A stretch of DNA of 64,000 nt from assembly GCA_009746045.1 (NCBI GenBank), contig RPFO01000744.1, positions 161,001 to 225,000 of the forward strand, in the 5' to 3' direction. Each line of letters begins with the position of its first letter. Position 1 is the stretch's first letter. Source of the DNA: Mesostigma viride (Eukaryota > Streptophyta > Mesostigmatophyceae > Mesostigmatales > Mesostigmataceae). A program made the translations under genes and the position numbers. Below are positions 1-64,000 of the stretch, piece after piece. The notes below the pieces were generated by a model. That model was not told the DNA's origin. It did no database searches and saw nothing but the letters and a program-made list of their open reading frames with translations.

Positions 1-1071
1 TGGTAGCGTTGGTGGTGCCAATGTGTGTGTGGGGGGTGTTCATGCGTTGTGGTTGCGGTGCTAGTGTGGTAGCGTTGGTGGTGCCAATGTGTGTGTGGGG
101 GGTGTTCATGCGTTGTGGTTGCGGTGCTAGTGTGGTAGCGTTGGTGGTGCCAATGTGTGTATGAGGGGGGTGTTCATGCGTTGTGGTTGCGGTGCTAGTG
201 TGGTAGCGTTGGTGGTGCCAATGTGTGTGTGGGGGGGGTGTTCATGCGTTGTGGTTGCGGTGCTAGTGTGGTAGCGTTGGTGGTGCCAATGTGTGTGTGT
301 GGGGGTGTTCATGCGTTGTGGTTGCGGTGCTAGTGTGGTAGCGTTGGTGGTGCCAATGTGTGTGTGGGGGGTGTTCATGCGTTGTGGTTGCGGTGCTAGT
401 GTGGTAGCGTTGGTGGTGCCAATGTGTGTGTGTGGGGGTGTTCATGCGTTGTGGTTGCGGTGCTAGTGTGGTAGCGTTGGTGGTGCCAATGTGTGTGTGT
501 GGGGGTGTTCATGCGTTGTGGTTGCGGTGCTAGTGTGGTAGCGTTGGTGGTGCCAATGTGTGTGTGGGGGGTGTTCATGCGTTGTGGTTGCGGTGCTAGT
601 GTGGTAGCGTTGGTGGTGCCAATGTGTGTGTGGGGGGGTGTTCATGCGTTGTGGTTGCGGTGCTAGTGTGGTAGCGTTGGTGGTGCCAATGTGTGTTTGA
701 GGGGGGTGTTCATGCGTTGTGGTTGCGGTGCTAGTGTGGTAGCGTTGGTGGTGCCAATGTGTGTGTGGGGGGTGTTCATGCGTTGTGGTTGCGGTGCTAG
801 TGTGGTAGCGTTGGTGGTGCCAATGTGTGTGGGGGGGGTGTTCATGCGTTGTGGTTGCGGTGCTAGTGTGGTAGCGTTGGTGGTGCCAATGTGTGTATGA
901 GGGGGGTGTTCATGCGTTGTGGTTGCGGTGCTAGTGTGGTAGCGTTGGTGGTGCCCATGTGTGTTTGAGGGGGGTGTTCATGCGTTGTGGTTGCGGTGCT
1001 AGTGTGGTAGCGTTGGTGGTGCCAATGTGTGTATGGGGGGGGTGTTCATGCGTTGTGGTTGCGGTGTTATC
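1..1071. repeat. About 67-bp minisatellite, ~16 copies, runs off the window
   Basis: Each unit contains GTTCATGCGTTGTGGTTGC, then GTGCTAGTGTGGTAGCG, then a GTGTGTG/G-run segment of variable length. Copies are nearly identical and differ mainly in the GT and G runs. The array lies downstream, in minus orientation, of the last polycystin-like exon found, so it is probably intronic. The open frames here are repeat artefacts. Confidence 0.95.
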
Positions 1072-1314
1072 AATGTAATATCAATGAAACTGCTGTCATG
1101 AAACTGCTGTCTTGTGGTGATGTATGCGAAGCAGTGCAAGGCCAGACATGGCATGGTCCATGGTACCGAAGTCTCGGGTCAACTGTAAACGATGGACAGA
1201 TGACGATCAGGAGCACGTCGCACGAAGAGAAATCAGGGGCACGCAGAAGGGAAAAAAACAAATACAACTAATGGTTACCAAGTAAAACAACAGGGCCACG
1301 ATTTATGACCGTAC

Positions 1315-4300
1315 CGGTACGCGCATGCGGCCAGGCGTGTGCAGTCACGCATGCACAGCGACTGCCGCTCGCTGAAGTCCCAGGGTACCAGCGTGACGTT
1401 CTCGGGGGGGGTTTTGGATGGCCAGTCCGGGGGGAGGTAGAACCGCGGGCCGGTCCCGTCTAGGGCTCTCGCGGCCTGCAGGCTGCGCCCGTTGAAGCCG
1501 TCGCGTTTGTGGGCGAGATCTCCTCGCCGATACTCGCTCATGCTGAACTGGACGATCCTCCCCGCCACACTGAGGATGGGGGGTGGCGTTTGTAAGCAGA
1601 CCACCCACTCTTCCTGGGGGGTGCACGCATGCATCGGGGGGATGTGCAGAATGGGGGGGGATACTCGCCGTGTTAGGGGACACACACAGGGTTTGGGGGA
1701 GCACTCAGGGATCCTTGGGGAGGGGCGGATGCAAGGGGCACCGGCATTCATGTGCAGTCGATGCCATGTTCGTAAACCCATGAGTTGCATCTGCACATTC
1801 CTCGGGGAAGATGGGGCTTATTCGTGCAGCTAGTGGGAGAATGGGGCTTATTCGTGCAGCTAATGGGAGGATGGGGCTTATTCGTGCAGCTAATGGGAGG
1901 ATGGGGCTTATTCGTGCAGCTAATGGGAGGATGGGGCTTATTCGTGCAGCTAATGGGAGGATGGGGCTTATTCGTACAGCTAATGGGAGGATGGGGCTTG
2001 TTCATGCAACTAATGAGAGAAAGGGGTTTATTCGTTCAACTAATGGGAGAAAGGGGCTTATTCGTGCAACTTATGGGATGCATAAGCCGATGGCCATGTT
2101 TATCAATTTCACTACAGCGAAGCTTTCAAAAGATATACCGTGCTCAGATGCGCTGGTATGCATTAGATGGAGGACCGGCCATGTGCTCTGGTTGCGAGGC
2201 GAATGAGAACAGTCCAGACATGATTATCGTGAGCTAATAGGATAGTATGCTGCTACTACAACAGTATCAAATGGAGGGCCTACCATGTGCTGCTCTGGTA
2301 CATAGATGCGAACGAGAATAATGGCCCCCACAGGATGTCATCTGGCCTGCTATCACCACGTCCTCCAGACCAACCGGTGTCCTGCTCTATGTGGAAATAA
2401 CGGGACAGCCGTCATGCCATGGGAAGCCCCTGTTTGCATAGCTGGTCGTTGGCAATTAATAGGCCCATGCCATAGGTCTGTCTCAGCCAATGCGGGCATG
2501 TATGTCATGCCATGCCCTGCCATGCCCTGCCATGCCCTGCCATGCCCTGCCATGCCCTGCCCTGCCCTGCCCTGCCCTGCCCTGCCCTGCCCTGCCCTGC
2601 CCTGCCCTGCCCTGCCCTGCCCTGCCCTGCCCTGCCCTGCCCTGCCCTGCCCTGCCCTGCCCTGCCCTGCCCTGCCCTGCCCTGCCCTGCCCTGCCCTGC
2701 CGTGCCGTGCCGTGCCGTGCCGTGCCGTGCCGTGCCGTCCCGTGCCGTCCCGTGCCGTCCCGTGCCGTCCCGTTCCGTTCCGTTTCGTTCCGTTCCGTTC
2801 CGTTCCGTTCCGTTCCGTTCCGTTCCGTTCCGTTCCGTTCCGTTCCGTTCCGTTCCGTTCCGTTGCGTTGCGTTGCGTTGCGTTGCGTTGCGTTGCGTTG
2901 CGTTGCGTTGCGTTCCGTTCCGTTGCGTTGCGTTCCGTTGCGTTGCATTGCGTTGCGTTGCGTTGCGTTCCGTTGCGTTGCGTTGCGTTCCGTGCCATGC
3001 CATGCCATGCCATGCCATGCCATGCCATGCCATGCCATGCCATGCCATGCCATGCCATGCCATGCCATGCCATGCCATGCCATGCCATGCCATGCCATGC
3101 CATGCCATGCCATGCCATGCCATGCCATGCCATGCCATGCCACGCCACGCCATGCCACGCCATGCCATGCCACGCCATGCCGTGCCTTACCATTCCGGCG
3201 TGCATGCGTGCCTCGTCACTTGTCACAACTTCATCCTGCCCCGCCCATGACGCATGATGGGCTGCTTTTACAATGGCAGGCCACACAAGAGCAACTTCCT
3301 AGTGACTTTCTTGTGACTTTCTTACAAGGCCAGGGCATGCATTTGCGCAACGCACCAGCGACCTGAACAGTCATGCTTAGAAGCCCTGAAACCTGCTTCA
3401 CTTTCATCACTCGGTTACAACGATATCGCCCAGCCATCGGAGACATGGCTGCAACCACGGCAGACACCGAGCATCTAGAAAATAAGAAGGCGTTGGTGGT
3501 GTCCTTTGCGCACATCGTGACATCATAACATTTTCATGCCATAAGCACCTACTTGCCACCGTCACATATGCACACCTTGGATGGCAGGAACAGCTCTGCG
3601 AACACCATGCCCTCATAGTGCTCAAACGGCTGCTTCGCCTGAAAATAGCAGTCCTCGCCGCCCCCGTTGAGTGCCTCGGCCGTGCACGCGCCCTTTCTGC
3701 GTGCAGCGTCCCGCCGCAGTTCCAAGACCCGAGACCCAACATGATTCCAAAGCCCAACGCAATTCCAGGACATGTAGCCCATCAAAAGAACAAGGGAGTG
3801 ATTGGCGACATCTGTCCTTGCTCAGGTTCTCTACATGGATAGTCGTCCTTATCATGCGGACAAATGTCGTGTGTGCCACTAGGTGCGTGGAGCGAGAGTA
3901 AGGACATTAAGGACACTGCATGTGAACGGAATGCCCACGTGCTAAGCACGCCTTGCCTACGGACACAGCACCTCCACGACCATTGACAATGACAGGGGGG
4001 GGAGTGGAGGCCGAAAGAGGTACGATGTTTGTGAGAGGGTAGGGTATGCGGGAGGCGGGTGCAAGTAAGCGACGCGTGCAGACAACCATATAAGGTGGGG
4101 GGGGCGAATTCTGAGGACAGCAAAGTCAGGAACGAGGGCTTCTGAAAGGGAAAGAAAACGAGTAGGGGGGGGGGGGAAGCGACTGGACAAATGGAAGGGG
4201 CCTGGTGGGGGCCCTTGAGAGGGATACATTAATTATCACGAAGACTGCGTCACGTGGGTACCCATGAAGGAACCTTCAACCCTTATACACGATGAGGAGG

Positions 4301-7300
4301 GAGGGCGCCCCTAGCTTCTCTCACTGCCCTGAACCGGGCAGGCCACGGAGCGATCTGTCTCCGCATCACGGTGCGGGCGCAACTGTGGGTGCAATAAAGC
4401 TTCGGCATAGCAAAAGCATGGGGGATGCAGTAAGGCTGCCCCGGCCATGGTCCAGAGCCCACAAATGGGAGATGAGAGGGATATTGGGGGGGAAAGTCAA
4501 ATGGAGACTCATCGGGCTGCTGCACCATTCAGTAAAATTAGCTGGCAAGGCCTACTCAGCGAGCGAGGGTTGTCATCTGCAGGTACATAAACTGCTTGAA
4601 TATAATAGAAGACGCGCATCCGCGAACCAGCGGCGCAAAGACCTTTGATGATTGCCAGGCAATAGCATTCAGAGTTTGTAACAAGGATCCTTGCCAGCCA
4701 GTAGTCCGCACATCCTGTACGGACTTTTAGGAATTGGGTGAGATCTCACTGTCAACCCACGCCACTAGGCAAGTCCTAGTCACTTGCACACGTTCCCAAA
4801 GGACACCTCCTTGCACACCTGCATTTACTTGTGTGATATATATAATATTATTATACATGTGGATGTACATACTCACTTGCACACGTTCCAGAATGATGCA
4901 TCCTTTTTGCCGGAACCCTCCGCCACCTCCTGGAACTTGTAGTCGAGCTGCACCGCGATGTGGACCAGATCCTTCCTCCACCCGCAATCCAGCTGGGAAA
5001 GGTGGCAGGCAGGCAGAGCGTGGACAAGGTGGCATGAAGATCACACGGACAAGGTGGCAAGGACAAGGTGGCAAGGACAAGGTGGCAAGGGCAAGGTAGC
5101 AAGGACAAGGTAGCAAGGACAAGGTAGCAAGGACAAGGTGGCAAGGGCAAGGTGGCAAGGGCAAGGTAGCAAGGGCAAGGTAGCAAGGACAAGGTAGCAA
5201 GGGCAAGGTGGCAAGGGCAAGGTGGCAAGGACAAGGTGGCAAGGACAAGGTGGCAAGGGCAAGGTAGCAAGGACAAGGTGGCAAGGACAAGGTGGCAAGG
5301 ACAAGGTGGCAAGGACAAGGTAGCAAGGACAAGATAGCAAGGACAAGGCAGCAAGGACAAGGTAGCCAGGACAAGGTAGCAAGGACAAGGTGGCAAGGAC
5401 AAGGTGGCAAGGACAAGGTAGCAAGGACAAGGTGGCAAGGACAAGGTGGCAAGGGCAAGGTAGCAAGGACAAGGTGGCAAGGGCAAGGTGGCAAGGGCAA
5501 GGTGGCAAGGGCAAGGTGGCAAGGACAAGGTAGCAAGGACAAGGTGGCAAGGGCAAGGTGGCAAGGGCAAGGTGGCAAGGGCAAGGTAGCAAGGACAAGG
5601 TGGCAAGGACAAGGTGGCAAGGGCAAGGTGGCAAGGGCAAGGTGGCAAGGGCAAGGTGGCAAGGGCAAGGTAGCAAGGGCAAGGTAGCAAGGACAAGGTA
5701 GCAAGGGCAAGGTGGCAAGGGCAAGGTGGCAAGGACAAGGTGGCAAGGACAAGGTAGCAAGGACAAGGTAGCAAGGGCAAGGTGGCAAGGGCAAGGTGGC
5801 AAGGGCAAGGTAGCAAGGACAAGGTGGCAAGGGCAAGGTGGCAAGGGCAAGGTGGCAAGGACAAGGTAGCAAGGACAAGGTAGCAAGGGCAAGGTAGCAA
5901 GGACAAGGTGGCAAGGGCAAGGTGGCAAGGACAAGGTAGCAAGGACAAGGTAGCAAGGACAAGGTGGCAAGGACAAGGTGGCAAGGACAAGGTGGCAAGG
6001 GCAAGGTAGCAAGGACAAGATAGCAAGGACAAGGCAGCAAGGACAAGGTGGCAAGGACAAGGTGGCAAGGACAAGGTAGCAAGGACAAGATAGCAAGGGC
6101 AAGGTGGCAAGGACAAGGTAGCAAGGACAAGGTAGCAAGGACAAGGTGGCAAGGGCAAGGTGGCAAGGGCAAGGTGGCAAGGACAAGGTGGCAAGGGCAA
6201 GGTGGCAAGGGCAAGGTGGCAAGGGCAAGGTGGCAAGGGCAAGGTGGCAAGGACAAGGTGGCAAGGACAAGGTGGCAAGGACAAGGTGGCAAGGGCAAGG
6301 TAGCAAGGACAAGGTGGCAAGGGCAAGGTGGCAAGGGCAAGGTGGCAAGGACAAGGTAGCAAGGGCAAGGTGGCAAGGGCAAGGTAGCAAGGGCAAGGTA
6401 GCAAGGGCAAGGTAGCAAGGGCAAGGTGGCAAGGGCAAGGTGGCAAGGACAAGGTGGCAAGGGCAAGGTGGCAAGGACAAGGTAGCAAGCAGTAGCAAGG
6501 TGACAGGGCACGATGCACATAAGACAAAGGTTTTCGAAAACAAAAGGCAAGTAAGCTGCAGTTCTGCTGCGACAGGTGGCAGTTGTGGCGCCCGGCGCAG
6601 AAATGACCCAGTTGTGCTCTTGGCCATGGTGCTTTGATCAGATAATAGAGCGCTTGATAAGATAATGGAGTGTGACAATAAAGGTTCCCCTTGTTGAGAC
6701 AATACAGTGCCCATAATAAGATGATAGAGCCCTAGTTAAGATATGACAATCGAGCGTTTGATAAGATGATAGAGGGCTTGATAAGGTAATGGAGTGCTTG
6801 ATAAGATGATGGAGTGCCTTCATACGATAATGGAGCTCCTTGATAAAAAAGTAGGGAGCGGCGCAAGGCGATCCCTGTACCCTGCCTTCTATTGCAACAA
6901 TGCATTCGTGCAGTGCCAACTCTGATGGGTTGGACCTGGGAGCACCGGGCTCGAGCTGTACAGCTTAAGGCGGACCGTGCATCGTATAATACTACCGCCG
7001 TACCGAGCAACCAAACCAGCCGAAGCCCTCGGCCTCCCCATCGGCGCAGTTGCCGTCCCCGCACTTGGACTCGGCCCACAGGTCGGTCACCTGGACCACG
7101 GCTCCGCATTTCACGACAGGCACTCCACATTTCACACCAGGTATTCAAATGTCACGAGAGGCATTCCACATTTCAGGACAGGCATTGAATGATGCCCGCA
7201 TCAACCAGTCAAATGTGAAAGGAATCAATTGCCAAGAGCAGAAAATGTGCGATTGGAAGCGAAGGCTGCTGCCCGTGATGACCACCGCTGAACATGTTGC

Positions 7301-9923
7301 CTGGCACACGGTTCGTTAGCGACACCAACATGCCCACACACTAAAGAGATAGGCAACTGCTATTTCACAGCATTACAAGGAAATCACTATCTCGTAACAT
7401 TACTAGGGAATCACTATTTCGTAACATTACTAGGGATTTACTATCTCCCAATGTTGCTAGGCGGTCACAATTGCGCATCTCTACCAGGTATTTCACTAGT
7501 CCACAACGTGATGCAACTTGTTAAGTCCTAGCCAGCCATGGCACTGACAGTGTTGAGGCATCAGCAACAGATCGCATGCAGGAGGCGTACACAGAGCATA
7601 CTCCTCCAGAAGGCTTCTAGAGATAGGGAACGCCAAACGCTAAACCCTAAACCCTAACCCTTCCAGTTAGAAGGACTTAGGGAGCGAGTAGGGAACGCGC
7701 GGCCACACACACCGTGTGGTTAAGCCAGTCGTACACCTCCTGCGGGCTGTCAAACTCCCTCAGCACGTTGCCCTGCTCGTCTTTGGGCGCCAGGTGCGCG
7801 AAGCTGTGTAATTGGCGGGTTTGGAAGAAACAGAAATATTAAATACATGGAGAGGTGGTACACCATGGTTTACATTAATAACGAAGCAGATAGGAGGTGG
7901 AACACGTCCCCCTGGTCATCTTGGGGGACCGGGTGGGAGAGGCTGGCGCGATGGGTAGGGTGAATGCAAGCATATACCGGTGGCGCAAAACGGTTTATCG
8001 ACAAACAGAGCAAATATCAATGCTGCAGACTGTGTGTCTGTCCATCTTGGGGCACAAGGTGCAACAAGCTGCAGTGGGGGGTAGGATGGGATGCACGCAG
8101 GAGTTGACAGAAGCGCAAACATGACACATCGTATAGCAAGCTGCACTATGAGATACTATACCATGCTATACTATACTGTACTACTATACTGCACTATACT
8201 ACATCATACTACATTGTACTTCTACTATATCATTGCAGTGGTCTGCACCGATGTGGGCGAGCACCAGGGGGGTGTGAAAGCTGATAAGCTGCACGGCAAT
8301 CGGCAGGGTTGGAAGAAATGCGCGTAGAGTCTGAAGTGAAAAAAATAACTTTCTGCAACATGGAGGGAGAAACACAGGTGGCGCTTGCGCGGTCATGTCG
8401 CTTGTCGACGCACGCACTTAGGATCAGGTTGGCGCAGGCGCGCGCATAGGGTGCCCGTGGGGGAAGAAGGCGCACGCATGTGGGTGCCCGTGGTGGCAGC
8501 GTTGGCAGCAGACGCATGCCTAGTGGATGTTGGGGGCAGCCACGCCGGCTGGACTGGGCAGGCCCAGCAAACTCAAACCCACCACCTCGCACTCCCAAAT
8601 AGCATTCATCGATATGAGATGCGGAGGTCTCCACGCAATCACAGCATTGTAGTACAGGATTATATTTATTAGATAGATATACTATATTGTATCTATCCCC
8701 AGCACTATCTCCAGCCCAGTGAGTGGACCACGGATTGAGTTTAGTAGCCGCTGTCCCAGACACATTCATGGCTGGTAGACGGTTGCATGGACATGCGTAC
8801 TATACACGAGGTAAAGAGGTAGCAGCCTGCGTTGTCAAGGAATGGATACTGGGGCTTAGGACTAGGTAGGGCACTGGATAATGTCATGGATGAGGGCTCG
8901 GGACTAGACAGAGGCCACACTGTGGACGGCAGCTACAGCCAGGAGCAATAATGATAGGAGCGGTAGGGTACTGGATGACGTCATGGATGAGAGCTCGGGA
9001 CTAGACAGAGGCCACACTGTGGACGGCAGCGACAGCCAGGAGCACGAATGATCGGGGCGGTAGGGTACTGGATGACGTCCTGGATGAGGGCTCAGGACTA
9101 GACAGAGGCCACACTGTGGACGGCAGCGACAGCCAGGAACAGGAATTATAGGGGCGGCAGGGTACTGGATGACGTCATGGATGGGGGCTCGGGACTAGCC
9201 AGGGGCTGTACGGATGGCAGCGTGCTCATTGGAAACCTGAATTGCTTGGGCAATGCATGTAGTAGTAAGATTGTAGTTAACGTTACAAATGACCAGGCAT
9301 TCTCAAGTAACTTGCGAGCCAGCTCCGGTCCCGAAGTGTTGCCGCTGCCGACCGATTGCCACCGATAAATCCCGTTCACACGAGGAAGCACTGCCGATAA
9401 GGCATGATCAAGTGAGTAAACACGTGAAGGGGCTCGCTATCCCATGCTTTTGTCTGTGCGTTGTCACATCCCGCATGAATTCCGCCCTGACGGAGGAAGA
9501 AGAGCATGATTTAGGACGCGATACAAGTGGCGTTCCTTGCTTGAGTTCAAAGGATCTACGCACACGAAGAAACATGCTGAAGTGAAACGCAGCACACGTG
9601 CTCAGCCGCTCTTAGAATTCGGACAATCTAGTGATGCTGTTACGCCACAACACACGGCCACGGCCGCCTTACAATGCACTCCGCACCCGATTACGTACTA
9701 TATGCACACTCGATGACATTTACCTTCGGTTGATATCGAATCCCAGAAAGGAGCGCCTTTGCAACACCAGGAGGGGCATGTACATGGCCATGAATGCCAC
9801 GAATGAGAGTAACAGGAAGTAGTGTCGCCGATTGTGAAGGACGGCATTGTAACGTCTCCGTAGGCCTTCCAGCAGCAACTGCTCACGTTCGCTGAATTCT
9901 TGCCATGAATCGTTTCCCGTCAT
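1315..9923 (-). CDS. Polycystin-like algal membrane protein, N-terminal part (6 exons, partial)
   Basis: Exons assembled by splice phase on the minus strand: 9923-9724 (ATG start), 7803-7713, 7090-7004, 4992-4877, 3696-3576 and about 1547-1315. Every junction except the last acceptor joins in frame between AG and GT. Exon 1 has a charged N-terminus and one hydrophobic helix (YFLLLSFVAFMAMYMPLLV) followed by VLQRR and a FDIN motif. Exons 2-4 read EVYDWLNHT, then VTDLWAESKCGDGNCAD, FGWFGCS and LDCGWRKDLVHI, then FWNVC. A TM helix, a W-rich loop, CGDG-C and FG-FGC-DCG in this order are typical of the extracellular region of algal polycystin/PKD2-like channels (family knowledge). Exon 6 keeps a Cys-rich stretch (LCMRDCTRLAACAY) and may splice on at CCG|GTACGG (1315/1314). 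The channel domain is not in the window. The exon 6 acceptor is uncertain: 1548 is in phase, 1570 has the better pyrimidine tract. Channel function is inferred. Confidence 0.6.
1745..2095. repeat. 30-bp minisatellite, ~10 copies
   Basis: The unit is ATGGGGCTTATTCGTG followed by CAGCTAATGGGAGG. Copies 1-7 are nearly perfect and the last three drift (AAAGGGG in place of GATGGGG). It lies in intron 5 of the polycystin-like gene. Open frames on both strands are artefacts. Confidence 0.95.
2506..3186. repeat. Pentanucleotide array with homogeneous blocks of changing unit
   Basis: Period 5 is kept for about 670 bp while the unit changes in blocks: CCATG/CCCTG, then CCCTG (about 2546-2700), CCGTG and CCGTC (2701-2770), CCGTT (2771-2862), GCGTT with CCGTT (2863-2990), then CCATG with a few CCACG. 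It lies in intron 5 of the polycystin-like gene. No stop codon occurs in several frames, which explains the 220-310-residue open frames here. They are not genes. Confidence 0.97.
5035..6488. repeat. 14-bp minisatellite adjoining a splice acceptor
   Basis: About 100 copies of AAGGACAAGGTGGC, with G/A variants at two positions (AAGGGC, GGTAGC). On the coding (minus) strand this is pyrimidine-rich (TTGCCACCTTGTCC) and ends about 40 nt before the exon 4 acceptor (CCACCTTTCCCAG at 4993), whose own tract resembles the unit. Long open frames on both strands are artefacts of the 14-bp period. Confidence 0.95.
6632..6845. repeat. Degenerate ~21-bp tandem repeat
   Basis: About eight diverged copies of a GATAAGATGATGGAGTGCTT-like unit in intron 3 of the polycystin-like gene. 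Much more diverged than the neighbouring arrays. Confidence 0.7.
7376..7475. repeat. ~27-bp repeat, three to four copies
   Basis: ATCACTATTTCGTAACATT followed by ACTAGGGA recurs about three times with drift. It lies in intron 2 of the polycystin-like gene. Confidence 0.7.
7640..7663. repeat. Short interstitial plant-type telomere-like tract
   Basis: Just over two CCCTAAA units with flanking partial units (CTAAACCCTAAACCCTAACCC). This matches the TTTAGGG telomere repeat of plants and many green algae. At this length it could be chance or a repaired break. Confidence 0.5.
8860..9212. repeat. 97-bp tandem repeat, ~3.5 copies
   Basis: GGATGACGTCATGGATGAG starts at 8876, 8973, 9070 and 9167, exactly 97 bp apart. 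Each is followed by GACTAGACAGAGGCCACAC and GACAGCCAGGAGCA. It lies in intron 1 of the polycystin-like gene. Confidence 0.92.
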
Positions 9924-12098
9924 TTCGATCGCAATGAATTACGTTGTCTTATTGCTCATGAAACGTTGTCATATGCAGCCTCAGCTTCCATTTCACTAGA
10001 CTGTGGAGATGTGTAAGCTTCCTGTGTAGACGCCGAACAACAATATCATCAAGCTGACTAGACCATGCGCATGTCCGACATGCCATGGAGCCAGGATGGG
10101 GTGAACGTCGACATCGGCCACCAATGTGATCACGTACGTTAACTACGGGCTGTCTTGAATGTCATTCCACTTATTGTTAGGGCTTAAATTTTCTGCACCC
10201 ACCATACCGGCTGATCAGATTGCTTCTACAGTACGACGGACGGGGCTTTCGGCAATAGTAATTCCCGGCTTGATGTGGCATGGACATTTTGATATCCATT
10301 CAGTGCCCAACTCACTGCCATCAGCCACTGCCGCTGCCATGGGCCTGTGGCTACTGGAGTCACTGCATGCCACGTCTTGGTGTTCATGTGGAATGCTCGT
10401 ACATACGCGGCTACCTTGGGTGTTTTCCGTGCTTGCCGATTAACCTATCGGCACTCGACATGCACGCACAAAAGTTACCGCGGGAAGCAACAGTGTTTGA
10501 TGACTTGGCGGGCTTGATGAGGCCTCATATTTCCCGCGGGCGGTTCCAGGCGCAAATAATTCTAAACAACAAGCTCCCGCGCGAACTTCGGGTGAGCAGC
10601 GCAGCAGGACGCAGAGGTACAGTAGTAACAGTGCTGTAGTTACTGTAAACATGCAACATTGTTGATTCCAGCGCAGTCAGTGTGTGATCCGGTTATTCCC
10701 GGGAGCAACCCAGACCTGCAATTGCTGGTCATGTGTCACTGGCGCCGGCGATCTTAGTAATTGCCCGGGCTGACGTGACACTGTGGAGGAATTCCTGTCC
10801 AAGCGAGCACGCAACGGGGAGCTAGTTCAGCCGTCGAAAGGCGGTGCTTTCTTGCTGTCTTGTTGTCGCAATACTCTGGTTCTGTTTGCTGCAGTTTTTC
10901 TTCGCCCGGTCCGCTGATGGTGGGATGTGCTGGCCTTGTCGTCTCAATGACGAATTCTGATAGCGTAGAACTTCTATTACGGCTCTGCTTCAGCATGCAA
11001 TGATTTCTGTTTATCTGCGGGTGTAGAGAAGCTTGCAATTAACAACCAGCGTTGTTCTATTTTGCTGGGCTGTGGCTTGGAGTCGTAAGGGCCAGTTTTG
11101 AGCTTCCGCTGTGAGCTGCGGTTTCTTTTTCAAGGGTGGTGCCCGCGACGTTTGCTTTTACAATCGTCTCCTTGAGACATGGAATCGGCAAGTATCGATT
11201 TGTGTCGAGCCAGTTGGTGTTTGAAGTCAAGTCTATGGGGGGCTATTTCTTTCTGGGCATTTGCTGTCAGCTATGATGTACACCCCTATCTTGCGTGTTT
11301 TTGGAGACGCAGCGGGCACATCGGCAAGCTGTCAGCGGAGCTCGGTAACGTGGATGCCTACTTGCTGGATTACTATGCCCTTGCTGGATTACCGCCTACT
11401 TGGTGTGAGTTTGCATCATGCTTTTCCATCTAGGAGAGTATAGACTAGTGGAAGGGGTTCTAGGCAGCCGACTAGACTTCTTCTGCATTGGTGGCACCAC
11501 GACCAAGTGTGGGGGCAAGCTAGAGGAATCCCCAGTCATGTCAGCCGCTTTGTTTGTTGGTGGCAGGGTTGTGTTCATGAAGCCTCCGTCGTGGGGTCAA
11601 CCCCAGCGCCAGGATGTGTGGGAAGTTGTTATGGAAACTAGCCCTAGTGCTAGCACCGGATGCCAGGCCTGTTTTGCTTGATTGATGCCGTCGACTTGTT
11701 GAACACACCAAAACAATTTTGATGTTGTATAAAACGGGTGGTGGTGGCGGGGTGCCAATTATTGGGCAGAGCAGCAATGGTTTTTGCCTCCTCTGTCATT
11801 CCTGAGTCCGTGGCGAAAGCACTGAAGTTGTAGGTTAGGTGTCTGGGCTGGGACGTAACAGTAGCCACCAGGACTGGTTTCCCCCATTTGGAGGTGTCCT
11901 GGTGGATGCAGGGCTGTTGTGTCAATTCCTGCTGTAGAGACGCCCCTGCTAGTTATGGAGGGCGATACTTACAAGTCCCCCGCTGGATCGGCAGTCGGCT
12001 GAGTGTGTGGATTTGTGGGTGACTCATGGCAAGGGCTCATGCAGGAGTCAGGACCCTACCTTGGTGGGTGATGCATATTTAGGGCTCATAGTTCCTAT
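9924..12098. other. No gene recognised
   Basis: This interval lies upstream of the polycystin-like start codon. It has only short open frames without recognisable motifs. The first few hundred bases upstream of 9923 probably include the promoter, but I see no element I can name. Confidence 0.4.
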
Positions 12099-12562
12099 GA
12101 GAGCAATCGCAGCAAATGGTGCTCACCATTATAGATCGACACTCCCGGCCAGTTAGGCTTGAAACACACGCCCTGATCAAGCGAGCTAGTTCCGGTCCCA
12201 CCGTCTAGGTCATGTAGTCGCTCTTCACGTAAGCCGGCCATAATTTGGATGCCCTAGGATCCGGAGACGTCCGTCCTATAGTCAGCAAAAGTTGGTGCGA
12301 GAGGTCCCCAGTTCGATTCCGGTCTGGATTCATTTGCAGATCGCGTTTTCCGCGGACCGGCACTGAACGCAAATGGTTTTCACCTTTGCGGCGTGCCAAA
12401 TCAGAATAATTTCAATGAACAAGGCTACACATTTATATCTCCATTAATTCATATTCATCATCCTTCAGAACGACTCGAAAACGCGGAAAAAATAACGGCA
12501 TGCTCGAGCTACCATGGTCCGGATTCTCCCGATTTCTTGCCTGCGCTGGTTGTCTCCTTGAT
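12099..12562 (+). mobile_element. Penelope-like 3' UTR remnant, interrupted by a short insertion
   Basis: Similar to the pseudo-LTR of the full element at 48535-53540 (GAGAGC-ATCGCAGCAA at the left, CTGCGCTGGTTGTCTCCTTGAT at the right, split here to stay short: CTGCGCTGG then TTGTCTCCTTGAT). It is split by a 159-bp insertion at 12247-12405. More diverged than the other copies, so older. Confidence 0.85.
12247..12405 (+). mobile_element. Candidate tRNA-derived SINE, 159 bp, with 7-bp target duplication
   Basis: Comparison with uninterrupted Penelope 3' UTR copies defines an insertion flanked by ATAATTT at 12240-12246 and 12406-12412. Inside, GTTCGATTCC at 12311-12320 matches a Pol III B box. 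TAGTCAGCAAAAG about 30 nt upstream is a weak A box, and the region between resembles a decayed tRNA. There is no poly(A) tail. The insertion is directly visible; calling it a SINE rests on the B box. Confidence 0.65.
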
Positions 12563-14361
12563 AGTACTCCGTGGCATCAGGTGCTGGCATGCCCATGCGC
12601 ATGACACGCAAGTACTTACTTACTTATGTGTGCAAACAAGTCATGCAAAGTAGGTCTGAATATATCTTCCTTCGCAAGGCCTACAATTTTACTTTGTGGT
12701 GGACCTGCCCTGTGCCGCACAGTGCACAGGCCAACATGAGGCACGGGGAGAGGTAAAAAGCCCCTTTGAATACGTGGTTGGGTTCCATGTTCTGTATCGG
12801 GTACATGGTCATCAATTTTGAATAGCACAGGTGTCCTACAAGCCGGTTGCCAGGTCTGTGCTTCATAGATGGCATCATGGCACTGGCCAAAGGTTCCCAT
12901 ACATGTCCACACTGGTATGGGCAGCATCTTGGGTGGGCGGGACAAGAAGCAGTCAGGTGTCCCAAAACTCATCGTTCAGCTCTGTAGGCTCGGGCAGACG
13001 GGCACAATGGTCCAGCCTGCCAATTTCAGGATCCGTGCACGCTGGCCAGGACGCCATTGCCACAGATTCAAGGGTGACTTATGGCGAGCCCCAAATCCCC
13101 CTTGGCAGCCAGCAAAGCACAGAGCTGGCCTATCGCTTTGCATCATCGGAAACCATTCATCAGGAGGTTGGATTCAAACAAGCGCAGCAGGGCATCGCCC
13201 GGCCGAAACCCCTGGCTCGTGCTGGCAGTTGCCCTGATCGCCATCGAGACTGTTGATGTACAAGCGGCATGTGATGTTTGGCCAATGAATAACCATCAAG
13301 TATCCACATTCCCATCCGCCCGTGCATGTACCTGCATTGCCACCAGCTGGTCGTCTATAAATTTGGAGCTCCACCACGTTCAAGTGGCATCTGAATGCAA
13401 AGCTATAAGTCCGTTCCTGTGTCCGCGGTCCCGTCAAAGCCCAATGAAGACAGGTGCCACATCATACGTAAGGTGCTCAGCCCCCCACCCTGTCACAAAC
13501 AACGGGCCAGCTTCTACCAATTGCACCCATGGCCCCACGACGGACTCTTTCGCGTGTGACTGGCAGCGTGCGCCCAGCCTTGGCTTCCTAAAAGAATGAC
13601 ACTCAACGCGGCTTTGGGCTTGGTGGCCCAGATGTGATCATTCGTTTGACTTTTCATCACCTGGTTCCCTCCCCCAGTTGGCCGCCGATGCCTTCGCAGG
13701 GCAACCTACGGTTGGATTGTGAACACGTTGGCCCTTGTACTCTGGCCACTCGTAAACCTCTACTCTGGCCACGTTCTCTCTCCCCACACCCTCGGTTCCC
13801 ATAGGTTCACCTCCGTCAATTCACGGCGTTTTATAAGGCCTGCGTAGGCCGTAGGCCTATTAATCGGTCCCGATATCTCACCCGTGTATCCCACCAGTTC
13901 TCCCCCCGTGTCCATGCACCTTCACAGGCACATGATAAGAATCGATCCATGCACCCACCAGAATGGCCTCGGTGGGGCCACCACCCTCTCCATACCTCAC
14001 GTTTCAACGGCGACTCATGCCCGGCATGTCACCGTGCTAATGAATGGCATCATCCATAGCCACAACCAGGCGCGTGCATCCTCCATGCACCTTGTTCCGT
14101 TCAAAGAAGCCGCAGTGGTCAGCTCTGCCCCCGTTTCCGTTGCGCGGTTCTCTTTGCCTGTCTCCCAAGGATGACTTATGGAGGTAGCGCTCGCGAGAAA
14201 GGGAGAAAAGCACCCCCCCCCAAAAAAAGGGTTCAAAAAATACACCTCCCGGCTATGTGTCATCTCCAGCAGCCATTTGTCCTGCGAAAACAAACGAGTC
14301 ATCTGAGGAAATTTGTTCACTGAGGAAACACGTTCCCTGGGACAAGGAGTTTTCTCGGCCG
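12563..14361. other. No gene recognised
   Basis: Open frames up to 172 codons (13081-13599) show no recognisable domain and no splice context I can support. This is the intergenic interval beyond the 3' end of the METTL13-type gene. Confidence 0.35.
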
Positions 14362-17300
14362 CTAGCTCGCGGCCGCGTTGTCAGCCCCTCCCTCCGCTCC
14401 AGCCCCCCCCGGCTGCCCCATGTGCTTGCGCATGATGTAGATGTAGTGCAGGTCGGTGCGTATGCTGGCGCGCCGGTCTTCCGCCATCTCTGCCATGTCA
14501 AAGTTGCCGATAGGGAACTCCTGGACGGTGCCGTCCTGGGGGGCAGGAGAGAGAGTTGACAGGAGACAGAGATAGGAGGCAGATAAAACAATGAGGGAGG
14601 GTTTACAGGGAGCAGGGGGATTGATGGGACGTCCACAAGTAGGCAGGCAACATCAGCACAAGTGAGAAGAGTTGCATGTTGAGAACTCCTGGACGGTAAA
14701 ACCCCGGGGGGCAGGGCCGGGGGCAGGGGTTGCGGGCAGGGGTTGGGGGGAGGGGTTGGGGGCAAGGGTCGGTGACAGGCATTGGGGGCCAGGGTTGGTA
14801 CAAGGCCGGGGTTGACGGGCGGTTGTGCGAGAAAGTGAAGCATGTAAAGTTACTGACACATAAGTCGAGTTGCTGACGCGATGTGACATCACATGACGAT
14901 GAGGGAGAACGGGAGAGCGCTGTCCTGGGGAGGTGGGGTTAATGGGCTGTGTGCAAGGTATCAAAACCACGTCCACAGAGGTCTGCGGGAAAGGAAATGG
15001 CATGAGGTGACAAGACATCATGGGTAGCTCCTGAAGAATGCCGTCCTGGGGAGCAGGAGTGGACCCCAAGTGTGCGAGAGCTTAACCCATGCATAGACTA
15101 AGCGGACAAGTCACATGACATGATGATGAACAGGCATGATGAGGAAACTCCTCGATGGTGCCGTCCTGCGAAGCAGGCATGCGAGGCAAGAGCTGCCTCC
15201 AATGCAGAGCTGCCCCATAGGAGGCAGGGGTTGAGAGGATTCAGAGATAGGGGGCAGAGTTTATGGGAGCCCGGTGGATAGGAGGGAGACTATATAGGGG
15301 GCACAGTTTGTATGCCGCAGAGTAAATAAAAGGGCAGGGGTTGAAAAAAGGCCGGGATTGATAGGATTAGTGCAAGTAAGTAAAATGCTCATAGACCACA
15401 TGAAGTCATGGGGCATGGTGCATAGAGCATAAATCCTCGAAAGTTGAATGCATTATTGTGTTGTAACTGTTGTTGATAGGAGGTGCACAAGGCAAGATGC
15501 AAAGCCCGTACAAGCATGCCGATAAGAGGGAGCCCCATGTGCACGCTATAAGCGAACGAGAACCCGTGAGTGCCCACAAACCACCTGCACGTGCAAGCAG
15601 AGTCCATATCAGTCAGGCTGGGCTACGCAAGGGTGACCCCTCCTTCCAGAAGGGTCAGATTGCCTAGTCCTAGAGTGGGCAAGTCCATGGTTGCAGGCTA
15701 TAGCATACTACAGCATACCACAGCATAGTACACCCCCAGAAAATTGGAATCCACCCAGTGGATTGCGGCCTCCCTCGCGACATGGTAGAACATTTACAAG
15801 GTGCCGTTGTGACCACTGCCACTCTCCACTGTCGTAGGCTACTGCCACCACTCACGGTTATAGACTACAGCCAGTCTGCCTCCCACGACATGCTGCCACC
15901 CCGCACATTTGCAGGCTCCTGCCACATCTAGAAATTTGGCATCCAATCAATTCACACAGAGATTGCCCTATCCTGTGGAAGACTTTGCAAGGCAGGAGCG
16001 CTCTACTGAAAATTAGCCAAGACTTCATGGCTCACCGGCTGCAGCCGTGGCTTTGGGATCGTCTTCACGCTGACCACCCAGTGGTAGGCCGCCTCCTTGT
16101 CGAAGTAGCACAGCCGCTCTGGCGGCTTGCCGTAGGACATGGAGAGGAAGTGGCCGCCGGGACGCAGGATGCGCGACACCTGGCAGTGGTGTGACACCAC
16201 AGGTAGAAGTAACGGGGCACAGGTGACGGGGGGGGTGGGGCCCGTGCAGGTTAGGGGTGAGAGGCGTGGGGTTTTGCAGATTTGATGAGAGGAGGGAGGG
16301 GGGAAACAGAGGAAAAGGAGGGGGTGGAGGGGCCTGGGGTTTTGCTAAGGAGCACAGCAGAATAAGATGGTTGATAATGCTTTCTTCTGTAATTTGAGAG
16401 CTTCTGTTTTCTATTCCTTTTCTTTTTCCATTTTTCTGTAGTCCCAATGCAATGCATGATTGCGGCTAATGTTTACTTGCTAGCAAAGCGCACGGGCGGA
16501 CTCCACGGCACGGATAAGTGGATCAGACTGCGTTACATTCAAAACGGTTCAGGATGCTGTCTCTTGAGCTTAACTGTAACAACAAATATCAGAATGCAGC
16601 ATTGACCGTGACAGCAGACATAAACCATGAAGCATGAAAAGTGACATCAAACATCGGTACCATCATCCATGGTGACAGCATGGCGACAGGGAATGCGCCA
16701 GAGCCATGCCAAAGAAACCACTGCCACCAGGCCCTAATACTGGCATTTGATAGAATTTGCTACAGCTCTTAGATAGCCACACCACATTCTACCTCTGCAA
16801 AACATTCAAAAGCTGTCTTTTATAAAGAGACCCGCCACATCAATACCACTGTACAGCATTCAAAAGATGTTTATGAAAAGATCCGCAACATCCATACCTC
16901 TGCACAGCATAAAATTGAAAGTGTTATTTATAGATGGGCTCGCCGCATTGTACGTACCTCTGCACAGCACTCAGCCGCCGCCATGTCTGGATCACTCCCG
17001 CACACGAGCGCGTCCACCGTCCCCTTGTCAAACACGAAATCAAAGCAGCTGTTCGGGAATGGGGTCATCTTGCGGCAGTTCATGGTAATGAATTTCATGC
17101 GCGGCCGGTCCTGCGCGTTTCGTTTCGACATCACCTCGATCGCTTGTTCCGAGTAGTCGATGTTCGTAATCTTCGTGTAGCCGTCGTCGTGGAGCTGCTC
17201 TGGGAAGGGGGAATTTCCGCAACCGATATTGAGGATGTCGCTGTCTTTCTGAATGTACTTGAGCACTAGGCCCTGCAGCGATCCGGGAACGCAGGGGGAC

Positions 17301-17851
17301 GTTAACGCTTGATCAGCAAACGATCCAGGAGCACAATCACAATGAGGCGTATAGATATAACCACAGTATCAATATTGCGTAATCGCCGAGAGCTTTACGG
17401 GTCCACAGAAATAAAATTCATGCAATCCACTAGACGATTATCAAAATGGGTACTAAGAAGAAGAAGTAAAGCAAGTCTCAGGAAGAGAGCAGGATGGAGA
17501 CTCTGCATTGAACTGCGCCTTATGCGAGCCCACACAAGACTCGCATTAGAGTCACATTTCAGCAAACGTTTCTGAATCACTGAGGCATGCCAACATAATC
17601 AAACCACTGGTAATGTTATTTCCAGATATTTCCAGACAATAATGCGACATACACGGAGGTTAACACGGTAGATGACATGAAGTTACCATCACGTGTAGAT
17701 GATAAGATGCTGATGTACCAGTAGACAGCCCGCAAAGCAACGCGACCTTTCTTACCTTTAGGTTAGCGTAGTCATTGAACCAGTCAAAAAGTGTACTGCC
17801 TGTTTCTAAGTACCGTTCATCCCAAAATGCCAGGTCCGCATAGTCCGGCAT
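14362..17851 (-). CDS. METTL13/EEF1A-lysine-methyltransferase-like class I SAM methyltransferase (4 exons, ~242 aa)
   Basis: Exons 17851-17756, 17272-16958, 16179-16036 and 14535-14362 (TAG stop) all join in phase 0 at consensus sites (AAG|GTAAGA, CAG|GGCC, GAG|GTACGT, CAG|GTGTCG, CCG|GTGAGC, CAG|GACGGC). The N-terminus MPDYADLAFWDERY with LFDWF is typical of the family. Motif I is ILNIGCGNS (residues 45-53), followed by NIDYS (69-73), FVFDKGTVDAL, RILRPGGHFLSMSYG and a terminal LHYIYIMRK. The order and length match the N-terminal-type METTL13/EEF1AKMT4 methyltransferases of plants and animals, which methylate eEF1A. The substrate here is inferred. The C-terminus after IYIMRK is a Gly/Ala-rich extension of about 24 residues. 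Two introns carry tandem copies of adjoining splice junctions (separate entries). Confidence 0.85.
14684..15190 (-). repeat. Tandem partial copies of the exon 4 acceptor and exon start
   Basis: On the minus strand the true junction reads CCCCAG|GACGGCACCGTCC (14535). Similar junctions recur at about 14928, 15048 and 15168, spaced 120 bp, as CCCCAG|GACAGCGCTC, CCCCAG|GACGGCATTC and TTCGCAG|GACGGCACC. Several are followed by a degenerate CAGGAG-TCCC-like exon start. A fifth, weaker copy lies near 14690. All sit in intron 3 of the methyltransferase gene and most keep AG|GAC. Confidence 0.85.
16785..16962 (-). repeat. Tandem copies of the exon 2 donor junction
   Basis: The true donor (minus strand) is TGTGCAGAG|GTACGT at 16958. 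Upstream in plus coordinates are TGTGCAGAG|GTATGG (near 16898), TGTACAGTG|GTATTG (near 16845) and TTTGCAGAG|GTAGAA (near 16792), spaced 51-60 bp. Each keeps GT. They lie in intron 2 of the methyltransferase gene. Confidence 0.8.
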
Positions 17852-18092
17852 TCTTAATCAATAATGGAAGATGATCAGCAAGGGCCTAGCGCCGCATTCG
17901 CGATACAGTTTGCCCAATTGTTAGGACGCCCACAGGGAATCGTGATAATTTCCCGTGCCAACTGCCAAGGATACGGTTGGTTGTATATTTATTGCTCACT
18001 GACACCAGTCTTCCATAGCGCCTAATGTGGCGTCGTCAAAACCATGTCGCGCGTGGTACCGCGCCTGGGCGGTCCAAGTCGACCTAGTGTTC

Positions 18093-20175
18093 CACAGGTC
18101 GGACAAATACAAATAAAATATGATTCAAATACTTTTGGCTGCTTACCGGTCGCCGTTGGATTAATCTAAATATTTTGGTCAAGGCCGGTTTCACCGTTGG
18201 ATTAATTTAGATTTTTTGGTCAAGGCCGGTTTCGCCGTTGGATTAACCCATAGTCCGAAAAGTGTATGTGATTGCATACACTTTGACTTAACGTAATAAA
18301 CCACGTAATTCCAGGAGCGCCGCGCCACCCGTGACGGAGGGAAGTTGTCCGGTGGGTCTGGGAACACTTAGGGACGAAGGTGATGCATAGGTTTGGGGGG
18401 GTTATTCGCCATAGCTTGGTAATTACAACGTGCATTGAGAAAGTATCACGTGACTTTGGCGGGAAATTTTCGCTCGCGCGCGCGCGCAACGAGATATGGC
18501 TGCCAACGTGCCGTTTTCAGGGAAATTTGCGTCTCGCGGCTAGAAACGGTTTAGAATGTTGCTCAGAATGATGATGCGTGATTTTCGTAGGTCAGGCATG
18601 GCCAGATTTTTAGGATTGGGAAAATACAGGTAGGAAAATACTGCCTTCTTGGTCGTCAGTGCCAGACAAGTCATCGCCTTTCATATGTCGATTTTCTCCT
18701 TATGGCCGGGCAGTCTGCGCCAGCCCGAGCATCCAGGTTTGCTACGGGATGTCCCCTGCAGCATTTGCTGCGAATGCGGACGCATTTATAGGTCATCTTT
18801 GAACGAAACATCAACCTGGTAATCATAAAGGATGCATGCTTGACGCGGCTATGGCGGCCTATGCCCGTAGAGCCACGGTATCTGTGAGTTATGGTGGTCC
18901 CGGCCAGCGGACCCCGGGAAGGACATGAACGAGCTGGGTACGACAACGTATTTGCGTGTTGTTTGCAGCGGAATTCGTCTCCCATGCAATATATATGACG
19001 ATTTTATCTTTGCATATTTCAGCAAGCTTTCATGCCTGTTGTAGAGAGTGGTTTCAGCCCTGAAAGTGCCCAGTTTATGGCATATCTTTGGAGTATATCA
19101 TTCCGTTAGTGCAGGTAGGCAACGTGTTTGTATTCCAGCACTTTTGGCAGCATTTTATAGCTTTTTATAATGCATTATTGTGTTGCATGTCATAGATAGC
19201 TGTTTACACGCGCGTAACCCACACACATATATGAGCACGTTATATAGAGGTAATGGGTTATCCGGGTGGTCTGACCCAAGGAAACCCCCATTGGACTATC
19301 CAACTAAGTTGTCCTATGTTGGTATTGAGGTTCCCTACCCTCCCTGGGAAAAAAGTGGGGGGTTAACTTTTCCTTGGGGAAAAAAGATCGTCTTTTGGCC
19401 AACTTTGACTAGAGCTATCATCCAAATGCTTTGATAAAGCCATGGTATTATTGCATATTCTGAAAGCCCTTGAAGTGTAGATACTCCTAGCATCTTGGTT
19501 GGGGGTATTTGGAGTTGTGGCCTGTGAGTTATGATTTTTTTCATTTTCAGGGGTATGAAAGTGCCAAAAATGGGTCAGCGGACTATGGGTTAATCTAAAT
19601 ATTTTGGTGAAAACTTTTTCGCCGTTGGATTAATCTAAATATTTTGGTCAAAGCCGGTTTCGTCGTTGGATTAATCTAAATATTTTGGTGAAAACTTTTT
19701 CGCCGTTGGATTAATCCAAATATTTTTGCCGAAATTTATAAATCAAATGCGCAAATACGGCCAAATATCATTTATATTTGTCCGACATGTTCAACTTCAG
19801 ATGTTAAAGTTAAAGGCCCTGGCGGCACGAGTATTTAAATATTCATTTAGATTAATTTAAATATTCAAAGCCGGTTTCACCGTTGGATTAATTTAGATAT
19901 TTTGGTCAAAGCCGGTTTCACCGTTGGATTAATTTAGATTTTTTGGTCAAGGCCGATTTCGCCGTTGGAATAATCTAAATATTTTGGTGAAAAATTTTTC
20001 GCCGTTGGATTAATCTAAATATTTTGGTCAAAGCCGGTTTCACCGTTGGATTAATCTAAATATTTGTTGCCGAACGGGGTTCACCGTTGGATTAATTTAG
20101 TGGACTAAATATGCAACATTTATAAATCAAATGCGCAAATACGGCCAAATATCATTTATATTTGTCCGACCTGTG
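18093..20175. mobile_element. Non-autonomous hAT-like DNA transposon, 2083 bp
   Basis: Terminal inverted repeats CACAGGTCGGACAAATA match perfectly over 17 bp at both ends and weakly further in. A perfect 8-bp target duplication, TAGTGTTC, flanks them at 18085-18092 and 20176-20183. An 8-bp duplication with CA-starting ends is the hAT pattern (family knowledge). No transposase-like frame is present. Inside are subterminal tandem repeats on both sides. A second copy of the right end (AAATACGGCC to TTTGTCCGACATG) lies at about 19735-19790, suggesting an internal duplication or nested relative. Confidence 0.85.
19585..20110. repeat. Subterminal ~43-bp tandem repeats of the hAT-like element
   Basis: About nine copies of CGCCGTTGGATTAATCTAA plus ATATTTTGGTCAAAGCCGG, with an AAAACTTTTT variant. 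Two or three more copies sit near the left end (18150-18245), as expected for subterminal transposase-binding repeats. Confidence 0.85.
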
Positions 20176-20523
20176 TAGTGTTCATTAGGAAGCCTAGCGC
20201 GTTCAGTTGTCGCTGACTGCTGGCAGACCACAGACGGTCCCGCCGCCCTCGGCCGGATGTCGGAACGACGATGCCTCGCCGACGGAACATGTTCGAGAGG
20301 CAGCGGTCGAAGCATGGTCGAAGTGCGGAAATTCGGCAAGCGGCGGCCGGCTGGCAAGAGCCGCCCGCGGCCGGTTTATGCAGTGTTTGCATGGGGAAGC
20401 ACGGCTAAGCATAAAACTATCAGTATTCTGATCTGCTAAGCATAAAACTATCAGTATTGTTTACAACCACATTGAGACCGCCGGTTCTCACTTGGCACAT
20501 ACGTAGCCGAGCCGACCGGGCAT

Positions 20524-20835
20524 ATGGACCCCGGCCTCACCGACATCAACGCTGGTCAAGAAGAAGCAACTGAAGACGGCGCATTGATGTGCTGCGGTAG
20601 TATTTTTCGCGTAGGCTATGCCGCCCACATTCACAAGGAGGCATTGTACCTAGACTTGACCCTGGCGCAGCAACAACGGCGACGGGAGCTGTGGCCGACC
20701 TACCTCCAGCTCCGGCAGACCAAGGCGGGCCAGCCGGTGTACTGGAAGGGGGCGGCCATCTACGTCGGCCACAAGCCCTGGCACGCGACCCCCGCGACCA
20801 CCGCGGCCCCAGCGACTCCAGCCGCCCCAGCTTAG
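20524..20835 (+). pseudogene. Retroelement ORF1 C-terminal fragment (family A)
   Basis: From about 20657 the frame matches the minus-strand ORF1 at 57170-57862: LTLAQQQRRRELWPTYLQL, GQPVYWKGAAIYVG and HKPWHATP, ending in an Ala/Pro tail and TAG. The pattern (basic RRK, LT..QQQ.RR.LWP.Y) resembles the C-terminal domain of L1-type ORF1 RNA-binding proteins. The part before 20657 is unrelated flanking sequence, so this is a 5'-truncated copy. Confidence 0.75.
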
Positions 20836-21297
20836 GGGAATACAGCAGCAGTAGTGTAGAATAGTTAGACCGTGGCCTTGTACATGCCCGCCTGAGTCCT
20901 ACAGGCACTATTACAGCTGATGCCTAGCATTTTTAGTCATGTACATGTGTGCTTATGATGTGCCACACTCCAGATGATGCCTTGCTTTATTTCATTATGC
21001 CGTGCCCATGCAGGGAGTAACTCTCTGCTGAGACGCCATGCCCTAGCTTTTGCATAGCTATGCTGATCTTCCCCCGGCCCCATGACAGGCTCCCCCTTAG
21101 CTGGGCATAGCTTGATAGATCATGGGGCTGCAAGTGCCCTGGTGCACCTAGAGCAAGGGTCGTTTACATTCCCACGGCCCTTGCAGGAAGTAGCTTAGAA
21201 TGTATTACCTGTAGCTCATATGCCCCTTCTCTGGGCTATGTGCTACATACACTCCCAACGGAGTTATGTTCCTAATTAATTAATTAATTAATTGTAC
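20657..21297 (+). mobile_element. ORF1-only retroelement, family A, 3' portion
   Basis: ORF1 end, then about 410 bp of 3' UTR, then the terminal hairpin CTCC-CAAC-GGAG at 21252-21263, TTATGTTCC, and a (TAAT)n tail to about 21297. The 3' UTR matches minus-oriented copies at 57052-57170 and 53545-54060. No reverse transcriptase is attached in any copy seen here. Confidence 0.75.
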
Positions 21298-21318
21298 CTA
21301 GGCCTGCCACTTACTTAC

Positions 21319-21820
21319 TTCGGACGAGATTAGACAGCGTAGGATAGCATTTGTAGGACACCTTGCTCGCACCAGCCAGGTCGACACCGCCCTTGGTCTG
21401 GCAGGCCCCCAGCGGCTTGGCCAGCCAGCCAGGGCGGCACATTCTGACCTGGCCTGGCCCCAAGGGCATTCCCACAAGGGTAGGGAAACATGTCACGAAC
21501 TACACCCAGATGTTGCTGGATGACCTATCGGTCCCAGCCCAGTTTGAATACCGCATCCACTCTCTCTCCCTTCTTTGGACTGCCATATTGCAGAACAAGA
21601 CGCGGTGGCAGAAGATTGTCAAGGCTCACACGCCCGACCCTGTGGGCAAGCCACCTCCCCCCAAGAGGCGGAGGCGTTTTGATGGGTAGGGCAGTTGGGA
21701 TTTTTCTAGACTAGATAGATTAGCGTTAGGATAGTCAGATTACGCGGCTCTCTCCACCACCACCCATCAAGGAATATGTGCTACATGATCTCCCAACGGA
21801 GGCATGTTATAATTAAACTT
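21319..21820 (+). mobile_element. 5'-truncated reverse transcriptase element fragment
   Basis: Matches the 3' end of the RT element at 28137-28628: DEIRQRRIAFVGHLARTSQ, then a frameshift, then the AHTPDPVGKPPPPKRRRR tail, 3' UTR, hairpin CTCCCAACGGAG (21790-21801) and ATGTTATAATTAA. It sits just beyond the tail of the preceding family A copy. Confidence 0.85.
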
Positions 21821-24224
21821 TTTGGAGGGGACACCCCTAAAGGGCACTTTTCTGGAAACCATACCTATGCATGTGCTAAAAATCCAATTATGATTGGGGA
21901 CCATAAATATGATTTAAAAAAAAAATTCCAACCACTTGGGGGGGGTACTAGCCCCCACCAGATGCCGGTTACGCGCTAAAAATAGAAAAAGACGCTACTT
22001 TTGGCATATTTTCCCTAGGACAATGGGCAAACATATTTGGACCAAATCATATATTTCCATATAGTTCCCCCACTTTTGAGAAAGTCTGCCTAATTTTGAG
22101 CACAAAACAATGATGTTTAGACACATTGATGGATTTTCCCGCAAAAAGGGTATTTTTTTTCACCAAAAAAAATAAAACAAATCATAAACACATGGAATCA
22201 TGCCATATCTTATATTTTCAAATACTAGAGAGGGGGGACATGCAGCCCCAAATTTTCAGGTCATTCTGACAAGCGCAGCCCTATTTGATGGATATTCCTA
22301 GATTGCCACCTGTGACGAGGCTAAGGGAGGTTTTAGCTAGTATTTAACCACACTAACACCCCTTTATACATCTAAGCCTCAAGAAAACTGGCCAAACCAC
22401 ATACTACCATTCTCTGCACATATGGTACCTCCTATGTTCAAGGTTTGACGCCATTCTGACAAGAACTGCCCAAGTTACAACCATTCCAAGACGGCCACCC
22501 ATGTAGACGCTACAAGGAAATTAGAGTAACCATTGAGCCACACTAGCACCTCCTTCTTCATCAAAGACATCTGCAAACTGACCAAAGCACACATAATCAA
22601 CTCTTGCACGCTGACGGCAACGCATGCTCAATGTGGGGGGTCATTGCGACAAGAACTGCTCAAGTTGATGGGTTTCCTATATGACCACATGACAAGGCGC
22701 TAAGGACCACTCAGTAAGTTAGTAACCCCACAGTGCCACTTAATATGCCATAACATGCACCAAAACCATGCAGAGTATGTTTACAAAGTACAAAGGGGTG
22801 GCCACGCACCTCATATGTCTTCATCATCCCTCCAGCATGGCCAGCCTTGTAAATATGTGCATAGCCTTGACGATGGTAGCCCTAACATGCCTAAGCAGCA
22901 TTTCCTATGTTTCTCCCAGGTTAGAGTGTAAGGTTGATGCCAACCAAGCTAATCAACACAACAACACCTCCTAAACTGTCCTCCCCGGCATGGATGACAA
23001 ACTGGGACTATGGAGGGCAAGGAACCAAGTAGGAACATGGTATATATAGCTTGCATGCAGTCATGCATGTCAACCATGGTTGGCTCAGCACATTGTAGTC
23101 TTGTCACATCATCATAACAAAGGAAAGCTCAAACAACCATTGGTGCCAGCTATCTACATGCAGTCACACAAATGCAATATCTCCAACATCATCATCACTA
23201 TAACACTTCCATCCCTGCACGATAAAATGCAAAGAAACCATTGGCGGCCCTTCACCGCATGAGCGCTGTGATGCCGCTGCGGCCTGCGAAGAGAGGGCGC
23301 GTCACTCTCAAACAACAAGAAGCGTCCATACGCACAACATCCTTGCCAGAACACGTTTTATGAAATGCCTTATACCTTCCCGAAGAGCTACAGGCTGCGA
23401 CTGAAGCGGCCCTGATCACGACATCAACGAAAACAATCTAAAGCTGCCAGGTATTCGACAACACAACGGCAAGCGACGGCGAGCTAGCTGGCGGAAACTG
23501 CCCAAAAAGAACGCAAAAAACCTCGAACGATGAGCTCATAGAAGAAAGCACTGATAGCAGATAACATTCGCGACAAATCTGTACCTTGCCCTCGTAAATC
23601 CCTCGCCCATGCGCGCAACAACAGCCGTTATTCCATGGACAGGTCAGACACGCACTGCGCAGGTCTGAAAAATTACTTACCGATAATGGCCGAAAATCTG
23701 GCAAAAAGCACCAGCTCGGTTTAGAATTCGATGCAACCGATATTAATGCCTGCTTCACGGTCAGAACAGCCCCCAAAACCGCTATTTTACAGCCGCCATC
23801 ATGAATTCCATTTCATTCCGCGCGACCAAAAAATTCAGATTACCCCCCATGCCGATGGCATAAAAAAACAACAGCGATATTGTAAACCAGCTGATTTCCG
23901 CCACAAACTAACATCATAAACTCATCTCCTTTTAGATTCGAGTAAAATTTTTGCATTTCGCCTGCCCTAGTGTGGTAGTTTCGCCTGAACGCAGTCGCCA
24001 TGGCCACTTCCGCAAGGGGTGCGCGCACCGTGCACGTGAAATTTGTGACCTTCGGTTCCGGCGCGAATTTTTTGGCGCCAAACGGGGTGTCCCCTTTTTT
24101 TTTCCGGTGAAATGGGTGTTAGTTTATTTCCATATAACAGTTAAGGTGACCCAGGTATGCCAAAAATAGCCTGAAATGCCTAGTTTTGCCTAAATTGGGT
24201 GTCCCCTTAATTTAATGCCACTTA
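21821..24224. other. No gene recognised; possible DNA transposon remnant
   Basis: AT-rich sequence with no supportable coding region. It begins near GGGGACACCCCTAAA (about 21827) and ends near AAATTGGGTGTCCCC (about 24205), an imperfect inverted match. A degenerate ~190-bp repeat lies inside. Confidence 0.35.
22258..22740. repeat. Degenerate ~190-bp tandem repeat, ~2.5 copies
   Basis: CATTCTGACAAG-(C/A)-GC-like starts occur near 22262, 22453 and 22646, each followed by a gene-free stretch with CCACACTA(A/G)CACC. Similarity is partial, so the copies are old. Confidence 0.55.
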
Positions 24225-24480
24225 CCTCCGTAGCATAATCAAGTGCTCAGAATTACAGCTAGTGGGGCACTTAGCTTGTACCAACCAGTTAGACGTTTCA
24301 CGTGGCCCAGCTGCGGGGTTCATGAGGCCCGCGCAGCCAGGCAGGCACCTTCTCACGTGGGATGGGCCAAGCAATGCTCGACGCCATTCGGCCCGCACGT
24401 TCAAGGAGCAACTCGTAGAGGATCGACATGACTCACATGAGGGGCTTAGGCCCCTCCGTGATATGGAATAAAAAGATGCA
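24225..24480 (+). mobile_element. Diverged reverse transcriptase C-terminal remnant
   Basis: The frame 24262-24471 reads MGHLACTNQLD, GQPGRHLLTW-like (AQPGRHLLTWDGP) and a short tail. This aligns with VGHLARTSQVD and GQPGRHILTWPGP of the RT at 26802-28499 but is clearly diverged, so it comes from a related family. Confidence 0.65.
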
Positions 24481-24579
24481 AGACAAGGCCATATGGGTAT
24501 AGTTTGCAAACGCGGGAAGCATGCTAGACTAGACAGGACCCCTAGGGTAGAGAGCTTAGATATAATAAATAAAGTTGGC

Positions 24580-25183
24580 TCGATGAATATGAATGGTGAT
24601 GGAAATGTGTAGCCGGCTTCAGTGTTCACTGAAATTATGGCTGGCTTACGTGAAGAGCGATCGACTCGATGCCGCCGGACTCGATGACCTAGACGGTGGG
24701 ACCGGAAACAGCTTGCTTGATCAGGGCGTGCGTTTCGAGCCTAACTGGCCGGGAGTGTCTAGTGGTGAGCACCATTGCTGCGATCGCTCTCCCACCATTT
24801 ACGAGGAAATACCTGCAAATGGAAAACCACTGAAAAGGTCTAGCTAGTCAGTCATTACGTTAGCCATGCCATGATTCCAAACGTCCAAGAACTGTACACG
24901 GTGCACACGGTGCAAAAATCCGGAGGACATCACTTTCAAATTTATGTGCGGCGGGAACCAAAAGCCCGTGTATGCCAGAAAACATCGTGTTGCTGCAGCG
25001 ACGCGACGATGCGGACAAGGAATGCAGTGCCAAGCTCGGAACGGCCGCAAAGGAGATCTGGCATCACAGGGTTCAGATGTGCGGAGATACTACGCGATCC
25101 AGCCATCCACAACCTGTTTGTAGAGGTTGTGCCAAGGGGCAGCACCGAACAGATGTGGGTGACGTTGCAAAAATTAATTAATT
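24580..25183 (-). mobile_element. 5'-truncated Penelope-like copy
   Basis: Reverse complement of the 3' end of the element at 48535-53540. It includes the last ~35 codons of the ORF (HLFGAAPWHKLY region, 25090-25180) and most of the 3' UTR. It is cut at the family B tail (AATTAATTAA) at 25184. Confidence 0.85.
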
Positions 25184-26332
25184 AATTAAACTCGTGCTCC
25201 CGTTGGGGAGTCACGGAGCACCGAAGTGCTTTTAATCCCTGAGTGTGCACAACAGGAGAAAGGGCAGAGACCCCCAGTCTCCTTCATGCCTAAGGCATGC
25301 CACAGCTGCATTCGGGCGCGCTAGCTAAACGGACACGCTAACGATCCGGCAATCTGTGGGTGCAATAAGACCAATGTGAGCATGGCATAACAGTTAGCGT
25401 GGGCGAGTAATCTGATCATAGCCAGGACGTAGCATGGCTGTACAAGGACTAAGCTAGGGCTATGGCTGGTTTTGTACCGTGCGTTAGCGGTGCACGTGAC
25501 TAGGTATGGTGGCACAGCGCTAGGCAAACATTCTAAGCATGGCTGCCATGGCGGCAGTGACTACCAATGAAGTCAAGCTAGGGCTACAAGCTATTCTAGC
25601 CCGCTGGGGGCGTCCACAGCTTGTGGTTGATCATCAGGTCCCGGCCCCTCCAGTACACCTTGGGCTTGAATCTGGGGGTCCTGCTTGTGGCGGAGGTATT
25701 CAGGCCACATGTCGCGTCGCTGCTGCTGCTGAGCGGGGGTCAGGTCGTCGTCCAGCGTCCAGGTGAGGTCGTGCAACCGCTTGCGACGAGAGAGGAACCG
25801 CTGCTTGTCCTCACGGGATGGGAAGGTGAGCAGGACTGGTGGGGGAGCCGCCTTGTCCCGTGAGTGGGGAAGGCGGTGACACCCACGCAGTTCTACCTCA
25901 CCTACCAGGCCCATGAGGGTAAGGAGCTGGTCCAGCTTGAGCTCGTCGGCAAGGGAGGTTGACGTCTCACCTGGCTTCTGGGGGAAACGACGCAGAACCA
26001 CTCGGCACTCGCGGCGAGCGCGGTCGGTGGCCTCCCGTTGGTTGGCCTGGCAGTTGTCCTCCAGCTCCTGGAGCTTCGTGGCGATGGCGTCGGTGGTTGA
26101 GGCGTCGCTGACCGCAGCAGGTCCGCATAGGAGAGGGGCGGGAGGTCGCCAGCATCCAGCCGGGGTGGCTGGGATGCGATCGTTGGCCGTCTGCTCCGCT
26201 ATCTTTGGGACCTGTGAGGCCAGGGCCTCGGTGTGGGCGGTGATGGCTTCAAGCTTCTTCATGGGCACGCCGCACTTGCCCTCCACCTGGTTAAGGCGAG
26301 AGACAAGTGCAGCGTGCGTCTCAGATGTTTAA
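25184..26332 (-). mobile_element. ORF1-only retroelement, family B
   Basis: Minus orientation. It ends in the hairpin CTCCCC-AAC-GGGAG (25197-25210), then CACGAG and a TTTAATTAATT tail. The body contains an ORF1-like frame (26286-25591) and about 400 bp of 3' UTR. A decayed plus-strand relative lies at 54240-56345 and 3' fragments at 41600-41890 and 47090-47245. Upstream it is fused directly to an RT fragment at 26340, so its true 5' end is missing. Confidence 0.7.
25591..26286 (-). CDS. ORF1-like RNA-binding protein of family B retroelement (231 aa)
   Basis: A coiled-coil-prone N-terminal third (MEGKCGVPMKKLEAITAHTE, LQELEDNCQANQREATDRAR) is followed by RRECRVVLRRFPQKPGE, then LRGCHRLPHSRDKAAPPP, LLTFPSREDKQRFLSRRK and LDDDLTPAQQQQRRDMWP. 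Coiled coil, RRM-like core and basic C-terminal domain is the layout of L1-type ORF1 proteins (family knowledge), which bind element RNA. The start is uncertain because upstream sequence is replaced by an RT fragment. Its homologue at 55131-55860 (+) carries frameshifts. Confidence 0.6.
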   Translation of the reverse strand: MEGKCGVPMKKLEAITAHTEALASQVPKIAEQTANDRIPATPAGCWRPPAPLLCGPAAVSDASTTDAIATKLQELEDNCQANQREATDRARRECRVVLRRFPQKPGETSTSLADELKLDQLLTLMGLVGEVELRGCHRLPHSRDKAAPPPVLLTFPSREDKQRFLSRRKRLHDLTWTLDDDLTPAQQQQRRDMWPEYLRHKQDPQIQAQGVLEGPGPDDQPQAVDAPSGLE

Positions 26333-26339
26333 GATCGAT

Positions 26340-26772
26340 GTAATGTTGCCCACAGGGTCGGGCGTGTGCGCCTTGACAATCTTCTTCCACCGCGTCTTGT
26401 CCTGCATGGCAGTCCAAAGACGGGAGAGAGAGCTTAAACTGGGCTGGGACCACTAGGTCGTCCAGCAACATCTGAACGTAGTTGGTGACAGGTTTCCCTA
26501 CCCTTTTGGGAATGTCCTTGGGGCCAGGCCAGGTCAGAATGTGCCGCCCTGGCTGTCCAAGCCGCTGGGGGCCGGCCAGACCAAGGGTGGTGTCGACCTG
26601 GCTGGTGCGGGCAAGGTGTCCTACAAATGCTATCCTACGCTGCCTAATCTCGTCCGAAACACGAGGCATGCCATGATACAAAGACTGTGATGACGGACGC
26701 TCGGAAAAACCTACATTAAGGACCTGCCGGAGCATCCTGTAAACTGTGCCGTCGAGCCGAGCTGCCAGTTTG
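26340..26772 (-). mobile_element. Inverted RT C-terminal fragment, head-to-head with the long RT
   Basis: The minus frame reads MLRQVLNVGFSERP, LYHGMPRVSDEIRQRR and GQPGRHILTWPGPKDIP, the same region as 28060-28480 (+). It abuts the long RT copy at about 26772 and the family B ORF1 at 26340, with no 3' UTR between. It is a separate copy, because the long RT also has this segment. Confidence 0.75.
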
Positions 26773-28628
26773 GGTGGGAGGGGATCAACCAAGTCCCCGC
26801 CTTGAAGGAGGGCTGCCTTGCCACCAACGACGTCGTCCACCCCTTCACTTTGGAGGAATTGGACGGCGCCCTTGCTCGCCTGCGGTACGATGCGGCGGTC
26901 GGGGCCGACCACCTTTCTGCTGAGCTGCTGAAGACCCCTGATCTGGCGGTTAGGGATCTTCTGCTGGCGTTCTGCAACCGTGTCCTGCTCTCTGACGAGC
27001 CTCCGCCTGCTGAGTGGCAGACGGCCATCCGCGTCATGCTGTACAAGAAGGGCTCTGCTGCTGACCCCGGTAACTACCGGGGTGTCTGCCTCCAGAGCGC
27101 CGCGCTGAAGGTCTTCATGCGCATGATGCTGCACAGGCTCCGCGCCGCGCTGGACCCACACCTGGGTGAGTCTCAGATGGGTTTCCGTAGTGGTCGTAAC
27201 ACTGTCATGGCTGTGTTTGTCGCGCGCCGGTTGATGGAGGAGGTGCGTCGCCTTCCCCCTGACAGTTTGCCGCTGGTCCTCATTTTTGTTGACTATATCA
27301 AGGCCTTTGACACGGTCCTCTGGGAGGCTCTTTGGGCCATCCTAGCTCTGGACCGCGTGCCACCAGCGTTTATTGCTGCCATTCGCCGACTGTATGAGGG
27401 CTCACAGGCAGTAGTGCGGACTGCGGAAGGCACCACCCCACCATTCCCCCTTCACCACGGGGTGTGGCAAGGTTGTGTCCTGTCTCCATACCTGTTCATT
27501 ATTGTCGTGGACCACGTCATGCGCCAGGCACGTGCGCGCTTTACTGCTCTTAAGGGGTTCGAGCCAGGCTTGGACATCCTTAACGAGCGTGGGCACGGCG
27601 GGGTTAGCACGGGTTACCGCCTGGCTGACCTGATTTACGCGGACGACACCACCCTCATCGCGCGCCCCGAGCACATTCAGACCTGGCTGGACTGTCTGGG
27701 CCTGGAGGCGAGGGCGGTGGGGTTGGAGATTAGTGTCAAAACTGAGGCGATGGTGATTGGGGCCTCCAGTCGCCCACCGCTGCCGCGCCTGCTAGACGGG
27801 ACGGAGGTCCCACTCCGCGACCGCTTCAAGCTGTTGGGGAGTTGGCTTCCGGACACTGCCGACGATGTGGACACCCGCATCGGCCTTTCCTGGGCCAAGC
27901 TCCGTTCGCTCAACACCTACTGGCGCTCCAAGGGCCTGGACGAGCACCGCAAGCGCATGCTCTTCAAGGTCCTCGTCCTCACGGTGCTCACGTATGGCGC
28001 CGAGGCATGGACACTCACGGCAACACTGGCAGCCAAGCTAGACGGCACGGTAACCCGGATGCTCCGACAGGTCCTGAATGTCGGGTTTTCTCAGCGTAGG
28101 TCCTTAGAGTCTTTGTATCACGGTATGCCGCGTATTTCGGACGAGATTAGACAGCGTAGGATAGCATTTGTAGGACATCTTGCTCGCACCAGCCAGGTCG
28201 ACACCGCCCTTGGTCTGGCCGGTTCCCAGCGGCTCGGCCAACCGGGGCGGCACATTTTGACCTGGCCTGGCCCCAAGAACATTCCTAAAAAGGTAGGGAA
28301 ACATGCCATGACCTATACCCAGATGTTGCTGGACGACCTAGTGGTCCCAGCCCAGTTTGAGTACCGCATCCACTCTCTCTCCCGTCTTTGGACTGCCATG
28401 CAGGACAAGGAGCGGTGGAAGAAGATTGTCAAGGCACACACGCCCGACCCTGTGGGCAAGCCACCTCCCCCCAAGCGGAGGAGGCGTTTTGATGAGTAGT
28501 GTAGTTAGGCTTTTCTAGATAGAGTTAGGATAGTTCGATCACGCGGCTTCCTCCACCCCATCCATCATGAAATATGTGCTACATGACCTCCCCACGGAGG
28601 CATGTTATAATTTAATTTAATTTTTTTA
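26772..28628 (+). mobile_element. Non-LTR retrotransposon, 5'-truncated, with RT ORF
   Basis: Open frame from the inverted junction at about 26772 to TAG at 28499, then 3' UTR, hairpin CCTCC-CCAC-GGAGG (28587-28600, stem changes compensated relative to other copies) and an ATAATTTAATTTAATTTTTTT tail (split: ATAATTTAATTTAA then TTTTTTT). No endonuclease domain remains at the 5' side. The 3' end abuts a Penelope remnant. Confidence 0.85.
26802..28499 (+). CDS. Non-LTR reverse transcriptase (565 aa, 5'-truncated element)
   Basis: RT motifs in order: VMLYKKGSAADPGNYRGV (motif 1-2 region), ESQMGFRSGRNT, LIFVDYIKAFDTV (motif A with D), HHGVWQGCVLSPYLF (motif B), LIYADDTTLIA (catalytic YADD) and VLTYGAEAWTLTATL. 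The C-terminal part RMLRQVLNV, IRQRRIAFVGHLARTSQ and PPPPKRRRRFDE is typical of this LINE group. The frame continues upstream of the ATG (INQVPALKEG), so 26802 is just the first Met. The protein is uninterrupted over 565 codons, so the insertion is fairly recent. The missing N-terminal endonuclease means this copy cannot be autonomous. Confidence 0.9.
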   Translation: MKEGCLATNDVVHPFTLEELDGALARLRYDAAVGADHLSAELLKTPDLAVRDLLLAFCNRVLLSDEPPPAEWQTAIRVMLYKKGSAADPGNYRGVCLQSAALKVFMRMMLHRLRAALDPHLGESQMGFRSGRNTVMAVFVARRLMEEVRRLPPDSLPLVLIFVDYIKAFDTVLWEALWAILALDRVPPAFIAAIRRLYEGSQAVVRTAEGTTPPFPLHHGVWQGCVLSPYLFIIVVDHVMRQARARFTALKGFEPGLDILNERGHGGVSTGYRLADLIYADDTTLIARPEHIQTWLDCLGLEARAVGLEISVKTEAMVIGASSRPPLPRLLDGTEVPLRDRFKLLGSWLPDTADDVDTRIGLSWAKLRSLNTYWRSKGLDEHRKRMLFKVLVLTVLTYGAEAWTLTATLAAKLDGTVTRMLRQVLNVGFSQRRSLESLYHGMPRISDEIRQRRIAFVGHLARTSQVDTALGLAGSQRLGQPGRHILTWPGPKNIPKKVGKHAMTYTQMLLDDLVVPAQFEYRIHSLSRLWTAMQDKERWKKIVKAHTPDPVGKPPPPKRRRRFDE

Positions 28629-29188
28629 ACCAGCGCAGGCCAGAAATCGGGAGAATCCGGACCATGGTAGCTCGAGCCTGCCGTTATCTTTTCCGCGTTT
28701 TCGAGTCGTTCAGGATGATGAAGATGAATGGTGATGGAAATGTGTATCCTTGTGCATTGAAATTATGGCTGGCTTACGTGTGGAGCGACTAGATGACCTA
28801 GACGGTGGGGCCGGAAACAGCATGCTTGATCAGGGCGTGTGTTTCTAGCCTAACTGGCCGGGAGTGTCTAGTGGTGAGCACCATTGCTGCGATCGCTCTC
28901 CCACCATTTACGAGGAAATACCCGCAAATGGAAAACCACTGAAAAGGTCTAGCTAGTCAGTCATCACGTTAGCCATGCCATGATTCCAAACGTCCAAGAA
29001 CTGCACACGGTGCAAAGGCAAAAAGCCGGAGGACAGCACTTTCAAATGTGCGGCGGGAACCAAAAGCCCGCGGATGCCAGAAAACATCGTGTTGCGGCAG
29101 CGACGCGACGATGTGGACAACGAATCCAGTGCCAAGCTCGGAACGGCCGCAAAGGAGATCTGGCATCACAGGGTTCAGATGTGCGGCC
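28629..29188 (-). mobile_element. Penelope-like 3' UTR copy, truncated
   Basis: Reverse complement of the 3' UTR of the element at 48535-53540, from CCAGCGCAGGCCAG (28631) to CAGGGTTCAGATGTGCGG (29187). It stops at the ORF end. The RT element tail directly precedes it. Confidence 0.9.
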
Positions 29189-29634
29189 ATATGCGTGTAG
29201 GGTGAGCCTACCTAGCTACCGGAGGAGGCTTGTTGGCCTTCACTACTCGGTCTGATGCCAAGCCAGCTAGGTCCTTTATCTTTTTCTATATGTATCACTG
29301 AGAGGCCAAGGCCTGGGCTCATTGCCTGCCACTAGTTGGTCCCGGAATTAGCGGGTCCAAGCGCAACATCGAGTCAGGTGTGGGTATTTACTTCAGGAAC
29401 GCTGCACGTTGACGCTGCTTAATTACAAAAAAACCAGAACTGTATTTATAAATAAATTTCCTATCTACGCTAGAAAAGCTAGGGCAACACCCAATACACG
29501 CATGTCCCACGCCAAGACAGGTTACATTGGTTCCCAAACCGGTGTGCAGCAATTCGTTGCACGAAGACACGGTTATGACGGCAGGACAATGCCGCCGACG
29601 GGTACTTGATGTGCACGTGACGATTGCCTAAGTA
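29189..29634. other. 3' flank of the GDT1-like gene
   Basis: No gene is seen. On the minus strand CCAATGTAACC near 29528, about 110 nt past the GDT1 stop, contains TGTAA, the polyadenylation signal used by many green algae. This is a weak inference. Confidence 0.3.
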
Positions 29635-32600
29635 CTATTCCTCCGGCGGGTACAGATATGCATGCGCAGCAAATATTAGGAACAACAATCCGCCAACGAT
29701 GGCCACGGTGCGGTGAGAGATCCGCAGCGCAAGTAGCCGCCCACCCGTAACCGCTAAACCGGTGCATATGGAATGGCCAACAGTGGCCCCTACAGTGACC
29801 CCAAACGGGTTCTTGTGTGACGCCAATGCGATCGTCGCGATTTGCGAGCGGTCGCCCCATTCAGCGATGAACGTGAGGATGAATGCCTGGTGCAACCAAA
29901 TGGCAGCAAGCAACATCAGTAACCGAGCCATCAGGTTACAAATACAAACCACCCTTAGCAAAGCCTTTGCGTCGAGGACGCATCATCGCTGCCGAAGATC
30001 GCATGGGAAAGCCAAATTGAAGGAAGCAACAGAAACACTAACTGTCCAGAGGGAAAGGAAAATAGATGAATGACATCAGAAACACTACAGTAGAGAATAT
30101 TAGCTATGCTGTCAATACTAAAATCAATAATTGATACCTCGATGAAGACGGGCGTGCAGAAGCGGCCAAGCACGCGAAAGAACTTGGATCGAACCGGGGT
30201 GCCAGCGTCCAACTTCTCGGCCACCTATTGGCAGGTGGCAGCACACAGGGAAGGAAGAGAGATGCAGGAAAGGTGCCAGCACACAGGGAGCGTGGTGAGC
30301 TGTAACAAAGGTGGCAGCACACAGGGAGGGTGGCGAGATGCAGGTAAGGTGGCAGAGCGCAGTGAAGGTGGAGACGCAGGAAAGGTGGCAGCGCACAGGG
30401 AAGGTGGAAGAGATTGCCTGGGGTCACGAGCATGTGAGTAGGGCGTAAACGAAAGCAACCAAAAGGGAGTACAAGCAAGATCTTGATAGCATGAAAAAAG
30501 AAAATAAAACTCCCTACCTTCCCTCATCCCTCCATGCTGCCTCCCCTACCTGCCTCATCTCCGATCCCTGCTTACCTCTTCCACATCCTCAGCGGTAGAC
30601 TCCGTCAACTTCCCTGCCTTCCCTCATCCCGCCATGCTGCCTCCTCTACCTGCCTGTTCTCCGATCCCTGCTTACCTCTTCCACCTCCTGAGCGGTAGAC
30701 TCGGTTGACTTCCCTGCCTTCCCTCATCCCGCCATGCTGCCTCCCCTACCTCCCTGTTCTCCTATCCCTGCTTACCTCTTCCACCTCCTCAGCGGTAGAC
30801 TCAGTCGACTTCCATGCGATCCAGAGCAGGCGAAGGCCAAAGAGCGTGTACAAGACTGCAGGTGGTGGCGGTGGTAAGTGGGGGGGGAGCGCGTTTATGT
30901 GTGTATGTGTGTGTGCATGTGTGTGGTGGCAGTGATGGGGAGGGAGCGGGCGCAGGGGGGCACGGGTGAGAAGGTCTGGATGAAGGGCATGGAGATGCCC
31001 TATATGGTATATGCAAATCAGAAGCTCTGTATATTGATTACGGTGTAAACTGGGGGTGGCCAACGGCTACATACACATAATCAAATACCCACCACAAGGA
31101 CATTTTTTTCATGAAAGATAATCACAAATCCGTTACATGGGCCGCTAACTTAAGAAGCAAACTCGTGTTTCCTTGGAACTACATGGGCACACTTTTACAT
31201 TTGAAGGCCAATCATGAACGGAATGCACACCGGTGTCTGATAACATGAGCTATTGTCACCCACATGTCGCCGCGTGGTTGGTGGCTTTCCTGGAGATGAG
31301 GTTTGGCACCACAAGGCCCAGCCCCGTGGACAACACCTGCGCCAGCCGGATTATGTGTGTGTGTGTGTGGTGGGGGGGGGGGGCCAAAGGAAAGGTAGAA
31401 AACAGTGAGGATAACAAAATTGCTATTAGTATACATATACGTGTCACCACAGGCAAGCCACCCGCCATCCCTGAAACATTACATGCTCTCAAGAAAATAC
31501 CATGGAAACCAAAATAATATGGCATATATTATGAGTAGGATCCCTAGAGACTATATGTGTGTCCCATGTAAGGCGGTACAGCAACCCCGATACCCCGCCC
31601 CCAACATAAATGCTTAGCCTTTGCACATGTGCAAGAAAGGCTACACTTCAAGTAAGCATAACCTTCACATGCACCAGGGTGTCACTTTGCGGCGCTAGAC
31701 AGACAGCGGTTAGTGCACCAGTACCAGGCAAGCCCATCCGCAAGCAAGTAAGTACTTGCGTGTAATGTGCATAGACATGCCACGGAGTACTAAGCTAATC
31801 TCATTAGAAAAATAATCACACAAATGTTAAACAAACAGACAAAGATCGTCTGCATCATGCCCCAACCCTAAAGTACTACATGGCAAGCCCAAGCACCCAT
31901 GTAAAAGCCATTCGGGACGACCTCCTGGATTTATTGTCATGATAAATAGCACAGTTTGACACAAGAGGAAAGCCTGACCCGGATTCAAAAGCTTATCGAT
32001 GCCGCTTCCCTAGATCTTACTCACCGTCATGACAAAGAGCGCAGTGAGTGCGCCGCTGTACACGATAAGGCGTGGGTGCCGCATCGCCATCAGCGCCGCG
32101 ATGATGAACGTCTCGTCGCCCAGCTGGTGGAGAGGGAATAAGAGGAGCGAATACGCGGTAATAGGGAATGGGGGGTAGGGGATAGAGGATGGGGATTGGG
32201 GATCCGGGACATGATAACAGGAATCCTGAGTAGGGTAAGCAAAAAATTGAGCGAATAGGGGGGAATAGTGAATAGGGGGTAGGGGATAAGGGATGGGGAT
32301 TGGGGATCGGGGACATGTAAACAGGACTACATAGTGGAGGGAAAGAGGCGATGGTGCCAAGGGAACATAAGGTGACTTTCAGATGGGATATTCACTGATT
32401 GAATGGTGAGGGAAAGGACATGACTTCCTAGATGGCTGTAGGGTGCAGAAGCCTAAGAAATTATAGCCACGACATGATTTTGGGTGGGGCTATAACTAAA
32501 ACCAAACAGGAGTAAGGGTATTGACCTCCTGCTGATGTAACAAGGGGAGGCCAAAGGGTTATCTCCAAGTTACACATGGGCTAGTCCGCCGAGGTGGTAG

Positions 32601-35247
32601 CACAACCCTGCAGCAGGCAAGCAGGCAAGCAGGCGAGCAGGCGAGCAGGCGAGCAGGCGAGCAGGCGAGCAGGCGAGCAGGCGAGCAGGCGAGCAGGCGA
32701 GCAGGCGAGCAGGCGAGCAGGCGAGCAGGCGAGCAGGCGAGCAGGCGAGCAGGCGAGCAGGCGAGCAGGCGAGCAGGCGAGCAGACGAGCAGGCGAGCAG
32801 GCGAGCAGGCGAGCAGACGAGCAGGCGAGCAGACGAGCAGGCGAGCAGGCGAGCAGGCGAGCAGACGAGCAGGCGAGCAGGCGAGCAGGCGAGCAGGTGA
32901 GCAGGTGAGCAGGTGAGCAGGCGAGCAGGTGAGCAGGTGAGCAGGCAAGCAGGCGAGCAGGCAAGCAGGCAAGCAGGCAAGCAGGCAAGCAGGCAAGCAG
33001 GCAAGCAGGCAGGCAAAGGGGTTTGTGGGCCCGCATGCCAGCGACGCGCATGACTGCATCATCAACGGCGGTCCGCGCACGCCTACGCACCTCGCTGACC
33101 AGGATCATGGATATGCTGGACCCGAACGAATGGAGGTTGGACTCCGAGCCCAGCATGTGGCCCCAGCCATCATCGTCACTGGCATCGGCTGCATCCCCGA
33201 CAGACCTGGCAAAAGTAGGTGGGGGTAGCAACAAACGTGACAAATCATCGAAGCCCGCCGAGTGGTTAAGGTGTGCTGACCGTGGCACAGGCCACAGTTG
33301 GGGGTAGTTTGACCCACATTCAAGGGCTTTTCTCCGACTGAAGGGTTCAAGTGCTTTCCTCCGAGTGAAGGGTTTGTCCCCATATTGACCTTACTTGCTG
33401 GTTCTCTTGAGCTTTCCCTATGACGTTTCTTTAAGCGCCTGTCTCCTGCAAGACCTATACAGCAAGGTACAGGTTCCTCTGCTGTCTAAGACATGCCAAA
33501 CCCACATCTGCCACACCCAGCCCCCTAGCTACCTGCCCTGGAATGCTATCCCCACTTGCTATATGATAAATGGGCCCCCCTTCAGCAGGCTTGCTGTTGA
33601 ATAACTCTTCGACAATATGTTGCCTGTCTTGTCATTATTCGTTATGCCATCTCTCATGATACTAGTTTTCGTGAGCTTTTCTCTTCACAATGCCTTCCTG
33701 TCAGGATGCCTTTCTCATTTAAAAATGCCTTTATCTCTTCACATGCTTTTTTCCTCGCCATAATAATTTATCTCAACCTGCTTACGTGCATGTACCTATC
33801 CCTGTGGTGGCTTCCACCTTTCCAGTCATGCTCCCTCGCATCTATCCACTTGCTCCACTTACCCACCCTTATATTGATGAAACTTTTCTCTGCCCTGGTT
33901 GCATCCATCTAACCATCCTTCCTTCAAACAATTTTCCTCTTGCCCTTGCAGCCACCTACCCATCCTTCCTGTCACACCCCTTCCCTTTTGTCCTGCTTGC
34001 ACATCCACCTACCCATCCTGCTGGCTCTTCTGCCGCATCTGCTCGCGGTAGTGCTCCTTAATGATCTCGGACGCGCGCTGGTCCCTGCGCAGGCCCGCCT
34101 CTGGGTCCAGGATGACCTGAACCATTGCAGATGACAGCCGTTGCAGATGCAGGCGAATGAGAAGACAAACGCCATCCAGGTTTGATTAAGGAGCGGGAGC
34201 ATGCAGATTGAGCTACCATGCATCCTCATGTCATTACATGTAGTAGTAATCAACTTACAAGGCTTAATAGGCAGCATTTTACTATAGAAATGATATCATA
34301 GAGGCCAAAAGTGGTGCGAAGCTTTTTCACTGCCATTAGGGTCAAGGTTTTGGGGCAGGAAGGCTGTAGACCACCCCAGACCCCCTAACTCGGCAGGACA
34401 TGGCTGTCTAACTTGGACTCCTAAAACAAAGGGTACTTAACATAGATCATGCCTGGAATGGCGAATAAATAGTACAGAGCGCTGGGCATCGAATGGGATA
34501 TGACGTTCGGTGGTGGAATAACTCTGATCCTTAACTTGTGTGAGTCTTGTGTGGTAAATACAATCAAAAAGCATTCTATTCTTTCTCTTGAAGAGTCGTA
34601 TCCTAACGGCTAGCAAAGCCGCAGTTACTCAAACCTCTAACGGAGCCAGCTACATGGTGCATGATTGTATTCAGCTATACGCCCCATGCCAGCACCTGTT
34701 GCCAAGCGCTGCAAACTTGACACTTTTTCTTGCGATCATGATTAAACCCAGTTTTCAAACTATTGCTCTGCTTTGCATACTTCCATTCACCTGGACAGAG
34801 CTTGCACTGCCCGTACAACGATGGGGTAAGTGGCGCCTTGCCAAAGCGCTGTCAACAGGGTGGGAAATGGTCAAATCATGATCAAGTCACTCAACAAAAC
34901 CATTTATTCCCTACAAGGAAGCTAACCATTCAAAACAGTCTCAAAGTTGCTGTTGTCCGGCCATGCAGAACATAGCATTTGCATGTGCTCGAACTTGAAC
35001 TACTGAATCCAAGCGATGAGGTTGGTCCTTGCAAAGCCAAGAGATGTATACACAGAGCGCACACATGTGTAGTGGAGATATGGAAGGCTGGCGGCTCAGG
35101 CATTTGACATTGGCAATCTAAACTTGAGCATGATAACCTGTTTGTGTTCCATGGTATATTGCCTGTCACCCCCCTCCACCTTCTCCAAATGCAAGGCCAG
35201 GAGCAGCAAGGTACCTTTCGTGAGGACGCCACATGCCTCGCGGTTGA
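29635..35247 (-). CDS. GDT1/TMEM165 (UPF0016) family cation/proton antiporter-like membrane protein, multi-exon
   Basis: Exons joined by phase: 34116-34013, 33205-33091, 32123-32025, 31336-31264, 30855-30776, 30224-30138 and 29886-29635 (TAG). A further upstream exon at 35247-35170 is possible and the true start was not found. The first signature spans an exon junction, SMILVSE|LGDETFIIAALMAMRH. Then come VLSTGLGLVVPNLISRK, LYTLFGLRLLWIAWKS with an acidic TAEEVEE linker, and the second signature AFILTFIAEWGDRSQIATI followed by TVGATVGHSICTGLAV. Two E-x-G-D repeats in a six-helix protein define the family, which moves Mn2+/Ca2+ against H+ in Golgi or chloroplast membranes. GDET rather than GDKT is the plant Golgi-type form. 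A charged segment (LRRDQRASEIIKEHYREQ) precedes the first helix. Localisation is inferred. Confidence 0.88.
30230..30420 (-). repeat. Tandem copies of the exon 6 acceptor pyrimidine tract
   Basis: On the minus strand the acceptor of the 30224-30138 exon is preceded by CCTGTGTGCTGCCACCTGCC. Near-copies of TGTGTGCTGCCACCTTTCC recur about four more times up to 30420 at 35-40 bp spacing. They lie in the GDT1-like intron. Confidence 0.7.
30520..30800 (-). repeat. 100-bp repeats carrying copies of an exon end and splice donor
   Basis: The donor of the 30855-30776 exon reads GTGGAAGAG|GTAAGC on the minus strand. Plus-strand CTTACCTCTTCCAC occurs at 30571, 30671 and 30771, exactly 100 bp apart. Each unit carries about 35 nt of exon-like sequence (AGTCTACCGCTGAGG) plus the GTAAGC donor. 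Only the 30771 copy joins the unique exon. Confidence 0.9.
32125..32330. repeat. ~117-bp repeat, two copies
   Basis: GAATAGGGGGTAGGGGATA-like units with GGGATGGGGATTGGGGATC and GGGACATG occur twice upstream (minus sense) of the SE-LGDETF exon acceptor, forming its pyrimidine-rich tract on the minus strand. Confidence 0.75.
32612..33013. repeat. Octanucleotide array (GCAGGCGA)n
   Basis: About 50 units with GCAGACGA, GCAGGTGA and GCAGGCAA variants clustered toward the right. It fills the intron between the GDT1-like exons 33205-33091 and 32123-32025. Open frames (ARLLACSP-type) are artefacts. Confidence 0.97.
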
Positions 35248-36504
35248 CTGGAATAAATGTTGGAAAGCACACAAAACGGAAGAAAGCGGTACCATGCGCG
35301 GAAAAGTTCAGTTTATAAAACTAATTTTCCAGCCAAGTAACTTTTTCGGCGAGCGGTGAGGGTGACGAAGGCATCAGGAATTGACAAGGAGCTATGGGAA
35401 GACAGCCTATTCAAGTCAACGTCAGGGCCACAGGTTTTCACCACAAAGGCTGGCTGTCGATGGCAGTGGGTCATAGCAGTCAGAATAACAACGAGCACAC
35501 TAGCACGTGCAGCAAATCTACGAGAGGCACGGAAACTCGCAATCCTCCTGCGTCGCCTGTGAGACCAATATAGTAGTGGGGGCAGAAGCATACGTCAAAA
35601 GATGTACTTTGCACATTATCCATACGACAACTTGCACATCATACCTGCAGATCTCCTTGGTCGAGCGCACCCCAGGCGCCTTCTGCCGCCAGCAGTGTTA
35701 AACAAAGAAATAGTAGGACAGAAGAAGATTTACTAACTCTACCTTTCCAAACACTGCCCATGGCTGCGGAGATTATACTGCAGCTATTGTTTATCGGTAT
35801 CTGATGACAGGCTCCTGATGACTACCAGCCCAAGCAAAAGCGCTCCATGCGTAATTCAAATGCTCTTTGTAACTGCAATATTTCTAACTGGCAGCATCAT
35901 GGCACTTGCCGGGCTCAATTCAAGCGTATTTATTCATAGCAACGTGGTTTGCACGCGATTTGCAGTGTATACAGCCTCATGGAAAGCTGATCCGTTTTCC
36001 GCGTTTAGTTACTTCGTGCGGTGGGAAACTAGCCCGGAATGTGCTGGTGTTTCATTACGAAAACACTCGCCGACTGCGAGGCTGCCAAGTTGGCACGGGG
36101 CGACGTCCCCTAGCCCGTTTCAAATGATGCCAGCTGCACGTTGCAGGGTTAACAACTCGGCAAGCGGCTGCTTCGGAAATAGCTCCTGGCAGCACGCGCC
36201 GCGCCATCTACAACGTCGAGTTTTGCCGCGAGATCAAGAGATTCTGGGAACGGAAAGTGGAAACAGCAATTACAGCAGTTACAGCACGATCATGTATGGC
36301 GATTCGCAACTTGCAACCGCTATCTATTATCTAATGAATAGGAACTTTGGGCTATGTTACCTACGTCAGTCTAGACACTGTATTTGTCCTTGGGTACGGA
36401 GTGACGACTGACGAGTCCGCAGGAGATATTTTGCGGCGCGGGAACCAAAGTGGATCCCCAGATTCCCCAGTGGGCTTGTAGAAAGTAGAAAGCCAGAGCT
36501 GCTG
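35248..36504. other. No supported gene
   Basis: A 197-codon frame at 35818-36411 (+) has a hydrophobic stretch near its N-terminus (VIQMLFVTAIFLTGSIMALA) but no recognisable domain or conserved feature. A minus-strand segment near 35655-35692 has splice-like borders (GGCAG|AAGG to CTGCAG|GTATGA) and might be a 5' exon of the GDT1-like gene. Neither is firm. Confidence 0.25.
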
Positions 36505-37239
36505 CTTCTGTAGGGTATTTCTTATTCCGGGGCCCAATGGCCGGCGCCGCGCCAGACTCGCCCGCCTTTGGGCTTTGTGTCACACTTTGGGCGTCTTGGA
36601 ATTTGGCTTTGGGCGTCTTGGAAGTTGGCTTTGGGCGTTTGCTCTTTTGGCAGATTTCTACACTACACTGGTACTACGTAAAAAAGCACAGACTGGTGCG
36701 GCGTAACATTTTTAAACTTGGTAAAATTACCGCCGCACATCCAGCCAGAACTGGACAAGGTGATGGCCGCAAGTAGTCGTTGCTGGGCTATCGTATTTGT
36801 AGCATGGGGCGTTTCACCGAGTCTACGGTTAGCATGATGGGGAGGATTCCTAACCTTCATTATGTGGGTTAAGTAGGGGTGCTCATAGTGGCCGGTTTCC
36901 CTCGCTTCCTTGTAAACCAGGCTCTGCGTCAAGATCACAGACGACCGGGTAAGTAGTTGTTCCAGTCTGTTCTAGTTTGTATGACGCCTGCTATTAGGCG
37001 TTCTTGTTATTGTCGTTCATCATCGCCGTGACCGTCGTGGCCAGCAGCGTGCTTTTTTTACATACCGGATGGTGTCGACTTGTTTATTGATAGCGCATTG
37101 GTGAATATCGCTGCATGGAGGAATATCGGCTACAACCCGCGGGAAAGTGCTGGCTCCAATGTTCTTTTTGTATGCAGGATGACGGCACTGCCAAGCCGGA
37201 GACGAATATGACGCACGTTATAATGCCAGTCATTCAGAC

Positions 37240-38560
37240 CGACTGCGCGACTGGTTGTGGGATACGGCTTGTTCCTGGTTGTGGGATGCACGTTCCTGGT
37301 TGTGGGATACACGTTCCTGGTTGTGGGATGTGTTCCTGGTTGTGGGATGCACGGTCCTGGTTGTGGGATACTTGTTCCTGGTTGTGGGATACACGTTCCT
37401 GGTTGTGGGATGTGTTCCTTGTTGTGGGATACTTGTTCCTGGTTGTGGGAAACACGTTCCTGGTTGTGGGAAACACGTTCCTGGTTGTGGGAAACACGTT
37501 CCTGGTTGTGGGAAACACGTTCCTGGTTGTGGGATGTGTTCCTGGTTGTGGGAAACACGTTCCTGGTTGTAGGATACTTGTTCCTGGTTGTAGGATACTT
37601 GTTCCTGGTTGTGGTATACACGTTCCTGGTTGTGGGAAACACGTTCCTGGTTGTAGGATACTTGTTCTTGGTTGTGGGAAACACATTCCTGGTTGTGGGA
37701 AACACGTTCCTGGTTGTGGGATGTGTTCCTGGTTGTGGGAAACACGTTCCTGGTTGTAGGATACTTGTTCCTGGTTGTAGGATACTTGTTCCTGGTTGTG
37801 GTATACACGTTCCTGGTTGTGGGAAACACGTTCCTGGTTGTAGGATACACGTTCCTTGTTGTGGGATACTTGTTCCTGGTTGTGGGAAACACGTTCCTGG
37901 TTGTGGGAAACACGTTCCTGGTTGTAGGAAACACGTTCCTGGTTGTAGGATACTTGTTCTTGGTTGTGGGAAACACGTTGCTGGTTGTGGGATAGTCGTT
38001 CCTGGTTGTGGGAAACACGTTCCTGGTTGTAGGATACACGTTCCTGGTTGTGGGATACACGTTCCTGGTTGTGGGAAACACGTTCCTGGTTGTGGGAAAC
38101 ACGTTCCTGGTTGTGGGAAACACGTTCCTGGTTGTGGGATACACGTTCCTGGTTGTAGGAAACACGTTCCTGGTTGTAGGATACTTGTTCTTGGTTGTGG
38201 GAAACACGTTCCTGGTTGTGGGAAACACGTTCCTGGTTGTGGGAAACACGTTCCTGGTTGTAGGATACACGTTCCTGGTTGTGGGAAACACGTTCCTGGT
38301 TGTGGGAAACACGTTCCTGGTTGTGGGAAACACGTTCCTGGTTGTGGGAAACACGTTCCTGGTTGTGGGATACACGTTCCTGGTTGTGGGAAACACGTTC
38401 ATGGTTGTGGGAAACACGTTCCTGGTTGTGGGATACACGTTCCTGGTTGTGGGAAACACGTTCCTGGTTGTGGGAAACACGTTCCTGGTTGTGGGATACA
38501 CGTTCCTGGTTGTGGGAAACACGTTGCTGGTTGTGGGAAACACGTTCCTGGTTGTAGGAT
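37240..38560. repeat. 21-bp minisatellite, ~60 copies (left arm)
   Basis: The unit is GTTCCTGGTTGTGGG plus AAACAC or ATACAC, with 18- and 24-bp variants (ATACTT, ATGT). All frames are open in places, which explains the 460-codon artefact. Confidence 0.95.
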
Positions 38561-38599
38561 AGTCGAGCCTAGTTGTGGGATGTGTTCCTGGTCCAAATA

Positions 38600-38868
38600 T
38601 AAAGGGGCACGGGAATTAGCGATAGCAGAGGGGGCTCGGGAATAACGTTAGCAGAGGGGCACGGGCACTAACGTTAGTGAAGGGGCACGGGCACTAACGT
38701 TAGCAGAGGGGGCTGGGCACTAACGTTAGTAAAGGGGCACGGGCACTAACGTTAGCAGAGGGGGCTGGGCACTATCGTTAGTAAAGGGGCACGGGCACTA
38801 ACGATAGCAGAGGGGGCTGGGCACTAACGTTAGTAAAGGGGCACGGGCACTAACGTAAAGTCTTTACC
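38600..38868. repeat. Array with palindromic AACGTT cores (left arm)
   Basis: AGGGGCACGGGCACTAACG and AGGGGGCTGGGCACTAACG alternate at about 26-bp spacing. The reverse-complement array in the right arm is about three times longer. Confidence 0.9.
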
Positions 38869-41569
38869 ACAAGGGTTTGCTCACATGACGCTCGGGATCG
38901 CTTGGGACCTATTTATGGTAACGTGAGATAGGCCAGCTTTGAGAAAGCGAGGTAGTAAATCTATAACTTGGGGGAGAGGCCGGGTTTTGAGGAATCTACT
39001 ACTGCATTAAACTAATTTACATAAAAACCTTTGAAATAAATGTCTTTTTGTGAATGCATGCAGACCGTGACGTCATGGTGGGAGGTCAAAGCTCCTCTCT
39101 TGGTGTTCGGGAAGATGCCCGGACCTGCATTGAGGACTTGACAGGTGAATCGTGATGTATGTTTTATACACATGAATAACAACCTAACAATGTTGTTGAT
39201 TTGTTCGCATTTGATTGTAGTATCATTTAAGTTTTTGTAAGTTGTTCTCTACCTGAACTACATGCCGGATTGCTTTTTTGTACATGGCCATATATTTTTG
39301 CTCACAGGAAATCACACACAAATTGTCCAATACACATGACCATGCACCCACACATGATGTCGATCGGTTCTCGGTTTGGTAGTCTCGGTAAGGTATACTT
39401 TTTTTTGTTAATTTACATATGTCAAGAATGGCACACACATACGCTTAGCAGAACGCGGGTTTATTACCAGGGGCGTGTTTGGCATGTTCCCAAGTCCGAT
39501 AATATCTTCTTGTCTTCCTTTGTATGCATGCAGGCCCTGACCTAGAGGTAGAAGGAGCAGGTATACCGGGAAGACACCGCCACACCTGACGTGGGACGAA
39601 CGAGCGCGACCTGTGCGACATCCTCCTGTGGCTCAAGTGCTGAAGAAGAGTTGCTCGCGGTTGTGTTAACCCATTCCCGATACCGATACAGATGTCCAGC
39701 ACTAAAGGGCCTCTATGGAGCTTTTATTGAGAAAAACGTGGCAACTTGCACAGCGATGGAGTGTAGGGTAGAGGGTTGTAGACCCGCCCTGCGCACGCCT
39801 GTGAGGGTGCTCCGATATGTAGTGTGCATCCTTTGTGTGTGTTATCATTAGTTGGCCTACTCACTACCAAGTGGGAGTGTAATTGTTCGTGGTGGGAGTC
39901 CTGCCTTGGATGCCGTCCGCCCCGGCAAGCCCTCCTCCAGGCAGTCAGGGGAACCACCATTGGGGGGAGGTGGCTCAATTGATGGAGGTGGTAAGCCCCT
40001 GCACCGATTGGCTAGTCGGTCGAATCCCACCTGATGACGTAACTCTCACTGCGTAATGCATGGGAAGCTAATTGGTGGTGGCATAGTCATGGGATGCGTA
40101 GGTCTACTTCATGATTACCCGCTATTTTACTTTGTTTTTATCGTGGTCCTCTCTACTGCTGCAAGGGGCTCCCTACCTGTTGGGGGCGGGGGGGGCGGGT
40201 TATCTTTGTTAGTTACGCCGTCTCTCAGTGGCGTTACGTCCGTTCGATATGGACTTGCCTACAGAGGGTGGTACTGACGTGTTGATCGGGAGTTCCGGTT
40301 GAGCCTGTGATTCGGGGTTCTTTGAACGTAGTTTCTTCTATACGTGAATGCGGGAACAAGAGGCCGCTGGATGAGCGGCTTATATGTCGTAGTGTTTTCT
40401 CGTTGCTGTTTGGCTAGAGCTTTTGTGATTAGTAGATGCAGTATAGTGCATGGTTGAAAAATGAATTAAATAAAATGTGCGTTCCGCGCTTGGGTTGATT
40501 ATACCCGGGCGGAACGGGGCGTGAGGTGCAGTGCCCCTGAAAAGAACAACCTACGCATTATTTAATACTAGCCGTGCAGATTCGGGATATTCTACCCCCG
40601 GTCTGTACGGTTAGCGTCTTACTAGCATCACTGAACATAAGGGTTTAATGACGTCAGTTAGCTAGGGATAAGGGAGGTTTTGCGACTAAAAGCCGCTCTG
40701 GCTGGTTTTGTCGGCCTCTTTCTTTGCTCCCCACCCACCCACCCTTGTCTTGGTTGCCTCTAGGGCAACGTACTTCATGAAGGGCCTTGAACGGCGTGCC
40801 TCCGGGCATGTCAATAGTGTCACATGTATGCTTCCACTTATTGTTTTAATGAAGATGCTGGTTTTTGTGGGAGCTACGTGGGACATGAAACATTATTTTT
40901 CAATTTGCGGTGGTTGATGAAGCATGACTATATGGTTGTACCTCCTTGATATGCTGTATAGTTTTCGGAAGACACCGACGCACGGCTGACACGCATGGTT
41001 GACACTATACGTACCAACTTGATTATTTGGGTGGTTATGCCCTTTCATACGGCTTCACGATGCATAGCTTTACATTTCCCTTCCTTATTTAAGTGAATGA
41101 CATGGGGAGACATGCTGTAGGACTTGGCTCACTTTGCCTGAGCAAGGTGTGACAATTAATTCACCGCTATAAATGTGAATGGACCAAGTTCGTCGAAACG
41201 GGGAAATAACGTTACTTGATACTAGATTTAGGGAGGTCCTGTGTTCGTAACTTGCTGGTAGCTACTGTGGTTTCTCATTTTCGGTGTTGTCCGTGGAATC
41301 TCATATTTGGGCAGCTAGCCCCATGCACGTTGAGCGCTTACTGACAACAATACAAGATTTAGACGCGTAGGGGGGCAAGAATCAATTGTGCGTCGGCACG
41401 GTAGCTTGCATCATTCACGATTTGTGCGTTTCAATCGAAGGGCATCTACTTAGTTCGGCAGAGCAACGGGGGTTGTTTAGTTAGTAGTTAGTTAGTACTT
41501 ACTTAGTTAAAATAGTTAGTCAGTTAGTTAGCTAGTGAGCTAGTTAGAACTTGATAGGTAGGTCAGGTA
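38869..41569. other. Central region of the long-TIR element, no gene recognised
   Basis: Short open frames only. A tRNA-like stretch at 39966-40032 (GGTGGCTCAATTGATGG and GGTCGAATCCC) has A- and B-box-like sequences but does not fold convincingly. Near 41470-41560 there is a degenerate TTAGTTAGTTAG tract. Confidence 0.35.
39966..40032 (+). other. tRNA-like A box/B box pair, possible SINE or tRNA relic
   Basis: TGGCTCAATTGATGG resembles an A box and GGTCGAATCCC fits the B box consensus about 40 nt downstream. The acceptor and T stems pair poorly, so I do not call a functional tRNA. Confidence 0.3.
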
Positions 41570-41890
41570 GGTAGGTAATTAATTAATATTTTTTAAGATT
41601 AGACTCGCGCTCCCGTTGGGGAGTCACGGAGCCCGAACTGCCTTTCATCCCTTTGTTTGCACAACAGGAAGGAAGGTCAGAGACCCCCTTTCTCCTTCAT
41701 GCTAGAGGCATGCCACAGCTGCGTGACTCCCAAACGGGAGCACGAGTCTAATTAATTAATTAATTAATTAATTAATGCCACAGCTGTGCACAATCGGACA
41801 CGCTAAACGATCCTGCAAGATCTGTGGGTGCAATGAGACCCATGTGAGCTTATCATAACAAGGAGCGTGGGCAAGTAATGTGAGCATAGC
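41570..41890 (-). mobile_element. Family B retroelement 3' fragment with nested minimal insertion
   Basis: Minus-oriented tail (ATTAATTAATATTTTTTAAG), hairpin at 41610-41623, then 3' UTR matching 25213-25450. It is interrupted at 41722-41774 by a 53-bp plus-oriented insertion. Confidence 0.8.
41722..41774 (+). mobile_element. 53-bp retroelement insertion consisting of 3' hairpin plus tail
   Basis: CGTGACTCCCAAACGGGAG, then CACGAGTC and a (TAAT)n tail. Perfect 12-bp target duplications, ATGCCACAGCTG, lie at 41710-41721 and 41775-41786. Uninterrupted family B copies confirm the empty site. It is the extreme 3' end of family B and nothing else. Confidence 0.9.
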
Positions 41891-41994
41891 CAAGACGTAG
41901 CATCATTGGATGTACAAGGAAATATTTAATAGCTCTATCTTGATGTGCGTGTAGGAATAACTGCATGGAGGAATAACGGCGAACATGTGAAGGA

Positions 41995-42150
41995 ACAAGT
42001 ATCCCACAACCAGGAACGTGCATCCCACAAGCAGGAACGAGTATCCCACAAGCAGGAACGTGTTTCCCACCACCAGGAACAAGTATCCCACAACCAGGAA
42101 CGACTATCCCACAACTAGGAACGTGTATCCCACAACCAGGAACAAGTATC
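41995..42150. repeat. Short block of the 21-bp minisatellite in reverse orientation
   Basis: Eight units of ATCCCACAACCAGGAAC-type sequence (with CAAGCAGG and CCACCAGG variants) inside the element centre, separated from the right arm by another array. Confidence 0.85.
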
Positions 42151-42535
42151 CTCTGCCGGCAGTGCCACCCCATGCAAGACCCCACAAGCCGTCCTTGCAT
42201 AAAGGGGACATGCAGTCATCACAAGGAGTGGTAACTGCCGGCAGTGCCACCCCATGCAAGAACACACAAGCCGGGGACATGCAGTCATCACAAGGAGTGG
42301 TGACTGCCGGCAGTGCCACGCCATGCAAGACCCCACAAGCCGTCCTTGCGTCAAGGGGACATGCAGTCATCACAAGGAGTGGTAACTGCCGGCAGTGCCA
42401 CCCCATGCAAGAACACACAAGCCGGGGACATGCAGTCATCACAAGGAGTGGTAACTGCCGGCAGTGCTACCCCATGCCAGAACCCACAAGCCATCCATGC
42501 AATCATCACAGGGAGTGGTAACTGCCGGCAGTGCG
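42151..42535. repeat. 69/84-bp alternating tandem repeat, five copies
   Basis: Units begin CTGCCGGCAGTGCCACCCC and end TCACAAGGAGTGGTAA. A 15-bp segment (GTCCTTGCATAAAGG type) is present in alternate units, giving a 153-bp higher-order period. Confidence 0.85.
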
Positions 42536-42540
42536 TGGCC

Positions 42541-43290
42541 CTAACGTTAATTCCCACAACCCCTCTGCTAACGTTAGTGCCCAGCCCCCTCTGCTAACGT
42601 TAGTGCCCCCCCCTCCTTTGCTAACATTAGTTCCCACACCCCTCTGCTAACGTTAGTGCCCGTGCCCCTTTACTAACGTTAGTGCCCATCCCCCTCTGCT
42701 AACGTTAGTGCCCGTGCCCCTTTACTAACGTTAGTGCCCAGCCCCCTCTGCTAACGTTAGTGCCCCCCCCTCCTTTGCTAACATTAGTTCCCACACCCCT
42801 CTGCTAACGTAAGTGCCCTCCCCCCCCTGCTATCGTTAATGCCCACCCCCTTCACTAACTTTATTCCCACACCCCCTCTGTTAACGTTAGTGCCCGCGCC
42901 CCTTTACTAACGTTAGTGCTCGTGCCCCTCTGCTAACGTTAGTGCATGTGCCCCTTTACTAACGTTAGTGCCCAGCCCCCTCTGCTAACGTTAGTGCCCG
43001 TGCCCTATTACTAACGTTAGTGCCCGTGCCCCTCTGCTAACGTTAGTGCCCGTGCCCCTTTACTAACGTTAGTGCCCAGCCCCCTCTGCTATCGTTAGTG
43101 CCCGTGCCCCTTTACTAACGATAGTGCCCAGCCCCCTCTGCTAACGTTAGTGCCCGTGCCCCTTTACTATCGTTAGTGCCCAGCCCCCTCTGCTAACGTT
43201 AGTGCCCGTGCCCCTTCACTAACGTTAGTGCCGGTGCCCCTCTGCTAACGTTATTCCCGAGCCCCCTCTGCTATCGCTAATTCCCGTGCC
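42541..43290. repeat. Array with palindromic AACGTT cores (right arm, expanded)
   Basis: CTGCTAACGTTAGTGCCC and TTTACTAACGTTAGTGCCC alternate over about 750 bp with CCGTGCCCC/CAGCCCCCT spacers. A few cores have become ATCGTT or ACATTA. Confidence 0.93.
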
Positions 43291-43309
43291 CCTTTATATT
43301 TGGACCAGG

Positions 43310-44115
43310 AACACATCCCACAACTAGGCTCGACTATCCCACAACTAGGAACGTGCATCCCACAACCAGGAACGTGTATCCTACAACCAGGAACGTGTAT
43401 CCCACAACCAGGAACGTGTATCCTACAACCAGGAACAAGTATCCCACAACCAGGAACGTGTATCCTACAACCAGGAACGTGTTTCCCACAACCAGGAACG
43501 TGTTTCCCACAACCAGGAACGTGTATCCTACAACCAGGAACGTGTTTCCCACAACCAGGAACGTGTATCCCACAACCATGAACGTGTTTCCCACAACCAG
43601 GAACAAGTATCCTACAACCAGGAACAAGTATCCCACAACCAGGAACGTGTATCCTACAACCAGGAACGTGTTTCCCACAACCAGGAACGTGTTTCCCACA
43701 ACCAGGAACGTGTATCCTACAACTAGGAACGTGTTTCCCACCACCAGGAACAAGTATCCCACAACCAGGAACGTGTTTCCCACAACCAGGAACACATCCC
43801 ACAACCAGGAACAAGTATCCTACAACCAGGAACACATCCCACAACCAGGAACGTGCATCCCACAACCAGGAACGTGTATCCCACAACCAGGAACAAGTAT
43901 CCCACAACCAGGAACACATCCCACAACCAGGAACGACTATCCCACAACCAGGAACGTGCATCCCACAACCAGGAACAAGTATCCCACAACCAGGAACACA
44001 TCCCACAACCAGGAACGACTATCCCACAACCAGGAACGTGCATCCCACAACCAGGAACAAGTATCCCACAACAAGGAACACATCCCACAACCAGGAACGT
44101 GTATCCCACAACCAG
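43310..44115. repeat. 21-bp minisatellite, ~38 copies (right arm, reverse)
   Basis: Units of CCCACAACCAGGAACGTG plus TAT/TTT/CAT. Reverse complement of the left-arm array but about 40% shorter and with a different variant order. Confidence 0.95.
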
Positions 44116-44853
44116 TCGCGCAGTCGGTCTGAATGACTGGCATTATAACGAGCGTCATATTCGTCTCCGGCTTGGCAGTGCCGTCATCCTGCATACAAAA
44201 AGAACATTGGAGCCAGCACTTTCCCGCGGGTTGTAGCCGATATTCAGTTCCTCCATGCAGCGATATTCACCAATGCGCTATCAATAAACAAGTCGACACC
44301 ATCCGGTATGTAAAAAAAGCACGCTGCTGGCCACGACGGTCACGGCGATGATGAACGACAATAACAAGAACGCCTAATAGCAGGCGTCATACAAACTAGA
44401 ACAGACTGGAACAACTACTTACCCGGTCGTCTGTGATCTTGACGCAGAGCCTGGTTTACAAGGAAGCGAGGGAAACCGGCCACTATGAGCACCCCTACTT
44501 AACCCACATAATGAAGGTTAGGAATCCTCCCCATCATGCTAACCGTAGACTCGGTGAAACGCCCCATGCTACAAATACGATAGCCCAGCAACGACTACTT
44601 GCGGCCATCACCTTGTCCAGTTCTGGCTGGCTGTGCGGCGGTAATTTTACCAAGTTTAAAAATGTTACGTCGCACCAGTCTGTGCTTTTTTACGTAGTAC
44701 CAGTGTAGTGTAGAAATCTGCCAAAAGAGCAAACGCCCAAAGCCAACTTCCAAGACGCCCAAAGCCAAATTCCAAGACGCCCAAAGCCCAAACGCGGGCG
44801 AGTCTGGCGCGGCGCCGGCCATTGGGCCCCGGAATAAGAAATACCCTTCTGTA

Positions 44854-45424
44854 GCATGGGCGAAGGTCAAACATGAAACATCATTGTTTACCTTCAACAA
44901 AATAATTATGAAAGGCTGCATGAGGTATGCAGTAGTATGCAGAAGGCAGGACGTGTACGCAAACACTCGTCAGTGATGTGCGACGAAGTTGGCAAAACGT
45001 TTGTCCTGCACAACCTCGAATAGAATTTGAAGCTTGACGTGCTCAATGTCGTTCTCTTACGCTGCGTCTATGAAGCCGGCATTCATGTTTTCTTTCAACT
45101 GAAAATGCGGTCCTGGAATGCCCATGCGAAGAACTCTTTTTTGTAACAATGGCATGGAAATCCTGTACTGTCTGAATGGCTAGAGCTCATGATTCAGTAG
45201 AATCCGGATTTGTCACTAAGTTCGAGTACTGCGGGGATCAGCCGGGGGTTGTAACTTGCGGCATTAAGCTGTCGACAGTACAATTCTACGTCGCATGTAC
45301 ATGCAGCGTCGCAAGAGCGATGATGAAAATCTATTGAGGTGTTTGAGCTGTAAGCACGATAATTATCGCCAGCGAAAGCGAACTGTCACATCGGTGAGCT
45401 GCTATCATTTAAGCGGAAAAGGGA
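44854..45424. other. Intergenic, upstream of METTL21-type gene
   Basis: No gene is seen. It holds the presumed promoter of the plus-strand methyltransferase at 45425. I recognise no specific element. Confidence 0.3.
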
Positions 45425-46675
45425 ATGGCGGCCGTTTCTCCTGCACGTGAAGAGGAGATCGACGAATATTTGCTTCATACGAAACGAATTGGTGGAAACA
45501 ATGTCACAATTGCCACAAAAAACCCGCGTTATCCGGCTTTCGATCCAAATTTTTTTGACGAAGACTATTCCGTGGAGGCAAAAACAGGTATGTCGGAAGC
45601 GCGGTGGCGCCATTCTGCGCAGCGTCTGGCTCCCATAACCGTTTTAATATGTTTTTTTCGAGAAAATGTAGACAGATTGTTGTAAGTAACGTTGGATTCT
45701 GCATACCTTGAGACGTTCCTAGACTGTACCTAGCCGCAACATGTCCGTGCCCAAACACAACCCTGTCAGTCCGATGATTGCCATGATATGCAGCGATGTT
45801 GTCAGCGGTCTGGCCACGTTTCGCATATTCAGGTCCGTTTCCTCACGTCACGAGACTGAGACCCTGCGTGATTGAGAGTGCCTTCCCTGTGTGCTGTAAT
45901 TGCAGGCTTCCAACTCTGGGAGGGCACATACGGCATCATATCACTGCTGGATGCAACCTGCCCTGCATACGCGAGCTGTCCATTACACCTAGACAAGAAG
46001 CTTAAAGGTCGTCGTGTAATCGAGCTAGGTGGCGGCACAGGACTCCTGGGCTTGTCTGCCGCAAGCGTGGGGGCTCACGTGATGATCACGGACCTTACCG
46101 CACTCGTGCAGCACATTAACGACAACATAAAAAGAAACATCATCAATTCAGAAAATGGCTCCACCTCACTCAGCCCGGCTGACACGGCCCCAGGTTATGG
46201 CCCCTGGCCAGGCGCCAAGCGAGTAGGTTACGGCACGGTGACAACGTCTATTCTAGACTGGCTACGACCCGAGTCATGGCGGTCAAAACTGGATGAGCTG
46301 AGCACCTCAGAGTTCATCATTGCTGCCGATGTCGTGTGGCTGTTGGAGCTCGTGCAGCCTTTCGTGGACGTGGTCACGGCCATTCTCGGCGCAGCGGCCG
46401 CCCGCCAGCGCAGGCTTCACGTCCCCGCAGGCAGCGTGCCTGGTGCAGATGCAAGCAGCGAGCCGCCCACGCTGTATTTGTCTTATTGCGATCGGGGCCG
46501 GCGGAAGGATGGCACGGGGCACAACGGTGGCCTGTTTACGTACTGGGAGCAGGTGCAGGAAGCGTTTGAACGGAGCAAGTGCGTGGTGAAGGAGGTCTTC
46601 CGGATCGAGACGTCGGAGAAAAAGGGCATGTACATAATGGTTTTCGAGATAACCCTGGCAGAGGTGGATAGCTAA
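45425..46675 (+). CDS. METTL21/FAM86-type lysine methyltransferase-like protein (2 exons, 310 aa)
   Basis: Exon 1 is 45425-45587 and exon 2 is 45906-46675 (TAA), joined in phase 1 (ACAG|GTATGT, TTGCAG|GC). The junction makes AKTGFQLWEGTYGIISLL, where LWEG is the family's pre-motif I signature. Motif I is VIELGGGTGLLG (residues 92-103), followed by HVMITDL, an LDW at about 171-173 (post-I (D/N)W position) and FIIAADVVWLLELV (the ADVVW motif, 195-199). YLSYCDRGR and EVFRIETSEKKGMYIMVFEI close the fold. This order defines the Methyltransf_16 family of seven-beta-strand protein lysine methyltransferases. The substrate cannot be told from the sequence. The N-terminal 54 residues are acidic. The 318-bp intron has no tandem repeat, unlike the other genes here. 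Confidence 0.85.
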
Positions 46676-47089
46676 CTTATTGGCCATAATTTGTGGTGTT
46701 TGGAAATTGTGATGGCAAAAGGCGAATCATCAGCTTCCTTGGAAGTTGATGCATGGCAATCTGAGGGCTCGTTGGCAGTGGCTGAAACCCACGAGCTGCA
46801 TATCTTGTCAGAAAGGTAATTGAACCAAAGTTTTAATTTTACGGATGTGACTTTCACTCTAGATCCTGTAGCTCCACTGGGGTTCCAGGCCAATCAGATG
46901 GACATGCATAGTCGGTACATCTACGCGATGGGAAGCTGATCCCAAAGGAATGGGGTCACCCTGTGGAGCACAAATGCTTGGGCCAGGTAATCATTCCAAC
47001 CTTTGCCTTCATTGGGACTGAAAAGAATCCCAACATGCATGCCGCGCATGCATGTTGTGAAGCGAGTTCATCCAGATCTGCTGTGAGAT
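46676..47089. other. 3' flank of METTL21-type gene, nothing recognised
   Basis: No further coding sequence or repeat that I can name before the family B fragment. Confidence 0.3.
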
Positions 47090-47245
47090 ATCGTGCTCCC
47101 GTCGTGGAGTCACGGAGCACCGAAGTGCTTTCAATCCCTGAGTACGTACATTGGCACAACGGGTAGGGGGGCAGAAATTCCCCCCTTCCGTCATGCCACA
47201 GTACAGGCATGCCACAGGGTGCTCAATCGGACCCGTCTAAACGAT
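47090..47245 (-). mobile_element. Family B retroelement 3' fragment
   Basis: CGTGCTCCCGTCGTGGAG, then TCACGGAGCACCGAAGTGC and GGCATGCCACAGGGTGC match 25195-25340. It ends at GTCTAAACGAT, where the family A tail begins. Confidence 0.8.
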
Positions 47246-48508
47246 TGCATTGCATTGCATTGCATTGCATTGCATTGCATTGCATTGCATTGCATTGCAT
47301 TGCATTGCATTGCATTGCATTGCATTGCATTGCATTGCATTGCATTGCATTGCATTGCATTGCATTGCATTGCATTGCATTGCATTGCATTGCATTGCAT
47401 TGCATTGCATTGCATTGCATTGCATTGCATTGCATTGCATTGCATGGCATTGCATGGCATTGCATGGCATTGCATTGCATTGCATTGCATTGCATTGCAT
47501 TGCATTGCATTGCATTGCATTGCATTGCATTGCATTGCATTGCATTGCATTGCATTGCATTGCATTGCATTGCATTGCATTGCATTGCATTGCATTGCAT
47601 TGCATTGCATTGCATTGCATTGCATTGCATTGCATTGCATTGCATTGCATTGCATTGCATTGCATTGCATTGCATTGCATTGCATTGCATTGCATTGCAT
47701 TGCATTGCATTGCATTGCATTGCATTGCATTGCATTGCATTGCATTGCATTGCATTGCATTGCATTGCATTGCATTGCATTGCATTGCATTGCATTGCAT
47801 TGCATTGCATTGCATTGCATTGCATTGCATTGCATTGCATTGCATTGCATTGCATTGCATTGCATTGCATTGCATTGCATTGCATTGCATTGCATTGCAT
47901 TGCATTGCATTGCATTGCATTGCATTGCATTGCATTGCATTGCATTGCATTGCATTGCATTGCATTGCATTGCATTGCATTGCATTGCATTGCATTGCAT
48001 TGCATTGCATTGCATTGCATTGCATTGCATTGCATTGCATTGCATTGCATTGCATTGCATTGCATTGCATTGCATTGCATTGCATTGCATTGCATTGCAT
48101 TGCATTGCATTGCATTGCATTGCATTGCATTGCATTGCATTGCATTGCATTGCATTGCATTGCATTGCATTGCATTGCATTGCATTGCATTGCATTGCAT
48201 TGCATTGCATTGCATTGCATTGCATTGCATTGCATTAAATTGAATTGAATTGAATTGAATTGAATTGAATTGAATTGAATTGAATTGAATTGAATTGAAT
48301 TGAATTGAATTGAATTGCATTGCATTGCATTGCATTAAATTGAATTGAATTGAATTGAATTGAATTGAATTGAATTGAATTGAATTGAATTGAATTGAAT
48401 TGAATTGAATTGAATTGAATTGAATTGAATTGAATTGAATTGAATTGAATTGAATTGAATTGAATTGAATTGAATTGAATTGAATTGAATTGAATTGGAT
48501 TGGATTGG
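47246..48508. repeat. Pentanucleotide array (TGCAT)n and (TGAAT)n, tail of a family A element
   Basis: About 198 TGCAT units (47246-48236) with only three TGCATGGCAT interruptions near 47450, then TGAAT units with one block of four TGCAT (48316-48335), then three TGGAT units. It joins directly to GGAACACAT and the family A hairpin (CTCCGTTGGGAG, 48516-48527, minus). Copies elsewhere have short tails at this position, so this is an expanded retroelement tail. The 330-435-codon open frames are artefacts. Confidence 0.9.
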
Positions 48509-48534
48509 AACACATCTCCGTTGGGAGCACATGT

Positions 48535-48983
48535 GGTCCCGCCGCACATTTGAAAGTGCTGTCCTCCGGCTTTTTGCCTTTGCACCGTGTGCAGTTCTTG
48601 GACGTTTGGAATCATGGCATGGCTAACGTGATGACTGACTATAGCTAGACCTTTTCAGTGGTTTTCCATTTGCGGGTATTTCTTCCTCGTAAATGGTGGG
48701 AGAGCGATCGCAGCAATGGTGCTCACCACTAGACACTCCCGGCCAGTTAGGCTCGAAACACACGCCCTGATCAAGCATATGCTGTTTCCGGCCCCACCGT
48801 CTAGGTCATCTAGTCGCTCCACACGTAAGCCAGCCATAATTTCAATGCACAAGGATACACATTTCCATCACCATTCATCTTCATCATCCTGAACGACTCG
48901 AAAACGCGGAAAAGATAACGGCAGGCTCGAGCTACCATGGTCCGGATTCTCCCGATTTCTGGCCTGCGCTGGTTGTCTCTTTG
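48535..48983 (+). repeat. 5' pseudo-LTR of the Penelope-like element
   Basis: Nearly identical to 53093-53540. The clearest difference is GACTATAGCTAGACC here against GACTAGCTAGACC. It represents the element's 3' UTR placed upstream. Confidence 0.92.
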
Positions 48984-49922
48984 ATATTAGATTGGTTGAA
49001 TATAGTTCGTTTTCGGCTAGGAGGCGTGGCCTTTGCATGACGGGCAAGAGGATTTCAGCCGTGGGCAACCAAGCACACATGTCGTCGGGCTAGTCCGACG
49101 AGTGCGCACGTGAACCGGCACTCCCGGTCACACACGACACCATAGAGATAGTCAGCTGCACCGCCTCATGTCGGCGAAACCCATAGTTCCATCGGAATCG
49201 TTTCAGCGGCCGGCATTTCCTCTCCGCGTTTCCTCAACCTCGTTTTCAGGATCATACTCATCGTTCCTGCATTTTCCTCTTCCACGCAGGTTGTGGCTTT
49301 TTTGAAAGCCACGAATGTACCCGGGGATGGGACGCTTCGGCTGCCTCAATGCCTACACATTCAATACGATGTCCCCCTCTCACCTTCCTCCATCATTCCG
49401 CTCACATTGCACTACGTGTCTGTGTTTTGTTCTTTTTCTTGTTCTCGTTTGTTTTGCTGTTCTTGTCCTTTTTCTTTTACTTTTACTGAGGGAGCTAGGC
49501 TGGGCTGCGCGCTGTGTGTGCTACTCTCGTGTTTTTCTGTGGGCACTTGAGAGACTAACCAAGGATCGGGCCCCCCACACGGCAATATCAGCCTTTGCTT
49601 TTGTTTACCCTCCCATATCTCTTTACAAACGCCAAAAAAACACAAAGGCAGGAGCACGGTGACTCATCTGGAACATGAAGAAGGGAAATCTTTTCGTTAC
49701 AGGAAAGAGGTGTCAAGTATGACAATTGGAAGGCCCCCCCACTGGGAATCCACATGTTCCGAGTCCATTCAGCTGTGTTGTTAGCCACATCCTGCCCCGG
49801 GGAGATGCATCATGGACCACCGCTATCGCGTAACGGGTGTTACGCAGTGAATATTGACTTACCTCAATATGCTCCGCTCTGGTTCTGTTTGATGTCTTAG
49901 CTCTCAGTGCATCTGAATCATC

Positions 49923-52900
49923 ATGAAACACCTTATGACTTTCTGGCATGCTCTTACCCTCCACAGAATACGGCAATCCAGTGGCATTGATTACCGGAAG
50001 TACACTGCTATTTCTCGGCAGTTCCCCTATCGTATCTCCTCACAGGCATGGCGGAAGCGTTGTCGCATCAACACGCGCCATAACCATCACTGCAAGGATG
50101 ACCATACTCTACGTCGCCTCCGGCGCTTACAGCGCACGCATTTGTCGCTTACCAACTCCACTCGCCCACACCCCGTAAGCACCCATCGCGTCATTTATGC
50201 CATTTACAACCGCAGGTACCCTCAGCGTATCTACGTTGGCCAGACGCAACGGGATGCCTGGACGCGTTTTCAGGAACATGTCCGAGCGGCACGCCGCCTT
50301 CATATTGGCCGCCCTGCCGCCAACGACGACACCCCCCTACATGGCGCCATGGCCCAATACGGGTGGTGGGATTGGCGAGTCGTCCCCTTGGAACATGTCC
50401 CCGGCACCTTTACCGGCGCCGCTTTTCGCAAAGCCGCAGGGCATCGGGAAACGTTTTGGAAACGAATGTTACATGCATTTCTGCCCCACGGTTTTTGCAT
50501 TGAAGGCAAGAGTTTCAAAGCTCGGTCTCGCCGCCGCCCGCCTCCCCTCCGTCCCCGCCCTCTTATGTTCATCCGTGCCTGGCGTCTGAAGCACAATCTC
50601 CACCCATATCGCCCCTATCCCCCCAGCGTCACCCCGGCCCCTCCACCTTCCACACATGTGTCCACCGATCCTTCCCTTTACTCCACCAGTCTCCGCTGCT
50701 TACGTCACATGTCTCGGCTTATGCAACGCGGCAACTTTCATGCATCCTATCTCGAAGCCTGCAGCTTGAAGAAGCTTACCAGCTTACACATTGCCGTCGG
50801 GTCGTGCTCCCCAGCTGATCTGCAAGTCCCCCGCTCCCATGCCACTAGTCTGCGAGGCCTTCTCTCACGTATCATTCGGCACCGTGTCAATGGGAATGCA
50901 GATGCACTGCGTCCGCGCCGTTTGCTGATCTCACCTTTCATTCATGCTGCGATGGATGAGCTGTGTTTGCCACACATTCTGCATTTGCCGCAAGTGCAGG
51001 CTGCGATGCCGCTCGTGGTGCGCAACACTTTCGGCACTCCCATTGCCGCCTGGCATTACTCTCCCACCTTGGGACAAATGGTTTTCAGCAACGGGAAGGT
51101 CAGCCGCGATACAACGCCCACCGAGCTGGCCACCATCTTGGCAGGGCCCTGCCCCTGCCAACAACAACGGTATTTCAAGTACCTTGATCCCACCTCACAG
51201 CACGTCATGACCGCTGACCTCAGCATCCTGCCGAGCCACACGCTTGTAGACCTTTTTGCCAAAGGCACCAAGTTTCGGCCGTGGGTCCAGCGCACGTGTG
51301 CCAAAGAGGTGAATGCACTGCTCTCCACATCACTGCGCAAATTCTGCAATGCCATGAGCACGGACCTACAGCTTGCTCCCCTTGCCATGGAACCGTGGTT
51401 TCGCGCCGTCATTCACGAATGCAATGCACGTCTCACCAGGCTTGATTACCGTCTCCAGCAGGTCCACCGCACCACCTGGCTCAACACCACAGATAAAGCA
51501 CTTCTTGACCACTTCAAGCAGGACTTTATCATCACGTGTGTTGACAAGAGTGCCAACAACTTTGCTTTCATATGCAAGAAGCACTACCTTGCTACTTTGC
51601 AACACGAGTTGGCGTCCAGCCCTACCTATGTTCAGCGTGCACAGTCCACCGCCAGTATCACTGCTGCTCATCGGGCTTTTCTGCACAGCCAAAACATTTT
51701 TGCTCGGGCATTCCTTAAGCGGCAGCGACGCGCCACCACCACTACGTTCCCATATCTGTATCTCACTCTTAAGCTGCACAAAACTCCTGTTGCTTTGCGC
51801 ACCATTGCTGCGTCGCATTCAGCCCCACTGATGCCTCTCTCGAAACTCATCTGCCATGCTTTGAATGCTCTTCTCCCCGAAGCCAATGCATTATGGGTGG
51901 AGGTGCTGTCGAATGCCGGGTATGAATGCGCTGGTAGTTGGATCGTCATAGACTCAGCCCAAGTACGCCTACGCCTTGCCGCCCTTAGCCGTTCTAAGAC
52001 AGCAGCAGAGAAACGTATACCTATGCCCATAGCCACCTATGATTTCACCACTCTATATACCACACTAGATTTGCACGATTTGAAAGCTCGTTTAGATAGC
52101 CTCCTTACTCGTCTGTATGCACGTAGGCCTCACGGGCGCAACCACCTGCACGTGCGTGTTTCTCAGACCAAGCCCACGGCAACGTGGCTCTCAGGGATCG
52201 CGGCAGGTGCTATCGTGCGGGATGGTTATAATTATATTATCACGAAGGCTGACCTTGTCCATTGGATCTCTTATCTTGTTGATAACACCTTCATCTGTTT
52301 TGCGGGCAATGTATACCAACAAGCTATCGGCATCCCTATGGGCACTAACTGTGCCGGGCTCCTTGCAAACCTCTATCTATACACTTATGAGCTTGCATTC
52401 ATGGAGAATCTCATTGCCTCAAACGATGATGTTCTCATCAGGCGTTTTATCCATACATGTCGATACATTGATGATGTCATCGCTTTCGACAACCCTGATT
52501 TCGCAACCCATTTGTATATCACCGCTGGTCTGCCTGGCATCTACCCGCAAGCGTCCCTCACATTAAAGCTCACGTCGGAGGATACTCATTGCAATTACCT
52601 CGATCTTAACATTACCCATAACAAGAAGGGCTGGCGTACGGCTGTCTATGATAAGCGCAAGGATCCTAAATACCAGCAAATTCCTTTTATTCGTTACCCC
52701 GATATTCACAGTCTCCTTTCCCACACAGCAAAATATGGTGTTGTTCTTTCTCAGTTACATCGTTTTTCCCGTCTTTGTTCTTATCGTGTTGATTTCATCA
52801 CGACTCTTGTTGAACTCTTGCAGCGTTTATTGGTCAAAGACTATGACCGAGCCATTATGCTCCGTCAAGTCCGATGTTTTTTGCAACGTCACCCACATCT

Positions 52901-52979
52901 GTTCGGTGCTGCCCCTTGGCACAAGCTCTACAAACAGGTCGTGGACCGGCTGGATCGCATAGTATCTCCGCACATCTGA
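49923..52979 (+). CDS. Penelope-like protein: N-terminal GIY-YIG endonuclease and C-terminal reverse transcriptase (1018 aa, intact)
   Basis: Residues ~90-165 form a GIY-YIG nuclease: VIYAIYNRRYPQRIYVGQT (91-109), then the conserved Arg/His helix TRFQEHVRAARR and WRVVPLEHV. A CxC motif (GPCPCQQQRYFKYLD, CPC at 410-412) links to the RT. RT hallmarks: TCVDKSANNFAFICKKHY (DKG-like), TYDFTTLYTTLDL (motif A Asp, ~706), GIPMGTNCAGLLANLYLY (motif B, ~802), CRYIDDVIAFDN (catalytic YIDD, ~846) and YLDLNITHNKKGWRT. N-terminal endonuclease order is the reverse of canonical Penelope and defines Naiad/Chlamys. I see no clear CCHH zinc motif around the nuclease, as reported for Chlamys. No frameshift or stop interrupts 1018 codons. 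The start is the first Met, but translation may begin nearer the nuclease. Confidence 0.93.
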   Translation: MKHLMTFWHALTLHRIRQSSGIDYRKYTAISRQFPYRISSQAWRKRCRINTRHNHHCKDDHTLRRLRRLQRTHLSLTNSTRPHPVSTHRVIYAIYNRRYPQRIYVGQTQRDAWTRFQEHVRAARRLHIGRPAANDDTPLHGAMAQYGWWDWRVVPLEHVPGTFTGAAFRKAAGHRETFWKRMLHAFLPHGFCIEGKSFKARSRRRPPPLRPRPLMFIRAWRLKHNLHPYRPYPPSVTPAPPPSTHVSTDPSLYSTSLRCLRHMSRLMQRGNFHASYLEACSLKKLTSLHIAVGSCSPADLQVPRSHATSLRGLLSRIIRHRVNGNADALRPRRLLISPFIHAAMDELCLPHILHLPQVQAAMPLVVRNTFGTPIAAWHYSPTLGQMVFSNGKVSRDTTPTELATILAGPCPCQQQRYFKYLDPTSQHVMTADLSILPSHTLVDLFAKGTKFRPWVQRTCAKEVNALLSTSLRKFCNAMSTDLQLAPLAMEPWFRAVIHECNARLTRLDYRLQQVHRTTWLNTTDKALLDHFKQDFIITCVDKSANNFAFICKKHYLATLQHELASSPTYVQRAQSTASITAAHRAFLHSQNIFARAFLKRQRRATTTTFPYLYLTLKLHKTPVALRTIAASHSAPLMPLSKLICHALNALLPEANALWVEVLSNAGYECAGSWIVIDSAQVRLRLAALSRSKTAAEKRIPMPIATYDFTTLYTTLDLHDLKARLDSLLTRLYARRPHGRNHLHVRVSQTKPTATWLSGIAAGAIVRDGYNYIITKADLVHWISYLVDNTFICFAGNVYQQAIGIPMGTNCAGLLANLYLYTYELAFMENLIASNDDVLIRRFIHTCRYIDDVIAFDNPDFATHLYITAGLPGIYPQASLTLKLTSEDTHCNYLDLNITHNKKGWRTAVYDKRKDPKYQQIPFIRYPDIHSLLSHTAKYGVVLSQLHRFSRLCSYRVDFITTLVELLQRLLVKDYDRAIMLRQVRCFLQRHPHLFGAAPWHKLYKQVVDRLDRIVSPHI

Positions 52980-53092
52980 ACCCTGTGATGCCAGATCTCC
53001 TTTGCGGCCGTTCCGAGCTTGGCACTGGATTCGTTGTCCACATCGTCGCGTCGCTGCCGCAACACGATGTTTTCTGGCATCCGCGGGCTTTT

Positions 53093-53540
53093 GGTTCCCG
53101 CCGCACATTTGAAAGTGCTGTCCTCCGGCTTTTTGCCTTTGCACCGTGTGCAGTTCTTGGACGTTTGGAATCATGGCATGGCTAACGTGATGACTGACTA
53201 GCTAGACCTTTTCAGTGGTTTTCCATTTGCGGGTATTTCTTCCTCGTAAATGGTGGGAGAGCGATCGCAGCAATGGTGCTCACCACTAGACACTCCCGGC
53301 CAGTTAGGCTCGAAACACACGCCCTGATCAAGCATATGCTGTTTCCGGCCCCACCGTCTAGGTCATCTAGTCGCTCCACACGTAAGCCAGCCATAATTTC
53401 AATGCACAAGGATACACATTTCCATCACCATTCATCTTCATCATCCTGAACGACTCGAAAACGCGGAAAAGATAACGGCAGGCTCGAGCTACCATGGTCC
53501 GGATTCTCCCGATTTCTGGCCTGCGCTGGTTGTCTCTTTG
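53093..53540 (+). repeat. 3' pseudo-LTR / 3' UTR of the Penelope-like element
   Basis: This segment is shared with the remnants at 12099, 24580, 28629, 48535 and 59095. It ends CTGGTTGTCTCTTTG just before the ATGT target duplication. Confidence 0.92.
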
Positions 53541-54070
53541 ATGTAGCACATATACCTGAGAAGGGGCTATGGATTTTAATACATTCTGGGCTACTTCCTG
53601 CAAGGGTAGGGTGTAAAATACATCTGCTCTGGGTGCACAAAGGGCACCTGCACCACTATGTATTCCAGCAGCTAAGGTGCGGGCATAGGGTGGAAGATCA
53701 TCATGGCTAAACAATGGCTAGAGCATGGCGTCTCACGATGGACGATTGTCCAGGCTCCGGCACGCCAGCCCCTGTGGGCAAGCCCCCCCCCCCACCACCC
53801 CTTCAAGAGGAAGGGGCGCTTTGCTGAGTAGAGTAGTTAGGGTTTTCTAGATTAGATTAGCTTAGAGTTAGACTAGTTGGGTAATTCGTGGCTTCGCCCA
53901 CCTCCATCCATCCAGCAAGGGAATATGTGCTACATGATCTCCCAACAGAGTCATGTTATAATTTAATTTAATTTTTTTAATGGCGTCTCAGCAGAGAGTA
54001 GCTCTCTGCATAGGCAATGCTAAGCTAAATTCTTAATGCATCATCCGTGGGGAGTCCCATCATAGGCGCA
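53541..54070 (-). mobile_element. Family A retroelement body (minus), interrupted twice
   Basis: Continues the family A 3' UTR beyond the Penelope insertion: GTAGCACATA, GAGAAGGGGC, ACTTCCTGCAAGGG and ATGGCGTCTCAGCAGAGAG are reverse complements of 20990-21250. It is split at 53736-53979 by an RT-element fragment. With 47246-48530 this makes a single minus-oriented element carrying two later insertions. Confidence 0.75.
53736..53979 (+). mobile_element. 244-bp 5'-truncated RT-element insertion with 11-bp target duplication
   Basis: Contains the last codons (PVGKPPPP-like), 3' UTR, a degraded hairpin (CTCCCAACAGAG) and an AATTTAATTTAATTTTTTT tail (split: AATTTAATTTAA, TTTTTTT). ATGGCGTCTCA flanks it at 53725-53735 and 53980-53990. 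Confidence 0.9.
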
Positions 54071-54239
54071 CATGCGCGTAGGCGTGGGCCATGCACGTCA
54101 CTAAGCGAAGCCTGACTAGTCTACACTACTGCTATATTTTCCCTAACTATACACTTCATGTATATTCCCGCAGCCTTAGCCTCGTCTTTCTCTTGCTTTC
54201 TTGCAACCTTGCGTTAGGTATAGTTAGGCTGACGAAAAT

Positions 54240-56345
54240 GGCTGACGGCGGTATGGCTGACGGCGGAGCTCACTCAGATCTTTTGCGTCTGAGCCCCAAG
54301 TTCAGTCAGATCACTTGCATTCGATGCGCCTTTTTAGGACGCACTCGCCAGTATAATCGGTTACGGCTGAAACGCAGTATCGAAAAAGTTATGCACGTGA
54401 CAAGCAGCTATGACGACTCCAAATGCAAAACGGCGTTTGGAAAAGGAGCTTTCCGGCTCGCAGTCCAACCCTGTCGGGCACTCGCGATCGCCCTTGCCCA
54501 GCCGTCTGGGCCCGCAAACAGTCGCCAGCAAACCCATCGCCAAGCGCCTCGCCCGAGCCCAAGAAACCCTGCCACGAACACAAAATGGCGAAAGTACCTA
54601 CCAGACTACGAACACTTTTCTTTCAGCAACTGGCTGCAACTGACCAAGGAAGAATGCGCCAAAATAGTCCAGTTCTTAGCACACGGGAACGCAAGCTCCT
54701 TGGGCCCGTTGGGCCCATCAGTCCCCCCCGATGACCTGGAGGGGATCCTCTCCAGGCCAGAGCTCAACCACTGCATCGCTATCAGGACTGTGCAGCTTCT
54801 TCCAGCAAACTGTTATGGGCATCGTCGCTAAGCTCCGCATGCAACCCAGCCCGGCCTGCGCAGCCGGCGCAGCCACATCGGCTCCCTCCCTCTGCAACTG
54901 AGGATAACATCCGAGCAGTGCTGGAGGAGCACGTGACTGCCTGGCCGCTGGCCGAGAAGATGACATTGATGTCAGACCACGGCGCTCAACACGGTGGAGG
55001 CCAAGGTCTCCAACACGGAAACCAAGGCCGGTCGCCCACAAGCTCAACCTTGAGCAGCCATTAATTGGTGATCACGGCGCAGGCCTCTGATGCACATGCC
55101 GCCCTGATCTCTCCCGCCTCAACCAGGTGCATGGAGGGCAAGTGCGGCGTGGTCATGAAGAAGCTTGAAGCCATCACCGCCCACACCGAGGCCTTGGCCA
55201 TACAGGTCCCAAGGATAACGGAGCAGACGGCCACCATCGCATCCCATGCAGCTAGCCACCCCGGCAGGCTGCTGGCGACCTCCCGCCGCTTTCCTATGCG
55301 GACCTGCTGCGGTCAGCGACCGCCTCAACCACAGACGCCATCGCCAGGAGACTCCAGGAGCTGGAGGACCACCGCCAGGCCGCACATGCAACGGGAGGCC
55401 ACCGACCGCGCTCGCCGCGAATGCCGAGTGCTCAGTGCTGCGTCCGGCTTCCCCCAGAAGCCATGCAGGTGAGACGTCAACCACCCTTGCCGACGAGCTC
55501 AATTAAGGACCGCTCGATCAGCTTAATTCCCTCATGGGCTTGGTAGGTGAGCTAGGTAGAACTGCGCGGATGCCACCTCCTTCCCCACTCGATCACGGGA
55601 CAACTAGCTAGGCGGCTCCCCCACCAGTCCTGCTCACCTATGCCTCCCCTAGTGAGGACAAGCAGCGGTTCCTCTCTCATCCCAAGAGGCTGCACGACCT
55701 CACCTGGACGCTGGACGACGACCTGAACCCCGCTCAGCATGCAGCACCAGCAGCGACGCGACCTGTGGGCTGTGGCCTGAATACCTCCGCCACAAGCAGG
55801 ACCCCCAGAAGCCCAAGGTGTCAGTACTGGCAGTACTGGCATTAGGTCCAGGGGCGGGGACCTGATGATCAACCACAAGATGTGGACGTATACGCCCCCA
55901 GCGGGCTAGACTAGCTAGCCCTAGCTTGAATCACGGGTAGTCACTGCCGCCATGGCAGCCATGGCCCTAGAATGTTTGCCTAGCCGTGCCACCATACCTA
56001 TAGTCACGTGCACCGCTCAAGCACGGTACACAACCAGCCATAGCCCTAGCTTAGCCCTTGTACAGCCATGCTAAGTCCTCAGGCTAGTAGCTATGATCAT
56101 CTGGATTACTTGCCCACGCTCCTTCTTGTTAATTATGATATGCACACATCATGGGTCTTATTACATATCCAAAGAACTCAGTTGCCGGATCGTCTATCGT
56201 GTCCGATTGCTGCTGTGGCATGCCTCTGGCAGCATGAAGGAGAATGGGGGTATCTGCCCTTTCTTCCTGTCATGTGCACCTACAGGGATTAAAAGCACTC
56301 CGGTGCTCCATGACTCCCCAACGGGGGCACGAGATAAAATAAAGG
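54240..56345 (+). mobile_element. Degenerate family B ORF1 element
   Basis: The ORF1-like region is split across frames. 55131-55860 corresponds to the minus-strand ORF1 at 25591-26286 (MEGKCGVVMKKLEAITAHTE, REATDRARRECRV, DDDLNPAQ-like). The 3' UTR follows, with the inverted match of 25370-25570. It ends in CTCCCCAACGGGGG (56314-56327), CACGAG and an ATAAAATAAA tail. A 246-codon frame (54091-54831) covers its possible N-terminal part. Confidence 0.6.
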
Positions 56346-56371
56346 ACCTCATTCTGAACCCCGCCCCCTAA

Positions 56372-57051
56372 TTGACCGAATCCACCTTCCTCCTCCACCA
56401 CCACGACGCCATCTCACAGCTAGCACGTGACGCCCCTCGCCGAGTGGCTGCGGATGTGGCAGCTGTGGGCCGCACGCTGGCTGCTGAGCTCCCCCGGCGC
56501 CATTTCCACCGCCACCTCGATCCACCCTCCTCAGTCGCCTCCAACCCCCCCCCCCCCTTCCGCCTCCACCGACGCCATCACCGCCCAGCTCCGCGACATG
56601 GACAAGCGCCTCCAGGACAACGCCATCGCCACCGAATGCCTGCAAAACACCGCAGGCCTCGCCGCCTATGTAGGCGGTGAAGGACATTGCCGCCAAGCCA
56701 GCCCCGCTGGCCCGGCTGGCAATGCCCCACCCCACCCAGACCTGGGCGGACATGCTGAAGCAACACACCACCTCCACCACCTCCATGCACCACCTCCACC
56801 ATGCACCTAGCTCCGCCGTCGCAGCACAGCTCCAGCAGCAGACGCTCAACCTCCGCGAGGAGGCCGAGCTCGCCAAGCGCAGCCTTAACCTCATTGTCAA
56901 GAACTTCGACGTGGGGGAAGGTGAGAATTCCGTGACGCTTCAACAGGCGTTTGAGCGAGAAATCCTTGGTCGCATGGGCCTTCTTGGTGAGATCAAGCTG
57001 GTCGCCCACCGCCTTCACCCGCTCGGGCAGGGTACAAGGCAGGGGCGCCCC
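56372..57051 (+). pseudogene. Family A-like ORF1 fragment (plus), head of an inverted pair
   Basis: Begins MTESTFLLHHHDAISQ, continues with VAADVAAVGRTLAAELP (shifted frame) and then LREEAELAKRSLNLIVKNFD, NSVTLQQAFEREILGR, LLGEIKLVAHRLHPLGQG. The same segments in the same order occur on the minus strand at 58093-57480. It is frameshifted and cut before the RNA-binding C-terminus. Confidence 0.65.
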
Positions 57052-58700
57052 CGTAGGCACACATGTACATGACTAAAAATGCTAGGCCTCAGCTGGTATA
57101 GTGTTGGTAGTAGGCGGGCATGTACAAGGCCACGGTCTAACTATTCTACACTACTGCTGCTGTATTCCCCTAGGCTGGGGCGTCTGGAGTCGCTGGGGCC
57201 GCGGTGGCCGAGGGGGTCGCGTGCCAGGGCTTGTGGCCGACGTAGATGGCCGCCCCCTTCCAGTACACCGGCTGACCCGCCTTGGTCTGCCGGAGCTGGA
57301 GGTAGGTCGGCCATAGCTCCCGTCGCCGTTGTTGCTGCGCCAGGGTCAAGCCGCGTCGTCCACGGTGAAGGGAGCACTTGTGCTCGAGCCGCTTGCGGCG
57401 TCTGAGAAACGAAATTATCTTGTCCGATCGGCTCTCAAAGATGAGAAGAAGCGGGGGCGCCCCTGCCTTACCCCGCGCGCGGGGAAGGCGATGGGCGGCC
57501 AGCTTAATCTCACCAAGAAGGCTCATGCGTGCAAGGATTTTGCTCTCAAACGCACGTGCAAGCTTCTCGGAATTCTCACCTTCCTCCATGTCGAAGTTCA
57601 TGAGTATATATGGCGTTGAGGCTGCGCTTGGCGAGCTCGGCCTCCTCGCGGAGGTCAAGCATCTGCCGCTGGAGCTGGGCTGCGACGGCGGAGGTGGTGG
57701 AGGTGGTGTGTTGCTTAAGCATGTCCGCCCAGGTCGTGATGGGAGGATCGAGCATCGCCGGCCAGGCCAGCAGGGGCTGGCTTGGCGGCAATGATGTCCT
57801 TCACGGCTGCCTGGGCGGTGAGGCCTGCGGTGTTCTGCAGGACCTCGATATAGCGATGGCATTGTCCTTAATTAAAGACGCTGGTCGATGTCGTGCAGCT
57901 GGGCGGTGATGGAGTCGGTGGAGGCGGAGGGGGGGGAGGGGGTGGAGGTGAGGAGGGTGGCGGTGGCGGTGGGGATGGTGGGGAGCTCAGCAGCCAGCGT
58001 GTGACCCACAGCTGCCACATCTGCAGCTAGGGGCGTCACGTGCTGTGAGATGGCTTCTTGGCTCAGGTGGAGGAGGAAGGTGGATTCGGTCAAGGGGGAG
58101 GGGGCCCAAAGGTCCGCAGCAGAGCGCTGAAGGATGGAAAAGAGGGCGGCGAGCTGAAGGCGGGGGCGGGACCAGTTGGTCAGGTGCTCAGGTCGGTGAG
58201 AAAACCGGCCGTCAGGTCCAGTTCGGAGGCGATTAAGGCTTTGAAGGCGCGGTCACAGGTCGAAAATGGATCGAGGCGTGCGACCCATAAAACACGAGCT
58301 CCAGTATCCTGACTGATGGGTGGCATGTTGAAATAGCTGGGTCTGGCGTCGTCAAAGGTGGAAAATAACCCGTCGACGTCAAAGTCGCGCTCAGACCAGC
58401 TCGGTTCGGTTGGGCGGCTGCGTTTGGGCTCAGGCGAGGCTGAAGGCGAGGCATGAAGCCCGGGAGGTTGCTGGGCGACCACCAGTGCGCGACTAGTGTC
58501 ACCGCTGCCTGCCGGGCTTGAGGGCGAAGCTGCAGCCGGAGCTGCAGACTATTTTCATTGCCGAGCGCAGCCGCCAGGCTGCGTTGCGTCGAGGGGCGTT
58601 TGCTCGTCATATATTGCGTAATAGCTTCGGAAAATTATATCAGCATGTGCGTCTTAGAAAGACGTTCGAAGCGATTGTGATATTCACGGCTAAATTCGGT
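57052..58700 (-). mobile_element. Family A ORF1 element (minus), frameshifted, 3'-truncated
   Basis: Minus strand from about 58610. An N-terminal part reads KRSRPTEPSWSERDFDVDG, then MTESTFLLHLSQEAISQ, LREEAELAKRSLN, and the RNA-binding region RLPRARGKAGAPPLLLIFE, FLRRRKRLEHKCS, LTLAQQQRRRELWPTYLQ and HKPWHATP with an Ala/Pro tail. The longest intact frame is 57862-57170. The 3' UTR ends at 57052, where it meets the plus-strand copy. Confidence 0.7.
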
Positions 58701-58769
58701 GCTCAGACGTGAAAGTTGTGAGCTCCGCCGTCAGCCATGGCTACCTCGTGGCTCGTGGCTCGTGGCTCG

Positions 58770-59020
58770 TCTCTCAGGGATATGTGCTATGTATATACTC
58801 CCAACGGAGTTATGTTCCAATTCAATTCAATTCAATTCAATTCAATTCAATTCAATTCAATTCAATTCAATTCAATTCAATTCAATTCAATTCAATTCAA
58901 TTCAATTCAATTCAATTCAATTCAATTCAATTCAATTCAATTCAATTCAATTCAATTCAATTCAATTCAATTCAATTCAATTCAATTCAATTCAATTCAA
59001 TTCAATTCAATTCAATTCAA
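58770..59020 (+). mobile_element. Family A extreme 3' end with (AATTC)n tail
   Basis: ATATGTGCTATGTATATA, hairpin CTCCCAACGGAG (58798-58809), TTATGTTCC, then about 40 perfect AATTC units (58818-59019). A second example of a pentanucleotide tail starting exactly at the conserved 3' end. Confidence 0.88.
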
Positions 59021-59400
59021 GGGTCTGTCTCCTTGATAAGGTACGTTCTCAATCAGTATTCCTAGTACTTTCTCAATCAATATTCCTAGACACATAATCC
59101 CTAGACACTCCCGGCCAGTGCGGCTCGAAACACACGCCCTGATCAAGCAAGCTGTTTCCGGCCCCACCGTCTAGGTCATCTAGTCGCTCTACACGTAAGC
59201 CAGCCATAATTTCAATGCACAAGGCTACACATTTCCATCACCATTCATATTCATCATCCTGAACGACTCGGACACGCGGTCAAGATAACGGCAGGCTCGA
59301 GCTACCATGGTCCGGATTCTCCCGATTTCTGGCCTGCGCTGGTTGACGTCTCCTTGATATAACGGCCTGGTTGTCTCCTTTATATAACGGCCTGCACAAT
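59021..59400 (+). mobile_element. Penelope-like 3' UTR remnant
   Basis: CACTCCCGGCCAGTGCGGC to CTGCGCTGGTTGACGTCTCC match the pseudo-LTR. A short GTCTCCTTGATA piece also appears just after the AATTC array at 59026 and again near 59355-59390, so the end is rearranged. Confidence 0.8.
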
Positions 59401-61164
59401 ATTCATGCAATATTTACTAGGTTGCTAACGAGACAACTATCAAGGAGAAAACTATGCGCATTTGTGCTGAACACATCCGTCCAACTCCCATCATGGGGGA
59501 TCTAAGACTCCATAGTGACACATTCTTATCGCGAATTGTAATGATTGTGACATTTTTGTAACTTGTTTTCCCGTAACGAACTGCGATGTGCTACACAGTA
59601 GCTCTGGCTGCCATGTCAATTAGTGCAACCTGAAATAAAAAATTAGCTAGCATCGAATTGCCACGAAAACGTTTTCTTCCATTTCTTGACGGAAAAAACT
59701 GACACCGCCGATGTCCAATATCAGCGGGTGATTGCACTGACGCCACAAACTTTCGACGCGCAGAAGGCATCACAATGGGTGTGCATTCCCCAACGGTTCA
59801 TGCGTGCATGGAAGGGTCTCTTCTACCTCCTCTGTGGACCATATCCAACCTACGCACTGCGCAGCCGTGGAAAACACACCACAATCGTTCCAGGTAATCA
59901 TCACAATACCAATCATCACAATACGTTTATCCATTCTCAGCTGACTTGGCAGCGCAGGCTACACCTCTAGGCTGCCTACATGTCTCCAGGGCCAGCACCT
60001 GGGCTAGGGATATCTACAGATCAGGCAACCGGTAGCCAGTATCCTGTAACATGGCTCACCGCATCATGCACTTAGGGAGGAATCTTTCTATGTACTACTG
60101 GCAATCTAGTGAGAAGAAGAAATAGGAAAGGATGAACCCCACTTGCCGTGACCTTCAAAAACAAAACAATTTCATCCAAATTGTCTTTCCCGGGAAAAAC
60201 AAGAGGATGCACCCCAGTGGCCCTGCCCCGTGGCCACGACTTGCCGCGATAGGCGTTGCCAGACACCCAAATGGGTACCAATTGGCCAATGTGCAACACC
60301 AAGGTGTGCCGCCAGCGATGCACCCGCCGTGCACTGGCACCCGACACCGAATGCATCCACTCCCTTGATCCCATATCTTATGGCGAACTTTAGCCATGCC
60401 GCAGCCTTCAGCCACGCCGCGGCCTTCAGCCACGCCGTAGCCTTCAGCCACGCCGCAGCCTTTAGCCACGCCGCAGCCTTTAGCCACGCCGCAGCCTTTA
60501 GCCACGCTGCAGCCTTCAGCCACGCCGCAGCCTTCAGCCACGCCACAGCCTTCAGCCACGCCCCAATCTTCAGCCATGCCCCACCCTTTGAGAACAACAG
60601 CGTACCCAGGGTGTGTGCACCCACGGGTGGTGGGTGGCCAGTGTGATATCTCCCATGGGTGACGGGCACCAGAAAACTGCCGTTGGGTGAACAGCACCAG
60701 TCAGGCAGGAACGAGGATCGACCCAACATGTGTGTGGCTGCCTCGCAAAGGACAGGAACGTTGCAAAGTCGCAGATGTTGCAGCAAAGCACGTCTGCATC
60801 AAAGCACGCGCATCCAACTAAGCCTCGCAGAGGCTAACCCTCCCCGCAAGTGCTTCGCTTCCACAGTCCTGAATCAACAACCTTGACAACAAGTAGGGCG
60901 GCGGCCTGCCAACCCTGTCGCGATGATTCCAGATGTGCGGCATCGCAAAACTTGCCCACCCTCAGAGTCCCCCTTGACCGCGCATAGAGTGACCGCCTGC
61001 CTGACAGTCTCGATGTGGCATCGCATCGCAACAACCGCCCACACTCCCTCTACCTTCCTCAGCACTCCCCTCACTCCCACACAATCAGAAACCAACCCCT
61101 CTCAGGGATTGCTCTGCCAAGCCCCAGTCCAACTCCCCTCCGTCCACCTTCCTTGGTCCACCCC
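59401..61164. other. No gene recognised; contains an 18-bp repeat
   Basis: Short frames without known motifs. One array at 60390-60590. The right end is the presumed 3' flank of WDR5. Confidence 0.35.
60390..60590. repeat. 18-bp minisatellite, ~11 copies
   Basis: The unit is GCCACGCCGCAGCCTTCA with a C/T-type variant (CTTTA) and drift at both ends (CATGCC). Reads AAWLK on the minus strand, an artefact. Confidence 0.93.
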
Positions 61165-62517
<1,353 letters not shown>

Positions 62518-63062
62518 CAGGGTTGGGCGTAAGGGGGTCAGGGAGTTGACGTAACGTAAACACGTAAAATGGGAAAAAAGGGTGACGTAAAACGTAAAAT
62601 CGACGTAAAGGTTTACGTGCGTAACGTAAAGACGTAACGTAATGTAAACACGTAAAACCGCACAAATCTCATGCAAAAGCCAGGCAAAAGCTCATGATTT
62701 TCCGATTCCAAGGATTTGCCACCATCTCCGTGGCCAAAACTAGACATTGCTGTCCGTGCACCACCTCACTGGACGCGGCGCCATTACTCCCGGGCCCACT
62801 CACTATTAGTTAGGCATACAAGAGCTCACTGAGCCCCTTCACTTGCCACCATTTGCCACACGGGTTTACGTTACGTCCACTTTACGTTGCGTTTTCACAC
62901 GTAAAATGACGTAAAAGGGCAACGTAAAGGACGACGTACGTAATGGCATTACGAGCCCATGGTTGCCACGTAAAGCGTAACGTGAAGCACACGCAATTAC
63001 GTAAAGCGTAACGTGAAGCACACGCAATTACGTCAACGTAAACCCTTTTACGCCCAACCCTG
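62518..63062. mobile_element. hAT-type MITE, 545 bp
   Basis: Inverted ends ACCAGGGTTGGGCGTAA (left from 62517) and TTACGCCCAACCCTGGT (right to 63063) match perfectly. CAGGGTTGGGC is a common hAT terminus (family knowledge). The interior is rich in ACGTAA/TTACGT in both orientations, with a 35-bp direct repeat (GTAAAGCGTAACGTGAAGC) near the right end, and has no coding capacity. Flanking 8-mers (ATCAACAC and GTCTAAAC) match only in part, so a clean target duplication is not shown. Confidence 0.7.
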
Positions 63063-63139
63063 GTCTAAACGTCGGGTAACACCGCCAACTCCAGGCCAAC
63101 GCCATATCTGGCTGTTTGCGACAGGCCCGGAGCGAGTGT

Positions 63140-64000
63140 GCACTACCCCCCCCCCACCCCCGTCTGACCTGGGGTGGGGGGTGGGGGGGGTCTGACCCCG
63201 CCCCCCCCCCCGGCCCTCGAGGGGGGGGGAGGGGGGGGCGGGGTCTCAACCCCCCCCTCCCCCTCATTCCCCTAACCGCAGGGGGTGGGGACCCTCAAAC
63301 CCCCCCCCCCCCCCCCCTACTATTTCCTCTGCTAGTACTGCAGAAGGGGGGCAGGGGGGGGGCCCGGAGGGGGGGGTCTCGACCCGCCCCTACCCCCTCG
63401 ACCAGTACCAGGGGGTGGGAGGGTTCGGACCCTCAACCCCCCCCCCCCCCCCCTTATACCCACCCACCCACCCACTATCCACCCACCCACCCACCCACCC
63501 ACCCACCCACCACCCCCACCCACCCACCCACTATCCACCCACCCACCCACCCACCCACCCACCCACCCACCCACCCACCCACCCACCCACCCACCCACCA
63601 CCCACCCAGCCACCCACCCACCCACCCACCCACCCACCCACCCACCCACCCACCCACCCACCCACCCACCCACCCACCCACCCACCCACCCACCCACCCA
63701 CCCACCCACCCACCCACCCACCACCCACCCACCCACCCACCACCCACCCACCCGCCCGCCCGCCCGCCCGCCCGCCCGCCCGCCCGCCCGCCCCGCCCGC
63801 CGCGCCGCCCGCGCGCCCGCCCGCCGCCCGCCCGCCCGCCGCCCGCCCGCCCGCCCGCGCCCGCCCGCCCGCCCGCCCGCCCGCCCGCCGCCCGCCGCCC
63901 GCCGCCGCCCGCCCGCCCGCGCCGCCCGCCCGCGCCGCCCGCCCGCCCGCCCGCCCGCCCGCCCGCCCGCCCGCCCGCCGCCGCCCGCCCGCCCGCCGCC
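63140..64000. repeat. G/C homopolymer tracts and (CCCA)n then (CCCG)n arrays to the window edge
   Basis: Long C and G runs (63140-63455), then CCCA units (63458-63745) with occasional breaks, then CCCG units with many length errors (63746-64000). The irregular CCCG spacing may partly be sequencing or assembly error. Confidence 0.9.

Follow-up and report, generated by a model that had tools for sequence, protein, structure and literature searches.

A broadly similar terminal hairpin forms the end of two autonomous LINE lineages and of several ORF1-only families in the 440-Mb genome of the green alga Mesostigma viride. This 3'-terminal hairpin, together with a short repeat tail, is shared by elements that are otherwise unlike one another, and on this point covariation and the placement of the hairpin at insertion ends agree. 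The first-pass annotation of the sequence had read the hairpin as marking the end at which reverse transcription starts and as being used by several ORF1-only families, and both readings held up. We infer that reverse transcriptase (RT) binds the hairpin, which is probably the handle that the enzyme grips. In particular, we think it quite likely that the hairpin and its AT-rich repeat tail are a stringent-type RT signal, and that the ORF1-only families are copied in trans by way of this portable module.

The window that we analysed is a 64,000-nt stretch of contig RPFO01000744.1. All ten of the hairpins named previously are present in it (the one placed at 53945 really starts at 53939 and has lost one upper-stem pair), and an eleventh, absent from the earlier list, lies at 47109 on the minus strand. 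The elements concerned are as follows:

20655-21293, plus strand: family A ORF1-only element, 5'-truncated; C-terminal part of ORF1, 3' UTR, type I hairpin 21245-21269, (TAAT)n tail
21316-21820, plus strand: 3' end of an RT1-type LINE; end of the RT ORF, 3' UTR, type I hairpin 21783-21807
25182-26303, minus strand: family B ORF1-only element; ORF1 25591-26286, 3' UTR, type II hairpin 25192-25216, (TAAT)n tail
26788-28618, plus strand: RT1 LINE, 5'-truncated; RT ORF 26802-28499 (P0002, PF00078), 3' UTR, type I hairpin 28581-28605, (AATTT)n tail
41605-41722, minus strand: family B 3' end; type II hairpin 41605-41629
41721-41776, plus strand: hairpin of type II with an AAAC loop, then a (TAAT)n tail; lies inverted beside the family B copy at 41605-41722
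47091-47217, minus strand: family B 3' end; type II hairpin 47091-47115 with one upper pair lost, no clear tail
47244-48534, minus strand: type I-like hairpin 48510-48534, then an expanded tail of a 5-bp repeat, about 1.26 kb
53741-53980, plus strand: 3' end of an RT2-like LINE; type I hairpin 53932-53956 with one upper pair lost, (AATTT)n tail
55110-56342, plus strand: family B ORF1-only element with decayed ORF1; type II hairpin 56308-56332, no clear tail
56359-57053, plus strand: upstream part of a family A ORF1 element
57054-58103, minus strand: family A ORF1 element, inverted relative to its neighbour, with a 230-aa ORF at 57170-57862; no hairpin within 800 nt of the ORF1 end
58791-59020, plus strand: family A 3' end; type I hairpin 58791-58815, (AATTC)n tail of 203 bp

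The 11 window copies all end in a hairpin of 9-10 pairs that is interrupted by a bulge of one base and closed by a CAAC-type loop; most run on into a short, AT-rich repeat tail. This hairpin, which is longer than earlier described, consists of five lower positions, the one-base bulge, five upper positions and a four-base loop. Its arms read ACATG-A-TCTCC/GGAGG-CATGT in the RT copies, ACATA-C-ACTCC/GGAGT-TATGT in family A and CCGTG-A-CTCCC/GGGAG-CACGA in family B. Note that the outermost position of type II forms a standard pair in 0 of 20 copies, which leaves this type with nine. CAAC is the loop sequence in 8 of the 11 window copies, GTGCT stands ahead of the hairpin in 7 of the 11, and the tails consist of (TAAT)n, (AATTC)n or (AATTT)n repeats, with no clear tail at 47109 or 56314. 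The window contains CTCCCAACGGAG 4 times and CTCCCCAACGGGAG twice, where 50 shuffles gave 0.04 on average and 0, respectively. Moreover, exact matches genome-wide number 13,688 for CTCCCAACGGAG and 8,576 for CTCCCCAACGGGAG, when compared to 21 and 15, respectively, for the reversed controls; a chance origin of the hairpin sequences is thus rejected.

The hairpin is backed by compensatory changes. Among the 11 window copies, 90.9% of pair cells are paired, with a covariation score of 0.500, a value reached in 0 of 500 shuffles; pairs with change on both sides and further pair types were no better than shuffles in this set (86 and 459 of 500 as high, respectively). We then took 87 pattern matches less three (numbers 41, 51 and 79) that we had judged, ahead of any counting, to be unrelated by sequence and position, which left 84 copies, and added by hand the 53939 copy that the pattern had missed, giving 85 rows of which 53 are distinct. 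In this larger set the share of pair cells that are paired is 91.3%, and sliding brings it down to 55.4% or less; the paired fraction, the covariation score (0.438) and the number of double-changed cells (77, a count that, like the remaining covariation counts, is inflated by kinship among the copies) were each matched by 0 of 500 shuffles. The covariation extends to these 85 copies except for pairs with two-sided change, which on their own did no better than shuffles (236 of 500 as high). Thermodynamic support is modest: when 12 pieces were folded individually, 9 gave the core hairpin, in some cases with the lower stem displaced, and z-scores ranged from -1.2 to -4.4. (The piece 58776-58822 and the long L041 piece fold otherwise, and shorter cuts of both give the core hairpin; the decayed 56303 copy gave no core hairpin when folded alone.)

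A scan for target-site duplications (TSDs) that set no boundary constraint gave a weak signal (at 10 bp or more, 18 of 84 copies compared with 9 in the null), and we therefore used a test matched to independently inferred 5' boundaries, for which 80 of the 84 copies were testable. Here, 14 of the 80 have a TSD of at least 8 bp at that boundary, against 0.5 expected, and they include RT, A and B elements. One insertion consists of the hairpin and tail only, flanked by a 12-bp TSD. This copy bears on an unlikely alternative, namely that the hairpin signals the end of transcription or RNA 3' processing and is not what the RT recognises. The position of the hairpin just ahead of the 3' tail could indeed set the RNA end; against this stand the TSD of the hairpin-and-tail copy and the short repeat tail after the hairpin, as in UnaL2, for which slippage in reverse transcription is thought likely (PMC3747384). 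RT-recognition and RNA-end functions could also coexist in the same hairpin.

Which elements with endonuclease (EN) and RT carry the hairpin, a question raised with the original claim, has a twofold answer, since both RT1 and RT3 do. RT1 is a two-ORF LINE in which EN and RT ORFs are followed by the type I hairpin, as is also found on its relative RT2, and in RT3 both PF03372 and PF00078 lie in one intact ORF, with the type II hairpin after it. All 77 RT1 copies scored are at 99-100%, and the 133 RT3 copies scored are at 97-100%; both lineages are recent and numerous, and therefore two enzymes were probably active. As a correction to the first-pass annotation, pieces upstream in both RT1 and RT3 contain a divergent ORF1 of their own, and a LINE split into RT-only and ORF1-only halves is rejected on these grounds. 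A protein search with the RT3 ORF2 gave 16 relatives, the best 28% identical over 98% of the query and one of them under a name given by its source. For the RT1 protein P0002, 2 of 14 matches are named 'Craniofacial development protein 2', which we take to be of BovB/RTE type. (A Penelope-like element was rejected as a hairpin carrier because the 3' ends inspected were without the hairpin.)

The ORF1-only elements are protein-coding. Open frames of ORF1-B are commonly 455-464 codons, and an assignment to SINEs, which are short and have no ORF, is therefore rejected. Among 117 ORF1-B copies scored, whose proteins are 94-100% identical, 115 have no internal stop. Downstream of 11 sampled ORF1-B copies, 10 have ORF1, a short 3' UTR and the hairpin, with no room for an ORF2. 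The ORF1p model gave 7 PDB matches with E below 0.001, all of them human L1 ORF1p, and the proteins are accordingly predicted to have the L1 ORF1p fold. Copies were sampled from within contig C1 (14.3 Mb) and from further contigs; they are dispersed, and often one sits inside another. Among 33 ORF1 C-terminal ends, 12 have no hairpin within 800 nt, 2 have too little sequence and 1 has an RT-like fragment before the hairpin. The ORF1-only structure is that of the sampled copies, and an ORF1-A or ORF1-B element with its own ORF2 could still exist elsewhere in the genome. (One 2046-aa open frame, C1468:2972171, was rejected as an ORF1-ORF2 fusion; it has a low-complexity array before ORF1-B. A viral contig scan with the ORF1 alignment gave 146 pattern stretches, 0 of them confirmed.) Several ORF1-only copies in the window are decayed. 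Values of dN/dS are uneven and no conclusion leans on them: one A pair gave 0.12; one B pair gave 0.61 (0.99 in the first part of the ORF and 0.16, on six changes, in the RRM-CTD part); A versus B gave 0.74, near saturation; and 35 A pairs, decayed copies among them, had a median of 0.67, with one locus entering twice as the overlapping L001 and L022.

It is very unlikely that the ORF1-only families are dead internal-deletion remnants of resident LINEs with inherited ends, as decay of several window copies and the description of HAL1 as a non-autonomous derivative of L1 (PMC5753468) might suggest, given the many open B copies at 94-100%, the ORF1-B protein that is about 29% identical to the ORF1s of RT1 and RT3 (a 100/99 split sets it apart from these), which speaks against a recent deletion of either, and the lack of detectable likeness between B and RT3 upstream of the module; an origin as remnants of RT1 or RT3 is disfavoured.

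How little the elements share was apparent when 38 copies, chosen from the 84 for their family, were compared (13 RT1/2, 13 A, 6 B and 6 RT3, most of the RT3 copies being assigned by 3' UTR). From 40 to 5 nt upstream of the hairpin, ORF1-B and RT3 are 0.13-0.32 identical, against 0.97, 1.0 and 0.95 over the left arm, loop and right arm; judged by sequence, ORF1-B and RT3 have only a module of about 30 nt and the tail in common. ORF1-B copies end in either hairpin type. One B subfamily has taken over about 340 nt of family A 3' end, type I hairpin included, and this subfamily of changed hairpin type became numerous. (Such an exchange of the 3' end, by which one ORF1 family has both hairpin types, lay beyond the view of the first-pass annotation.)

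We propose that stringent-type LINE reverse transcriptases of Mesostigma would recognise the terminal hairpin and AT-rich tail at the 3' end and begin target-primed reverse transcription there. Zebrafish LINEs require a cognate 3' stem-loop (PMC4176376). RT1 and RT2, with type I hairpins, and RT3, with type II, would provide EN and RT; families A and B, with an L1-like ORF1 protein, no RT and the same module of about 30 nt, would be mobilised in trans through that module; and the module is portable, one B subfamily having gained the family A 3' end with its type I hairpin, after which the chimera multiplied. The ORF1-only retrotransposons may, we suggest tentatively, be an old L1-type ORF1 lineage that persists with no RT because it captures 3' hairpin modules from any LINE active at the time and switches RT provider by template switching with ORF1 unchanged. 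L1-type ORF1 relatives are found in a dinoflagellate protein set (Prorocentrum lima) and in metagenomes.

It had been supposed that one RT might mobilise several ORF1-only families. The shared module stands, and because there are two autonomous lineages with two hairpin types, a single RT is only one possibility. A serious alternative, short of probable, is that RT3 copies only type II ends and RT1 and RT2 only type I ends, such that each ORF1 subfamily would depend on the LINE with the same hairpin. The near-identical type II arms of ORF1-B and RT3, which are unlike those of type I (0.36-0.55 over the left arm), argue for such pairing, as do the success of the type-switched B subfamily and the fact that each type closes both an RT family and an ORF1-only family. 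However, the CAAC loop is common to both types (79 of 84 copies), zebrafish L2 elements have their specificity set by the loop more than by the stem (PMC4176376), and the commonest family A tail, (TAAT)n, resembles that of RT3 and not the (AATTT)n of RT1. It is also possible, if somewhat doubtful, that a single promiscuous RT mobilises every family by reading the common CAAC loop together with the C-G pairs of the upper stem. This would fit the near invariance of the loop and of the two loop-proximal C-G pairs (84 of 84 and 82 of 84 copies), the exchange of 3' modules on the same ORF1 and the precedent for recognition via the loop (PMC4176376); the probable activity of two enzymes and the compensatory stem differences, which follow element families, speak against it.

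If trans mobilisation through the module is true, these elements offer a natural test of which part of a 3' hairpin a LINE RT reads, and of whether ORF1 protein benefits an element without RT. The set is cleanly matched, with a pair of RT lineages that seem to have been active recently, both hairpin types sharing one loop, and ORF1 elements that are nearly identical yet end in either type. Protein-coding elements, and not SINEs alone, are also seen here to bear a stringent-type 3' end, and to change it.

Stringent hairpins, HAL1 and HeT-A are each already known, and literature searches gave no report of their combination. HAL1 ends in poly(A) rather than in a hairpin with a repeat tail. Like the Mesostigma families (10 of 11 sampled copies have ORF1 and no ORF2, and the protein models with the L1 ORF1p fold), mammalian HAL1 encodes only an ORF1p with the L1 ORF1p fold and needs RT in trans. 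It is described as an L1 derivative (PMC5753468), whereas neither of the two hairpin-bearing LINEs examined gave rise to the Mesostigma ORF1. HeT-A of Drosophila, with TART/TAHRE, is likewise a Gag/ORF1-only non-LTR element without RT that is presumed to borrow its partner's RT, but it resides at telomeres and serves the host, unlike the scattered, often nested elements sampled here (PMC5537684). As in a stringent-type 3'-tail partnership, ORF1-B is almost identical at its 3' terminus to RT3, an autonomous LINE with EN and RT, and a short tandem-repeat tail follows the hairpin (two window copies are without a clear one). UnaL2 and its SINE, ZfL2-1, ZfL2-2 and the plant and algal pairs (the algal ones in the table of Ohshima 2013 being from Chlamydomonas, with RandI or L1) similarly have a shared 3' hairpin with compensatory changes, a short repeat tail, a conserved loop and variable stems (PMC3747384). 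The partners there are SINEs, however, whereas in Mesostigma they are protein-coding ORF1-only elements, with two hairpin types on two LINE lineages and exchange of 3' modules between ORF1-only families.

The 3′ end signal described here is genuine, very abundant, covarying and common to autonomous LINEs, which encode a reverse transcriptase (RT), and to elements that encode ORF1 only; the first-pass annotation had pointed to such a hairpin, followed by short repeats, in different retroelement families of the window. M. viride is a streptophyte alga, and the assembly containing the window (2243 contigs, 440 Mb) holds 13,688 exact matches to CTCCCAACGGAG (control, 21) and 8,576 to CTCCCCAACGGGAG (control, 15). 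In the passages of PMC6947507 covered, the alga is described as the earliest-diverging streptophyte lineage. Within the window, retroelements are dense and nested in one another, and the RT ORF matches three M. viride gene models at 89–97% identity.

When the 11 window copies are registered on the loop, the stem has a lower and an upper part of five positions each, separated by a single bulged base; it carries a CAAC-type loop and is completed by the matching arms. Of the cells, 90.9% are paired, and GTGCT lies immediately upstream in 7 of the 11. Type I reads ACATG-A-TCTCC/GGAG[G,T]-CATGT in RT copies, and its lower stem in most family A copies sets ACATA or ACATC against TATGT or GATGT. Type II reads CCGTG-A-CTCCC/GGGAG-CACGA, and its outermost position forms a standard pair in 0 of 20 copies. 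In 264 kb, a covariance model built from the window copies gave 96 matches (E up to 1). Of 87 matches to a search pattern, 84 were retained (79 with a CAAC loop); with the copy at 53939 these make 85 rows, 53 of them distinct. Across the 85 rows, 91.3% of cells are paired, against at most 55.4% when slid, and both sides have changed in 77 cells. The covariation score is 0.438 versus 0.210 in shuffles, with none of 500 shuffles as high, and six pairs have two-sided change, which is no excess over shuffles (236 of 500 as high); note that kinship among the copies inflates tests of this type. The core hairpin forms in 9 of 12 pieces folded alone, with z-scores of −1.2 to −4.4. It was absent at first from a long piece of L041 and from 58776-58822 and present once these were cut shorter, and it was absent on folding from the decayed copy at 56303.

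We surveyed the elements that the hairpin closes in the window and in 230 kb of further genomic sequence. Note that the first 230 kb fetched were nearly all picked around type I matches, so the family proportions in them are not a genome census.

Elements closed by the hairpin
RT1/RT2 LINEs: type I; RT C-terminus ~85–150 nt upstream of the hairpin (cleaner copies); tail (AATTT)n
Family A ORF1 elements: type I variants; ORF1 end ~400–590 nt upstream (most copies); tail (TAAT)n or (AATTC)n
Family B ORF1 elements: type II; ORF1 end 370–400 nt upstream; tail (TAAT)n
RT3 LINEs (L018, L052-L054): type II; tail (TAAT)n

Many surveyed hairpins have no nearby ORF match, as expected of 5′-truncated copies. 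Between family B and RT3 (six copies each), identity is 0.13–0.32 from 40 to 5 nt upstream of the hairpin, 0.8 in the five bases preceding it, 0.97, 1.0 and 0.95 in first arm, loop and second arm, falling to 0.74 over the tail's first ten bases. The common unit is thus ~30 nt plus the tail.

Two of the LINEs that end in the hairpin, RT3 and RT1, encode both enzymatic domains. In RT3, Exo_endo_phos and RVT_1 share a single frame that is open for up to 1182 aa (133 copies scored of 19,498 candidates, every one at 97–100%), and in RT1 they lie in two overlapping frames (77 of 27,906 candidates, every one at 99–100%), the commonest RT frame among the 77 being 615 aa. One RT1 copy reads as follows.

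L011:6630-8486 (-): RT1 endonuclease frame
L011:4936-6780 (-): RT1 RT frame, overlapping the former by ~150 nt near a C-rich run

L016 and L036 cross the C-rich run in one frame, and L036 has a further frame change upstream; slippage or frameshifting at the junction is possible. RT2 (L016) is ~79% identical to RT1 and represented by truncated sequence only. The 5′ starts of three longer RT1 copies agree to within ~13 nt, and L011 has a 5′-truncated RT1 copy nested in a family A element, where inspection by eye gives ATTCTTG as a 7-bp duplication. RT1 and RT3 also have an ORF1: that of RT1 is open for 383 codons up to the piece end in the one copy translated, and that of RT3, whose upstream sequence is common to 15 of 16 sampled copies, spans 467 codons in one copy traced further upstream.

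The ORF1-only families encode a protein (P0017 and relatives) with a predicted coiled coil, RRM and C-terminal domain. The model has a mean pLDDT of 67.8 and a pTM of 0.35, with more confidence in the last 130 residues; every one of its seven PDB matches with E < 0.001 is human L1 ORF1p, and the best RRM match has a TM of 0.74 by target. All 117 ORF1-B copies scored (of 18,362 candidates) are 94–100% identical, 115 of them without an internal stop. In the 1 kb 3′ of 11 of these copies, chosen by subfamily, the hairpin lies ~370–470 nt past the ORF1 stop in ten (five type I, five type II), leaving no space for an ORF2, and is absent from one. Among 33 ORF1 C-terminal ends in the window, L001-L020 and L022, the hairpin follows within 800 nt with no RT in between in 18, an RT-like fragment precedes it in one, it is absent within 800 nt in 12, and two have sequence too short to judge.

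The ORF1s of RT1 and RT3 are each ~29% identical to ORF1-B over the BLASTP-aligned part (E about 1e-7) and match one another better (E 4e-19). An unrooted tree of ten sequences places these two against family A, family B, a Prorocentrum lima protein and four metagenomic proteins, with support of 100/99 for the split and 98 for the RRM part alone, in which the other forks are weak except for the A pair. RT3 ORF1 is a long branch; therefore the tree gives separation, and neither direction nor clade status of the second group. The P. lima (dinoflagellate) protein, P0019, is 57% identical to ORF1-B over ~280 residues and could be explained by contamination, by transfer or by an old lineage common to both.

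A 3′ end with its hairpin has also passed from one family to another. L041 belongs to an ORF1-B subfamily with 457-codon frames; the first 169 nt of its 3′ UTR are 89–92% identical to two 455/464-codon B copies, and the next 343 nt are 94.8% identical to the 3′ end, type I hairpin included, of a family A element in L010. The same hairpin terminates the other four type I B copies. The simplest reading of these alignments is that a B 3′ end was replaced, via template switching or recombination, and then amplified.

A duplication of at least 8 bp lies beside the tail in 14 of 80 copies (seven RT, five A, two B), where 0.5 would be expected with tails exchanged among copies, the 5′ boundaries being inferred from homology alone; the other 66 have none of that length. 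These duplications fit target-primed reverse transcription beginning at the hairpin ends. Among the 14, L017:7434 (+) consists of the 25-nt hairpin and tail only, with a 12-bp target duplication, within an RT3-like 3′ end.

Other features are as follows.

49923-52979 (+): intact 1018-aa ORF
12099-12566, 24582-25173, 28628-29186, 48537-48985, 59101-59361: recurring pieces of the 3′ part of this Penelope-like sequence
48510-48985 and L013:2497 (-): antisense Penelope-like sequence directly joined to a type I hairpin
47244-48507: family A tail grown to ~253 copies of a 5-bp repeat

The 1018-aa ORF has no Pfam match; with what resembles a GIY-YIG motif in its N-terminal part, it looks like a Penelope-like RT. 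The hairpin is missing from its 3′ ends. The two places where antisense sequence meets a hairpin, 98% alike over ~480–500 nt, may represent a template-switch chimera. Long open frames in several frames of the expanded tail are probably not genes.

Recognition of the hairpin by RT is the best explanation, though an inferred one, and had been suggested to let one RT mobilise several ORF1-only families. The passages covered of two Mesostigma genome papers (PMC6947507, PMC7027972) do not describe these families, and titles and opening abstract lines, mostly of literature outside subscription, yielded no report of ORF1-only elements that have a stringent hairpin in common with LINEs, which does not imply absence from print. 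According to the parts of the sources covered, two zebrafish L2 LINEs each require their cognate 3′ stem-loop, with the loop as the main specificity (PMC4176376); 58 SINEs have 3′ ends common to partner LINEs, CR1 and RTE being prominent, and green-algal SINE/LINE pairs are known in Chlamydomonas (Ohshima 2013, PMC3747384); HAL1 encodes ORF1p as its sole protein (PMC5753468); and HeT-A has Gag and no RT (PMC5537684). Each ingredient is known, and what looks new is their combination, including near-identical ORF1 elements whose hairpin module has been swapped.
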